This document shows, piece by piece, positions 1 through 64,000 of a stretch of DNA of 64,000 bases. Origin of the DNA: Morchella semilibera (taxonomy: Eukaryota > Ascomycota > Pezizomycetes > Pezizales > Morchellaceae); contig CM018605.1 of the NCBI GenBank assembly GCA_009192285.1, forward strand, positions 2,087,247 to 2,151,246, given 5' to 3'. Below the pieces are notes generated by a model. That model did no database searches, was not told where the DNA came from, and saw only the letters and a list, made by a program, of their open reading frames with translations. A program made the translations under genes and the position numbers. Within the stretch, counting starts at the first letter, position 1; the number at the start of each line of letters is the position of its first letter.

Positions 1-280
1 AGGCTCAATAAGCCCATTCGACGGGATCTTAAACGGGGTACTCAGATGATTGCCACATGTATGTTGGTCAGTTCTGTGCTCCGCAGCGTCGAGACCCCAA
101 ACACAAATTATCAAAAGGCGAATATATATAGGAGAGAAGAAATGGTGTTGGGGATTGGAAGCTACAACCCAGAATTCGAAACTCCTAGCCTTACTTTTGA
201 TATATACAAAATGATAGTACTAAAAAAAGAATATACAGAAACTCCCCGGCATTTAGCCATTTATCTTACGGACTTCTAAT
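1..280. other. 3' flank of RRP9, no gene seen
   Basis: This stretch lies beyond the RRP9 stop codon. It is AT-rich and holds only a 77-codon open frame without recognisable content. I see no RNA gene or repeat. It probably contains the RRP9 3' untranslated region and terminator. Confidence 0.5.
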
Positions 281-2108
281 TTATTCGGCCCCTGTCTCCT
301 CATTAGCGGCCATTATTTTCTCTCCAAGCGCTTTCCTCTGAACCTCTAGCACCATCCCGCCATTTCTACCTTCGATCTTCATCCATCTCCCCAATCTCAC
401 TTCCTTCCCAGTTCCTGCACATATTAACAAATCTTCTTTCCCCTTTTCTCCTCTCTCAAAGATGGAGAGTCCGGTTACAACCCCTCTCACGACCTCTTTC
501 CCTAAATCCTCAGGAATACCAACTATACCAACACGTTCGAGCTTCTTTTTGTCCGTAGAGACTTTCCATATACGTACATGTCCGTCCCATGACCCTGAAG
601 CGATGAGGTCGGAGTAAGGGACTGCGGCAAGAGCAGTGATATAGCGGGGCTGAGGCGGACAGGGCGGATCTTGATCGGGGTTGGTTTCTGCCGAAGATTG
701 GTCTGGCGTTGGTCCAGGATTTAGGCCATGGGCATGATATATAGTGTGGACAGGTTTCTTCTTGTGCACAGACCAAAGACATATATTACTATCATGGTCA
801 GCCAGAGCCCAAGGAAATGTGGGTATTACGTACCCATTATCACCCCCGGTGACGAAATACTCATCATCGATCATCGCTACACAATCTATGCTTCCCTCCT
901 CGTATCTGTCATTACCATCCTTGTCTCTCTTTGGCTTTTTAGAACCACCACTTCCACCACTTCCGCCGCCGCCACGAAATACGAGTTGGGTCTCATCCAC
1001 TATCTTCCACAACCTTGCAGTACGATCTCTGGCACCAACCGTAATGCAGCGTTCAGCATTCAAGGCTGCAACTCCAACAACTTGGTCTTGGTGTCCAAAT
1101 AGTGTTTCAACGTATGCCAATTCATCCAAACTCCAAAGTTTTACAGTACGATCACTCGCGCAGGAGTATAGCTGGTTTGTTCCACGACGGAAAACTAGTC
1201 CGTTTACCGCTGCTCGGTGGTGTTTGAAAACTTTTAGAACCTTTAAAGTCTCGGCATCCCAGACCACTAAGCGGCTGTCTTTGCCACCTGTTGCGACAAA
1301 CTTTCCATCCTGAGACGCAGCGACGCAGAGAATGTCGTCCACGTGTCCGTTGAAGTCGGTGTCCTGCTTTGTGCCGCCCCGGGAGAAGAGAACTCGCTTT
1401 GGTTTTTTGGTAGGCGTAAAGTTTCCGGTAGCTGGTGGTGGCGGGTAAGGAGGAAGTGACCATTTAATAAGGTAACGATCCTTAGTCACGGTATAGATGT
1501 AGGGGTTGCAAGTAGCAATTGCTGTGGTTGAACCACAGTTCATACGAAAAAGGGATGTTGTAGCGTTATCGAAAGAGAATTGCGATGCTAGGCGTCGGTA
1601 AATTTTGCCCTTTTCTTCTGCCTGGAAAATATATTAGCTTCCAACATAAAGCCTAGGGTGAGGGTACATACAACGCTCTCTCTAAGACGGGTCGCAATTA
1701 TATCACGATCTATATCCGCCGCATCAAATCCTACTTCATCTACATATCCCAAAGTATCAGCGCGGAGTAATTTCTGGCCAAGTTGCAATTCCGAATTGTA
1801 CCTGTTTCTTGCCTCAAGTTTTCCAGATATTGTTGCGCCAGCCTCAATCGCTTCTCAGTGGCAGTCTCTCCTTCATATTCGTCGTCTTCTTCTTCGTCTT
1901 CGTCTGTAGTTCTGGCCTTTTCATCTTCACTTTCCCCCTCTGATTCGCTGGAAATATCTTCGTCGTCGTCCACCGGCTTTGTCTTTTTACCACCAGGCCT
2001 ATCGTGAAGATAGTTTTCCCTCGATTTTTTGTGTTTGCCCCCAGAGGCAGAAGTTTCGGTACGTTTGCGTTTCTTGGCCGAATTTGGGACCGTAAAGAAG
2101 GATGACAT
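281..2108 (-). CDS. RRP9: U3 snoRNP WD40 protein Rrp9 (U3-55K)
   Basis: Nucleolar WD-repeat protein that binds the box B/C region of U3 snoRNA in the small-subunit processome, needed for early 18S pre-rRNA cleavages (known for the family). Four exons fit: 2108-1802, 1739-1672, 1621-834 and 788-281, giving 556 aa. Introns are 62, 50 and 45 nt. The last intron keeps the frame open, so a naive ORF gains 15 residues (starting YVIPTFPW) inside a WD blade; removing it restores GGDNGNICLW. I chose the ATG at 2108 (MSSFFTV) because Rrp9 proteins usually begin this way; an in-frame ATG at 2135 also exists. The N-terminal 100 residues carry a KKRKR nuclear signal and long Glu/Asp runs. WD repeats start near residue 200, with blades ending in LVVWD, VKLW, ARLW, ICLW and VRIW. 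A Gly/Ser linker and lysines separate blades three and four. Confidence 0.93.
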
Positions 2109-3301
2109 GATCCTTTGTTCGGTTAGATATAGCACCCAAAATTATCTTTGAAGATTGGACTGGCAGCAATGGCGCAAATATTTTTTCCTGAGGCCTGCAG
2201 GTGTTGGCCGGGTAACCGCACTCCTACCTGATGGACCTGCATACGATGTGCCCAGAAAGGTCCTCAAAGTGATGCACTACAATTTCGCAGCTACTGGCCA
2301 CCGTGCCCAAAGGTTGGAGATGCGTTTGATTTATATAGATCGAATTGCATCAAACAGAGCTATATACATGTAGTAATTGGAAACAAAAATGGTAAAGGTT
2401 AACTGGGTCTAACTTTGATGTGGTCGCGACACCTTTTATAATTTAGGACCCTCGGGGTATACACACTATATGTAATACGGAGTAATTCTGAGTTACTAAA
2501 GCTGCCCCACCTTCACTGTCCTTTAGAACGACTGACAAAACGTCATTCTATTTAGACATTCAGGCTTCAACGTGTATTAATTGGGACTTTAGAGCTGCCT
2601 GGGGTCCTATATTACAGAGGGTCTGGAACCTAGAGAATTCCACAGACTCGGATTTCCTTGTCAATAGGGACCATGGAATATCCGACAATCCCCGACTACA
2701 TAGTATGTATGTACCTTCAAGGTATCGAATTTCAAATCTGTTAGATAAGTGATATCTTTATCAGTACGCATAACTACACGTATTAGATTCCATACCCTCT
2801 AATTAGTAGCTATCTTAGGAGAGTCTTTGACAGGCACAATCTTTGATTTGTGATATCAGACTCGTCTCTAAGCCAAACCTGTGTCAAGATGGGCATGAGG
2901 GGTTGGTATCTACATGTACTTACATGTACTTCGGTATCAAGGGACGAAGTTTACAAGGATGAAAACTCCTGTTGCCCTAAACCAATCCCGGCTTATGTAA
3001 GTAGGATTTATACAAACCCAAATGAGGGAAAACAGTCACTCAATTATTCCGCACAACAACACTCAACTAGAGTATGTCAAGAAAATTTAAAGTTGACAAC
3101 AATACCTAGCAACAAATCAGTACCAACAGGAACGCCAATCCGCCCCCTCTTTTCTAAGGTAAGTCAGTAAACAGCTTTTTGAATCCATCTTACCTTTTCT
3201 TGGAGTCCGCCCGGGAAAAGAAAGGCGGACACTCAAAATGGCTCCGAATGACTGACCACTTTTCTCGCCGCAATTTACAGTAAACCCCGAAAACCGTCAA
3301 A
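2109..3301. promoter_or_regulatory. Divergent intergenic region between RRP9 and rps22
   Basis: About 1.2 kb separates the diverging RRP9 and ribosomal protein genes, so both promoters should lie here. Small open frames at 2155-2373 and 2850-3170 resemble nothing I know and lack gene-like codon use. Just upstream of the rps22 start is an imperfect inverted repeat of GTCCGCC and GGCGGAC around 3207-3231, which could be a regulatory site or a leader hairpin. No RNA gene is recognisable. Confidence 0.4.
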
Positions 3302-4009
3302 ATGGTCAAGACTTCCGTTCTCAACGACACCCTAAACGCCATCAATAATGCTGAGAAGGCTGGTAAGAGACAAGTCCTTATCAGGCCTTCTTCCAAGGTC
3401 ATTGTCAAATTCTTGAGCGTCATGCAGAAGCACGGTACGTTAGATTATTCCTGATTTTCAACCCTATCAAATAGTTAAATAAAGCCCAAACTTTGATCAT
3501 TTTTCCTTCATTTTATCGGGCTGATAACTAGACGGAATGTCTCGATGCCCCCACGACTTTTGTCCTTTAAGTGCCCGAAAAATCAAACCCCATGCGTTGG
3601 ATCTTACACGTTTCATTTTCCCGAATTTCATCTTCCTATGGACCATGAGACGTTTAATTCAGCGAAACATCCTAATAAAACTGATTTATAGGATACATTG
3701 GCGAGTTCGAGGAGGTGGATGACCACCGCTCTGGAAAGATCGTTATCCAGCTTAACGGGCGTATCAACAAAACTGGATGCATTTCTCCCCGTTACCCCGT
3801 TAAGATTACCGACTTCGAGAAATGGGTTGTCAGGCTCTTGCCTTCTCGTCAGTTCGGTTTCATTGTCTTGACCACCTCTGCCGGTATCATGGACCACGAG
3901 GAGGCTAGACGCAAGCACGTTGCCGGAAAAATCATTGGATTGTGAGTAGTCGCTCGTTTTTTATCGCCATGTAATTCAATGCTAACCCTAATTGTGTAGC
4001 TTCTACTAA
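3302..4009 (+). CDS. rps22: 40S ribosomal protein uS8 (S22/S15a)
   Basis: Core small-subunit ribosomal protein that binds the central domain of 18S rRNA. Three exons join cleanly: 3302-3434, 3692-3941 and 4000-4009, with GT-AG introns of 257 and 58 nt. The product is exactly 130 aa, the usual length of eukaryotic S15a/Rps22. The start [19 protein letters not shown] and the end GKIIGFFY match the family; the last exon encodes only the end of a split Phe codon plus Phe-Tyr and the stop. The long first intron shortly after the start is typical of fungal ribosomal protein genes, where it often affects expression. No frame defects are seen. Confidence 0.96.
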
Positions 4010-4703
4010 ACTCGATACAAACCGGGTATGTAGAAGGAACAAAGGATTGGCAAATAATAAAAAAAAGGTATAAAACGGGACGGATAACAAAAAAGTTCTT
4101 CAAATGGAAGGGCGATGTAAATTCTAGATCAATGGAGTTCATGACTGTTTCCTGCGGGCTGGCGTTCTGGTTCTTAATAAAGAGGGATCCTAACTATCTT
4201 CGTAAATCGTTCAAAGTGAATTCTCGTCTTATAATAGAATAAAATGGTTTTTACTTCTTTTATTATGGAGGGATTCCCTTTTGGAAAGCGCGAAAGTGTG
4301 GTGTTCAAGCTCTTGAATTTTAGATCACGTGGGTTGTTCATGTTACTACAGCCCCGGCGTATAACAAGGAACCAGATGTTGGATTCGGAGCCGCAGCCCC
4401 AAGGCTTGTGCTGGATAATGAACTGCCATAGCTATTCCGAGGTCGAAACTTGCTGTGATCAAAGCCCGACATCATTGACGGCGCAATACCACCACTCTAG
4501 CTTGCATCTCATGTATTATTTAAGCTTAATCTATACTTAGAGAACTCGTGCAGGCGCCTGCTTCGGTACTCTCCCCCGGATAATACTACGTAGGTACATA
4601 CAAACTTACCTGCTGTTGACACCGTGACGCCCATAATCTCGTTTAAAGACTCCACTATTTCAGCTCATACGAATAGGGTCAGAACGCACAGAAGGCGGAA
4701 GCA
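4010..4703. other. Intergenic region between rps22 and RIC1
   Basis: Holds the rps22 3' region and the RIC1 promoter. A 98-codon open frame at 4244-4540 has no recognisable content. I see no repeat or RNA gene. Confidence 0.4.
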
Positions 4704-7700
4704 ATGTACTGGCCACTCGGCACACCCCGAATATATGCTGCTAAACTCCCAGCAGTTCCATCTCCACCGGTTTATGATTCTGACGACGGCTCAGCCGAGC
4801 TTGTACGGAATAGTCTCTCTGCGTCTTCTGGCTCAGGGAACGGTGACGGCGAAGACGATGAAGGCTTTGAAGAAGTTAAAGAAATTCCCGAGGAAGAAGA
4901 TGACGACGCCCTAGGCCAGGATGGTCAAAAAGTAGGGGAGAAAGAAGTGGTAGATCAGGATATGCTTGAGGTGCCCAAAAGGAACAGGACGGATAGAGCA
5001 GATTCTACTGCAAGTAATATTTCAATTATAGCAAAAGACAGTGAACCAGGGCGTGGACACATCATTGCGCTAAAAGTAGCGAGAAATGGGTTTTTGTTTG
5101 CGACCATCACGGCTTCAGAACTCACTATCTGGCAGATGAAGGTGGGTAGTCTCTATATACTATATGAATTAAGTGATGGAAAGAGAAATACGGGAGTGCT
5201 AATATAAATCTCTACCCTAGCCGACAGCAGTGGTTGCTCATGTTCGCCGCTCCCAGCCGTCGTTGAACTCCTATGGCCTGAACACAGATGTTCTGATCCG
5301 ACCTGATTCTATGATATTTGTAGTTCAAACATCGCTTGGATACCTAATAACGTATTCGCTCGTTAACGATCCAACTCGGGACGCCAGGGTTTACAAACCA
5401 GCGTTTGTAAATAATCACCATTACGCACGACAAAATTCAATGCATGCTAGTGGAGCTGGTGGGAAAGCGGCCATTGGGGCGGGGGGCTTGATGCTTGGTG
5501 TAGGGGAAGCTGGAGGAGTGAAAGAGTACTCAATGAGGTTTAGAATGGTCATTAAGGTTGATGCAGGAATAAGCAAGTATGACCCCTAAGGCTGGTCGGG
5601 AGACATGAAGAGTTTGGACTCTGACAGGATCGATAGAGTGCTAGCTCTCGACGAGGAATTGATGGTGGCCACAGTAAAGCCATCTGCGATTCAGTGTATC
5701 AGGTGGACACCAGACGCGAAAGGAAACCAGACGACAACTGAATTACTGAGCCGGATGCTTTGGGTTCAAAAGAAAGGTTAGTAGTGTGTTGACCTGGTAC
5801 GTGCGAGATTGCAGAGATATATTCTAGTATAGGTTTATTGGTACACTAACACCTGAGTGATATCAACAGCTATAATTACTGACATGATTCATGATAAACC
5901 CATGAGCTTGTCAACATGGATCACAAACGATGGCCGAGCTTATGCGGTCCAGAAGGTATGATTGCCATGGAAATTTGGAGTATATGCATATTAACACCAA
6001 GGATCACACAGGAAATTGAATCATCCCCTCGTATGTTCAAAGGCCACTGTTTTCACACACCTAAAACCTCTGCGGAAAAGGCAGAGAGAGTTTCCATAAA
6101 CGCGCGGTTTTCGTTGATAGGTGTTTCGTGTGCTGGGTATGTAGTCAATCACCCTTTCTCTTGAGGTTCATAAGTTAAGATTACCAGTGGTTCTATCTAT
6201 GTCTATACTGTGAAGGACTACAATGGCGGCATCCCGTTGTCGCATATCATCCCTTCTCCCTCTTCGCCTTATTCCACAGGAAAGACAACAGCAATATCAT
6301 GGTCACCGGATGGTTACTGTCTTTTTTCAGGTTACGAGAAGGGTTGGGCTACATGGAGTGTGTATGGAAAACCGGGGGGGAATTCATTCTCTGCAGACGG
6401 TAGGATAACAGAAAGGAATTTGGGGGAGGGGTATCTAGTTGGTATCCGAGATGCATGCTGGGTTCCCGGAGGGGGAGAAATTCTCCTTGTGAAAGAAGGG
6501 GGCGACGAGCGACTGTGGGTGCTGGAGTTCGCCAGGTCTGCAGTTACCGGTTGCTTCAGCTCAGCAAATATCTCTCGTGCAGTCCTTCAAACCAATGAGA
6601 AAATTCTAATATATCGCGGTTATGACCAGTCTGATATTACAGCAATATCCCAAGAGGCTAGTGTTCTATGGCATCATGTTCAGATGCCAACCGTCTATCT
6701 TGTTGATAACTGGCCGGTAAGGAGTGTAGTCATATCACCTGATGGGAGGTATGTAGCAATTGCAGGTAGAAGGGGTCTAGCACATTACTCCGTAAATAGC
6801 GGGAGATGGAAGACGTTTGCGAATGAGAAAATGGAGCAAGAGTTTGCTGTTAGGGGTGGCATGTGCTGGTGTCAGCACATTTTAGTAGCTGCAGTTGAAA
6901 GTGACGATGCGTATGAGGTAAGTTCTTCATAGGCAGATGGTTATATCTACTTCACTGAATTTAGTACTAAGGATCTTGAACCGCATAGATACGATTATAT
7001 TCCCGAGAGCTACAATTGGATAATACGTTGCTACTGCACGCCGAGGGCTTGCCCTCCCCTGTGGTCTCAATATCACAAGCCGGAGAAGATTCACTTTTAG
7101 TTTATACTCACGAAAATATTCTTTATCATTTCATAGTCCAGGAAAAGAATAATGGTGTTACGATAACAAAGGTTGGTCAAATATACTTTCATGGCATAGT
7201 CCGTTCCCCCGCCCGGGTTCGAGCAATCAGTTGGATTCTACCAGAAGAGCAAACACGGAACGGGGATCCATCACAGGATGTGGCGGTTGCGACAGTTGTT
7301 TTCCTTGTCGATGGAAAGCTGGTGATGCTACAACCTACCTTAACCGAAGATGGTGATGCAAAGTATGATATGCGAACACTGAAACAGAACGTTGAGTATT
7401 ATGCATTGATGAGAGAACACCCATTGCAGCACCATTTCTTGTCAAGCGGATTAGATCATGGCAAAGCACCGACGGATTTGCACTCACCGAATGGAAGCAG
7501 AATGGGAGAGGGATTATTTGATTCACTGTGGTTATTTGACGGGACTGATATGAAGGTACCTTTAACTTTCACCTTCAAAAATTAAATTCTGGGACTGATA
7601 ATAAATAATTATAGGTTTGGGGGAATGTTCAAGATATACTCGATGCTCCTCATGGTGATGGTGGGAGAGAGATACCTTTGCCAGTACGGATTGGTGTTGA

Positions 7701-8622
7701 TTTCTACCCAATGTCTACACTCCTAGGAAAGGGTATAATACTTGGTATTGAGTCAGAGTTAGTGCAGCGGAGAGATATCAATTTCTCCTACTTTAAATTC
7801 GCGACTCGGGTACGTTCAAGATAAATATCCCAGTCGTCTTAAAATTTCTGCATCCCTAAAGCTTATTTGAAACAGACCCATCTTTTTATAAATCACCTTC
7901 TTAGAGATCATTTAGCAAATCACAGACAAGGCGCTGCAGTAGAGCTAGCAGTTGGTTATGAGAAGCTCACTTATTTCGGACATGCGCTGGAGATACTACT
8001 CCACGATGTGCTTGACGATGAGGCAGATAATGCTCCAGAACCTGAAGGTAACACTTCCCCATTCAGCCACAAGTAGCTCAAATCTGAAACCGTCATAGAT
8101 GCCGTCCTTCCAGGAGTAATACAGTTTCTCACACACTTTCCTCATTATTTGGATGTAATCGTTGGCTGCACGCGAAAGACCGAGGTGGCATCGTGGAGTC
8201 ACCTATTTGCGGTTGTTGGCTCCCCCCAGGTTCTTTTTGAAGAATCATTGGCGCGAGGGCTCCTTAAAACCGCAGGAGGTTATCTTCTTGTTTTGCACAC
8301 GCTTGAGCAGCTATCCAGCTCATCGCAGGATATGGTACGGTTATTAGCAAGAGCTGTCTCAGAGGGTGATTGGGATCTATGCAAAGAGCTGGCAAGATTC
8401 TTGACAGCCCTTGACAATTCGGGGAAGACGCTAAAGGAAGCTTTGGAGTTGGTTGAGCTAAGGAGCCCCGTCGAAGAATTTGACCGTAGCTTTATGTTTG
8501 AAAGCGCGAGGTTAAAGAGCCCCGCAGCGGGAGAAGAGAGAGATGGTATATTAAGGGAATCAGGCGAAAGAGCCACGGATTATGGATTCCCAGATGTTGG
8601 GGGGAAGAGTAGGCAGGATTAG
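4704..8622 (+). CDS. RIC1: Ric1, subunit of the Rab6 guanine nucleotide exchange factor
   Basis: Ric1 with Rgp1 activates the Golgi GTPase Ypt6/Rab6 and so supports retrograde transport to the trans-Golgi (family knowledge). Ten exons fit with all phases closed: 4704-5141, 5221-5576, 5628-5776, 5870-5955, 6012-6136, 6188-6917, 6989-7555, 7615-7809, 7876-8047 and 8099-8622, giving 1113 aa. The start MYWPLGTPRIYA is the family's hallmark N-terminus. An acidic insert follows (residues about 30-90). The first half is a beta-propeller with WD-like strands (TTAISWSPDGYCLFSGYEKG; PVRSVVISPDGRYVAIAG). The C-terminal half is the alpha-helical Ric1 domain (LTYFGHALEILLHDVLDD). An apparent TAA at 5587 lies inside a 51-nt intron (5577-5627), not in the coding sequence. 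Confidence 0.9.
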
Positions 8623-9555
8623 CGATGTTTGAGATGTAGGTAAATCGAGAGTCATAGAATATTTATGAGAGAGAACAAATTATTAGTATTATTATTAGAG
8701 AATCATCATGTCTCCCACCCGCAGGAGCAACTCAGTCCCTGAATGAGTGTACTGAATCACAGGCGGTCACTCGGTCTCTTTTCTGTCTCATCACTTAACA
8801 ACTCTCCTATAAAATTGCTTACAATGTGTTTGACACCCGGGGGGGGGGGGGCGCTAAGGTTTGTTTCATAGCCCCATCAAGTAACCTATCGATTTGTAGA
8901 CCAAACAACCGCGAGCTCTTTGAGTGGTCGCCAAGGTAACGAACTGAGTAGCAACAAATGCCTCGGCACCTACATGCTATAATCAACAGCATCCCAGAGC
9001 ATGTCTTAGGCACCCGTAACCTCCCACCCTTTCACCAACAAAAAATTGTTGAACTGGATCACGGATATCCGTAGCTCCGCATCACCGATGAGGATTAAGG
9101 ACCTGGTTATTCCAGGGTACGTACCCGATGCGAAAGAAGAACCCTTGTGATTGGGACGCGAGGATCCTCTGCAGCGCGATGAAGCCAAGCCAGCTGTTGC
9201 ATGCAAGAGAAAAAAATCAGGAAGGGGAATGGAACACGGAAGGTTAGGAAAAAGAAAAATGTAGACGTGGTATTGAACATCTGTCATCAGTATTTTTTTT
9301 CCTACTGCATTGGTTGGTACCCAGTTTTAATCTCTGCCAGTGTCTCTTCACCACCACCACCAACAGCGTATGTACTTTGAGTAGAGTACTTACCTACCCG
9401 CCATCCGCTCAGCCTCCGCTGGCTACTGCACTCGTCGTCATCATCCACCCCTTCCGCAAAACTTACTTAAACAGAAAATCAACTCTTTGCTCTTGCTTCT
9501 TTGGATAAGCTTAGATTTCATCTTTTCTTATAATTTCTTCCACAGACTAAGTGAA
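8623..9555. other. Intergenic region between RIC1 and CDS1
   Basis: Contains the RIC1 3' end and CDS1 promoter. A run of about 13 G occurs near 8839-8851. CT-rich stretches with CACCACCACCACC at 9350 lie 200 bases before the CDS1 start, as in many fungal promoters. No further gene is recognisable. Confidence 0.4.
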
Positions 9556-11474
9556 ATGGCGAAACCACGAAGAAACGTAAAGTTTGCGCATCGCTCAAAT
9601 CTGAGCACATCTAGCGACATTGGTCGAAGAGACAGTCTTTCTGGTGATGATAACGCTCCTTCAAGCCCTTTAAGGAACGGAATATCTATAGACGGCATAG
9701 ATTCCAATACTGGAAGTAGGTCGCCTGTACTAAAGGTAATTATTGCCCCAACTTCAAAACGGAATTACGTGGTGATAGACTTTAAAGAGGTCGGAACCGT
9801 TGACACGTGAAACTTGTTTTCTAGGAAGAGCCCTCTCCACTTACAGAATACGAAAAGAAAAAGCAGACTTTCATTACCCGCACAATATGGACGCTGGTGA
9901 TGATTGCAACCTTTTTCTGGGCGATGGCGGCGGGCCACATATACATCGTGGGGCTGGTCAGTGCTGTGCAGGTCATAACCTTCAAAGAGGTCATTGCTAT
10001 CGCAAATGTACCATCTCGGGAAAAGAAGTTACAATTCACAAAAAGCTTGAATTGGTATTTTCTTGCCGCCACAATGTACTTTTTGTACGGCGAGAGTGTG
10101 ATATATTACTTTAAGCATATCGTCTTAGTTGATGCATTCTTGCTTCCACTTGCGACGCATCACCGCTTTATTAGTTTTGTCCTTTACATGATGGGTATGA
10201 TCACAGAAACATCTCACCAACTTTGCAGATGTGTCTTATTGATATTTATTCAGGCTTTGTGTTCTTTGTTGCTTCACTGAAGAAAGGGCACTACAAGTTT
10301 CAATTCACGCAATTTGCATGGACACACATGGTTCTCTATCTTGTTGTTGTCCAGTCACACTTTATTATGAACAATGTTTTCGAGGGAATGATTTGGTTCT
10401 TTCTGCCGGTATCTCTTGTCGTTACCAATGACATTTTCGCCTACATCTGCGGTATAACCTTTGGTCGAACCCAGCTCATTAAGATCTCGCCCAAAAAGAC
10501 TGTTGAGGGGTTTTTGGGAGCATGGATATGCACTGTGATCTTGGGTCTGTTCATGACAAATCAGTTGATGCGCTACAAGTACTTCGTCTGCCCCGTTAAG
10601 GTAAGGAATATTCGCTTCATTGTCAGCTACACATGTCCGGAAAGGATTAGGTTCCGGGGCGCGCCATCGCTATGGCGATATCACGGTTTTTTTATATACA
10701 GATGTTAGACTTCTGAATGTCTCACGGCATATTGTGGAGCCTAAGTCTTTCTGATAAAACTTCTCGTTTCCTTGGCGTTCGTTCGAACTATCACTTTAAT
10801 CTTGTGTAGTGCTGACCTTGTTATATGGATTTATAGGACCTTGGCTCAAACGCATTTACTGGTCTCGAATGTACCCCCAACCCTGTCTTCCTCAAGCAAG
10901 AATACGAACTTCCCTTCTGGATGCAACCCATCTTTGGCAAGACCTTGCTCATTGAGCCCATGCAGTTCCATATTCTTGCTATGGCTACGTTTGCGTCTCT
11001 TATTGCACCATTTGGAGGATTCTTTGCCAGTGGATTGAAGAGGACATTTAAGATCAAGGACTTTGGTGATTTGGTTCCTGGTCATGGGGGAATCACTGGT
11101 AGGGGACCTACCTAATCCTCATTTTTCTGAATGTGCCCTTCCCTTGTGTGCTTCAGCTGACTCGACCTTTCTTTAGACCGCATGGACTGCCAGTTTATCA
11201 TGGGTTTCTTCGCATATATGTACTACCATTCCTTCATTGCCGTTCACGTCCGCGCAACTGTTGGTGGGATCTTGGAGACGGCAATCACAAGCTTGTCACC
11301 AGAAGACCAGATGGAGGTTGTTGAGCGCTTAGGAAAGTACTTGGTCGGGCAGGGGATTGTTAACGAAAAGGTGAGAGAACACTCGCATGAATTCTTTCTA
11401 TTATAAGGTTTGGTAACTAATATTTAATCATATAGCTCCTCGAATGTTTTAATGGCGCAATAAATGGCCAGTAA
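9556..11474 (+). CDS. CDS1: Phosphatidate cytidylyltransferase (CDP-diacylglycerol synthase)
   Basis: Makes CDP-diacylglycerol from CTP and phosphatidic acid in the ER membrane, the branch point for phosphatidylinositol, phosphatidylserine and cardiolipin (family knowledge). Six exons fit: 9556-9735, 9825-10194, 10254-10600, 10837-11098, 11177-11370 and 11436-11474, giving 463 aa, close to the fungal norm. The first 60 residues are a polar, Ser-rich cytosolic tail. Hydrophobic segments follow (IWTLVMIATFFWAMAAGHIY; WYFLAATMYFLYG; and more). The CTP-transferase signature [20 protein letters not shown] is present with all key residues and is split by the fourth intron at ACT G/AC. The sequence KISPKKTVEGFLGAW is also typical. 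No defects are seen. Confidence 0.95.
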
Positions 11475-12246
11475 ATGCCAAATGGTTATGAAATGTGTAT
11501 TCTCGGCCGGACCTTATGATTATCAGCCTAGAGAATGCAAGTTCAACACGCTTTGGGTTAAATAACACACTTGGCGGATTCCGGTGATGAAACATTAGAG
11601 TTGGGCGGCGATTAATGATGGGACTAAAATTGAAGGGCGTGTATATATCACGATTGGTGTTTTGTATGGTTATCCTGTTTTAGGGGCTGGAAAGATTAAA
11701 GGTTTGGGTAAGGGGCTTTGAGAGTATATATTTTTCGCACTCTTTGGTTTTGCTTTCTGTTGTCAAGGGAATTACTTTCTATTTAGTTATACTTACCCAT
11801 CTACCTTTCACTTTTTGCACCCCGGTTCGACACTTGGTTTAACGGGGGGGGGGGCGGGGTTATTATTTTCACGGGGTTCTTCATATATTTTTCAATTTCA
11901 TACTTCTAGGGAGATTGACGGATCTAGCATGTTTGATAAATCCTTTTTTCTGTTTCTTTACCCCCCTTTCTCCTCTCATGATCACTTAGGTATTGTCTAA
12001 AAGTAATTCTTTTTTGACCAAACAGAGCATATCTGCGGACATTATCAAATCTATAGAGCCCAGCTAAAAATATGTGTGATGTCAATGATATACACAGAAG
12101 AAACCCCGAGAATCACCACACCCTGACCCTGATATATATATAAATAAGGAGACAAGCTACTCTGAAGTGAGATAAGTAAGGGAAAGCAAAAAAGGTGAAT
12201 AACAAAAATAATTATCAGAAGAAAAGGTAGACCAAACCCCATAAAA
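11475..12246. other. Convergent 3' intergenic region, CDS1/MET1
   Basis: Lies between the ends of two converging genes, so it should hold both transcript ends. It is AT-rich with a G run near 11844-11851. Small open frames (11815-12000, 12051-12275) have no recognisable content. Confidence 0.4.
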
Positions 12247-13983
12247 TCAAATCCCCTTAAACCCTTCCTCAACAACCCACTTCTTCCCCTGCGCCTTCAC
12301 CAACACTTCACACGCCCATCCCACCACCAGTAGCCCCGGCGGACGCGACCCCTCCTCCTCCACCGCAGCAACAACATTCACTAACGTTGTCCTCAGAACC
12401 CTCTGATCCGGACAACTCGCGCGCTCCACCACCGCACACGGCACATCCACTGGCCACCCCTTCCCTTCCAGCTCCTTCACCAGCGCTGCCAGCCGGTGCA
12501 GCGCCATCAGGAAGACCACTGTGCGCGACGCCACATACTCCGGTGGGTCCGGGGCAGCACCCTTGCGCCCCGTTCCCGTGCAGATCAGGACCTGGTCGGC
12601 GACGCCGCGGTGGGTTGCGGGTAGCGCGGCAAAGAGGGGCGCGCTGAGAGCGCTGGTGATGCCTGGGAGAACGAGGGGAGTGAAGCCATGCTGGCTGAAG
12701 AAGTCGTATTCCTCGCCGCCGCGGCCGTAGATGTAAGGGTCACCTTGCTTAAGGCGGACAACGTTGAGGCCGCGTTGAAGCCCGGCGAGGCCGAGGGTTA
12801 GGAGTTCTTCCTGCGCTTTGTCTGCGTTGCCGGGAAACTTGCGGGCAATGTGGACAGTTGCGCGGCGGGGGGCGAGGGCAAGGACGGGTGCGGGAACGAG
12901 CTTGTCGGCAAGAATGAGGTCGGCAGATTGGATGGCTTTGAGGGAAGCTATGGTGAGGAGGTCGGGGTGACCGGGACCTGAACCGACGAGCTGTATCCGA
13001 CCACGGCGGGGAAGGAGCGCGAGGTCTGGGGTGAGGACGCTGTTATCATCTTGTGAAGTGGAGGTAGTGGTATACGCCTGGAGGACGGCTTCAATGTTGC
13101 TGTCTGTCAGGTTACATAGCTTTTCGAGAGGCCAGTACTCGCAGATCTGCGACAGCCAGCGGACGCGGCGGGTCTTTGCGGCTTCGGCGTCCTCGGGCAG
13201 GATGAGGGTGTTAAAGGTGCTCTTCTGGTCCGCGTGGTCCTCCTCGTCGTAGAGCGGGGTGTCGACGGTGTTTTCTTCCTCCCAGAGGCGTCGGCGGAGC
13301 GCACCGATCTTGTGGCAGGCGCTGCCGATTCCGGAGGGGAGGGACGAGGCGAGTTCCCGCCGAATGCGGCTGGCGAGCTTGCAGCCGTTTCCGGAGGTGG
13401 TGACGCCGACTTGGAGTGGCCCGTCCGTGAATGTCGAGAGTAGGGTGAAGCTGCACAGGTGCGGGGCGTCCGCGACGTTTACGGGTATCCGCAGGCGACG
13501 GCACAGGTGCGAGATGTAGGCGCCTGTTTTTTGTAAGTAAAGGGTGAGATATCAATGATCGATTTACAGGAATCACTTACATTGCGCACAAGACAATGGC
13601 AGCGTTACAAAGACAAGATCAACAACATTGTCGACCTCCTCACGACCCAGAGTAGTCAGATCCTCGGCGATGAACTCGCGGCGTATCCATTCAATCTCGC
13701 CGGCGTCAATGCGCTGCCTGAGGCCATAGTGGAGGTCGTCGGACTCGGGTGCAATAAGTTTAACCTTTGCGCCGACTTCGAGTGACTTTGCGCAGCGGGC
13801 ACCGGCGAGCGGGTTTGAGCCGATGACAAGGTGAGTCTGCTGTGTGCAATTATATGAGGCCAGGAGGCCAGGTGAGGCGACAAGACCAGGCATTGTGGGA
13901 TCTTCTGTAGTGCTTAGGCTTGTAGAGGAGGGATTTGAAGCAGCAGTACAGTTGCGGGAGGCAGCGGCCTTTTTACATGACAT
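12247..13983 (-). CDS. MET1: Uroporphyrin-III C-methyltransferase, siroheme synthesis
   Basis: Methylates uroporphyrinogen III to precorrin-2 with S-adenosylmethionine; siroheme is the cofactor of sulfite and nitrite reductase (family knowledge). Two exons: 13983-13581 and 13523-12247, with a 57-nt intron, giving 559 aa. The N-terminal part (about residues 45-190) is a Met8/CysG-B-like NAD-binding fold, with GSNPLAGARCAKSLEVGA in place of the usual glycine-rich loop, then IPVNVAD. The methyltransferase follows from about residue 285: LVGSGPGHPDLLT, the GDPYIYGRGGEE motif and a C-terminal strand GLLVVGWACEVL. This two-part layout is normal for fungal Met1. The loop (GSNPLAG) differs from an active dehydrogenase loop (GGGxVA), so the N-terminal half may be structural only. 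The start could also be the later Met of MPGLVAS. Confidence 0.9.
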
Positions 13984-15929
13984 TTTAGACAGTGGGGTGG
14001 GGGGGTTTAAATAATTGGTAATGTTAATGATGATAGCGTTTGATACTCTATTCCAGTAGTATGCAGAATTGAGATAGCTTGGGGGAAAGGGGGGGGGGGG
14101 CTTTTTTTTTCCTTCGTCAGTCTTTCCCCTGCGTGAATTGGCTTATCGGAGTATGGTAGATGTATCGCGACATGGAGTGTTGGTGGTGGTGGTGGGGGGG
14201 GGGTGGGTGTGTATTAAAAATTTGCGATATTGCGACATTTTGCGGCTCCGCTGTATGTAAATTGTTATTATTCATATTATTCAATTATTCGGGACGAAAG
14301 CGATGCAGGGGCCATCGAGGATTTGATTTACCGGTAGTGCAGGGTTTTATTCTATCAACTAAGCCCAACTGAGTGCGGCGTTCTTGTATGTGCGCACTCC
14401 CGCGGAACAAAATTCCACGGAGCAGCAGAACAACCGAGATCTACCGAGTCAAATAACCTCCGGAGAAGAACTGCGGTGCGTTTTAAGTTATCGTGGAGAT
14501 ACATATGTACATGTATGCGATCGTTGGAATGCGGTTTGACAGGCCTTATCTATTGGTCCTGTTGCTCCGGGAGTATGTAGGGTGATCAATTGAGATTCCT
14601 GCAATTGTTGTGATTGGCTGCAGCTAACAGTTAGATATTTTATTAAAGATATATAAGTATGTAACTGCGGGTAATGGAGTAATGCATGTACTTACTGACA
14701 TTTAGAGGTAGTGGTGACAAACAATTTCGACCGCTGCATCAGGGTTTGTAGGATACATGTACTAAAGTAGAGGCGCCTCCGATACGATGGCTGTCCTGGC
14801 GTTGTTAAAGCGAGGGATTGTATGTACTTTATATATATATAAGTACATACATGTATATAATACCAAGTACTTTGTCTAAGAGTATGTATATATCTCTGAG
14901 ATCTGCCTATCCGTCCAGGGATTGTAGAATGTATCAATCCCATTGGTTGATCGTGCTGCGGACATGATTACCCCTCGATGGTTCCCCCTCGATGGTTCCG
15001 TTCTGCATGGGTCCAGGTACATAATTGGGGCGCCGGTGGTTTTTTTATCACACCAAACCATATCCCAGTGGTGGGGGGTTGGAGGAGGGAGGAGAGGGGG
15101 GGGGGTAGATTTTTTAAAGCATAGAGATCAAGACCTATCGACGAAGCTACCGGCACCGATCACTTTTGCAGCGTAATATCATCGTAAGACTTTGATCTGC
15201 GTACGTATGTACATGTACTATATGTATATACTATATGTATACCAATCTCAGCTGGATTAACAAGGCCGAGTCCTTCATAGTATCTAAGGCAGAAACCAAC
15301 CCTCACTCTTTAATTGACAGATATGAACCCGACTAAGTAAAGGTTCAACCTACGGCGAGCAATCAGCTCTCCATAGGGTATGAATATGGGACTGTGATAG
15401 GTACATACATACATATGATGCGTGACCCCGTCCACAAGGGCAGTAGGTACATGTATCTACTCTACAGTGTATGTACAGGAGATATGAGCATCACAAGTTC
15501 TCACTCGGAGGCTACACTTCCTTAGCACTAGCGATGAAGTCAAACTAAAAAATTATGACAAATTAGGTATCATTGCGCCCCCCCCCCCGCCCAAATTAAT
15601 AGCAGTATAAGTACATGTACATGTAGTTATCAGATGTATCTTATATGGGTTTCCTATAAGGCGGAACCACCCAGATCCCTACCAATTCGGGATGCCTTTA
15701 TTTAAAAATTTTAACTTATATATAAAATTACTTATGAAAACCGGTGGATATCATCTATGAGCACCAAAAAAGCCTTGACCTTACACCCGCACCCATTAGT
15801 TCGTCTCCGCGACCACCGACTGTCCTCCCTCCTTTGCCTCACTATTATTGCCCTGGCCGCTCATAATCGCCCTTTTCTCTCTAGCCATCTAACACATAAA
15901 ATCACAAATCAATAACCCGCCAAGGCATA
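13984..15929. other. Long intergenic region between MET1 and the hydrolase gene
   Basis: About 1.9 kb without a recognisable gene. It contains homopolymer runs (G near 14090-14100, 14197-14204 and 15100-15107; C near 15581-15590) and many copies of GTACAT/ATGTAC-type words (for example 14838-14850, 15207-15240, 15609-15624). Small open frames look random. The MET1 promoter is expected at the left end, directly upstream of 13983. Confidence 0.4.
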
Positions 15930-18276
15930 CTACAAAATAGGCTCCGCAGTGAAAAAACTCACCGTCTTCACATCATGACTATACCCCATCGAGCTCCACC
16001 ACTTGAGCCCCAAGCTTGCCTTCTTCTTCTCCGAATCCACCAGCACCTCGTCCTTCCTTCTCCTCCCCGCCGCCGCACTGGGCGGCGGCCTCTCGCCCTC
16101 CGCAACCCCCACAAAGTCCTCCGCGAGATCCCTTGCCCGACACCGCTGCACTTCGCGCTTGGCGGCTGCGAACTTAGTATCCCACTTCTCCTTGGCCGCC
16201 ATCCACCGCCGCACGGGTGTCTCCTTGATGACCCCGATTTCCTCGGGTTTCATGTTGAGCGCGGCGAACTCGCTTGCGGGTGGTAGGTCGAAGATGCGCC
16301 CATGTCGATCTATCCGTTGGCGGATCATGTTCCCCTCGAAGGCAGGGACGTTTGTGGAGTCGGCGTCGCGGATGGTGCCACGCTGCTGGAGTTTGTGGCC
16401 AGTGGGCGCGCTGCCGTCTGCGGTGGCGGTGGTGTTTTCGTCTTCGCTCTCGTCAAAGTTGGCAGAATCGCTGGAGGAGATTATTGAGATGTCGTCGTCT
16501 TCGACTACCTCGATCTTGGTGTGCGTGGCATTGGTCAATGCCCATCCTCCAAAGTGTGCAATGGCCCGATACATGAACTTTGCAGGCCTTGTGAAGCTGA
16601 GGGTGGGGGTCACATGGCAACAATCGTCGTAGATCTGAAGCCAGACTTTTGTAGGGGGCCATCTGTCGACGCTGGCCTTTTGTCGGCCTGACTCGTCGTC
16701 TTCTAGGTGCCCCTCCCACGTCGGATATGCTGCTGGATTGGCCGCCTTGTGAGCCATATAGATCTGCTCATCCCGCAAAACCTCGCCTCCACCTGTCAGT
16801 ACCAAAAGTGGGGGAAGCCCCCCTAGACTACCTTGAAGAATGGGGGATACAAGAGGATGGCTCATGAGATCGTTGGTGGTATACATCTGGATTTGGTCTT
16901 TCAAGACTATCGTTTCGCCGTCAATAACGATGGAAGTATTGCGACGTGAGGGCTTGACAGGAGCTTCGGGATTAACCTTTTGATCAGGTATTACTTCGAA
17001 GCCCGCTGGATGAGTGGTAGGGCTCAAAGTTACACCGGACTTGGCTGCCTCAATATGGTCTAGGGTTGGAGGGGGCCAAGCCATAGAGGGCTTTTGGAGA
17101 AATCCGTGCGGGGGAATGAAGTCATGTTTGTTCTCTGTAAGGTAACACTACTTATCAGAAATGAACCAAAGTCTAGATAGCTACTATGATTCGCGGGGGT
17201 GCATCATGAAGGGTCACTCGGTACTCGAGATCCAAGACATACCCTGGACAAGGCTGGGGAAACTATGGCATAGATCCACCCAAGGGCTTATCAAAACAGC
17301 ACCTGCGGGTAAAAGAACGCCTTGGTCTCTCAGTATTATCATCATTGATAAAATCATTCCCCCACCAGCTGAATCCCCTGCTAAAATTATTGTTTCTGGT
17401 GGCTGCTGGCTGATTAGATATAAATAACATGCCACTACATCGTAAAGCCCTGTAGGGTGTGTGAATTAGCTAGGTGAAGTGATAAGGGCTCGAAGGTTTA
17501 GTTTTTGAGGTCTGGTAAACAAACATACCACAGGGAAATGGGAATTGAGGGGCCAATCTATAACGCGCTTGTTACCCAAACCTGTTAGTACCTCAGGCAA
17601 ATGGACCGGACTTGTATTCCTTACGTGCAAAAACACGTGCTTGAAGCTTCCTTGCATGACGCTGGAGCTGGTATCTGTGTTCATCTACACTCCCAAAGAA
17701 GTAGGCACCTGCACTTGTCAATGTCCAAGTATTACAGTGAACCGGGCCGCATTAAGAACTGCACTAACCGCCGTGTACATATAACATTGTCCTTGGAGGT
17801 CGCTCAGGGTGTCGCGATCGGTGCCAATAATCTTTGCGCATCTCGATCCACTCCGCACTCAGCTCTTTAGGCCTCCACCTCCACCACGATGTGCCGCCGA
17901 CCTTTTTCACACCATCGGGTCCAAGCTGATCGATAATATATTGCGCTGACTTATCCAGATGTTCTAATGGGACTGTTGTGATTTCGACATGAACTGAGAT
18001 AGGATGAGGGACGTATTGGCTTGTGAACGCTTGAAACTGCTCTACCGTGTGATTCGAAGCATACTCCATAAACTTCTTAATAAGCTCAACACCTTCATGG
18101 TATGAAAAGCTACTGCGCGGCGTGCCTTTGAGTGAGTTGCGGTCTAAGTACTAGAATGTTCACGTCAGTCTGCTGCTGCAGTGCAGGCAAAGTGCTAAGG
18201 GACAAACATGTGCGAGCGCTGTCGCTATCACAGTTGGGGTGGTAGCGGCAGCTACAGAGAGAGTGTTGAAGGGCAT
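15930..18276 (-). CDS. Alpha/beta-hydrolase fold-3 (HSL-type) esterase/lipase with long C-terminal tail
   Basis: Serine hydrolase of the hormone-sensitive-lipase type; substrate unknown. Six exons fit with closed phases: 18276-18208, 18150-17769, 17708-17625, 17567-17529, 17449-17243 and 17134-15930, giving 661 aa. The oxyanion-hole motif HGGAYFFGS spans the second/third exon junction, followed by PRYRLAPQFPFPCG, the nucleophile motif GDSAGGGM, the acid motif GGGEVLRDEQ and the likely His in DDCCHVTP. The catalytic triad therefore appears complete. After the hydrolase core, about 200 residues are acidic and then basic (EVVEDDDISIISSSD; KKASLGLKWW) with no domain I recognise. The 39-nt fourth exon and the acceptor at 17568 were chosen because they alone restore YRLAPQF. 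Related fungal proteins are often annotated as steryl acetyl hydrolases or lipases. Confidence 0.85.
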
Positions 18277-19099
18277 TTTTCGCAGATGAAGGTGGTAAAG
18301 AGTTCGGAGGCCGACCGCGATAGAAGAGAGTTAAATAGAGAGGGCAGTGAACATTGCGCGTGATTTGTTATACCAGTGCGCACCTATTTCGACTGATATC
18401 ATCACAGAAAGAGTAGATTACACATTCGGCGTCCCTTGATAGTCGGCAATAACACAGGAAGATTCCAGGGGTTTAGCTCCGGCGCCAGGACCGAATGTCG
18501 AGAGGTTTGCCAAGTTTCAACCAGGTACCAGTAGTTTGCCCAGTCACTAATTTGTCGCTGCCAACATGTGGGCTCATAATATTGGGTGTATTTATCCTCG
18601 GTTACCTCACAACGCTTAATCTGCGATGAACAGGGAGTGGTGCCTTAGGGTGCCAAAAATGCCAAGAAATCAATAACCAGTTTGAGCAATTCTAACTCTG
18701 TTTTAGCCAATTCCATCTGGTTCTTTTTAGGTCTCAATTATGCCTACTTTATATCGCTTGACTCTCCGATTAAATTCTGGGATTTTTTACCACTCCTGAC
18801 AGGTTTGAGCCAATGAAGAGATTGTTATTGATCATAATTTTGAATGAGGTGCGAATAGAAAGTTTATAAAGGATGTCATTTATTTAGTTTTATACATAAA
18901 AAGAATTACGATCAGTAGAGTGGAAAAAAATGATATCTATTTATACTCTCTAAATAACAGATTTGCAGCCAAAATGTAGTTTTTAGACGTGACTTGTTTG
19001 AAATCTAATGCTCTTACTGGTTAACAAGCAGTTGAAATAGTTAGGATTATTTCGGTTGAGATAGCAGCATATTATTATTTGTCTCTATGTTACCGCTAG
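18277..19099. other. Boundary between the gene-bearing segment and the repeat block
   Basis: The first 100-200 bases should hold the hydrolase promoter. The rest is increasingly AT-rich (18,780-19,090) with no coding signal. It ends at the first LTR at 19,100. I see no other feature. Confidence 0.4.
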
Positions 19100-20245
19100 T
19101 GTCCCAGCATTTTGGCATTGGTCCCGAGGTTTCAGTGATCGAAGCGCTGTTATGATTGTTAGGGTAATGTTAAGCGAGGAAGGGGTGAGTTAAGGAGGGG
19201 GTGTCGTCAATGGATTCTAGGAGGTTCGATAGCGTGATGGATTTGTAATGTAAATAGCAGAGATGGTGGGGAGGAATACGAGATATGGTGGCGATGGATT
19301 TCTATGGGTTTCTATGAGTTGCTGTATGAGTCATAACGGACTGCTGAAGGAGGGGTGTTAAATAGCGGGGATAGATGTTTTCCTTAACGGTTTTTTCTTT
19401 CTTTTCTCTCTGTCTCGTCTTCCTGTTATCTCGATACATAAGAATCTACTCCTATTTCTAAGCTATAGCTTTTCGTACCAAAAACTCTGTCCTCTAGAAA
19501 GAGGAAATCAATAGCACCTCTCATCGTTCTCATTGAGGTCTATCCGGTCCTCACTCTCTCTGCCTATCATGGCGTGGAACGTATATAGTAATATTGCGGG
19601 AAGAAGGATTAGTCAGGGGTTTTCTATGGTGTTCTATGAGTTTTTGAGCAAGGATTTGATGAGTCAACGTTGTGCGTGTATTTTTAATAGAAGGATTTCC
19701 TTTGGGTTCTATGGGATTCTATGGTATGAGTCAGCAAAGGGATTTTGGGACTATATATAGGGAGTGCTCTCCCTCGCTTGTAGGGTTTCTCTTTCTTTCC
19801 TTTCTTCTTCAAGCAACCTTCCTGTCCTTTAGTCAATACAGAGCTTTAGGACCTCTAGCTACTACTGAAGCCCCTTCCGCCCCTACCTTCTAGAAGGTAG
19901 AAAGAACTCATAGTTCTCAGCTCGTATCCCGTTCTACCTCGCTCCGTTCCTCGCTCGTTCTCGTCTCGTACCCCGTCCCACCTCGCTCCGTCCCTCGCCT
20001 GGTACCTCCCACCTGTTACCTCGTTTAGTTTATATATTCCCGCCTTACTTCGTCTTGCCCTGATTGTGTACCTTGGCACCTCCCGTCCTTGTTCTCGCTT
20101 CACTCCGTGATACTGGTGCCTGTGCTTGTGCCTGCCCAGTATCGTCCCTGTCTTCGTCGGTATCCTCGTCGAGTAGGCTGTGCTCCTCGAGTTCTTCTGC
20201 GTTATCATTGTCATCTTCTTCTTTGCGTTGGGTTACTCCATCACA
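19100..20245 (+). repeat. Family A LTR (5' LTR of a truncated Gypsy element), interrupted
   Basis: Begins TGTCCCAGC and ends GGTTACTCCATCACA. Other family A copies in the window are 632 bp (for example 22,849-23,480); this one is 1,146 bp because another LTR lies inside it at 19,565-20,112. Removing that insert leaves about 598 bp of A sequence. A decayed gag follows at 20,307, so this was the 5' LTR of a plus-strand element. Confidence 0.8.
19565..20112 (+). repeat. Solo family B LTR nested in the family A LTR
   Basis: Starts TATCATGGCGTGG and ends CTTCACTCCGTGATA, so its ends are inverted copies of each other. It matches the LTR at 60,410-60,857 in its ends, in the 'gggattagtcagg' segment and in the CTCGCTCCGT repeats. 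It splits the A LTR between the blocks that are contiguous in other A copies. No perfect 5-bp target duplication remains (CTGCC against CTGGT). Confidence 0.7.
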
Positions 20246-20306
20246 CTAAGACGAGACCATCTCTACTCGACTGGCACAGTCCGAGTTCCTCGCACCATAG
20301 TGTACC

Positions 20307-21093
20307 ATGACCGCTCCCGCTACCAATGCATTTGACTATCAAAAGCTCCATATGGATTTCGAAGGGTTCTTTGTCGCTTACCCTGAAGTGGACTTCACTG
20401 CAACGGAAGAATCGAAACAAGCGTATACTCTCCTCCAGAGAGCCTACGGAGGGGTCCAACAATATGCAATCGACCTCACTACCCATCACTCTGAAACCGA
20501 ACAAGCCCGAGCCGAGTTCCACAAAGAGGTCTAGGGACTACGAGCTAAGATCAAGAAGCTCCAAGAAGGGATCAAAGAAGACCTAGGGGAGCTCCACGAC
20601 AACTTAACCAAGCCGTCTAAGTCTGAGAAACTTTCCGACCCGGAGAAATACCGGAGCAACTGCAAAAGCCTCAGGACATTTCAAAGACAACTACAGATTA
20701 AGCTCACGGCCAATCTTGATCGTTTTCCCATTTCGACACAACAAGTGGCGTACTCCATTTCTCGATTGGAAGGACCGGCGGCGGATCAATTTCTTGCTTA
20801 TATTACGGATGAAGGAATCGCTCTTGATTCCATGGCGGAATTTTTTGAAATTTTGGATAATGCTTTTGGAGATTCAGATTGTGCGGCCATCACTGCTCGC
20901 AATTTGAGGGAAATCAGACAATATCAACATACCTTTTCTGAGTACTTTGCAGAGTTCCAGCAATACGCGGCTGACTCTGAGTTCAACGAGGCGGCCAAGA
21001 TTGAATGTCTCTTGAAAGGGCTTAATCAAGATTTGATGGTCCTAATGATTCAGAATGAAACTCCAACGACTATTAAGGACTGTGGGCTACTTG
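20307..21093 (+). pseudogene. Truncated Gypsy gag (family A element)
   Basis: Capsid-type Gag remnant. The frame opens with MTAPATNAFDYQKLHMDFE and is broken by a TAG at 20,532-20,534. It resumes through KLSDPEKYRSNCKSLRTFQR and the capsid-like block at 20,745-21,093 (DQFLAYITDEG; YFAEFQQYAADSEFNEAAK). It ends abruptly at 21,094 where an LTR of the same family begins in the opposite orientation. No zinc knuckle or pol follows, so the element is only a 5' LTR plus part of gag. Confidence 0.75.
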
Positions 21094-21721
21094 TGACGGA
21101 GTAACCCAATGCAAAGAAGAAGATGACAATGATGACGCAGAAGGACTTGAGGAGCACAGCCTAAGCGACGAGGAGACCGACGAAGACAAGGGCAACACCA
21201 GGCAGGCACAAGCACAGGTACTGGCAAAGGCAAAGTAAGGACAAAGGCACAAGGGCGCAGGGCAAGGAAAGTGAGGACCAGATGGACTTCAACAAGAACG
21301 ATGAGAGGTACTATGGATTTCCTCATTCTAGAGGACAGAGTCTTTGGTACGAGAAGCTATGACTTAGAAATAGGAGTAGATTCCTATGTACCAAGATAAC
21401 AGGAAGACGAGACGGAGAGAAAAGAAACAAAGAACTAAGGAAAACATCTAACCCTTCTATTTAACACTTCTCCTCCACCAGTCCGCTATGACTCATACAT
21501 TAGTTTATAGAAACCCACAGAAATCCGTCGCATCCACACCTCGTATTCCTCCCCACCATCTCCGCTATATACATTACAAATCTATCAAGCTATCGAACCT
21601 CCTAGAACCCAATGACGACACCCCCCTTTAGCACACCTTTTCCTCACTTAACCATCCCTAAACAATCACAATAGCGCTTTGACTACCAAACCCTCGAGAC
21701 TGATGCCAAGAAGCCGGGAAA
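21094..21721 (-). repeat. Family A LTR, minus orientation (3' LTR of element A2)
   Basis: Read on the minus strand it runs from TTTCCCGGCTTC (normally TGTCCCGGCGTC) to GTTACTCCGTCACA, about 628 bp. To its right (21,722-21,803) is the internal 3' tail of a minus-strand element, containing a polypurine-like GGAGGAGACCTGATC just before the LTR. That tail resumes at 28,501 after the family C insertion. Confidence 0.8.
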
Positions 21722-21803
21722 GATCAGGTCTCCTCCTAGAGCCTAGCTCCTGATAGGCTGAGGTTTCAAAGGATATTGATCGTGAAATGCTTTTCGAAGG
21801 TCA

Positions 21804-22300
21804 TATCACGGCTTCGCCTCCTATACCTAGCCTTCCGCCAAGGCGCCTTCGGAGCAGGGTTGTTGGATAGTATCGGTGAATGTCGGAAGGAGAATGATGG
21901 TTTAGAAAAGAGCTCGGGTAATAGAATGTAAGCGCTAGGATGGATCGGGTAGTAATGGGGTAGAACTGGGGTTATTGGGAATAGTATGGGTGGTACGGGA
22001 GTATGGGAGTTTCTATGAGGTTCTATGGTATGAGTCATCGGTGCGGGGGAATAGTTGTATATATAGAGCTGGTTCTTTCCTATGTTTCCGCCTCTCTAGG
22101 CAACGTCTTCTTCCTGTTAGCAATATATTACTTTGGCTTCGGCCCTCCTGTCTCACCTCGAACCTGAATCTGAATCTGAACCTGAACCTGAACCTGAACC
22201 TGAGCCTGCCTCACCTCAGGTGTATCCCGAGTCGACCCTGCCCTGTCACTGTCCGTGGAAATTACCTCGCTTCGTCCCTGATCCGACCCTGCCCCGTTAG
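21804..22300 (+). repeat. 5' LTR of family C element
   Basis: Begins TATCACGGCTTCGCC and ends about CCCCGTTAG(A). It contains a CTGAAC/CTGAAT hexamer tract near 22,160-22,205 and a TATATATA box at 22,057-22,064, a plausible promoter. The ends are not the usual TG...CA. Confidence 0.8.
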
Positions 22301-22335
22301 ACTACGTTGCTTCTTCCTTTGGCTCCCGATACACT

Positions 22336-24415
22336 ATGTCCGCTCAAACAGAATGGGTATTCCCCGCTGCTCTCGCCAAATTCCAACGACAATTTGGCGT
22401 TGATGCCATTCTTCTGCACTGGAACCTGACCGCGATTTCGCAAATCCGGGATCGGGTCCTGACAGAGAGGAATCAAGCCCGTGCTGATCTGACCCTTATG
22501 ACGGCCGAACGAGACCATGCTCTGAATGCAGCAGACGGCACCCAAGATCTTGCTGCCCAAATAGCGGACCTACAAACCCAGTTGGCGGAAGTCCGTCAAA
22601 TCAAAAAGAGCCTTCGTGCCCAAGCTGCCGCCACTCCTGCTGTTCCTCCTGCTCCCCCTCTTCGACAAGTACACTTTGAACCTCTTCCACCTCTAGCGGC
22701 CCCCCCTCTTGCACCCCCTGTCGTTTCCCCGGTGGTTCCTCCGGCCACTACTCCTCCCCGATCTGAGAAGGTCCCCGACCCGCCTAAGTTTGATGGCAAG
22801 AGGGAGGAGCTTCACCCCTTTGTGACCCAACTTTGCCTAAAGATGCTTTGTCCCGGCGTCTTGGTATTTGGCCCGACAGTCCGGTAGGTGATGCATGGTT
22901 ATGATTGTTGTGGTAATGTTAAGCGAGTGCGGGAACGCGAGTTGGAGGTTGTCGTCATTAGGTTCTAGGAGGTTCGATGGCGTGATGGATTGGTAATGTG
23001 GAATAACGAAGATGGTGGGGAGGATTACGAGGTGTGGCAGTAACGAGTTTCTATGAGGTTCTATGAGCGGAAGTGTGAGTCATAGCGGACTAGTGGAGGA
23101 GGTGTGTTAAATAGTGGGGATAGATGTTTTCCTTAGTTCTTTCTTTCTTTTCTCTCTGTCTCGTCTTCCTGTTATCTCGGTATATAGGAATCTACTCCTA
23201 TTTCTAAGCCATAGCCTCTCGTACCAAAGACTCGGTCCTCTCACAAGAGGAAACTCATAGTACCTATCATCGTTCTCGTTGGGGTCCATCTGGTCCTCAC
23301 CTTCCCTGCTCTGTGCTCTTGTGCCCTTGCTCTTGCTCCTGCCTTCGCCTGTGCCTGTGCTTGTGCCTGGCCGGTGTCGCCTCTGTCTTCGTCAGTCCCC
23401 TCGTCGCATAGACTGTGCTCCTCGGGTCCTTCTGCGTCATCATTGTCATCTTCTTCTTTGCGTCGGGTTACCCCGTCACATGCTTGCGAATCATGATCGA
23501 TTTCCCGCCACCCAAGCCCGCCTCGCCTATGCTATTAATCTTCTTTCCGGTCGTGCCCTTGCCCAGGTGATGCCCCTTGTTGTTGGAGAACGCATCGACC
23601 TGGAAGATATTGAAGCCTTGATCAACATTCTGGAAACCGCCTTTGGGGATCCAGATCGTATTGCCACTGCCGAACGGGAACTCGAGCGCCTTACCCAAGG
23701 TGGTCGAGACTTCTCTACTTATTTTGCTGAGTTCCAACACTTGGCGGCTGAGGTTAGATGGAACGATGAGGCCAAAAAACACGCACTGACTCAAGGGCTC
23801 TCCTGTGAGCTCCGCTCTGCTATGATTCATCATGATGTCCCTGCCGCCACTTCGGAATATGTTCTCCTGCTTCAAAAATTGGACAACAGGCTCCGGGATG
23901 CTCGCGCCAGAGATCGCTTCTCCCCCTTCGTCGCCCGTCAACCCTTTGCTTTCTCTGTTCCTGCCCGTACACCTGCTCCTGCTTCTGTCGCTCCTGCTCC
24001 TCACCTCTCTTACTCTCCAAGTGGTGCGGTGCCAATGGATTTCTCTGGTGCCCATCGCCCTCAACGCCGTGGGCCTATTACCCCCACCGAACGCGCCCGC
24101 CGCGCCACCCAAGGGCTCTGCATGTATTGTGGAGGTCCTGGGCACTTTGCCGCTGATCATTCTGCTCGTCCTGTTGCTCGTCCCGCTCGTGTTGCTGCTA
24201 CTTCTGAGGTCGGTGTATCTCCCGTTATGTCTGGGGCCGGCGCGCCTCCTGTTGTCAACCATGCTTCTTGTCCTTTTTCTTCTTTGGGTTACGTTTTTGC
24301 GTTTCCTTTTGGTGCTTCTTCTTCCTCTAGTTCTGGTTCCTTGGGTTTGGGCTCTCCGGGCTCGAATTCTGCTACTGCCCCGGATCAGTCGGGTTTTCAC
24401 GAGGACCTGTCTTAG
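22336..24415 (+). pseudogene. Gag of family C element, split by a solo LTR
   Basis: Structural Gag polyprotein. The frame starts MSAQTEWVFPAALAKF and has a coiled-coil segment (DRVLTERNQARADLTLMTAE) followed by a Pro-rich linker. The capsid region is cut at 22,848 by the solo A LTR and resumes at 23,486 in phase (KML / ANHDRFPATQARLAYA). Capsid motifs include YFAEFQHLAAEVRWNDEAK. The zinc knuckle at about 24,120 reads CMYCGGPGHFAADH, where the last ligand is His in place of Cys. An antisense frame of 348 codons over this region is a shadow of the Pro/Ala/Arg-rich gag. Confidence 0.82.
22849..23480 (+). repeat. Solo family A LTR inserted in gag
   Basis: A complete 632-bp LTR (TGTCCCGGCGTCTTGG...CCCCGTCACA) flanked by the 5-bp duplication TGCTT (22,844-22,848 and 23,481-23,485). 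Deleting the LTR and one TGCTT restores the gag frame. This shows family A was active after the family C insertion. Confidence 0.92.
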
Positions 24416-24466
24416 GTGGCTTAGGCCAGGTCCCCCCTCCTTCTTTGTCTGCTTCTGCTGCTTCTG

Positions 24467-27400
24467 GTGTCTCTTGTGAGAAGATTTCGGATAACGAACA
24501 TCTTGTTGTTTCATGTATTGTATCTGATAAGAATAAAAACTGTTAAAACCTACTCACTTGTTGATACCGGGGCTTCCGGATTTGCATTCATTGATGAATC
24601 ATTTGTACGCCACAAGGAAATACCCACTACTCTTCTTCCCAATCCCCGCGCTCTTCATGTTATCGATGGAAGAGAAATCTCCTCCAGTAGCATTACTCAT
24701 ATTGCTCATTTTTCCCTTCGTATTCAAGGTCATATTGAAAAAATCTCCGCCTATGTTACTCGCCTAGGACATTATCCGCTGGTGTTGGGTATCCCCTGGC
24801 TTCGCCGACATGATGTCGCTATTAACTGTGCCGATAACTCGTTGACCTTTGGGTCCCCTCGCTGTCTTCACCGCTGCAATGATGGTCAAGTCCCTGCACA
24901 TGTCAAAGGAATATCATCGCCGCTCCCCGCTACCCATGATTTTGAAATAGTCAGTGCCGCCGCTTTTGTTGAAACCACCCAGGGACTTACTGTTTATGCC
25001 CTGTTTCTTGGTGGCTCTACGGAATCTGTTCCCCCGGAAATTGCTAACTTGGTTCCTCCCGAACATCACCATTTTTGGCAGCGGTTTGGAGAGGAGGGTC
25101 CTCAGAAGCTACCTCCTCACCGCCCCTATGATATTCGCATTAATCTTCATAAGGGAAAGGAACCTCCCTTCGGTCCCTTGTATAGCATGTCTCGAGATTA
25201 ACTGGCTGCATTGATTGAATATATCGACGATATGCTTAAGAAGGGTTTTATTGAGTCTAGCTCCTCTCCTGCCAGATCCCCCGTTTTGTTTGTGAAAAAG
25301 CCTGGTGGCGGACTTCGATTCTGCGTGGATTACCGAGGTTTGAATGCTATTACCGTAAAGAACCGCTATCCGCTACCACTACCCAAGGAAACGTTCAACC
25401 CAACTCTGCAAGGCCAAATAGTACACCAAGTTGGACTTGAAAAATACCTATAACCTGGTCCGAGTCGCAGCGGGAGATGAATGGAAAACCGCATTCCGTA
25501 CCAGAGTTGGCCACTTTCAGTATAAAGTGATGCCCTTCGGATTGACCAATGCCCCTGCTGTCTTTCAGCATTTTATTAACGATACTCTTCGCCCCTTTTT
25601 GGACCACTTTTGCACGGCTTACCTTGACGATATCCTTATTTATAGTGAGGATTTGGAGTCACACCGCGATCATGTTAACCAGGTTTTGCAAGCCCTTACC
25701 GACGCCGATCTTTATTGCTCTCCCGAGAAGTGTGAATTCCAAGTCAAGGAAGTGAAGTATCTGGGTATGCCAGTGATTGTTACCACCGAAGGCCTGAAGC
25801 TTGACCCTAAAAAGATTGAGACCATCGTTAAGTGGGCTCGTCCCCTAAACTTTAGGGATATACAGGTATTTAATGGGTGGGCAAATTTCTATCGGCGCTT
25901 TATCAAAAATTATTCGGGGATTGTTCGTCCTCTTACCATGCTCACCAAGGGAAACGTACCGTTTATATGGTCCCCGGCTTGCGAAGGGGCGTTTGAAGGA
26001 TTGAAGATTGCGTTCACCACTGCTCCGATTCTCCGACATTTCGATTTTGATCGCCAAGCCATCGTGGAAACAGATGCGTCAGACTATGTTTCAAGTGGTA
26101 CCCTCTCTCAGTATAGTGATGAGAATATCCTCCACCCTGTTGCTTATTTCTCCGGAACTCATTCCCCCGCTGAATGCAATTACGAGATCTATGATAAAGA
26201 ATTGCTGGCTATTATTAAGTGCTTCGAGGAGTGGAGAGCCGAACTGATGGATGTTGCCGAATCTATCGAAGTCCTGAGCGATCATCGGAATTTGGAATAT
26301 TTCATGACCAAGAGAGACCTGAATCGCCGACAGGCACGCTGGTCAGAATTTCTTTCGCGGTCTAATTATGTGATTAAGTATCAACCAGAGAAGCAAGGGG
26401 GAAAGCCGGATGCATTGACTAAGAGATCAGGAGATCTGCCTAAAGAGGGGGATGAACGCCTGACGCAGCAAAGTCAGACAGTGTTGAAGTCCCACAATTT
26501 GGGTTTGTTAGCAGCCATTCCGGCTGTCCGAGGACAGTCACCCCTAGAAAAACTTTTTGAGCAGGCTTATGTCACTGACCCATTTCCAAATAAGATCCTA
26601 GGACTCCTTCGAGACGGCGTTAGGCACTCCCGAGAGATTACTTTAGCAGAATGCTCAACCAGGAAAGGTCTCCTGATCTATCGTGGGAAGCTTTTTGTGC
26701 TGGACGATACGACTCTGCATTTGCATTTGCTTCAGCAACATCACGATGCCCCATCCGCAGGTCATCCAGGGAAAGCCAAGACCTTTCAACTCTTAGCGCG
26801 CTCATATTATTGGCCAGGGATGCGCCATACGGTAGACCGCTATGTAAGGAATTGTCATATTTGTAGTCGAAGTAAGACTTCCCGCCATGCCCCCTACGGA
26901 GTTCTTCGCCCTCTACCGATTCCTCAGAGAACTTGGATACATCTTTCCATGGATTTTGTTACAGGACTGCCGGAAAGCAAGGGAAAAGATGCAATTCTCG
27001 TTGTATTCGACTGTCTGTCTAAGATGAGACACTATATTGCTTGCCACACTACGACAGGATCCAAAGACCTGGCACGATTGTTTATTGATCATGTTTGGAA
27101 AATTCATGGTCTTCCAATCAGCATTGTTTCTGATCGAGGTACCCAGTTTACGTCTCAGTTCTGGAGATCTCTCTGCAAGGCGCTGAAGATTGACACCGAT
27201 GGCCAGACGGAACGAATCAATGCGGTGATGGAACAGTACCTGAGGAGTTATGTATCCTATCAACAAGACAACTGGGTGGACTGGTTACCGTTCGCCGAGT
27301 TTGCCTCTAATAATCATCCCTCGGAGACAACTCAGATTTCTTCCTTTATGGCTAATTATGGCTTCAACCCACGCTTTGCAGAGAATCTGGCTTTATCCCC

Positions 27401-27990
27401 GTTTATGGATCGCTCTCAGGATATTAATATTATTGTTCGGAAGATGGCCGAGATCCACGACCAGTTGCAAGCTGAAATACGCTATGCTCAAGATCGACAG
27501 GAGACTAATGCCAATACTCGCTGAGTTCCTGCTCCTTCGTAAAGAGTAGGCGATGAAGTATGGCTTAATGCCAAAAATATTCAGACCAATAGACCCTCCC
27601 GGAAGCTCGATTGGAAACAACTCGGCAGGTTCAAGATTAAGTCGGTTATTAGTCCCTATGCTTACGAACTCGATCTTCCCTCCACAATGAAGATACATCC
27701 TGTTTTTCATATCTCGAAGTTGGAACTTTGTGCCATTGATCCCCTACCAGGACAAATTCCTCCCCCCGCACCTCCGGTAATTATTGACGGTGATGAAGAA
27801 TAGGAGGTTGATGAGCTTCTGGACTCTCGTCTTCGCTATTCGCGTTTGCAGTATTTGGTCAAATAGAAGGGCTATTATGCGCCAACTTGGGAGTATGTCG
27901 AGAATCTTACCAACGTTCCCTGTCTATTGTCTCGTTTTCATGCGGTATATCCTACCAAGCTGAGACCTGACGGAGTTCTCGCGGAGCTCG
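24467..27990 (+). pseudogene. Pol of family C chromovirus (protease, RT, RNase H, integrase, chromodomain)
   Basis: Protease motif LVDTGASGFAFID lies near 24,555. An in-frame TAA at 25,199 precedes the RT fingers ([20 protein letters not shown]). A one-base shift near 25,400 moves the frame before [12 protein letters not shown]. The RT palm motif AYLDDILIYS is intact near 25,620. RNase H follows (IVETDASDYV, YEIYDKELLAI, LSDHRNLEYF), then the integrase zinc-binding part (HPGKAKT...CHICSRSK) and core ([24 protein letters not shown]). About ten residues normally before TDGQTER are missing at 27,190. TGA at 27,522 and TAG codons at 27,801 and 27,866 break the C-terminus and the chromodomain (EVDELLDSR...YLVK). 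Known role: replication and chromatin-guided integration of the element. Confidence 0.88.
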
Positions 27991-28009
27991 AACCTAATGA
28001 GAGGGCAAC

Positions 28010-28500
28010 TATCACGGCTTCGCCTCCTGTATCTAGCCTTCCGCCAAGGCGCATTCGGAGCAGGGTTGTTGGATAGTATCGGTGAATGTCGGAAGGAGAA
28101 TGATGGTTTTGGAAAGAGCTCGGGTAATAGAATGTAAGCGCTAGGATGGATGGGGTAGTAATGGGGTAGAACTGGGGTTATTGGGAATAGTATGGGTGGT
28201 ACGGGAGTATGAGATTTCTATGGGGTTCTATGGTATGAGTCATCGGTGCGGGGGAATAGTTGTATATATAGAGCTGGTTCTTTCCTATGTTTCCGCCTCT
28301 CTAGGCAACGTCTTCTTCCTGTTAGCAATATATTACTTTGGCTTCGGCCCTCCTGTCTCGTCTCGAACCTGAACCTGAACCTGAACCTGAACCTGAACCT
28401 GAGCCTGCCTCACCTCAGGTGTATCCCGAGCCGACCCTGGCCTGTCACTGTCCGTGGAAATTACCTCGCTTCGTCCCTGATCTGACCCTGCCCCGTTAGA
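28010..28500 (+). repeat. 3' LTR of family C element
   Basis: Same sequence as the 5' LTR with small changes, including a different count of CTGAAC units. It is preceded by a purine-rich tract, AATGAGAGGGCAAC, which fits a polypurine primer. It is followed at 28,501 by the target duplication GGTCA. Confidence 0.85.
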
Positions 28501-29989
28501 GGTCAGGACTATGTTCAAGATCGCTTGAAGGTTGCCACTGGCAGGAAGGTTTTTCATATCCAACAGATCTAACCACTGGCAAGTACTCCACCCATCACCC
28601 CCTCCTCCTAGAATCCAATATTTCCGCAACTTCCCACTCCGTTCATCAGCAAGACTTCATTTGTCTCCTGATGTCTCCTGAGCCTCAGGGGACTCAAAAA
28701 GTATCCGGGGGTCTCAGGAGACTCTCAGGAGACCCGGGAGACTGTTGGGAGACTCCAGTCACAAGTTGAGTTTGCTGATGTTTCCCCTTCAATCCCCACA
28801 GGTGGAGGTGGTTCTATAGTTTGTCCCGGGACAGGATCATCAACCACCGGCGAAAGAAGTGAAACATGGAATACAGGATGTATTTTCATGGATATAGGGA
28901 GTTCCAATTCATAGGCATAGGGACTTACAACTCGTTTAATCATATAGGGCCCAATTTGTTTCCAATCAAGCTTCCTTGAGGGTCTCTTTGTTTCAATATT
29001 TCGAGTAGAAAGTCAGACAGAGTCGCCAACCGCATATCGTGGTGCCAGGGTACGGTGTAGGTTCGCCATTTCCTCCTGTATCTTCTGGGCCCTAAACAAC
29101 TCACTCTTTAAAAAATCAAAAACCTAGGACATCTCCCATGCCAACCCATTAGCCTGATCTTCATTTACCGTCTACCCATGTTGTAATGGTTCGAATGTCA
29201 TGCTCGGATGTCTCCCATAGTTTGCTTGAAAGGGGGACATATTAGTGGTTTCGGAAATATGATTATTCGTAGCAAACTCAGCAAGGGGAAGGAAGTCAGC
29301 CCAGTTATCCTGTTGATATGATACATAGCTGTGGAGGTATTGTTCCATAATTGCATTGGTTCTTTCTGTTTGCCCATCAGTTTGCGGATGAAAGGCGGTG
29401 GGGTATCGAGGCGCAATTTCCAAACAATTGCAGAGGGTGTTCCAAAACTCAGCGGTAAACTGTGTCCCTCGGTCTGAAACAATAGTCTCTGGTAGCCCAT
29501 GTAACTTCCATACTTGCTCTAGGTATAGGCGAGACAGGTCCTTGGCATTAACATTTTCTGTTGTGGGAATCAAATGCTTCATTTTCGTTAACCGATCCAC
29601 CACCACAAGTATAGCATTAAACCCTTTACTCTCTGGTAGTCTAGTTACAAAATCTATGGTAATGTCCATCCAAGGTCCGTTGGGTACTAATAGCAGTCGT
29701 AGGACTCCTTGAAGAGGATTCTGACTTGCTTTGCTCTGCCGGCAAGTATGGCAATTCTGAACATAGTGGTCGGTATATTTCCGCATGGTCGGCCAATAAT
29801 AGCTCCGGCTCAGGAGTTCCAATGTCTTTGATCGTCCGGGATGTCCAGCAGAGGGTTTATCATCGTATTCCCGTAGCAGGTAAAGCTTGAGTTCATCATA
29901 GTCAGGGACATAGAGTGTATTCCGGTAAAGGAGCAACCCCTCCTCGCTTTCCTTGCACTCAGCCAACAAAATTTCTTTCAATTGTCGGA
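28501..29989 (-). pseudogene. Pol remnant of family A element A2 (integrase and chromodomain end)
   Basis: Minus-strand continuation of the element whose 3' tail and LTR lie at 21,094-21,803. From right to left: integrase zinc-binding region ([18 protein letters not shown]...CHTCRQSK), core ([35 protein letters not shown]), a break near 29,172, and the GPY/F-like part [20 protein letters not shown] (28,865-28,925). The chromodomain is interrupted by a MITE at 28,644-28,780. RT and RNase H are absent: the frame begins in the RNase H-integrase linker directly at the LTR at 29,990. Confidence 0.8.
28644..28780 (+). mobile_element. 137-bp MITE copy 1
   Basis: Runs from CATCAGCAAGACTTC to GAGTTTGCTGATG, so the ends are inverted repeats of about 9-12 bp. 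Flanked by TT on both sides. It splits the chromodomain coding region of the A2 element; the uninterrupted sequence is seen near 60,140. The inside is a chain of TCTCCTGA/TCAGGAGA words that could fold. Confidence 0.75.
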
Positions 29990-30621
29990 TGTGACGGAGT
30001 AACCCGACGCAAAGAAGAAGATGACAATGATGACGCAGAAGGACCTGAGGAGCACAGCCTAAGCAACGAGAAGACCGACGAGGACAAAGATAACACCGGG
30101 CAGGCACAAGCACAGGCACCGGCGAAGGCAAAGGCCAGGGCAAGGGCACAAGGGCACAGAGCAGGGAGAGTGAGAACTGAATGGACCTCAACGAGAACGA
30201 TTAGAGGTACTATGGGTTTCCTCTTGTCAGAGGTCAAGTCTTTGGTATGAGAGGTCGTGGCTTAGAGATAGAAGTAGATTCCTATGTATTGAGATAACAG
30301 GAAGACGAGACAGAGAGAAAAGAAAGAAAGAACTAAGGAAGGCGTCTAACCCTACTATTTAACACATCTCCCCCACCCATCCGCTATGACTCACACTTTC
30401 GCTCATAGAATTCCATCGAAACCCATCGCAACCACACCTCGTATTCCTCCCCACCATCTTAGCTATTTACATTACCAATCCATCACACCACCGAACCTCC
30501 CAGAATCCAATGAAGACACTCTCCCTTGAGCATACCCCTCTCCTCGCTTAACCATTCCTAAACAATTGCAACAGCGCTTCGGCTACCGAACCCTCGGGAC
30601 CGATGCTAAGACGCTGGGACA
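29990..30621 (-). repeat. Family A LTR, minus orientation
   Basis: Complete 632-bp copy (minus strand TGTCCCAGCG...CTCCGTCACA). It abuts pol sequence on the left and a Plavaka-like relic on the right. The flanking pentamers do not match. It may be the 5' LTR of A2 after an internal deletion that removed gag, RT and RNase H. Confidence 0.75.
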
Positions 30622-31859
30622 ATCTCCCAAAAGCTTCACAGAGTGACTTCGCGAGATCCTTGAGGTATGTTCGGTTACTAATTGATTTCCACTTAATGGC
30701 ACTATACACTACGCATGCAAAAGAAACACTAGACTATCTTCAAGGGTATATCGAGGATTTCTACAAGTATAAGGATGTGTTTCTGGAATTTAGAGCCGAT
30801 AAACGAACAAGGAAAGAGGCAAAGGATTGAACAAAGGCGCTGCAAGGCTCGGGAAGCATTGCTAGAGACCTAGCGGAGCTTGAGGAAATTCACGAGGCTT
30901 CTCATTTCAACTTCATTAAAATGCATCTTTTTTCACACTTCCAGGGGCATATAGAGCGATTTGGTAATATTCCAATGTTTTCAACCGATGTGAGTGAGTT
31001 AGCTCATAGACAACAAATTAAGATGGCTTATGCAGTCTCCAATAAGATAGATTCAACAGTTCAGATTCTTGGTTACCACTCAAAGCGTATAGCTATAGAG
31101 ATACGGGTCTTAAATCTAAAAGATATCGTTGTCAGTCTTCCAGAACATTATGAGGGCCTTTCAAGCCATCGAGAGAGCCTCCAAGGCATGTTGGAAGTTC
31201 CAACGAGGCGGGGTCAGGTCAGGGATAAAGCGGGGTAGGCTTAGGAACAAACTCAGGAACGGGGTCGGCTCAGGAGACACCCGAGGCCAGGCAGGTTCAG
31301 GGACGAGGCGTAGACAGAAGGGCCGAAGCCAAAGTAGTAGATTACTAATAAAGAGAAGACGTTGCCTAGAGAGGCAGAAACATAGGAAAGAACGAGCAAT
31401 ATATATACAACTATCCCCCTGCACCAATGACTCATACCATAGAATCCCATAGAACCCCTACACTCCCGTACCACCCGTACTATTCCCAATACCCCTAATT
31501 CTATCCCGTCGCTACCCAATCCTTTATAGCGCTTACATTCCATTACCCGAGCTCCTTCCTAAACCATCCTTCTACTTCCGATATCGACCGATACTATCCA
31601 ACAACCCTGTTCCGAAGACGTTTAGGCGGGAGGCGGGGTGCAGGGGGTGGAGCCGTGATAGAAGTATTCAAAAACAAGGACCCACAAAGAACAAACGAAA
31701 GATTCCTAGACAATGATTGCCACCCAAAACCTAAAATGACGACCCCTGACGGTGGACCCCAGATATTATCTGATATCACCGATATGTTTAAAATGAATAG
31801 AACAACACTAGCAAGAGCGGTATCGGAATATGGTCACATCAGCAAACTCAACTTCTGAC
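30622..31859 (+). pseudogene. Plavaka/CACTA-like transposase C-terminal relic
   Basis: Coding remnant with a stop (TGA at 30,828), cut by a solo LTR at 31,199-31,660. Joined across that insertion the reading frame continues (GMLEV / FKNKD). Visible blocks: QSDFARSLRYVRLLIDFHLM, a YKDVFLEFRA segment, SHFNFIKMHLFSHFQGHIER and FSTDVSELAHRQQIKMAY. The pattern of a 'LIDF' helix, a short acidic/basic linker, 'HFNF.K.H...H....I..FG' and 'E..H..QIK..Y..SNK' resembles the C-terminal region of fungal Plavaka-type transposases. The frame ends at a MITE (31,837). Family placement is from memory of the motif pattern and is moderately sure. Confidence 0.55.
31199..31660 (-). repeat. Solo family C-like LTR in the Plavaka relic
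   Basis: On the minus strand it runs from TATCACGGCTCC to GCCTCGTTGGA, a 462-bp diverged C LTR. Flanked by GAAGT on both sides (31,194-31,198 and 31,661-31,665). Removing it and one GAAGT restores the surrounding frame. Confidence 0.85.
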
Positions 31860-31973
31860 TGGAGTCTCCCAGCAGTCTCCCAGGTCTCCTGAGAGTCTCC
31901 TGAGACTCCTGAATATTCTTTGAGTCTCATGAGGCTCAGGAGACATCAGGAGACAAATGAAGTCTTGCTGATG
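31837..31973 (-). mobile_element. 137-bp MITE copy 2
   Basis: Reverse-orientation copy of the 28,644 element, with ends CATCAGCAAAC and GTCTTGCTGATG and flanking CA on both sides. It lies at the end of the Plavaka-like frame. Confidence 0.75.
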
Positions 31974-33101
31974 CAGGGCCTGAGCCGTGGAGAACAAGGC
32001 TTATTGAGCCTTCTGGAGTGCTCGGTGGGGTGCTTTAAGTGCCTATAGGTGCCAGTATCAATTTTTCAGAAGCCTGACAGTTACGAGATATATAATATAA
32101 GGTGTACGGGAGTGGCATTATTTAGGAAAAGGTCGACTCAAAATAATTGAGCATGGATTAAGGTGGCCACAATGGAGTCGTGGGAAGCCTTTCAGGGATG
32201 ACTACCAGGGCTTGTACGAGCAACTTGAATATTCAAGATACGTGACATTATATCAACGACAACATATCAACTTGGTCTTGTAGAGCTACTGGGTCAGAAG
32301 GCAAGGATAGAGGTCTTCCAGACAGCTCACACGGTCTTCTTAGAGTTGCGAGGCGCTTTCGGCAAAGGTTTTGGGTAGTTAATATCAGTAGTCTTTTGGG
32401 AATGGCTCATTTATTCGAGCTAGGACAGGGTCAATGGCTTGTGAACACGAAAATAGATTTGAGAACGTGGAATGAGTTCGATATATAGTGACAATGTCCC
32501 TGGTGGCCTGGGGAAAGGTACAAGAGGCCTTTGTAAAGGCTCGAGTGACTTCAGCTGGCATAGAATGTATTTAGAATAAAATTAACATGATAATAAACGA
32601 AACAATATGATCTAGATCGGGGACTCATGAGGGCTCCAGAACCTTTTACAAAGGCGCAGAGGGCCAGAAGCTCCCGGAGGGGTGGGGTAGCAATCAAGAG
32701 CTGTATATGTTTTTGCGTGAAAATAGGTTGTTGGTGGTGGCCTCCAAAACTTACTAATCAAAGCCCAGAAGGCCTCTGGAAGGCTTAGGAAGCCCTCTGA
32801 AAGGCTCGGGAAGCGAGAAACTATTAGCGGCATGTTAGGAGAGGTAAAGAGGGTAACAGAAGGCTCAAGAGGCCCTCTAGAAGGTTCAGAAGGCTACGTA
32901 CAATTAGCGAGGTGTCAGGAGAGGTAAGGAGAGTAACAGAAGGCTCGGGAGGCCCTCTAGAAGGCTTGAGAGGCTATTGGGAGGCTCGGGAGGCAACAAA
33001 TGGTTAGCAAGGTTATTAGGAGAGAGGGGAAGGTAGTTGCCTTGGCAACGGCCTCCGGAGATCCAGTCAAGCCTCTGAAAAGAGTTTGAATCTTGCTGAT
33101 G
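31974..33101. other. Unassigned repeat-rich stretch
   Basis: No gene is recognisable. From 32,620 to 33,060 the sequence repeats words such as GAAGGCTCGGGAGGC and CCCTCTAGAAGG with about 90-110-base periodicity (compare 32,850-32,905 with 32,935-33,000). It ends in TTTGAATCTTGCTGATG (to 33,101), the same terminus as the MITE family. It is therefore possibly the body of a larger relative bounded by the MITE ends at 31,837 or 31,973 and 33,101. Confidence 0.4.
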
Positions 33102-33555
33102 TACGAGGTGTGGTTGCGATGGATTTCTATGGATTTCTATGGACGGAAGCATGAGTTATAGCAGACTGACAGAGGAGAGTGTTAAAAGGCGCGGGAAGAC
33201 TTTTCCTTTAGTTCATTTATTCTTTTCTCTCTGTCTCGTCTTCCTGTCATCAGTATATAGGAATATATCCTTATCCAAAGAACCATAGTTTCCCGCCCCC
33301 AAACTCGTCTTCGCAGAAGGCAACCTCATAGCCCCTTTGATCCTCGCATCAGGCCTTACTTGGTCCTCGATTTCCCTGCTCTGTTCTGTACCCTCTGCCT
33401 CTGCCCTTGCCATTGCCCTTGCCGGTGCCTGCGCTTACACCCACCCAGCTCTCTTCTCTTCCTCGTTGGTATCTCCATTGCACTGACTGTGCTCCTCGAG
33501 CTCTCTTGAGTCATAATTCTCATCTGTCAAATTGCACCCGGCTACTCTGTCACAC
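33102..33555 (+). repeat. Truncated family A LTR, plus orientation
   Basis: The 3' three quarters of an A LTR, from the 'gaggtgtggttgcgatgg' block through CTCTGTCTCGTCTTCCTGTCAT to GGCTACTCTGTCACA. The 5' part is missing; the copy starts exactly where the MITE-like end at 33,101 stops. Confidence 0.65.
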
Positions 33556-33571
33556 CTTTGCTTTAGTCATA

Positions 33572-34305
33572 TGTGATGGAGTACAGGGGGTGCAATGTGA
33601 CAGAAAATAATAATGTCGCAAGAGGACTTAAAGTGCACAGCTAGGAGTAATAAATACATAGGGCGAACCCAAGCACAGGCATCAGTGGGGGCAAAGGCAA
33701 GAGTCGAGACAAAAGAGAGGCGAGACAGAAAGAACATCAGCAAGACTTCATTTGTCTCCTGATGTCTCCTAAGCCTCATGGGACTCAAAAAATATTCAGG
33801 AGTCTCAGGAGACTCTCAGGAGACCTGGGAGACTGTTGGGAGACTCCAGTCACAAGTTGAGTTTGCTGATTAATGAGGACTAGATGTACTGCAACTAGAA
33901 CAATGAGGATTATTATGAGTCTTCCGAAGGAATCTTCCGAGGTCAAGTCTACTATAGCTATGGATAGGGGTATATTCCTATATATCGAGGTAACAGGAAG
34001 ATGAGAGAAGGAGGAAAGAAAGAACTAATAGATACATCTATATTTGTTATTCAATATGCTTCTTTGCAAGTCCCCTATGACCCATACATTAGCCCACAGA
34101 AACTCATAGAAATCGACTGTAACCACACCTTGTATTTCTTTCGACCATTTCACCAAATCTATATCAATCCTCCCTGCAACTAAACCTTATAAAACCCATT
34201 GATGCAAACTTCACATCTTATCACTTACTCGCTTAACCTTACTCCATTTACCTCACAGCACTGTGACGAGCAAGCTCTCGGGACCAATGCCAAGACGCCA
34301 GGACA
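33572..34305 (-). repeat. Decayed family A LTR, minus orientation, with a MITE inside
   Basis: Read in reverse it starts TGTCCTGGCGTCTTGGCATTGG and ends CTCCATCACA. Without the 137-bp MITE at 33,735-33,871 it is about 597 bp, near the family length. Sequence identity to the intact copies is visibly lower than for 29,990-30,621. Confidence 0.65.
33735..33871 (+). mobile_element. 137-bp MITE copy 3
   Basis: Nearly identical to copy 1, from CATCAGCAAGACTTC to GAGTTTGCTGATT, flanked by AA on both sides. It interrupts an old family A LTR. Confidence 0.75.
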
Positions 34306-34377
34306 CCATCGCTCCGCTTCTTATTTCATTCTGACTATAACTGTATTCGTCAATTTAACTTCATCAGCAAGGTTTAG

Positions 34378-34945
34378 TGTAACGGGGTAACCGAGACGCA
34401 ACTAACTGATGATGATGACACAAAGAGACTAAGGGGGCACAGCTAAGGACAACGAATACACCGGGCGGGTACAAGCACACGCACTGACGAGGGCATAGAC
34501 AAGGACAGAGTCAGAGAGGCGCGGGACAGAGCAAGGAAAGCAAAGACCAGATAAATCCTTAGGCGAGGATAAGGAGAAAGTAGGAAGTCAACTTCTGAGA
34601 TACTATGGCTTTGGATAAAAATATATTTCTATATACTATGATAACAGGAAGACGAGACAAAGAGAAAAGAAAGAAACAACTGAAGGAAACATCTACGTCC
34701 ACTGTTTAATACTCTCCTTCACCAGTCCAGTATGAATCATACGTCAGCACATAGAAACTCACAGGAACCAACTGTAATAACACCTCGCATTCGTCCCCAC
34801 TATCTCAACAGATCCTATTACCAATCCTTCCTGCAACCAAACCCTATAGAGCCTACTGACGTAAACCTCATCTCATCTTATCCCCTCCCGTTTAACTTTA
34901 CTCTATCAACTACAACAACACTGCGACTACCGAACTCTCAGGACT
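34378..34945 (-). repeat. Decayed family A LTR, minus orientation
   Basis: Recognisable by the ordered A LTR words (ACGGGGTAACC, AGGAAGACGAGAC, CACTGTTTAATACTC, ACCGAACTCTCAGGACT). The 5' end of the LTR (right side) is cut just before the GATGCCAAGACGCC block, where the next LTR begins. Confidence 0.6.
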
Positions 34946-34949
34946 AAAG

Positions 34950-35581
34950 TGTGATGGAATGACCCGACGCAAAGAAGAACATGACAATGATGACGCAGAA
35001 GAGCTCGAGGAGCACAGCCTAAGCGACAAGGAGACCGACGAAGACAGAGGCAACACCGGGCAGGCACAAGTACAGGCACCGGCAAAGGCAAAGGCAAGGG
35101 CAACGGCACAAGGGCACAGAGCAGGGAGAGTGAGGACCGAATGGACCTCAAGGAGAACGGTGGGAGGTACTATGGGTTTCCTCTTGCTAGAGGATCGAGT
35201 CTTAGGTACGAGAGACTATGGCTTAGAAATAGGAGTAGATTCCTATGTACCGAGATAACAGGAAGACGAGACAGAGAGAAAAGAAAGAAAGAACTAAGGG
35301 AAACATCTAACCCCGCTATTTAACACTTCCCCTCCACCAGTCTGCTATGACTCATACATCAGTTCATAGAAACCCACAGAAACCCGTCGCACCCACACCT
35401 CGTATTCCTCCCCACCATCTCCGCTATTTACATTACCAATCCACCACGCCATCGAACCTCCTAGAACCGAATGACGACAACCTCCTTTAGTACAACCCCT
35501 TCCTCGCCCAACCATTCCTAAATAATCACAACAGCGCTTCGACTACCGAACCCTCTGGACCGATGCCAAGACGCCAGGACA
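34950..35581 (-). repeat. Family A LTR, minus orientation, well preserved
   Basis: Full 632-bp copy, minus strand TGTCCTGGCGTC to TTCCATCACA. It is adjacent to an older A LTR on the left and a MITE relic on the right. No internal region is attached, so it is a solo LTR. The flanks do not show a clear duplication. Confidence 0.75.
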
Positions 35582-35701
35582 TTTACAACTTATGTCTGAA
35601 GCCTCCTGACAGTCTCCTAAATCCCCTAACTGTTTCCTGATGGTCTCCTGAGTCTCCCAAAACCAAAAAAATATCAGGAGACAAATGCAATCTTGCTGAT
35701 G
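35580..35701 (-). mobile_element. Diverged MITE relic of the CATCAGCAA family
   Basis: Shows the characteristic GTCTCC/TCAGGAGAC words and the terminus CAAATGCAATCTTGCTGATG at its right end. The left end is degenerate (CATTTACAAC). It lies between a family A LTR and the left flank of the giant element. Confidence 0.5.
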
Positions 35702-35893
35702 TTGTATCGTTATTTCATTTTTCCTGTCGCAGTAGTCTTACTTTCTCAGTAACAAAAAGACTAAATATTGGTAACGGTCGGCTATCATGTCTTTTGGCAC
35801 AGTCTTTAAATTCAGAGACCTCAGTAAGTTTCAGTTTTGGGTACAGGGCATGGAGGTAGCAAAGTTTATATTTTTGCATAGGTATTAAACCAG

Positions 35894-36328
35894 TATGGTG
35901 CGGTAAATGTGTCAAAAGTAATTTTGCCAACGGTGGTAAATTATTTTACCACCGGTGGTATAACACGCTGAAATTCAGAGTGCTCGTGCACATTAGTCCC
36001 GAAATTAAGCACTTAGTGAATTATCTTGGCATTTATTCGCTAACGGTGGTAAATTAAACGACCGCCGGTGGTGAATTGACGGCCGCCGGGGAATGGGCCC
36101 CGGTGGTGAATTGATGGCCACCAGTGGTGAATTGATGGCCACCGGTGGAATAATACGTTGAATTCAGTGTCAGCGCGAATATGTCCTCAAGTTCAGTAAT
36201 TTTATCCTATGTATTTTCCCACCGGTGGAATGATATGTTGAATTCGGTGTCAGCGCGAATATGTCCTTGAATCAAGCTATCCTATGAAATAATATTTCTA
36301 AGTTTGGAACATGGCGTTCAAATTGGGA
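35894..36328 (+). repeat. Left terminal inverted repeat of the giant element
   Basis: 435 bp matching the reverse of 57,986-58,463 with scattered substitutions. It contains many copies of ACCGGTGG, several as the perfect palindrome CCACCGGTGG, each linked to words such as TGAATTGATGG or GTCAGCGCGAATATGTCC. The right copy holds one more internal unit. Arrays of this kind near transposon ends usually serve as transposase binding sites; that role is inferred here. Confidence 0.85.
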
Positions 36329-36337
36329 CGTATGAAC

Positions 36338-36405
36338 TGGGCTCGGGATTCTGAGCTCGGGATTCTGAGCTCGGGATTCTGAGCTCGGGATTCTGAGCTC
36401 GTGAT
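36338..36405. repeat. GCTCGGGATTCTGA tandem repeat
   Basis: Four to five copies of a 14-base unit (GCTCGGGATTCTGA) just inside the left inverted repeat. A second, less regular cluster lies at 36,831-36,900 (GAGCTCGGGATTCTGAG, GCATGGGATTCTGGG). A single related word, CTGAGCTCGAGATACACG reversed, is found inside the right end near 57,945. The DNA between the clusters (36,406-37,022) has no gene I can support. Confidence 0.7.
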
Positions 36406-37022
36406 TAATTCTGATGGCGGGATTGGAGATTTGGGATATAAGCTGTAGTATGGGACATACATGCTTATGTAGGCAGGCAGGTAAGTAGGTAGGAAAGGTT
36501 GCTAGTAGAGAGTAAATGTACATATTAAATAGAGAAACAATCAAGAGTTTTATTTGTGAAGTTCACCTATGCCAGAAGAAGCGTGAATACTGGCCTATCT
36601 GCGCGTCCAGACTCTTCACTGAATAAAATAACCCTTATATAGATATTACCACATATACTAAGGCTGAATATATAACTCTCACCGAAACTATAGCATCCTA
36701 AAGGACATTATAGAAAATATCAAAATTAATATCAAATAATAATTGATGATCATATGAGCTTTGCATAATCCTCATACGGATATGGGTACGGGCGGTGACG
36801 TATATAAATAAGTACATCTTAAAGTATACTGAGCTCGGGATTCTGAGTACAGGGTTCTGAGCATGGGATTCTGGGCCTGTGATTCTGAGCTCGGGATAAG
36901 CTATGTAGTATGAGGACGGGCGGTAAAGGACATAACTACGAAACACATGTAAGTATATCAAAACACTGGCCAGATTCCTCGAAAATAACACGCTTGATAA
37001 CGTACCCAATCACTGCCCTCAA

Positions 37023-39737
37023 TCAATCGATCGAAAATTGAGGTCCGAACACAGAGGCTGCCCGATGCATATCCATAAGCTCTCTAAAGTCAATTGTCGT
37101 CCTGTATTCGTTCAAAAGCTTAACAGACAGCGCCAGTTCCAGATGGCAGGTAGAGAACTTCAGTAACCCTTCTCCTGCCCCACCCTCAACCTTATCTGTT
37201 ATGCGAATGGTAATCGTTCTATAAGATACGAATGATGTGCCCAGTATCTCCTCAACCAGCCAGTCCAAGGCAGCCGAGGGCCACTGAATCTATTCTTCGA
37301 AGAGCGTTTGGACACGTTGGCACTTAAGTATAAAATCAACTTCATCAACTCCATCCTTGATATCATGTTTGTACCGCAAAACTTCGTTCATGGATTCGGA
37401 AGTCGGGATCCCGGATTGCAGAAGCCAGGAATCGATATCTTCAAGCCGCAGCGTCGGGTCCTCTTGCATCTTTTGGAATAGATTCCGCTCATTCAGTCCC
37501 CGAATAAAAGCATCGAGGGCCTGTGACCGGTTTTTCCACTGGGTTTCCCAATATAGACTTGAACGGACCGCGTTTATGTCGTCAGAAGATTGCAGAGCTT
37601 GTTCAATAGATTCCATTCTCCATCCAACACTTTCAAAAACTTCTTGTAGAATCCGGGGTACGCGAGCTCGAGCACCAGCCTGAGTGCTAGGCCCGCCGTT
37701 CACTATATATCCATCAAGGACTTCCATGGCTTCTCCAATCGAGCCATCAACACGAGAAGAATCCGGGGTATAGCGCTTTCCCTGGCAACGCCAGTAAGCT
37801 ACAATGAACACAACGGGATCTAAACCACGTGGCCACGAGAAGTCTTGGTGGCAAAAGACATAGCTTGCAAGGAGCTTTCCGAACATCTCGTAATTGCGGA
37901 GGTTGGGAGATGGGGACCCGAAATCGGGAATGTTGATCCCCCTAAACATAACTGGGTCCTGGTCCTCTCGAAAGATACGACCAAAGGGACTGCCATCCAC
38001 AAAGCTTTCTGACTCCAAATATCGCATCATAACCCGATGAAGAAACGAACGAAAGACTCCACCACAATCTGCACCCTGTCGTTAATCTCTATGGTCCACG
38101 GTGACTCGATAGTGGGGATTCACAACCCTCAGATGCCAAGGAGTGAGCTCTATAAAATCAAACAACTGACGTATCCAGTCGGGGCTATCATCCCCATCGT
38201 GGCTAATACCAAACCCCCACTCAAAACGATCTTCCTCTCGAATGTAAACATCAGGGCTCGGCCCATATGTTTCTCGCATCTGTGATATTACGCGCTGAAA
38301 ATGACTAGGTTGGGATGTGGGAGTTGCTAATTGAGATCTCCTGTTTACAGTTTCGGGGGCGGCAACTCTCGCGGTTGGGACGTCAAGCGTAATGAGAAGC
38401 GTATCATTGGAGTCATTCACAGTAGGAGATTCCAAAGAGGGTTGCGGGTTCCAGATTGTTGGGCTTAGGGGGTGAATTCTTGGACGCCCAACGCTTCTTC
38501 GGCCTCGAGTTGCACCTTGCCCGTAGGAGCCCCGGGAGCCACGGGAGCCACGACTACTACTTCCCATTTGCTGCACTTGGCAGCCGGGAGCGTACTCTCC
38601 ATCGTCTGAGAGGGTTGGGGATCGTGTGCGTCGTCGTCTATTTGAAGGACGACAGCGCTCGTTACTCTCCGCTTCTACCTCATCATCCTCTTCATTACTG
38701 GTTTGGGAATCCTGAAACACCCCGCGTTCAAACTCGTCATCCATCTCCCAGCCTTCCCATATCAATTCAGAATCCCCATGTCTTGAATAACTGGGGTCAT
38801 AATATGGACTCATCTGGTAATGATCTTTCAAGGTGAGGAGGTCCGATATAGGAGTGATATAGAAGTTTCGTTTATGATTAGCTCTGCAGCACCATTTGAG
38901 AGTTGCTAAATCCTGCACCACATCCCTCCCGAGAGCTACCAACTTTAATTCGCCCTCCCGCCCGCCTGGATGCTTCCACAATTTCCATTCCTCAGCCCAG
39001 TGTTCCAGCCCCGTTGATGTCAAAGCTGCAGTAATAACTCTCCTAACTCCGTTGGCAGTAGAGTCGCTATCCTCGTCAAAATTCACCTCTATATTGCATA
39101 ACCCTCGGTAATCAAGACGTTTACTCTCAGTGCTCATGCCGTTAGGAATCATGGGATCAAAGGGTTGTCTGAGATATGTAAAGGTTGCCTTCCAGTATCG
39201 TCTTCCAGAGCTCGCAACTGGGGAGTTGCGAGCTCATCCGCATACCCTACGGTATGTTCCTCGAGTCCTCATCTCATTAATTCGACGGGCACGAAATTGG
39301 TCTGGCAAATCTCTCCCCCCAGTCCCATATACAGTCGTACCAGCTGATATTGGAGATTGGGGTTCAGCGATGCCAGTGGCCGAACGAGTACGGGATTGAA
39401 CAGGGGATATTGTGGATTCGCTAACCGCGGCCAGCAAAGCGGGGCCTGGAGGGGCTGCGGTTGCTGGCTGAATATACCTATCGCGGGCCAGCTCAAAACG
39501 TTCGAAGGGTGGAGCGGCCCTAAATGGTGAGGAATTGCTCGCTGGAGAGCTATCCGCAGGTAGACCGCTGAGCATGGTTGCTGGCAAGAACGCGTGAAAG
39601 TTATGCCCATGGCCGCACGAGCATATCCCAGCCAGATCCTGAGCTGTTTGATAATATGATTGACAGCCATTGCAGCTGCTGTTTCGACATTCCGCTCTAG
39701 GCCCAAACACCGGCTCGGTGACCGTCGGGGCGGCCAT
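37023..39737 (-). pseudogene. HECT-like E3 ubiquitin ligase gene with three in-frame stops
   Basis: One frame runs through the whole interval (905 codons), broken only by TGA (39,234), TAA (38,082) and TAG (37,290). The N-terminus has a cysteine-rich block (CRNSSCNGCQSYY...CSCGHGHNFH) of possible zinc-binding type. The middle is acidic and Arg/Ser-rich with a GRP word. The C-terminal third looks like a HECT domain: DCGGVFRSFLHRV, then NLRNYEMFGKLLASYVF, a 'FIRGL' segment and, near the end, STCHLELAL, where the Cys would be the ubiquitin-accepting residue. HECT ligases transfer ubiquitin through such a cysteine (family knowledge). Each stop is one C-to-T change from a sense codon (CGA, CAA, CAG). 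Short introns over the stops are possible but I see no good splice pair for the second and third. N-terminal start MAAPTVTEP. Confidence 0.6.
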
Positions 39738-39743
39738 TTATGA

Positions 39744-40035
39744 GCCTAAATACATAGAAGAATTTGTTAGTTGAAGGATTCCTGGTGGCTAGCATTCTTC
39801 AGAATACGTAGAGGAGCATGCGTACCTATGATAGCGGTAGGTGGGACGAATGATAATTGGTGATTGGCACTTGAGATTTGGCGATTGGGGAGCCTAAATA
39901 CAGAGAATTTGTTAAATGAAGGATTCCTGGTGGCTAGCACTCTTCGGAATACGCAAAGGAGCATGCGTACCTATGAAACGATGGAGAGGAAATGATAATT
40001 GGTAACTGACACTTGAGATCTGGTGATTGGGGGGT
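39744..40035. repeat. Two-copy tandem duplication of about 140 bp
   Basis: Two adjacent units each begin GCCTAAATACA and contain AAGGATTCCTGGTGGCTAGC, GGAGCATGCGTACCTATGA and TGATAATTGGT. They lie directly upstream of the HECT-like gene start, so they may be part of its promoter. Short open frames over them are not gene-like. Confidence 0.65.
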
Positions 40036-40365
40036 TGGTAGACCAGTTGCATGAGCGAGTGATATGAGGTGAGAAAATAAGGGCTCTTATCTAGAATTGA
40101 AAGCATATTATATGGGGCGTGTGTTAGCATATTCCCTCTACATTTTTGATGCTAGTGTACCTTCTCGACTAGTAAAAAACACTATAGATAACTAACCTTG
40201 TATCTTCCTGACGTCTGTAGACTCATATCACCCGCCTGTTCTCGCCTCTGAATCCTGCATTAGCTTAGTTTGGGGCAGGGGGCTTAAAATCCGGGTGCTA
40301 AGACCCCTTTTCGATGATATGGTACCTAGGACCCCCGATTCTGGTGGCGTGAAAGCTCGATTTAA

Positions 40366-40560
40366 GCTTTTGCGCGTACCTATTACTAAGATTATGTTAT
40401 AGACGTACCTATTACTAAGATTAGGGTTATAGACGCACCTACTACTAAGATTAGGTTATAGACGGTATATATCCTTGATTCTGGTGACTGGGGACTGTCA
40501 TATACGGATATCAACTTAAAATTTTGCGCGCACCTATTACTAAGATTAGGTTATCCCTTG
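40366..40560. repeat. 33-bp tandem repeat, ACCTAYTACTAAGATTAGGTTATAGAC
   Basis: Three consecutive units at about 40,373-40,465, then a fourth at 40,528-40,553 after a 70-base spacer that is itself repeated after the MITE (TATAYCCYTRATTCTGGTGRCTGGG at 40,467 and 40,751). The fourth unit is interrupted by the MITE at 40,554. Confidence 0.65.
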
Positions 40561-40744
40561 GAAGGATGAAAATTGTCAAATTCGCGACCTGGACCGTGCA
40601 TCACTTAGTAGGGGAGTTATATTGCTTGTTATGGTAAATACCAACAAACGAACCAAACAAGAATTTCCAACAGTTACCACACGAGGTTACTATTAGCTGA
40701 AAGTGGTAGGTCGCGAATTTGACAAGTTTTATCCGTCCAAGGGA
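40554..40744. mobile_element. 191-bp MITE with Tc1/mariner-like ends
   Basis: Ends are inverted repeats of about 37 bp (TCCCTTGGAAGGATGAAAAT against TCCCTTGGACGGATAAAACT), continuing to a shared GTCAAATTCGCGACCT, and TA stands on both sides. It has no coding capacity. It splits a unit of the surrounding 33-bp repeat, whose other copies read GTTATAGAC without the insert. TA at both edges and the end structure suggest mobilisation by a Tc1/mariner-type transposase (inference). Confidence 0.8.
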
Positions 40745-41175
40745 TAGACGGTATATACCCCTAATTCTGGTGGCTGGGAACTATCACATACGGATCTAAG
40801 CACTTATGCACACTTATCAATGGGATTAGATTATACCAAGACATACTGAAGCATATTGAATAACTATAGGTAATAATAGAAACGGGTAACGAAAATCCGT
40901 ATACTATCAATGTATTTTTTAGTGACAAAAAAAATTGGATAATAAAAGGAAAGAGTCACTTAAAATACATTATATGGATACAGAGTTGAGAACTGGCACT
41001 TGATGCTCAAGCCACAAACAATAAATGCCTAAGATAGCATCCCCAATCACCCAGAGGCTGAGTCATCGTCGTTATCGGCCGTTCCGTCAGAGTCGGCCCC
41101 CGCAAAAGCATACTCGGTATCATGAACCATCTCGTGATCCATTTCCGGACTTTCGCCGAATGTGGCCATTATTTT

Positions 41176-42126
41176 TTAGACCGCTTCGGACTCCAGATCA
41201 TCTAATCTAATAGCCTCGTCGCCACGACTCAGTCGAATCTCGCGGATTCGCGCTTCCCATTCCGCAACACGCCGCCTAAGGGTTGCAGGCGCGGTGGGTT
41301 CCAAAAGCTCGGCCTTCTGTTCCCGCCGAATCATTGCACGGCTAAGTTCCTCGATTGTCCGTTTTGACTTCTCTGTGTCTTCCAGTTCTTGCCACAGAGC
41401 CCATTCCTTCGAAAGCCTTTGGAACCAGGCAGTTCCCAGCTCGCGATTTTGGTCTGGATGAAGCAGTAGACATAGAGAGTTGTATTCTCGACGGGATGGA
41501 ATTCCCATGCCCCAGCCTCGGTCAGGATTGACTTGGTTCTGTGGGTTGGGGCTTGGTAATAGGTCAGGAGGGCGGCGGAGAAAATGAAAGACTAATGTTG
41601 CAAAGTTAAATACGGAATCGGGATTAATATCGAAGGATTGATATTGTTTGAGCCTATAGATAGCATCAGCATAGTTTCAAAGCCCTCAATTCCCAAGTCC
41701 CAATACACAAATGACAGATGGGGGTATAGCTACCTTATCATCCCCTCCTTTTCCATTTCGTAGACTACCATATGCCTCGCAACCAAGAAATCACGTTTCT
41801 CGCAGCTATGAGTTTTGTTTTTAGCCCGATTACGGGCGTGGTTTTCTCTATTTTGCCAGGCGCGAACCTGTGAATCATTAGCATCTATTGTTGAGATCAA
41901 CGATAAAATGCTATACCACAAGTCTATCCTGTTCCCTTCTGTATGCAGGGCGACGCTTCACACATTCACGCAATATCTTCATCTCTTCTACCGCTTCGGG
42001 TGTATGGTGGTCATCCTCAGGAGGGGGTCCTCGACGGTATACCCATACATCATAATGTCGACCCAAAGCACTCATATTTCTGAATTCTTTAGAACACCAT
42101 TTGCATTGTAGTTTGGTTGTTGCCAT
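41176..42126 (-). CDS. C2H2 zinc finger plus J-domain-like protein
   Basis: Three exons with closed phases: 42,126-41,917, 41,867-41,734 and 41,653-41,176, giving 273 aa; introns are 49 and 80 nt with GT-AG ends. The start MATTKLQCKWCSKEFRNMSA opens a C2H2 finger (C-x2-C...H, second His likely in YDVWVYRR...HH). The second exon is highly charged (NRENHARNRAKNKTHSCEK). The third contains REYNSLCLLLHPDQNRELG, where HPD sits after a hydrophobic helix as in DnaJ J-domains, then helices with many Glu and Arg. J-domains stimulate Hsp70; fusion to a DNA-binding finger is unusual. The same gene recurs, cut, at 50,089-50,940. It may serve the element by targeting or chaperoning, but function is unknown. 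Confidence 0.65.
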
Positions 42127-42275
42127 TTGCGAAGCAGTAGATTTGGGTTTGCAAACAAAGAGGGGACTGAATAGGTGCGGGAGAGTTGAGGAGGGTGTTG
42201 TTCAGCGGCCTGGAGCAACTTTTATGCGGCAGATTACATAATCAAACCTAACCACGGTAACGTGATGAATGTAAC
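41275..42275. repeat. 1,001-bp duplicated segment, copy 1
   Basis: Collinear with 50,089-51,089 at an offset of 8,814 bases with no length difference and only a small number of substitutions. It covers the 5' nine tenths of the C2H2/J gene and its upstream region and ends at ...GATGAATGTAAC in both copies. Beyond that the two flanks differ. Confidence 0.9.
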
Positions 42276-42310
42276 TAGCCTCGTGCCCAGGCTGTATTAT
42301 GTAAGATAGA

Positions 42311-42325
42311 TAGGGTTAGGGTTAG
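42311..42325 (+). repeat. Short telomere-like repeat, (TTAGGG)2.5
   Basis: TAGGGTTAGGGTTAG stands 36 bases after the end of the duplicated segment and 400 bases before the lysine/proline-rich ORF. TTAGGG is the telomere unit of filamentous fungi. Two and a half units may be chance, but it lies at the edge of a block that carries a RecQ-type helicase like those linked to telomeres. Confidence 0.45.
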
Positions 42326-42720
42326 CCGCAACCACACAGCCGCAACCACAGCCACCTTCATCACACATCACCATACAGCCTGGTGAATTTTGCTAGCACC
42401 ACCCAAGCGCGCACCGTTTTCCCCGCGCCTATCATACACGTTCCGTATCCCTAATCTTCGCGCTCCCAAATCCTCGCGCCCCAAATCCTCGCGCTCCCAA
42501 ATCCCCGCGCCCCCATAAACCTGTACGTATATCTATTGCCTCGCTGGTGTTTGCGCGCGCAAACACGCGCGCACCCCTGCCCTCGCTCGTGCACAGTGCA
42601 GGCGAATCCTAGCGCGCGTGCGCTGCCTTTCACGCGCGAGAATCCCCAGTACACGATATATATATATTTGTACTAATCCGCTTGCTCCCTACATACAGAT
42701 AAGCCCGCACGTATATATCA

Positions 42721-45083
42721 TGCCTCCTCGCAAGCGTCCCCCCCCGGCTGATGCCCCGGCTCCCGCACCAGCAAAGCGGGGCCGTCCTTCAAGGGAAGCT
42801 CCTAAGGAAGCTCCTAAAGAAGCCCCTAAGGAAGCCCCTAAGGAAGCCCCTAAGGAAGCCCCGAAGGAAGCCCCGAAGGGATCTCCGAAAGCCCCAAAGA
42901 AACCCTCAAAGGAAGCCCCAAAGGAAGTTACGCACGGCAAAGAATCGGAGACCGCTAAGAAGAAGAAGGGCGGGAAAGTAGATAAACTGAAGGTGGCATT
43001 CAATTACACACCCGCATACCTCCGCAATTTCATGCGGCGCTCTACGGTTTGGGCCCCCCGCTGCGCCCGATATCCCACGCTGCTTACTCACTCTATATAG
43101 AGTCTTAATCAATGGAAGCTACGCATGCCCCTTTATTGGGCCCAAGTATTCTTCGTGCGGCGTGGTTTCTCCCCGATGGCCGTTGTCGAGATCTTTAAAC
43201 AGCTCGTACCACCGACAGAAGATTTTGCCGCCGTCGAGATGGATCTGCACGGCGAATTTTTGGCCGCGCACGATAGACTCCTAAATCACTTTACCAAGAA
43301 AGTTAGATACTACGCCGAAATTTTCCTAGCCGCTGATATCTGTGAGGAATTCGTCGGACAATATACTCAGTCTGTCGCCGCGCACAGAACCCGCGCCCTA
43401 CCAGATTTGGCCAAGGCTACTACCTTTGGCTTGGAGCAGCTCATCGAGATATATACGCCCATACTAATAGCAGTGCCCACGGTGAGGGCTCCGGAGGGCT
43501 ATATTGGCTGGATTCAAAGTGATGGTGAGTACTGGGAAAAGCTCTTGAGCGAGAGATTCAGGGTCTCGGTGGGCAAAGTAGTAGTAGCTTGTAGGGCCTC
43601 CTCAATTGATGACCTCGGCGACAATGCAATTGCGCGATGCATTAAGGGCGAAGGCCAAGAGTATATTTCGCAGGGCAGTGATATTAGATGGCCACCTGAA
43701 ATCCCTCTTAGTGCTTTTGAGGAATTCCTTGATCTCGCGCAGCTGTTACCTTACACTGGCGCCAAAAACCTCCCGCGCACCGAACTCAAGGGCAAAGGAA
43801 AGCTGGAAGCCTCCCCCCCGCGCGCGCCCACATCGCCACCCCGTGGATCTTTACTCACCGATCATGATGAATCCGATCACGATGTCACCGGTATGCAGGA
43901 GGAGTTAGAGAGGGCCGCACCGTCTGCTGAAGAAAAGATTCAGGATAGAGTAATGGAAAGTCGCCGTGCCCGTGCTGCGACTATCGAACCAGTCGACACT
44001 CAAATATTCGCGCGGCCAGAGGATCGCCTGGAGGGCACTAATTACTTGGAAGAAACCTCACTCGCTAATAGCCTCTCTGATCTTTATGCGCGCTCAAATA
44101 TTTTCGCGAAGCAAGAAATCCATCAGCGCATACTTCAAGAGGAGTCCCACCGTCTGGACACCATTATTTACGCCGCCTTTTGTCGGCAGAGTTTACTAAA
44201 CGCATCTATCAAGCAACAAAACGCGACACTTAATCAGCTTAAACAAAAAAGGGAAACACTCACTAAAATATACAGAGAAAACCAGGACCTGTACGGCAAG
44301 CTAATTGAGGCAAAAAAAGCGGTTTCCGAGGAGGAGGAAAGAGCCCGCCAGCACCAATTTGAGCTATCATCCCCTGTGGGCGCGCCTGAATTCGACTCCG
44401 CCGCGCATCAGCCCCTAGCACCCCACGCACCTAAGGGTAGCTCCTTTGCCCTTCATCCTCCTGTGCGCCCGGGCTCCAGTTATACATTTGGCGGTAAACC
44501 CCAGCACGAGCGCGTGGAATCGGGCGCGCGCGGCCCCATGGCAGACCGTTATAAGAGAGCATCACCTTTGAGATCGACGGTGGTGAGGGTAACCCCTGAT
44601 CGCGCGAGTGGGGCGGATTCTGCACCGTCACCTCTATCAAGAGAATACAACCCATACGGCTCTCCTAAGGACGTGAATACTGCGTTCTACAAGCCAACAA
44701 CACCTAGCGAAGGCGGGAGTACCGTCCCCGATGAACATTACTACGAAAGAACCCCCTTGGTCGACGATTTGGGTGCCAAAAGCTACTGGGGGATGCAGGG
44801 CGCGCAGAGCGCTGGGGGTGCTAGTAGGCAGAAGGCTACCGACACGCAAACAGCCCTCGCAGCCATACCTGAAAGACACTCCGCGACGCCTACGCCTAAT
44901 AACCCCGCGCAGGGTGATACTCGGGAGGATTTGGAGGAGATCGGGAACCCCGCGCTGGTTAGCGCCGCGCGAGATAGCCCGCGCCGGGTTTCACCGAGGA
45001 TTGATAACTGGGTGCGCCAAACCGTAGAGACAACGGATTTGGAAGGAGAGGGAAGAGAAGTGGGTGTGACTAAAACAGAGTGA
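42721..45083 (+). pseudogene. Lys/Pro-rich AT-hook protein with coiled coil, one in-frame stop
   Basis: One frame from the ATG at 42,721 to the stop at 45,083 (787 codons), interrupted by TAG at 43,098-43,100. The N-terminus has an AT-hook-like KRGRPSRE, then seven EAPK repeats (12-base unit near 42,796-42,880) and more basic sequence. The middle (43,125-43,760) is a folded-looking region (EIFKQLVPPTEDFAAVEMDL; FLAAHDRLLNHF). Near 44,110-44,350 is a coiled coil (LNQLKQKRETLTKIYRENQ; ISEEEER-type). The tail is disordered, Ser/Pro/Arg-rich. I do not recognise the family. It lies 305 bases upstream of the helicase on the same strand and shares its CGCG-rich composition, so the two probably belong together. 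Confidence 0.5.
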
Positions 45084-45387
45084 ATGTCGGCGCGCGCTGG
45101 ATTCATTGTGCAGCGAATCTTCCCCCTTTTTTCTTATATTTTATTTATTTATTTATTTATTTTTGGGAGGGGGGGGGGGGGGGAGGCGTTCTATATCTAT
45201 CGCGGAGTTATTACTTGGGTGCGCTATGAGTCGCGCGGGCTTTTATTTGTGACTGTATCAATATATCGGGCGGGCGGGGTAAAGACTACATGTATCCTCA
45301 TAACCTCACAACATCTTATCTGTATCTACTACATACACCGGCCTATCATATTTGCAAAGAATCCACGCGTGAAGAATAAGCCCAGGC
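45084..45387. other. Spacer upstream of the helicase with ATTT and poly-G tracts
   Basis: Contains an (ATTT)n stretch at 45,135-45,165, a run of about fifteen G at 45,168-45,183 and TATATC-rich DNA. It would hold the helicase promoter if that gene is transcribed separately. No coding signal. Confidence 0.5.
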
Positions 45388-47720
45388 ATGGGAAACAAAA
45401 AGTGGTTGGATGCCACCAACGTCGCACCCCATCCCATACGTGAAAGATATCTCGCGTGCGCGCGCAGCATCGCACGCGCAAGATTCAACATTAAGCTGCA
45501 CGATTGGCAGGCGTCCGCTATCGCGGATGTACTGATGCACCAAGACGTCGTTGTTAGCGCAGGAACGGGCTCAGGAAAGAGCATTATCTTCCAGACTCTA
45601 CCATATACTGTGGAGAATGGGGTTGTCCTGGTGATATCTCCACTCCTGAGCATAATGCATGATCAGGCAAGTACTGTAATTACCATAACCAGCGCGCAGA
45701 ATATCTAGCGTGCATAGTACGATATATCCTGACCTTCTTACCACAGACATCATGGCTTCAATCCAACCAAATTGATGCTATCGCACTTACCGCAGCGGAG
45801 ATCCACGCGCGCCCTGAAGTTTGGCGTGAGGTCAGTGAGGGTAGATATCGTCTTGTCTATGCATCTCCAGAGGTCCTTCTCACCTCTGGGTCGTACTTTT
45901 GGACTCACATACTGCGGAAACGCTGCACGTTCAAGGACAATCTCCTTGCGATAGTTGTGGATGAAGCACATGTTGTGTGGGGATATCGAAACTTCCGCCA
46001 GGAGTATAGCAACCTGAGCGATTTCCGCGCGCACTTGCGCAGTACCCCCGTCCTCGCTCTATCCGCGACTCTCACACCCAACGTATTAGGCTATATTCAT
46101 AAGATTTTACTGCTAGCGTCGCCGGCGATAATATATCGGCAGCCAATCGGCCGTGCTAACGTTACACTTATGGTAATACCTATTAGGCAGGGTTTACTAG
46201 CTGCGCAGCATGAGCTTGACTTCCTGATAGACAGACGAGCGTACACCGGCTCTATGATTCAAAAGGCATTTGTATTCGTGGACAACATTGATAGCGCACA
46301 TGCAATAGCGCGCTATCTACGGAACCTCCTTCACCCGCAGCTATCAATGCATGCCCAGGAGCTCATTAAAGTTATGAGCGCATCTCTGGAGCCATCCACT
46401 CGTGCGCAATATATGGCGGGTTTGAAAGACGGTGTACACCGCATATTTGTGGGCACAGAGGTTTTTGCTATGGGCATCAACTTCCCGGACATTGATATCA
46501 TCGTACAGTGGGGAATAGTGCCACATCTCACGCTCGCTGCGATATGGCAGCGCATTGGCCGCGCGGCAAGGGACTTGAAACGCCGAGCAGTGGCATGCAT
46601 ATTTGTGCAGGAGCGATATATTGTACCGGAGGAAAACGACTGCCCTGGGAATGAGCAGGGGTTCTACTTTGGATGGCGGCGTGCAGCCAATTCCCGCGCA
46701 GAGGCAGTCAGTGGAGGAGTTTCTTGGTTCTTTGTACAGATCACCCGAGGCAGGTATACGGTGCGCGCTAGATAATATCGACCCTGCACTTGTCTGGTTC
46801 TGAACACAGCTGGGTGTCGTTGGCGGGCTGGTGTCTGCGCTTTTGGGGACTCTGCAGGCTGGATATCAGGCGCAGGTATTCCCGCGCCACCGAACGCTGG
46901 TGGGTTGTCTAATTGTTGTGATAACTGTTTCTTCCAAGATGCTGTAGAATGGGAGGACGGAGATTGTTTCATAGGGCTTGCGGATATTAGGCGGTCTATA
47001 CGGTATACCTATACAGCGGAGTACAGCGAGGCCCAGTACTGTGCCCTATTCGAGAAGAATATTGAAGCGGCGAGGGAAAAGAATCTTGCGCCCTGCAGAT
47101 CGGACGTTTTGTGGCGCGGGAGAAGCTGGTGGAATGGCGCGCAACTGAATACAATTCCTGGGTACGCCAGTTATATCCCTCGCTGGAGCAAACAGATCTT
47201 CTCAGTGATGATTCCATCGCCAACATCACAGGGGAGCTGTTCACTATCGATAGTCCAGCAACCTTGTCTAAAGCATTGGCGCCTGTGGTGCGCCTAGATT
47301 GCTCCATCCTCCAGCCCTCCACACAATCGTTACTATCTTGCATCGCTAGTATCAAGGTAGAGATTTCCCCGCAAAGACGCGAGCACGTACAGCCAAGCCT
47401 AGAAAGTACGATTTCACTTTTATGAGGGGCACCCCGGAAACCCCGAGCAGGCATCACTGCTAGAAGTTCAGCGCGCTATCGCAGCTACAGATAAAGCTAA
47501 AGGAGAGCGTGCGCTACAAAGGAGGACTGTTGCAGCGTCACGAAAGGCGCGAGAGCAGGTTGAATCAAGGGCAGTAGCAAGCTGGAACGAGAAAGCAAAG
47601 GGATTAAAACCTGCCACTAAGGCCACAGATAGGGTTGCGCGCGTGCAAAGTCAGGGCCGCTGCTTCAGTACGCACCAGCAAAAAAACATCACGCGCCGCA
47701 AAAGAAAGAGTACATGTAGT
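45388..47720 (+). pseudogene. RecQ-type DNA helicase (telomere-linked-helicase-like), frameshifted
   Basis: RecQ helicases unwind DNA 3' to 5'. Exon 1 is 45,388-45,666; a GC-AG intron (45,667-45,746) joins in phase to the next exon. Motif I is AGTGSGKS, Ia VISPLLSIMHDQ, II VVDEAH, III LALSATL; the C-terminal lobe has FVFVDN, VGTEVFAMGINFPDI (V) and WQRIGRAARD (VI). The frame then breaks near 46,700; a cysteine cluster NCCDNC at 46,910 fits the RecQ zinc-binding part. Further shifts near 47,105 and 47,405 are needed to reach REKLVEWRATEYNSW and a basic tail ending near 47,720. The arrangement and the C-terminal 'W..LY..L...DLLSDDSI' resemble helicases of fungal mobile or subtelomeric elements. 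At least three shifts make it inactive as sequenced. Confidence 0.75.
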
Positions 47721-48551
47721 TAGATAAGATATGTATTAACTCAATATACACATTAATATGCGCGCAGCACATACAGCGCGGATGGTTTCCGCGCCCTTTC
47801 TCAAAGGTCGATGCAACCAAGAAATGCCAGCAATTTTCGCCTGCGCGCCGCAGCAGTATTCGCGGCTGTATGTTGAGCCAAGGTATATGAGTTAATCCAT
47901 AATGTGTTGAGATGGTACCCATTTGCGGGGAGTCATGGCTAGTAACTCCTCGTGATGCGCGGGAAGTTAGGTCCAGGGCTAGAGCCATCTATATGTTGCA
48001 AAGGTATCCAAACCTCCCTTGATCCGCCCATATATATTGCGCGATTGATTCGCCGCGCTTGCACATTATATAGATGGGCTCTAACCTCTATCAATTGGTT
48101 GAGTATCTGGCGGCCAGTAGCGAGCGCTGCCGGGCCGACTGCAAAATCCACATCAACCGCATATTGAATAGGATGGTTCAGTACCAGTGGGGCTGCCATA
48201 GCTTGTGTATTGCTGCCTGTTGGGCATTGGTCCAGTTTGCCCCGAGTATGCCCCCAAGCCCTGAATTTATAACATACACTTTATATACAAAGAAACTAGC
48301 GCGCACGCCAAACCATCAGCTCAAAAGAACAGCGCGCACCAAGCATCTGCTCTTGACAAGAACCAAGCATACACTAAAGCATTTGAAAAGAAACTAGGTG
48401 TGGAGTAGGCTAGCTAATAGCTCGATAAAGAAACCAGCGCGTAGGAAGAAGAAACCAGCGCGCACAGCTAAACTCAGGCAAAGAATACATTAGAGAGATC
48501 GTCTAGGCCGGCATGTGGCCTACAGTCAGGATCTTAGATCCTCTTCTATCT
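47721..48551. other. Convergent spacer between helicase and DUF6589-like gene
   Basis: Shares the CGCG-rich style of its neighbours. Open frames on both strands at 47,939-48,199 and 48,074-48,397 are short, overlap each other and show nothing I recognise. From 48,290 to 48,480 the sequence repeats words such as AACCAGCGCG and AAACTAGCGCGCAC. Confidence 0.4.
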
Positions 48552-50087
48552 CTAGGCCCACGACTTGGTGTCCGATGGGGACCCTCCAGGGTGCCAGTTG
48601 AATCGTGCACGCTGTATATATTCGCGCAGCGGCGCCCCAGTTGCGAGGCGTGATATTCCGGCGCCCATCAAATCTGTTGCCTCCCAGTGCAGTTGTTTCT
48701 TCACGCTATCCAGCGCGCGGGGAGTCGAGTCTCTGCATATGGCTTCCTCGAGGAGTGCGCGCACAATACTCGCTACATCAATTGAGCTACGTACCAAGGT
48801 GGAATGCGTCCCATAGTCATGCGCGCGAGATTCCCGCTCCATAGAAACCTTACTTGCGTGAAGCGACATCACTTGGCGTGATATCGTTTCTCTGAGGTAT
48901 TGGTCCGAGTAGATATTGCTGCTTGGGTGGATCTTGGCTTTGATTTCACGGACAACGTACTCGCCAAATAGGTCATCGGGCACCCACGCCCCCCTGCGCC
49001 CAGAAGGATTAACCAGGCAGTTGTGGCGCCATATATTTCTCATCTCCGGGGACCAGATTTTCTCCATGCATGCAATCAAATGAATCATCTCTCGCGGGTA
49101 ATTAATATTTTGAGTACCATGTAATTGCGTGGTCCAGAGGCGAACAATATGCTCCAGGCGCCCGGGATCTCCTGCGCGCACCGCCGCGCCGTAATCTGCG
49201 TACAGCAATCCTTGCTGTAGTAGTAGAACCGCATTTTCATATGGAATATCTCGAGATTGGTGAGGAAGTGGAACGCCGCGCTCACAGAAACGCCTGCGTT
49301 TGACGACAGATAATCCGCCTTGTACTGGGAATATAATATCAACCATATCCTCTATTACGACGCGCCAGTTGGCTGCGCGCAGGCGATGATTAAATATCTC
49401 GACGGTGCCAGCACCGAGAGTTTCGGCAGCAAGAGATATTACATGCGCTTCGAGCAGTTGTTGAAAGAATTGATCATATGCACGAAAATCTTTGGGCTTA
49501 GGTGTGCTGATCGCGGGCTTTCGAAGTAATTTAGCAAACCGGAGGATACTGGCGGGCTCTCGACCATCATCCCCCCAGTGCGCCTTGTATATAGTGCCCA
49601 ACATACACATTTGGAGATGGAAGAGGCCGATTATAGGCTCCACGTATTCCATCTGGTGCGTAGGTTCATCTTCATGCCTGCGAGAAACAGCTTTCCTAAC
49701 GGGAATTAGCTTGGGGAATAAAGAGCTGCGCCAGGTACGTACGCACAGTATATTTCTCACCGTCATATAATCGCCCTTGAAGAGGATTAATTTGTCAATG
49801 AGCTGGTGGGCGGTAATATCAAGTTCCTGCAGAATTCCTTTTACGATGTCGATAACCTCGCTGATTATGGCCTCATTCTTATGGAAGGTAGGTAGAGTGT
49901 GAAGGTCAGACTTCTCCAAGGGCAATGGAAACAGCGCGGGTGCAATGAACGGTTCATAACCTGGCTTGGTGATAGTGCCATCACTTGCTCTGCGCTCCAT
50001 ATTGAGTTCTATAGCGCCGCGCGCATGTTTGTGGAGTATGTTCCATATGTTAGCCTTCGCAGCGTCGCGCGCATATTGAAAAGTTGC
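48552..50087 (-). CDS. DUF6589-like protein, 5' end missing at the assembly join
   Basis: The minus-strand frame is open from the N at 50,088 to the stop at 48,552 (about 511 codons). The first ATG is at 50,000 but open coding-like sequence (ARDAAKANIWNILHKHARGA) continues upstream of it, so the true start is lost. Recognisable blocks: FKGDYMTVRNI, VEPIIGLFHLQMCMLGTIYK, LYADYGAAVRAGDPGRLEHI, NYPREMIHLIACMEKIW, NCLVNPSGRRGAW and a D-x2-GEYVVREIK segment. This order matches the DUF6589 family, which is multicopy in many fungi and probably linked to mobile elements; its activity is not known to me. The frame is undamaged over 1.5 kb, unlike the nearby helicase. Confidence 0.6.
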   Translation of the reverse strand, partial: ATFQYARDAAKANIWNILHKHARGAIELNMERRASDGTITKPGYEPFIAPALFPLPLEKSDLHTLPTFHKNEAIISEVIDIVKGILQELDITAHQLIDKLILFKGDYMTVRNILCVRTWRSSLFPKLIPVRKAVSRRHEDEPTHQMEYVEPIIGLFHLQMCMLGTIYKAHWGDDGREPASILRFAKLLRKPAISTPKPKDFRAYDQFFQQLLEAHVISLAAETLGAGTVEIFNHRLRAANWRVVIEDMVDIIFPVQGGLSVVKRRRFCERGVPLPHQSRDIPYENAVLLLQQGLLYADYGAAVRAGDPGRLEHIVRLWTTQLHGTQNINYPREMIHLIACMEKIWSPEMRNIWRHNCLVNPSGRRGAWVPDDLFGEYVVREIKAKIHPSSNIYSDQYLRETISRQVMSLHASKVSMERESRAHDYGTHSTLVRSSIDVASIVRALLEEAICRDSTPRALDSVKKQLHWEATDLMGAGISRLATGAPLREYIQRARFNWHPGGSPSDTKSWA

Positions 50088-50088
50088 N
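50088..50088. other. Single ambiguous base (N), probable assembly join
   Basis: The only N in the window. On its left the DUF6589-like frame is cut without a start; on its right the second C2H2/J gene copy is cut without its last 33 codons. Two genes ending at the same base argues for a contig join or collapsed gap and against a natural junction. Confidence 0.75.
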
Positions 50089-50940
50089 CCTAAGGGTTGC
50101 AGGCGCGGTGGGTTCCAAAAGCTCGGCCTTCTGTTCCCGCCGAATCATTGCACGGCTAAGTTCCTCGATTGTCCATTTTGACTTCTCTGTGTCTTCCAGT
50201 TCTTGCCACAGAGCCCATTCCTTCCAAAGCCTCTGGAACCAGGCAGCTCCCAGCTCGCGATTTTGGTCTGGATGAAGCAGTAGACATAGAGAGTTGTATT
50301 CTCGACGGGATGGAATTTCCATGCCCCAGGCTCGGTCAGGATTGACTTGGTTCTGTGGGTTGGGGCCTGGTAATAGGTCAGGAGGGCGGTGGAGAAAATG
50401 AAAGACTAATGTTGCAAAGTTAAGTACGGAATCGGGATTAATATCGAAGGATTGATATTGTTTGAGCTTATAGATAGCATCAGCATAGTTTCAAAGCCCT
50501 CAATTCCCAAGTCCCAATACACAAATGACAGATGGGGGTATAGCTACCTTATCATCCCCTCCTTTTCCATTTCGTAGACTACCATATGCCTCGCAACCAA
50601 GAAATCACGTTTCTCGCGGCTATGAGTTTTGTTTTTAGCCCGATTACGGGCGTAGCTTTCTCTATTTTGCCGGGCGCGAACCTGTGAATCATTAGCATCT
50701 ATTGTTGAGATCAACGATAAAATGCTATACCGCAAGTCTATCCTGTTCCCTTCTGTATGCAGGGCGACGCTTCACACCTTCACGCAATATCTTCATCTCT
50801 TCTACCGCTTCGGGTGTATGGTGGTCATCCTCAGGAGGGGGTCCTCGACGGTATACCCATACATCATAATGTCGACCCAAAGCACTCATATTTCTGAATT
50901 CTTTAGAACACCATTTGCATTGTGGTTTGGTTGTTGCCAT
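50089..50940 (-). pseudogene. Second copy of the C2H2/J-domain-like gene, 3' truncated
   Basis: Same exon structure as 41,176-42,126: 50,940-50,731, 50,681-50,548 and 50,467-50,089. Splice sites and frames are kept. Substitutions include E for K and A for G in the coding part. The last exon stops at the N, losing the end of the protein. It lies within copy 2 of the 1,001-bp duplicated segment (50,089-51,089). If the join is artificial, the gene could be complete in the genome. Confidence 0.65.
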
Positions 50941-51283
50941 TTGCGAAGCAGTAGATTTGGGTTTGCAAACAAAGAGGGGACTGAATAGGTGCGGGAGAGT
51001 TGAGGAGGGTGTTGTTCAGCGGCCTGGGGCAACTTTTATGCAGCAGATTACATAATCAAACCTAACCACGGTAACGTGATGAATGTAACGCCCAGAACGT
51101 AGTTCCTGGCATGCGTGATAGTTTGTAGCATTATTTCCATTCCCTGCGTTAATTGATATCACGATTACTGAAAAGGGTTAGGTTTCTAATTTAGCCTAAC
51201 CGCCAGCCAGATTGTATAGAATATATACATTCATCTCCGAACTAGGAGCCACCACCACGACCTTATTCTAGTTTATTCCCAAA

Positions 51284-51845
51284 TCATGCAGCGCCTATTA
51301 TGTAGAGGAATATTTGCTGTCTAAGTACCTTGCTGCTCCTTGGTAATGATTGGCAACCATGATATTGAGCGGCGTTGTAGAATATAAGGAGATCGCGCAG
51401 ATTATCGCTGGTCAGAGCCGTAAACCCATCCCAAGTAAAAGGGAACCTGGGTGAGAATTCCATGTATTCATTGACTATTGGTTCCAAGAAGGCAGCTTGG
51501 TTGAGTGGAGCTAACCTGTTCTTCAATCGTGCCATACAGTTATGTTCTCTATCACAGATATAAGTCATTGCCTCCAGATCACGGACCCGGAGCTATGGGG
51601 CCTACATACGCTGCATAGATACGTTGTAACGTGCTCGGCGGGCCGGGCATAGGATCCCCGGCAACAGGCCTGGTTGCCCTAGCGGCGACCCGAAAGGTCG
51701 TCGCTAGGGTCCTTCCGCTGAACAATAAACTCCGACCCGCAATGAGGGCTGGCGGCGGAACGCCGGGAGGCATCACGACGGGAGCCCAGACCCCGCGATA
51801 TCTACCAATTGGAGCAATAAATGGGGTGCCAGCATTAGCCGCCAT
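51284..51845 (-). CDS. Hypothetical protein of the giant element
   Basis: Two minus-strand frames, 51,845-51,579 (start MAANAGTPFIAPIGRYRGVW) and 51,568-51,284 (LKNRLAPLNQAAFLEPIVNE...FTWDGFTALTSDNLRDLL), are separated by a few bases and a frame change, so they are probably one gene with a short intron or a shift near 51,570. The N-terminal half is rich in Pro, Gly and Ala; the C-terminal half looks like a small alpha-helical domain ending LYIIGAA. I do not recognise the family. Confidence 0.35.
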
Positions 51846-51989
51846 GCTAGAGTTGAGGGTAGAACCTAACTGAGTGCTCCGAGATGGGAGTTGCGAAATA
51901 GGGACTCTGGGCGGGGGAGAAGATTTATAGTGGTTCAGAGTGAACTCATTCTTTGTTTGATATATAGTTTCAAGGTTTCCTTTGCTGCC

Positions 51990-52425
51990 GCGATACATAT
52001 TGTTTCGCTAGAATCACTCGAGAATCCTGGACAAAGGACGGTGCGAGGTGGGAGATCCTAACTAACCCAACTAACCAAGATACGCTGGCCCACACTATTG
52101 AGTTAGCACATTCTCTATGGCCACGATACATATTGTTTCAATGGATAAAGGACAAACGAAAGCAGGACCCGCTACCTAAAATTGAGAACTGGGAACTGGG
52201 AGATGCGAATATTCTTTCACCGGGGATCACTCGGGAATCCTGATCACAACACAAACGAAAGCAGGACTCCCTACCTAAAATTGGGAACTGGGAGATGGGA
52301 GATGGGAGGGGCGGGGTGGAAAATACGTTGGCTCACACTATTGAGTTTAGCCATTCTCTATGGTGCCACGATACATATTGCTTCACCCGAGATCACTCGG
52401 GAATCTCGGACATGCACACACAGCT
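51990..52425. repeat. Imperfect repeats of about 180 bp
   Basis: Three related units contain GCCACGATACATATTG, a CACTCGGGAATCC/CTCGAGAATCC word, ACAAACGAAAGCAGGAC, CCTAAAATTGRGAACTGGGA and CTCACACTATTGAGTT. They are broken by indels. No coding content. Confidence 0.55.
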
Positions 52426-53980
52426 AGCAAGCTACGTGAAAATCCAAGGGTGCTAGGGCCTGCATAATTACAAAACGACTTATGCGTCTGTGCCACTTAC
52501 CGTAGCTTAAATCAAACACATATGCGTACCAATCCCTGAATCAAGTATAAATTATATTATACCAACGCAGCTGCAAACCATAATGTGCCATGCCTGCAGA
52601 ATGGTGTGTATATTGCTTCTTCTAACCCTCTAACTAGGGCTCATGTGATACGTAACGCCCGCTAGTACTACCCTAACTACACCCGTAGTATGGGGTTTCT
52701 GTTCCCTCTCCCTGGCCTGCTTCCATCCTACAATACACAAACCATCGATCTAGAAGATGTCAGACCTCACAACCTATCGTCGACAGGTTCTGTCAAAATG
52801 GTTTTTTAAGAGGCATGTTATCAGGGAACGCAATGGCAATGATTAATCGCTGTGTTTCCGAACTGCAGGAGAGAGGAATCGTCGAGTCCGTGGGGGGGGT
52901 TAAGGTTCGTTTACTAGAGCTCCAGATTCCGAATTCAGAAACTGCAAGGCTAACTTGTCCTTTAGGGTTGGATCAAGGATGAGAAGGCTAGACTTAAGGC
53001 ATCGGGAAATAAAAGTGTTTCTCGAGAACTTCGAACTAGCTTTACAATGGTCTAGAAGGTAATCAAACTGGGAGCTATCTATTATCGACCCGACCTGACA
53101 TTCAATTAAGAAATCAAAATCCTTCGCCGTGGGAGAATAGCCAGTGGTTTAGGCAGCCCAGGCAATCTTCTACGGGAACCCAGAGGTCGATACCACGGGG
53201 CACGGAACCTGGTGGGCAGTCAATCCAGCCTTTACAAGCACTGCCAGGCCCAGGGATGCCCGCCCAGGCCCTGCCGAAATTTGCCCGCTTTTCCATCGCC
53301 GTCTACGCTAAAGGATGAGAATAGAGTCACTGCTCTGATCCCCATGATTCCAGCTCCCACTCCGCGCCCCGTAGATCGTGTGGAGCTTAGTAAATATCAG
53401 CCGGTGAGAAAGCGGAAGGGAAAAAGCCAGCTTCAACTATTGATTGAGGCAGCAGAGACATCTCATCATTCTGTAGCAGCTCATTCCGGAGCTCTGATTC
53501 TTTTGTCTGCAGAGGCACCCGCGGATTGGAGCCTAAGGCTTCGGGTACGAAAGCCTATATCGTATAAGATACGGTAGCTGGGCTTGGGGCGTATATTTTG
53601 GTTTATTCTTACTCTAGGTTATAAATTATATTTACATATTCTTCTGCTTTTGGCCAAATCGTATCCATAATTCACTTTCGCAAGTTAAGGAAAAGGTTGA
53701 ATGTAGAAAGCAGATTGCTGACTGCCAACACAAAGCCCGAATTCCGCTCCTAGTACTGCTTTGAAGCCTAATTTCAGCATGTTATACAACCGTAGATATT
53801 CGCTAGCATCTACGGTATGTGCCGGTGCACCTCCCAACCCGAATGTCAGTTCTCACCTTTCCAGGTTAGGGCGCATTGGCCCCACCCACACCCGAGCCCA
53901 GACCTCGAGCTCTTGGCGGCTATCACACCAAAAACGGTCGCCAAGAACTAAATATTTGGAGTCAGAAGTTGTTGCAAACA
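52426..53980. other. Low-information stretch inside the giant element
   Basis: Nothing recognisable. A 121-codon frame at 53,212-53,577 includes a basic segment (YQPVRKRKGKSQLQLL) but has no known counterpart and no supporting structure. Around 52,758 a short ATG frame (MSDLTTYRRQVLSKWFFKRH) is soon closed. Confidence 0.35.
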
Positions 53981-53981
53981 G

Positions 53982-54278
53982 GATCCCTGTAGCCAAGAGC
54001 CCAAACTCCGTGCCTACTACAGCTGTGAGGGCTGATTTCGGGATGCTTATCTGCCGTTTGCACCTCCAAGTTGCCAGCTGCCAACACGATCCCAGGTTGC
54101 CCAAACTCCGCGCCTACTACAGCTGTGAGGCCTGATTTCAGGATGCTTACCTGCCAGTTTGCACCTCCAAGTTGCCAACACGATCCCTGTAGCCAAAAGC
54201 CCAAACTCCGCGCCTACTACAGCTGTGAGGGCTGATTTCGGGATGATTATCTGCCGGTTTGCACCTCTGCCAACCTCG
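53982..54278. repeat. Minisatellite of about 93-106 bp, three copies
   Basis: Units start near 53,982, 54,088 and 54,181. Each contains CCCAAACTCCGYGCCTACTACAGCTGTGAGG, then CTGATTTCRGGATG and TTTGCACCTCCAAGTTGCCA. Weaker copies of the central word occur at 53,730-53,780 and 54,465-54,505, so the array was once longer. Open frames across it come from the repeat. Confidence 0.8.
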
Positions 54279-54891
54279 ATCACAATACCGTCGGCTTTGG
54301 AGCCGATATCTATGTGGTGTGGTTGTTACAACCTTGTTTGTGGGATGTGGTTGTTAGTGCAAGGGCCGTTGAAGCTTAATTTTGTGTCCGTGCCCATCCG
54401 CTTTGGCATCAGATCTGCATTTCCAACTGCCAACTACCAACGGCCAACCCTGTCTCAGACGCAAAGCCCAAATTCCACGCCTACTGCAGCATTAAAGCTG
54501 AATTCCAGTGCCAAATTCTGCCAATGCTGGGTTAAGGGTTCTAAATCCTATCGACCAACCAAAGTGCCTATATTCCGACGGTTTGGTTAGTAATGTAGTA
54601 TAGGTAGGGTAACCGCAAGATGTTTCGCACACTACGGTACACATACACTAGATGATGTAATCCAGTACTGCTAACCACCCTGTAGGGACAAACCCCCGGA
54701 ATTCCACCGGCCACGCTAGTGCGTCATTGATACTGAATTTCAGCGTCTCGTGCCTATGAAGCCATTTGTATGATCCTTCATGAACCAATGACGTCTACAA
54801 AAGCAAAACTACAATGTTGGTTAGTTTGGTAGTGTTTGTATATATATATATATATATATAGGGCCTTCTTTCTCTTCGAAATCAGCAACTT

Positions 54892-55461
54892 TTGAAAACC
54901 GGCAACCGCTCTCCTCCTCCCAATCCAGAATCACCAATTCGCAACCAGATCGTTATAAATGTCATCTGCATTTACCGCCGCCGCCGCCCTGCTGCCGCCG
55001 CCGGGATTGATAGAGCTCGGCCCTCTCTCCAGCCTGTGAGAACCACGCCCTTCCAGTACCGTAAGGGCTTCCCCGACAAGCCTAAGACAAGTATCGTAAG
55101 CGCAATAGCTGCCAACCTGTATGCTGTCCCACCACTACCGAAACCCTGAGTGCTAACCTACCTATACAGCGCCTACAATCATTCCGTTGCGGCAATCAAT
55201 AATGCCAGCCGCGCGCAGCGCGCTTTCCATACCAACCCGCGCTATGGGTTCTTAAAGCCGGTGGGAGCTGTTTTGGGGACGCCACACCGCCTGGCTCCAA
55301 GGTGGCATGGAGAGATGGACCGCCTAACCAGGGAGCAGTGGGGTGAATTGGGGAATTTTTATGGCTTCGTTTGGGATGATTCGGTTTCGTTGGAGCAATG
55401 CAGGTATGCCTACGGAAGGCATACGGGTGGGCATAGGTTTTCTTTCTTTTTTTGTTTTTAG
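54892..55461 (+). CDS. Hypothetical protein with one in-frame stop
   Basis: One frame spans the interval, with TGA at 55,147-55,149. The N-terminal part is Arg/Pro-rich; the C-terminal part (RAFHTNPRYGFLKPVGAVLG; MDRLTREQWGELGNFYGFVW) looks like real protein. An alternative start at 54,959 (MSSAFTAAAALLPPPG) in another frame would need an intron. A (TA)n tract lies at 54,838-54,860 just upstream. No family recognised. Confidence 0.3.
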
Positions 55462-55493
55462 GATTTAGTATTTTGAATGATACGTTATGAAGC

Positions 55494-55618
55494 GGGTCAA
55501 ATTCTCGCTCCGGGCCGTAATCAGCACAATTCGTGCCAAATTCTCGCTCCGGGTTATAGTCAGCCCAATTCGTGCCCAAATTCTCGCTCCGTGCCGTAAT
55601 CAGCCTCGTGCCCAGATT
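55494..55618. repeat. 39-bp tandem repeat, CAAATTCTCGCTCCGGGCCGTA type
   Basis: Three full units and one partial of a 36-39-base repeat containing CAAATTCTCGCTCCG, a GTAATCAGC or GTAGTCAGC word and AATTCGTGCC. Located between a hypothetical gene and the transposase 3' end. Confidence 0.75.
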
Positions 55619-55891
55619 CTCGTTCCTAGATAGGTATCTCGTAGTTAGCAGCTCGGGGCTCGGAAAGACGCATTGGTTGATTGGTCAATTGATTGATTAA
55701 TATTACACTATTTTCCCCCACTCTAACTTGCCAATTCCTCGAGTATACGGCTCCTGAGGTTGGAGTACGCCTTTACACCCGCTTCATCCCCAGGCTCATG
55801 AGCCCCGTACTGTATCGCCCAGGTTTCTAGGGATTGTGTACTTAGTCCAAGCTCTGGTGGGTCTTCAAGATGTACCTGCTCGTCTCCCGCA

Positions 55892-57324
55892 TCACCCGAG
55901 GCAGGGAGCCTTTCGGGATGCGTAGTTCACATCATCATCATCTGGAAACATGGGTGCGGACCCCTGGCTTGCCCAACCATCGTTCCACATCCAGATTGGT
56001 GTCTTGGAGCCGGCAGTCCTGACAGGGTGGTAATCCCAGTAAGAGCAGAATGAGTCCAGAGCCTGTTGTATTCGCCATTGAAACACCTTGGTAAGGCAAT
56101 ATCCATCAACTAACCAATCCTCGTGGCCTCGATGAGATAGGATTCCACAAGCCTCCATTTGTTGAAAGAGGGCTCGGAAACGATGGCCCACCTTGATACC
56201 GTGATCGTACCAGAGACGCTCGATACGTGTATTTTGGGTCGATTTGCCTGTTAAGGCAGGGCGCGCACTCTCGGGGTGTAGACGCATCATTTCTTCGACG
56301 ACGAGAACATTCTCCCCGCCTTTATCGCAACGTGTCTTTTTGGGAATGCCAAACTTAAGAATAGCCTCCCTGAAGCATTCTGTTGGTAGTGAATTCGTTA
56401 GGTTTTGAGGCACCAGGAGGCGGGGTCAAGAGTTGGGAGTTGGGAGATGGAGTTAAACCACCATGTACATACCTAATACAGTTTGCGCGTAATTGTTAGT
56501 CCTAACCTGGAGCCACATTATCCTTCGGGGAGAAACCATCTATCGCGCCGTGAGTGATAAAGCCCCACCGGATCAGCTTATGGTGCCCATCAAAGTGCCA
56601 CACACAATTCGGGCCAGGGACAAAGTAGGGGATACGGATTGGCAGTTGGCGAACGCGGGTTTGGATTCTCCTTGTGGGGTCAATCCGTAAAAGACTTTCA
56701 CGAATGCGATTTTGGGGTAACGCTTATCCCTTGCGATCTGATACTGGATACCACAGCCCGATATCCCGAGGAAGGATGCTCTTCAAGAACAGAAAACGCA
56801 AGATCATCAATTTCATCGTCCGTGAAGGTTTGTCGGTGGAGTTGCTTGGCCTCCGCTCGGCGTCTGTACAGAGTTGACCGGGAGAAGTTGGACTCCTTAA
56901 CAACCTCATTCAGACAATATCCCTGATTGATATTTTCCAGGACATCAGGAAGGGTAATGATGATACGCGGCCTGCCGGCAGAACCTACAATCGGGGTGCT
57001 CTGGACGGCCAACACAGGATTTGAGGCTTGCGAGATCGCGACTCTCGCAGAGGAAAGTCGCGCGTGTAGAGATGCAGCGTGGTTTCTCCATGACGCGAGT
57101 GATTCGGGGCTGACGGAATCAGCAAGGCTTGCTAGCTGCGAGATGATGTCCTCTAATCGGGACTTCTGAACATCGATTTGTGATTCCGTGTAGAACGTAG
57201 CTTCTGCAAGGAATATCTCGACCTGCAGAAAGAGAGACTCAACCAAGCTCCAAAACGAGGCCCACCTAGAAGTGGCAGACTGTTGACAAAACGAGCGAAC
57301 GATGTCGGTAGGCATGGGGTTCAC
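55892..57324 (-). pseudogene. DD34E transposase of the eukaryotic integrase-core family
   Basis: Likely the mobilising enzyme of the element, placed just inside the right inverted repeat. Start at 57,324. The N-terminal half has a GRPRI word and a helix-turn-helix (NEVVKESNFSRSTLYRRRAE), then DDEIDDLAFSVLEEHPSSGY. A one-base shift near 56,713 leads to RESLLRIDPTRRIQTRVRQL and the first catalytic block WHFDGHHKLIRWGFITHGAI, DGFS. A second one-base shift near 56,537 gives WLQVRTNNYAQTVL; a probable intron follows from 56,475. The last part (56,413-55,892) has RCDKGGEN and NTRIERLW, giving Asp, Asp and Glu with 34 residues between the last two. This motif set is shared by a family found in fungi and animals; I cannot fix its superfamily name (IS3EU-like is possible). 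All three acidic residues remain, but shifts inactivate it. Confidence 0.72.
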
Positions 57325-57477
57325 GTACAGCAGTCGGAGTGCTTTGAATTCGGGATTGGTGGTTGCGAGTTGGGAGGTGGTGAGGTTTGTGGGGTTAGGT
57401 TTGATCTCGTAGTCGTCGGAGATGTGTTAACCAAAAGAAAAAGGTTTTAGATTTAGAAAGAAAAAAAATACACGGAG

Positions 57478-57628
57478 CATAAAAAACGTCGAAAAAAATG
57501 ATATGCCTTAGTTCCGAAACCTCAGGATCGTGTTGAAAGGGGGGGGTTTCCAACATCAAAAAATTGTTTCAACGCGATCCTGAGGTTTCGGAACTAAGGC
57601 ATATCGTTTTTTTCGACGTTTTTTATGC
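57478..57628. repeat. Long near-perfect inverted repeat (hairpin)
   Basis: Arms of about 61 bases (57,478-57,538 and 57,567-57,628) are near-perfect inverted copies starting CATAAAAAACGTCGAAAAAA, separated by a 28-base loop containing a G run and TTTCCAACATC. It lies 150 bases upstream of the transposase start. It could be a small foldback element or a regulatory structure. Confidence 0.88.
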
Positions 57629-57985
57629 CCATATAGAATCCGGCATTTAATACAAGTTTAATATGTGAAACGAAACAATATAGAGTCTAAGTGATTTTCC
57701 GTGTAACGGCGCATCGGGATATTTAAAAACGAACAAACACCTGCTAAAAATGATTTTTCTAAGACACATTATACTAGTAAAATCAAAACATAGGATAATG
57801 AGGACCTTATTAGAGACCTTAAAAAATAATATTAGAAATCAAAAACGACTACATAAGCAATCCGCGGACGATGAACTCAACGAGTGTAGTAAGAGCTCAA
57901 TTTAAGGATTTATACATGTATGTATACCGATCCCAGCGTGTATCTCGAGCTCAGAATCCAGAGATCCACAATTCCCAGCCAGAAT

Positions 57986-58463
57986 TCCCAATTTGAACGC
58001 CATGTTCGAAACTTAGAAATATTATCTCATAGGATAGCTTGATTCAAGGATATATTCGCGCTGACACCGAATTCAAGGATAAATTCGCACTGATGGTTGA
58101 TTCAAGGACATATTCGCGTTGACACCGAATTCAACATATCATTCCACCGGTGGGAAAATACATAGGATAAAAGTACTGAACTTGAGGACATATTCGCGCT
58201 GACACTGAATTCAACGTGTTATTCCACCGGTGGCCATCAATTCACCACCGGTGGCCGTCAATTCACCACCGGCGGCCGTCAATTCACCACCGGCGGTCGT
58301 TTAATTTACCACCGGTGGCGAATAATGCCAAGATAATTCACTAAGTGCTTAATTTCGGGACTAATGCGCACGAGCACTCTGAATTTCATCGTGTTATACC
58401 ACCGGTGGTAAAATAATTTACCACCGTTGGCAAAATTACTTTTGACACATTTACCGCATCATA
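57986..58463 (-). repeat. Right terminal inverted repeat of the giant element
   Basis: 478 bp, inverted match of the left end. It has one extra internal unit (words GATGGTTGATTCAAGGAC and AAGGATAAATTCGCACTG near 58,075-58,100). It contains CCACCGGTGG palindromes and CACCACCGGCGG variants. The DNA inside it, 57,629-57,985, is AT-rich without a gene. Confidence 0.85.
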
Positions 58464-58547
58464 CCCGGGTAGGTACTGCTGCAGTATATATTCCTAATCA
58501 TTATTATTAGTTTATGTAGAGCGGAGTTTTGCTATTTTGAGATAAGT

Positions 58548-59098
58548 CTAACGAGCTCGTTTACTTACTTCAATCTGCAAGGGGCTATCCTGGATGAGTT
58601 TGCTTTCTAGATTAAGAAACGCGTCCGGATCAAGTTCTCCATCTCTCCCCAAAAATTCAGTCCGTTGTAGAATTTCAATATTTTGCTGCATGTCCAAGTT
58701 CAATGCTAGCATATTATCATCCAAAAAACCCTCCTTCATAAAAGTATGCTATTCAATTTCTTCGTGTTATTAAACTTAAGAGTTATTTAGCAAATAATTT
58801 CTATCCGGTTTGTTGAGTTTGATAGTTTCCAGATCTTGTGGTGAAAGATAGGAAGGCTCAAAAATCTTTATGGTACTTTTAGTAAAACAGTTGAAAATAG
58901 TAGATTCTTTGACATCATAATTTTACGCTTCTACTGCCAACTGAATTGATTGTAGAGTGGTAATTTTTGGAAGTTCCGGTTGTTGACTAGGTTCTCCTTT
59001 ATTAATCAAAGGTAAATGATCGATTTGGTTAACGAGATAGCGAACATAGTGATGGCGGGTATATGCTTACCATGAATTGATTATTCCTTGATCTATTT
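58548..59098 (-). pseudogene. Pogo-type (DDE_1) transposase C-terminal relic
   Basis: Read on the minus strand from 59,098: IDQGIINSW, a stop, AYTRHHYVRYLVNQIDHL, then ITTLQSIQLAVEA, a stop, NYDVKESTIFNCFTKSTIKI. This matches the post-catalytic part of pogo/Fot-type transposases ('PLDQGII..FK..YR', '..A...W..V...TI.NCF.KA.I'). After further stops the frame 58,739-58,548 is acidic (FLGRDGELDPDAFLNLESKL) and ends at a good donor, GAAGTAAGT. The upstream catalytic part is missing beyond a (TTTA)n tract at 59,096-59,115. The giant element begins 85 bases downstream, so it may have landed in the 3' part of this relic. Confidence 0.6.
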
Positions 59099-59293
59099 AT
59101 TTATTTATTTATTACTCATACTGCTTGCATTCAAATCCGGATATGGTATACAAAGAAAGAACCGAATCATCACGGTCATATACCATCTTTCATAACGCAA
59201 ATCCTCCTCACGGCCGTATTCCTATCAACCCTCTTTCAAGGTTATCATGCATGTTGTCCTCTCCAATCCAGCTCATAATGATAGGTACAAGCA

Positions 59294-59926
59294 TGTGACG
59301 GAGAAACCCGATACAAAGTAGAAGATAATAATGATGATGTAGAAGGACTCAAGGAGCACAGCCTCTGCGATGACGAGACTGACGAAGACAGAAATAATGC
59401 CAGGCAGGCACAAGCACAGGCACAGGCAGAGGCAAATGCAAGAGCAAGGGCACAGGAGCGCAGAGCAGAGAAAGTGAGGACCGGATGGACCTCAACGAGG
59501 ATGATGAGAGGTACTATGGCTTTCCTCCTTTAGAGAACAGAATCTTTCAGGGACGAGGAGCTATGGGTTAGGAATAGGAGTAGATTCCTATGTACCGAGA
59601 CAACAAGAAGACGAGACAGAGAGAAAAGAAAGAAAGAACTAAGGAAAACATCTATCCCCGCTATTTAACACTTCTCCTCCACCAGTCCAATATGATTCAC
59701 ACGTTCGCTTACAGAAACCCATAGAAATCCATCGCAACCACTCCTCGTATTCCTCCCCACCATCTCGCTAATTCCTAATACCAATCCATCACGACATAGA
59801 ACCTCATGGATCCTAATGACGACAACCTCTCCTTCGCACACCCCTTCCTCGCTTAGCATTACCCTAACCATCATAACAGCACTTCGACTACCGAACCCTC
59901 GGGGCCGATGCCAAGACGCCGGGACA
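59294..59926 (-). repeat. Family A LTR, 3' LTR of element A3
   Basis: 633 bp, minus strand TGTCCCGGCGTCTTGG to TTTCTCCGTCACA. Directly right of it is the internal 3' tail of a minus-strand element with the polypurine-like AGGAGGGGACCTGATC. The copy is intact at both ends. Confidence 0.85.
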
Positions 59927-60409
59927 GATCAGGTCCCCTCCTAGGGCCTAGCTCCTGATAGGCCGAGGTTTCGACAGATATCAATCGTGAAATACTTGTC
60001 GGAGGTCAGGACTATGTTCCAAATCGCTTGAAGGTTGCCAGGAAGGTTCCTCGTATCCAACATATTTAACTAAATACTCCACCCGTCGTCTCCTCTTCCT
60101 CGAATCCAGTATCTCGGCCACTTCCCATTCAATTTCTCCTTCGATTTCCACAGGTAGTGGGGGTTCAACAATTTGCCCTTGGACTGGGTCGATAACCGCT
60201 GGTAATAGTAATGAAACATGAAATACTGAATGGATTTTCATGGAGGCAGGTAATTCCAGTTCGTAAGCATAGGGGCTCACAATTCGTTTAACTAGGTAGG
60301 GCCCGATCTGCTTCCAATTGAGTTTCTTTGAGGGTGTTTTGTTTCAATATTTAGAGTAGAGAGCCAGACAGAATCGCCGACCACATATCAAGGTGCTGGG
60401 GTACGATAT
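59927..60409 (-). pseudogene. Pol C-terminus and chromodomain of element A3
   Basis: Minus-strand end of a Gypsy pol. It shows the integrase GPY/F-type region ([20 protein letters not shown]) and a complete chromodomain (EWEVAEILDSRKRRRRVEYL...YEEPSWQP). The chromodomain is thought to guide integration to methylated-histone chromatin (family knowledge). The sequence stops at 60,409, where a family B element is inserted; the rest of A3 should lie beyond the right edge of the window. Confidence 0.8.
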
Positions 60410-60857
60410 TATCACGGAGCGAAGCGGAGTGCAGGGCAAGCGAGCCAAGGTACACTACCTAGGCGGGATGCAATAGTAACGTTCGAGGCAGACGAGGCGA
60501 GACTATGGAGCGAAGCGGGACGCGAGGTAGAACCGAAGACCTGAGTATATTCCGAAGGACTACAAACTCCTGAAGATAGGAAGGTTGCGTGAAGAGGAAA
60601 GGAAAAGAACTATCTACAAGCGAAAACGAGACCCCTATATATACACCACATACCGACACAATAACTCATCCACGTAACCCTGTACAGAACCCAATAGAAT
60701 CTCCCAAGACCCATAACCCCGAGCCCAACCTTATCTCCTAATTCCGAACCCCTATTACCGACCAAACCCCTGCTTCCGAAACCCAAAGAATCCTAGAAGA
60801 ATCCCTGACTAATCCCTCTTCCCGCAACACCGCTAGACCATGGTCCACGCCGTGATA
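60410..60857 (-). repeat. Family B LTR (3' LTR of the chromovirus on its right)
   Basis: 448 bp with ends TATCACGG and CCGTGATA that are inverted copies of each other. GATAT stands on the left (60,405-60,409) and also just right of it (60,858-60,862). Because the right neighbour carries a purine-rich tract (reverse of CCCCCTCTGAGGC) and then the end of another pol, I read it as the 3' LTR of the B element and the second GATAT as chance; a solo LTR is the alternative. Confidence 0.75.
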
Positions 60858-60927
60858 GATATTAGGTCCCCCTCTGAGGCCTAAGTCCTCTTAGGCTTGC
60901 GTGGGTATCGTTCGTGGAAGTCTTTGA

Positions 60928-63900
60928 CTAACTCAGGGGAGTTGTCACATCGCCGTAGGGTTGCCATGATGGCTCGTCATAACCGGTGTATCGAACGAGG
61001 TACTCAAGCCTTCCACGTCGTTTCCGTGAGTCCAAAATAGCATCAACTTCCCACTCTTGTTCGCCTTCGATCTCGACGGGGGGTGGGGGTATTTGTAATT
61101 GTCCTGGTACGGGATCGTTGGCAGCAGGCGAGAGTAACGAAACATGAAACACTGGGTGAACTTTCATCGACGAGGGTAATGTAAGTTCGTAGGCATAGGG
61201 ACTGACGACGCGAGAGATCGGGTAGGGTCCGACTTGCTTCCAGTCCAATTTCTTCGACGGTCTCTTTGTTAACAAATTACGAGTAGACAGCCATACCTTA
61301 TCCCCGATCATATATCGTGGTGCCGGAGTACGACTTGCATTGGCCGATTCTTCCTGTATCCGTTGAGCTCTAAACATCTCCGCCCGGAGAAAGTCAAACA
61401 CTTCTGACATATCTCTTGCCATGGTATTAGCCTGGTCCTCGTTGGTGGTAGTGCCATGTCGTAGAGGACCAAAGTTCATGCGAGGATGACGACCATAGTT
61501 GGCTTCGAAGGGCGAGAGCTTGGTTGACTCAGAAACGTGGTTATTAGTCGCGAATTCCGCCATGGGTAGATAAGTAGCCCAGTTGTCCTGTTGATAGTCC
61601 ACGTAGCTGCGAAGATATTGTTCCATGATAGCATTAATTCTTTCGGTCTGACCATCTGTCTGAGGATGAAACGCGGTGGAATAACGAGAAGAGATTTCGA
61701 GGCGCTCGCATAGTGATTTCCAGAAGTCTGAGGTAAATTGTGTGCCGCGATCTGAAACTATCTTTTCCGGTAGGCCATGTAGCTTCCAAACGTTCTCTAA
61801 ATACATTCGGGCAACGTCCCGAGCTCCTGATTCTTCGGTACATGGAATAAAGTGTCTCATTTTAGTAAGCCTATCAACGACGACGAGAATGGCATTATAA
61901 TTATTGCTGAGAGGTAGTCCTGTGACGAAGTCCATTGAAACATCCGTCCATGGTGCCTTAGGGACTGAAAGAGGGCGAAGAACTCCTTGAGGGGCATTGC
62001 GATTTGCTTTGCTTCGGCGGCAAATATGACAATTCATAACATAGCGGTCAGTATATTTCCGCATATTCGGCCAGTAATATTCGCGACTGAGTAATTCTAG
62101 GGTCTTTGCTCTGCCCGGGTGTCCTGCTGATGGTTTATCGTGATACTCCTGAAGGAGTCTAAGTTGTAACTCCTCGTGTTCTGGTACGAAGAGTTTGCGT
62201 CGATAAAGAAGAAGTCCGTCTTCGTTTTCCGCGCATTCGGCGAGTGAAATTTGTTTCGATTGTTTCGTGCCATCTTTCAGCATCGTAAGTACCTTGCTCG
62301 GAAAACTATCTTCTTGGTAAGCTTTCGTAAATAACTCCTGAACAGTGGACGCTCCTTCAGCGGGTTCATTTGCCAAAGAACCCGCCAACAAACTTAGCTT
62401 ATTATCCAAATTTTTTCTCTTCAACACGGTCTGATACTGATACGCGAGGCGTTCATCCCCCTCCTTAGGGAGATCTCCTGATCGCCTGGTAAGTGCATCC
62501 GGCTTTCCTCCTTGTTTTCCTGGACGAAACTGAATAACAAAGTCGAAACGTGATAAAAATTCTGACCAGCGGGTTTGCCGACGATTTAGTAACTTGGTTG
62601 ACATAAAGTATTCAAGGTTCCTATGGTCTGTTAAGACCTTAATAGGATATGAGGCTGTTTCTAAAAAATAGCGCCATTCTTCAAATCCCCGAATAATTGC
62701 CAATAGTTCTTTATCGTATATCTCATAATTGCATTCCGCTGGTGTATGTTTCTTGGAGAAAAAGGCAATTGGGTGCAGGATTCCTTCGTTATCCCTCTGT
62801 GACATAATGGCGGCCGAGACGTAGTCAGAGGCGTCTGTTTCCACAATAATTTCCCGGTCGGGGTCGAAATGTCTAAGAATGGGGGCGGTGGTAAATGCGA
62901 ACTTAAGATCCTGAAATGCTTTTTCCGTCTTATCTGTCCATTTGAATACCACTCCTGTCTTTGTTAAAGCGGTCAGGGGAGATACTACCCTTGAGTACGC
63001 ATAAATAAATCGTCGATAGAAGTTCGCGAACCCTAGGAATTCTTGCACGTCCTCAGGCAAGTGGGGGTTTCCCAATTCCTTATAGTAGCCACTTTGGACT
63101 CGTCCATTTTGATCCCTTCCGGTGTGAGGACAAAGCCGAGATACATGGTTTCTTTGACATGCCATTCGCATTTTTCTGGTTTAAGATAAACCTGATTTTT
63201 ATCGAGTATCCGAAGTACCTTGTCGACATGTTCTTTGTGTTCTTCAAGAGTGGCCGAATATATAAGTATATCATCAAGATATGCAGTTGCAAAGTGATCG
63301 AGATAAGGGCGAAGCATATCGTTGACCCAATGTTGGAATGCAGCGGGGGCATTGGTTAACCCAAAGGGCATGACGGTGTATTCAAAATGTCCATACCGCG
63401 TCCTGAATGCTGTTTTCCACTCGTCTCCTTCCCTAATTCTCAACTGATGATATCCATTACGGAGATCTAGCTTGGTAAAATACTTGGCGGAGGAAATACC
63501 CATAAACGTCTCTGGTGTTAGTGGAAGAGGATGTCGATTCTTCACCGTTACTGCGTTCAACTTTCTATAGTCAACACAAAGTCGAAGGGAGCCATCAGCC
63601 TTTTTGACAAACAGTACCGGGGAGCCTGCGGGAGAGGTGCTATGTCGAATTCGTCCATTGGATAAATACTCCGCTAAATATTCCCTGAGTACTTGGAGTT
63701 CCAGTCGGGTCATCCCGTACATGGGTCCGAACGGTACAGTTTTTCCTTCCTGTATGTCAATAGAAAGGTCGTATTCGGTGCGGTGAGGAGGGAGTTTAGA
63801 GGCATTCGGTTCACTGAGAAGATGTAGATATTGATGATGTTCGACGGGGACGAGTACTCGGGGGTCCTTAGGCATTTGGGCCAGGAGATCGTCGAGGGCT

Positions 63901-64000
63901 TTAAGCGTAGTGGAGTAGAGTTTCATTCCTTTTCTTTTCTTATTGATGAGTCTATGGAATGCGTAGGAGGTAATAACGGAGATATTTGTTGTTGGTTTAG
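60928..64000 (-). pseudogene. Pol of family B chromovirus, one frameshift, runs off the window
   Basis: The best preserved pol here. The upstream frame is open to the window edge (64,000), so protease and gag lie outside. [49 protein letters not shown] one-base shift in a C5 run at 63,063-63,067 moves the frame between RNWETP and HLPEDVQEFLGF. RNase H: IVETDASDYV, YEIYDKELLAI, LTDHRNLEYF. Integrase: HPGRAKT...CHICRRSK zinc-binding part, then MDFVTGLPL, SDRGTQF and [17 protein letters not shown], all catalytic residues present. The C-terminal chromodomain (EWEVDAILDSRKRRGRLEYL) is intact. Apart from the shift, no stop breaks 997 codons, so the element is young or the shift is a sequencing error. 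Confidence 0.9.

Follow-up and report, generated by a model that had tools for sequence, protein, structure and literature searches.

A transposon-like unit of 22.57 kb in Morchella semilibera: a probable chimera of two IS3EU copies, one of which carries a nested transposon with DUF6589 and RecQ-like genes

Starships are large fungal elements with a tyrosine recombinase. Additional genes are also found in some DDE transposons. IS3EU elements with TET/JBP and alpha-kinase genes have been described (PMC12730594), as have other fungal relatives of IS3EU/GingerRoot with extra genes (PMC12730594, PMC10853768, PMC10045372). One of these is Styx from Zymoseptoria, a 7.9-kb, IS3EU-like element with four open reading frames (ORFs): the transposase and three others (PMC10853768). 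KolobokH, a DNA transposon of fungi, encodes a RecQ helicase downstream of the transposase and has the 4-bp TTAA as its target site duplication (TSD) (PMC9587614). Zisupton, Dileera, and Kyakuja (KDZ) are also fungal DNA transposons: TSDs are 8 bp for Zisupton and Zisupton-1_PGr (Dileera) and 7 bp for Kyakuja (PMC12730594).

We analyzed a window of 64,000 nucleotides from Morchella semilibera (assembly GCA_009192285.1, contig CM018605.1, positions 2,087,247-2,151,246, forward strand). C1, C2, C3, C16, C20, and C22 are contigs, and C3 is the window's own; the prefix w marks window coordinates. As an initial annotation had claimed, matching inverted repeats lie exactly at w35894 and w58463, 22.57 kb apart. 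The left end of this unit is TATGGTGCGG and the right end is CCGCATCATA; when the two ends are aligned, the terminal blocks match at 93.5% over 382 columns, with another block of 115 columns at 84%. The features of the unit are listed below by window position; the names copy I and copy II follow our favored reading, and E2 is a nested element.

35887-35893: left TSD of copy I, AAACCAG; its partner is not at the window's right end but on C2, where it flanks the end at C2:2768283 on the right
35894-36377, + strand: left long terminal inverted repeat (TIR) of copy I (TATGG...)
37026-39737, - strand: accessory ORF of 904 codons, interrupted by three in-frame stops in the window but open in the C1 copy (L044:1381-4092); judged HECT-like only by eye
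41047-42126, - strand: copy I accessory gene, with its limits taken from the C1 copy and a provisional exon structure; it matches DnaJ weakly and has a motif that resembles C2H2 (by eye)
42267-42275: left 9-bp target duplication of E2, GAATGTAAC; right partner at C2:2752567
42276-50087: E2, nested DNA transposon (TAGCCTCG...), truncated on the right
42720-45083, + strand: E2 protein with a basic N terminus; the two ORFs scanned matched no family, and the exon limits are approximate
45373-47294, + strand: E2 RecQ-like helicase; exon boundaries approximate
48555-50087, - strand: DUF6589 gene of E2, cut off by the join so that its N-terminal part is absent
50088: single N, the only one in the window, at the copy I/copy II junction
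50089-58463: right portion of copy II, an IS3EU copy distinct from copy I and less mutated
55726-57426, - strand: IS3EU transposase (PF24764 core); frame broken in the window, open in the C1 copy
57942-58463, - strand: right long TIR of copy II
58464-58469: right TSD of copy II, CCCGGG; its partner flanks the copy at C1:2356387 on the left

The IS3EU element and its accessory genes

An uninterrupted copy of 13,751 bp lies at C1:1856063-1869813. In this copy, the equivalents of w42275 and w51090 are joined directly, both the transposase and the 904-codon ORF are open, and the TSD CCTATC is present on both sides, which agrees with the TSD of about 6 bp that is expected for IS3EU. The element shares with IS3EU/GingerRoot its ends (TAYGG..CCRTA, with TATGG..CCATA in the C1 copy and TATGG at the window's left end), TIRs of over 30 bp, 6-7-bp TSDs, and an integrase-like DD34E transposase (PMC12730594, PMC10853768, PMC10045372). 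The window's right end, which is TATGA instead of TATGG, counts against our favored reading. The DDE transposase that had been noted at one end does have an integrase-type core (PF24764, 6.6e-29), and its triad is D-56-D-34-E, with a predicted 93-nt intron. Among 21 miniature copies, the TSD is exact in 7 (6 bp in 3 and 7 bp in 4) and within one mismatch in 13; the other 8 have no clear TSD, another point against the favored reading. When TSDs were paired across copies as a control, none were exact and 0.2-0.5% were within one mismatch. The 13.75-kb element would move by means of its DD34E transposase, making target duplications of 6-7 bp.

At least two accessory genes belong to the IS3EU element, and miniature derivatives of it are numerous. 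In one of its two readings, the initial annotation saw a cargo-bearing DDE transposon: this holds for the genes at 37.0-42.1 kb, which travel with the element (the 13.75-kb C1 copy has them), but the genes for the RecQ-like helicase and DUF6589 are part of E2 and not of its host element. As for the proposed functions, profile library scans gave no HECT match, and the HECT-like label of the 904-codon ORF reflects a resemblance of motifs; for the C2H2/J-like gene, the DnaJ match is weak (E = 0.039, below the cut-off) and the C2H2 motif was seen by eye only. Relative to the described IS3EU/GingerRoot elements, this one is 13.75 kb, has TIRs of about 0.4-0.5 kb, and has these two genes instead of TET/JBP and alpha-kinase; Styx has an IS3EU-like transposase as well, but it is shorter and its accessory genes are different. 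Although the initial annotation knew of no description of such a combination, additional genes have been reported in DDE transposons before (PMC12730594, PMC10853768). No Starship tyrosine recombinase was found among the 20 of 39 window ORFs of at least 150 amino acids that were scanned.

The join at position 50088

At the N, E2 position 50087 meets an IS3EU position that is equivalent to 41275, and the junction is out of register. There is no TSD across the window's two ends (AACCAG versus CCCGGG). Instead, the TSD pairs are split: AAACCAG between the left end on C3 and C2:2768283, CCCGGG between C1:2356387 and the right end on C3, and GAATGTAAC between w42267 and C2:2752567. CCCGGG is short and palindromic, which counts against a chimera, as does the left end at C16:659643, for which no right partner was found. 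The two sides of the N also differ in their private substitutions: the load is about 1.2% on the left (55/4,624, or 1.19%, and 13/992) and 0.2-0.6% on the right (2/992, 5/2,700, 8/2,421, and, in the transposase region, 12/1,957 or 0.61%), and in 1-kb bins the counts step from 8-17 to 0-5. The right half on C2 that pairs with the window's left end has 33/2,702 (1.22%) and 31/1,945 (1.59%). Judged by eye, the two flanks of copy II read as a single host gene whose splice phases are compatible.

We consider it probable that the 22.57-kb unit is the left half of IS3EU copy I and the right half of copy II, joined in the assembly. An older copy I, with its left half at 35894-42275, would have received the E2 insertion with its 9-bp duplication; 50089-58463 would be the right half of the younger copy II; and the join marked by the single N would unite the two. 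Because two copies would be joined, the stretch of 1,001 bp that occurs on either side of E2 at 98% identity would not be a duplication but a segment that both copies have in common. The initial annotation's other suggestion, a transposon with a captured second element in its center, fits the left copy, into which E2 inserted, but not the chimera-like unit as a whole.

If a single 22.6-kb cargo transposon moved as a unit, this would account for the matching inverted ends and the genes inside, but we consider it highly improbable, as the ends lack a common TSD, the halves differ in substitution load, an N lies at the join, and the central transposon has its own ends and TSD. The initial annotation had named the lack of any second copy as grounds for its refutation; the genome does contain others, but none of the copies examined, which were part of the total, has the same internal junction. 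Searches with the joined flanks did not find an empty site, which counts against the chimera. Alternatively, the chimera could be genuine, if ectopic recombination or translocation swapped the halves of IS3EU/E2 copies on different chromosomes. Five TSD pairs (three for IS3EU and two for E2) are split between contigs, which speaks for this. Also, the copy at C1:2356387 combines the left flank of copy II with another right half and continues to the equivalent of w57530; the 17.3 kb retrieved there contain no N. This copy therefore requires either a genuine exchange or another misjoin, one that left no seam. Another observation that counts against an assembly chimera is that the N at C20:4674395 is 838 bp away from the E2 match, on its upstream side, and not at its edge. 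However, the window's junction is non-homologous and has the N exactly on it, while homologous crossing-over would keep the register and leave no need for an N. In addition, the window's right half has 7 private single-base indels at 51081-53805 and the two C1 copies have none, which resembles an unpolished contig end; this argument loses force at 55003-57500, with 8 indel events in the window against 2 and 10 in the C1 copies. A genuine exchange seems unlikely. We favor misassembly at the join, and we infer the assembly error from these observations.

The nested element E2

A full-length E2 of 9.53 kb lies at C22:1841271-1850800. Its ends are TAGYCTCG..CGAGRCTA and its 9-bp TSDs vary in sequence; GAATGTAAC is present just once, as expected for an empty site, in the C1 copies of IS3EU and at w51081-51089. 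Of the genes that the initial annotation had noted, E2 encodes a RecQ-like protein (Helicase_C, 5.3e-12; best PDB match RecQ5, 7.5e-13) and a DUF6589 protein (2.5e-69); the two genes face each other. A diverged second family shares the layout of E2 and the TSD length of 9 bp, and its ends are similar. Among the E2-type miniature copies that were tested, 10 of 14 have exact 9-bp TSDs; TAGTCTCG is one kind of miniature element in this group.

E2 is a cut-and-paste transposon of its own, in which DUF6589 would carry out transposition and the RecQ-like helicase would aid it. The DUF6589 protein is the most likely candidate for the transposase; its structure prediction gave a weak model with no fold match. 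E2 fits none of the superfamilies that we compared it to. It might nevertheless be a divergent member of a known one, such as MuDR, hAT, or the RecQ-bearing KolobokH of fungi, and 9-bp duplications are usual for MuDR. However, neither a MuDR or hAT transposase domain nor any other Pfam transposase family matched the E2 ORFs scanned, and the two DUF6589 relatives scanned had no such match either. KolobokH shares the RecQ helicase, but E2's varied 9-bp TSDs, instead of TTAA, speak against Kolobok, and E2 also differs in its convergent DUF6589 gene. Similarly, KDZ elements have shorter TSDs, and no KDZ-type Pfam match was found in the E2 ORFs scanned. We tentatively suggest that E2 and its relatives may be cut-and-paste transposons of a eukaryotic superfamily that has yet to be described. 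Such a superfamily would be marked by TAGYCTCG ends, target duplications of strictly 9 bp, and a RecQ-like helicase gene that faces the gene of a DUF6589 transposase, and it would include many miniature elements, some as short as 60 bp.

Overall, a likely false giant element is removed, and the combination of TSD partner, substitution load, and lone N offers a cheap test for such chimeras. E2 is more novel than its host: extra genes have been described in IS3EU elements before, but the pairing of a helicase with DUF6589 is little known. If our suggestion is correct, then DUF6589, a Pfam family of so far unassigned function, is a transposase. It would gain a concrete role that can be tested, in transposons whose ends, target length, and substrates are known; a RecQ-like helicase would also be paired with cut-and-paste transposition.

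Ends and copies of the host element

The 22.57-kb unit in the window is probably a chimera of two IS3EU copies, divided as follows (window positions).

35894-42275: left half of an older IS3EU copy (copy I)
42276-50087: E2, a second DNA transposon nested in copy I, with RecQ-like helicase and DUF6589 genes
50088: the only N in the window, at the junction
50089-58463: right half of a younger IS3EU copy (copy II)

The inverted ends that the initial annotation placed at 35894 and 58463 were borne out: TATGGTGCGG starts at 35894 and CCGCATCATA ends at 58463, so that the right end of the unit reads TATGA inward. When aligned, the terminal blocks are 93.5% identical over 382 columns, with a separate 84% block of 115 columns. 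More long-TIR ends are present elsewhere in the searched genome (56.8 Mb, 23 contigs): a pattern of the first 30 end bases, with up to 3 mismatches, had 114 + 130 matches, versus 0 + 0 for the reversed control. The size of this genome, its splice-like introns, and its genes point to a fungal host. End-motif matches lie at nearly equal coordinates on the contig pairs C9/C10, C12/C13, and C21/C22, which suggests that some chromosomes are present in the assembly in two versions.

An uninterrupted copy (copy A, C1:1856063-1869813) is 13,751 bp long, with the target-site duplication (TSD) CCTATC at each side. It matches window 35894-42275, except for about 190 bp (40555-40743), and 50089-58463; window 42276-50088 has no counterpart in it. 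The 190-bp stretch is present in the left half of copy I and missing from both copies on C1 (copy A and copy B, at C1:2356387). In copy A, the transposase is split between open stretches of 323 and 233 codons; removal of a predicted intron of 93 nt would unite them into a 535-codon frame containing D-56-D-34-E. A PF24764 core is recognized in the window's transposase, which is matched at five places in the genome. One accessory ORF, of 904 codons, is open in copy A and had no matches in library searches; the second accessory gene is C2H2/J-like (a C2H2 motif seen by eye and a weak DnaJ match). Among 21 distinct miniature copies (from 30 loci, L009-L038), the TSD is exact at 6 bp in three and at 7 bp in four, and 13 have a TSD within one mismatch at either length; cross-pair controls gave 0 exact and 0.2-0.5% within one mismatch. 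The host element looks like a cut-and-paste transposon, and it agrees with IS3EU, as presented in PMC12730594 and PMC10045372, in its ends, TIR, TSD length, and transposase. Extra genes in IS3EU-like elements are already known: elements in rusts have TET/JBP and alpha-kinase genes (PMC12730594), and the IS3EU-like Styx contains four ORFs (PMC10853768). The locus is set among ORFs of Gypsy-like retrotransposons and repeated stretches that resemble LTRs (window 25422-27521, 29175-30200, and 60931-63180).

The junction at position 50088

The junction is out of register: E2 position 50087 is followed by the IS3EU position equivalent to 41275. Across 103 fetched sequences (363,067 bases, overlaps and the window included), Ns outside the window occur at just two places: C2:2743763, where an E2 junction is again out of order, and C20:4674395, which lies 838 bp ahead of the start of an E2 part. 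The partners of the TSDs lie on other contigs: the window's left TSD (AAACCAG) at C2:2768283, its right TSD (CCCGGG) at C1:2356387, and the left TSD of E2 (GAATGTAAC) at C2:2752567. Two further TSD pairs are split between contigs, GCATCTATC (C2/C20) and GAGGAT (C11/C2); no partner was found for the left end at C16:659643. Copy II is flanked, on C1 and on C3 (the window's contig), by sequences that read by eye as a single host gene whose splice phases fit together. Genome searches with joined flanks did not find an empty site, which counts against the chimera.

The two halves also differ in private substitutions, scored at positions identical in copies A and B. To the left of the N, the counts are 55/4624 and 13/992; stretches to its right have 2/992, 5/2700, 8/2421, and 12/1957 (8-17 versus 0-5 per 1-kb bin). 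The half on C2 that pairs with the window's left end has 33/2702, and its transposase region has 31/1945 (scored at positions identical in A, B, and the window). Of the 55 in window 35894-40554, 36 are C>T or G>A changes, the pattern expected from repeat-induced point mutation or deamination.

As the origin of the junction, we rank ectopic recombination below assembly error because the two sides lack homology where they meet, because an N sits at that point, and because the window's right half has seven private single-base indels in 51081-53805, while copies A and B have none. The indel argument is weakened by 55003-57500, with 8 indel events in the window, 2 in copy A, and 10 in copy B. Copy B counts against this reading: it bears the left flank of copy II yet runs on to the equivalent of window 57530, and the 17.3 kb fetched contain no N. 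Aligned with the right half in the window, copy B shows 12 mismatches and 23 gap openings over 4923 columns. At copy B, then, there must have been either a second misjoin that left no seam or a genuine exchange. The substitutions of copy B are uneven: 21/4590 in its left half, 4/2699 in 51081-53805, and 32/2445 in 55003-57500.

The nested element and its relatives

The sequence at 42276-50087 recurs elsewhere in the genome with an identical left end. The full form (C22:1841271-1850800) is 9.53 kb, with ends TAGCCTCG..CGAGGCTA and TSD ACGCGCCCT. A 265-bp miniature copy has the 9-bp TSD GGATCCCTG, and a copy on C1 has the 9-bp pair CAAGTAACT/CATGTAACT; for one more 0.3-kb pair of ends, on both C21 and C22, a TSD was not found. 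On C2, the right end of E2 directly abuts the equivalent of window 51081, which gives a 9-bp duplication, GAATGTAAC, from insertion into copy I; copies A and B provide the empty site. E2, too, looks like a cut-and-paste transposon. A repeat of about 137 bp (window 28644-28780) is probably a miniature element, as it is inserted twice in copy B and once in an E2 copy on C2.

The DUF6589 protein is the candidate transposase of E2, given that protein searches found 14 homologues for it and none for the 660-aa ORF, that the SFDN aspartate (5/5), the KGDY aspartate (9/10), and the GLFH motif (10/10) are conserved, and that the E2 ORFs scanned yielded no other transposase. Its structure model is poor (pLDDT 61.4). 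More speculatively, the RecQ-like helicase may open the ends of E2 or aid repair.

Searching for DUF6589 gave 13 matches at 8 loci in this genome and none in 14 control genomes. RecQ-like relatives (33-35% identity) adjoin the DUF6589 loci at C11:939815 and C5:568587, and both pairs are convergent, as in E2; a third other locus, C11:1924556, has no RecQ-like neighbor among the matches listed. In the C11 flanks, we looked for inverted ends of 14 bases, whatever their sequence, with at most 4 mismatches and accompanied by a duplication of 8-10 bp with at most 1 mismatch. There were two hits, versus 0, 1, 0, 0, and 2 in five shuffled controls, which compare counts and not quality. The better hit (C11:935519-944323, 8.8 kb) has ends TAGTCTCGTGCCCA/TAGTCTCGTTCCCA and an exact 9-bp duplication, GGTTGCACT. 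The pattern TAGYCTCGNNCCCAG, with one mismatch, matched the genome 320 + 313 times (control, 59 + 43). Among 100 of these matches listed, 14 inward pairs were under 400 bp, the shortest being 60 bp; their 9-bp TSDs were exact in 10 and within one mismatch in 11, versus 0/182 for cross-pairs. Three loci (L088, L094, and L101) are near-perfect palindromic miniature elements of 60-66 bp that end in TAGTCTCG and have 9-bp TSDs free of mismatches. Judging from the end sequences, these miniature copies would be moved by the autonomous family that shares their ends.
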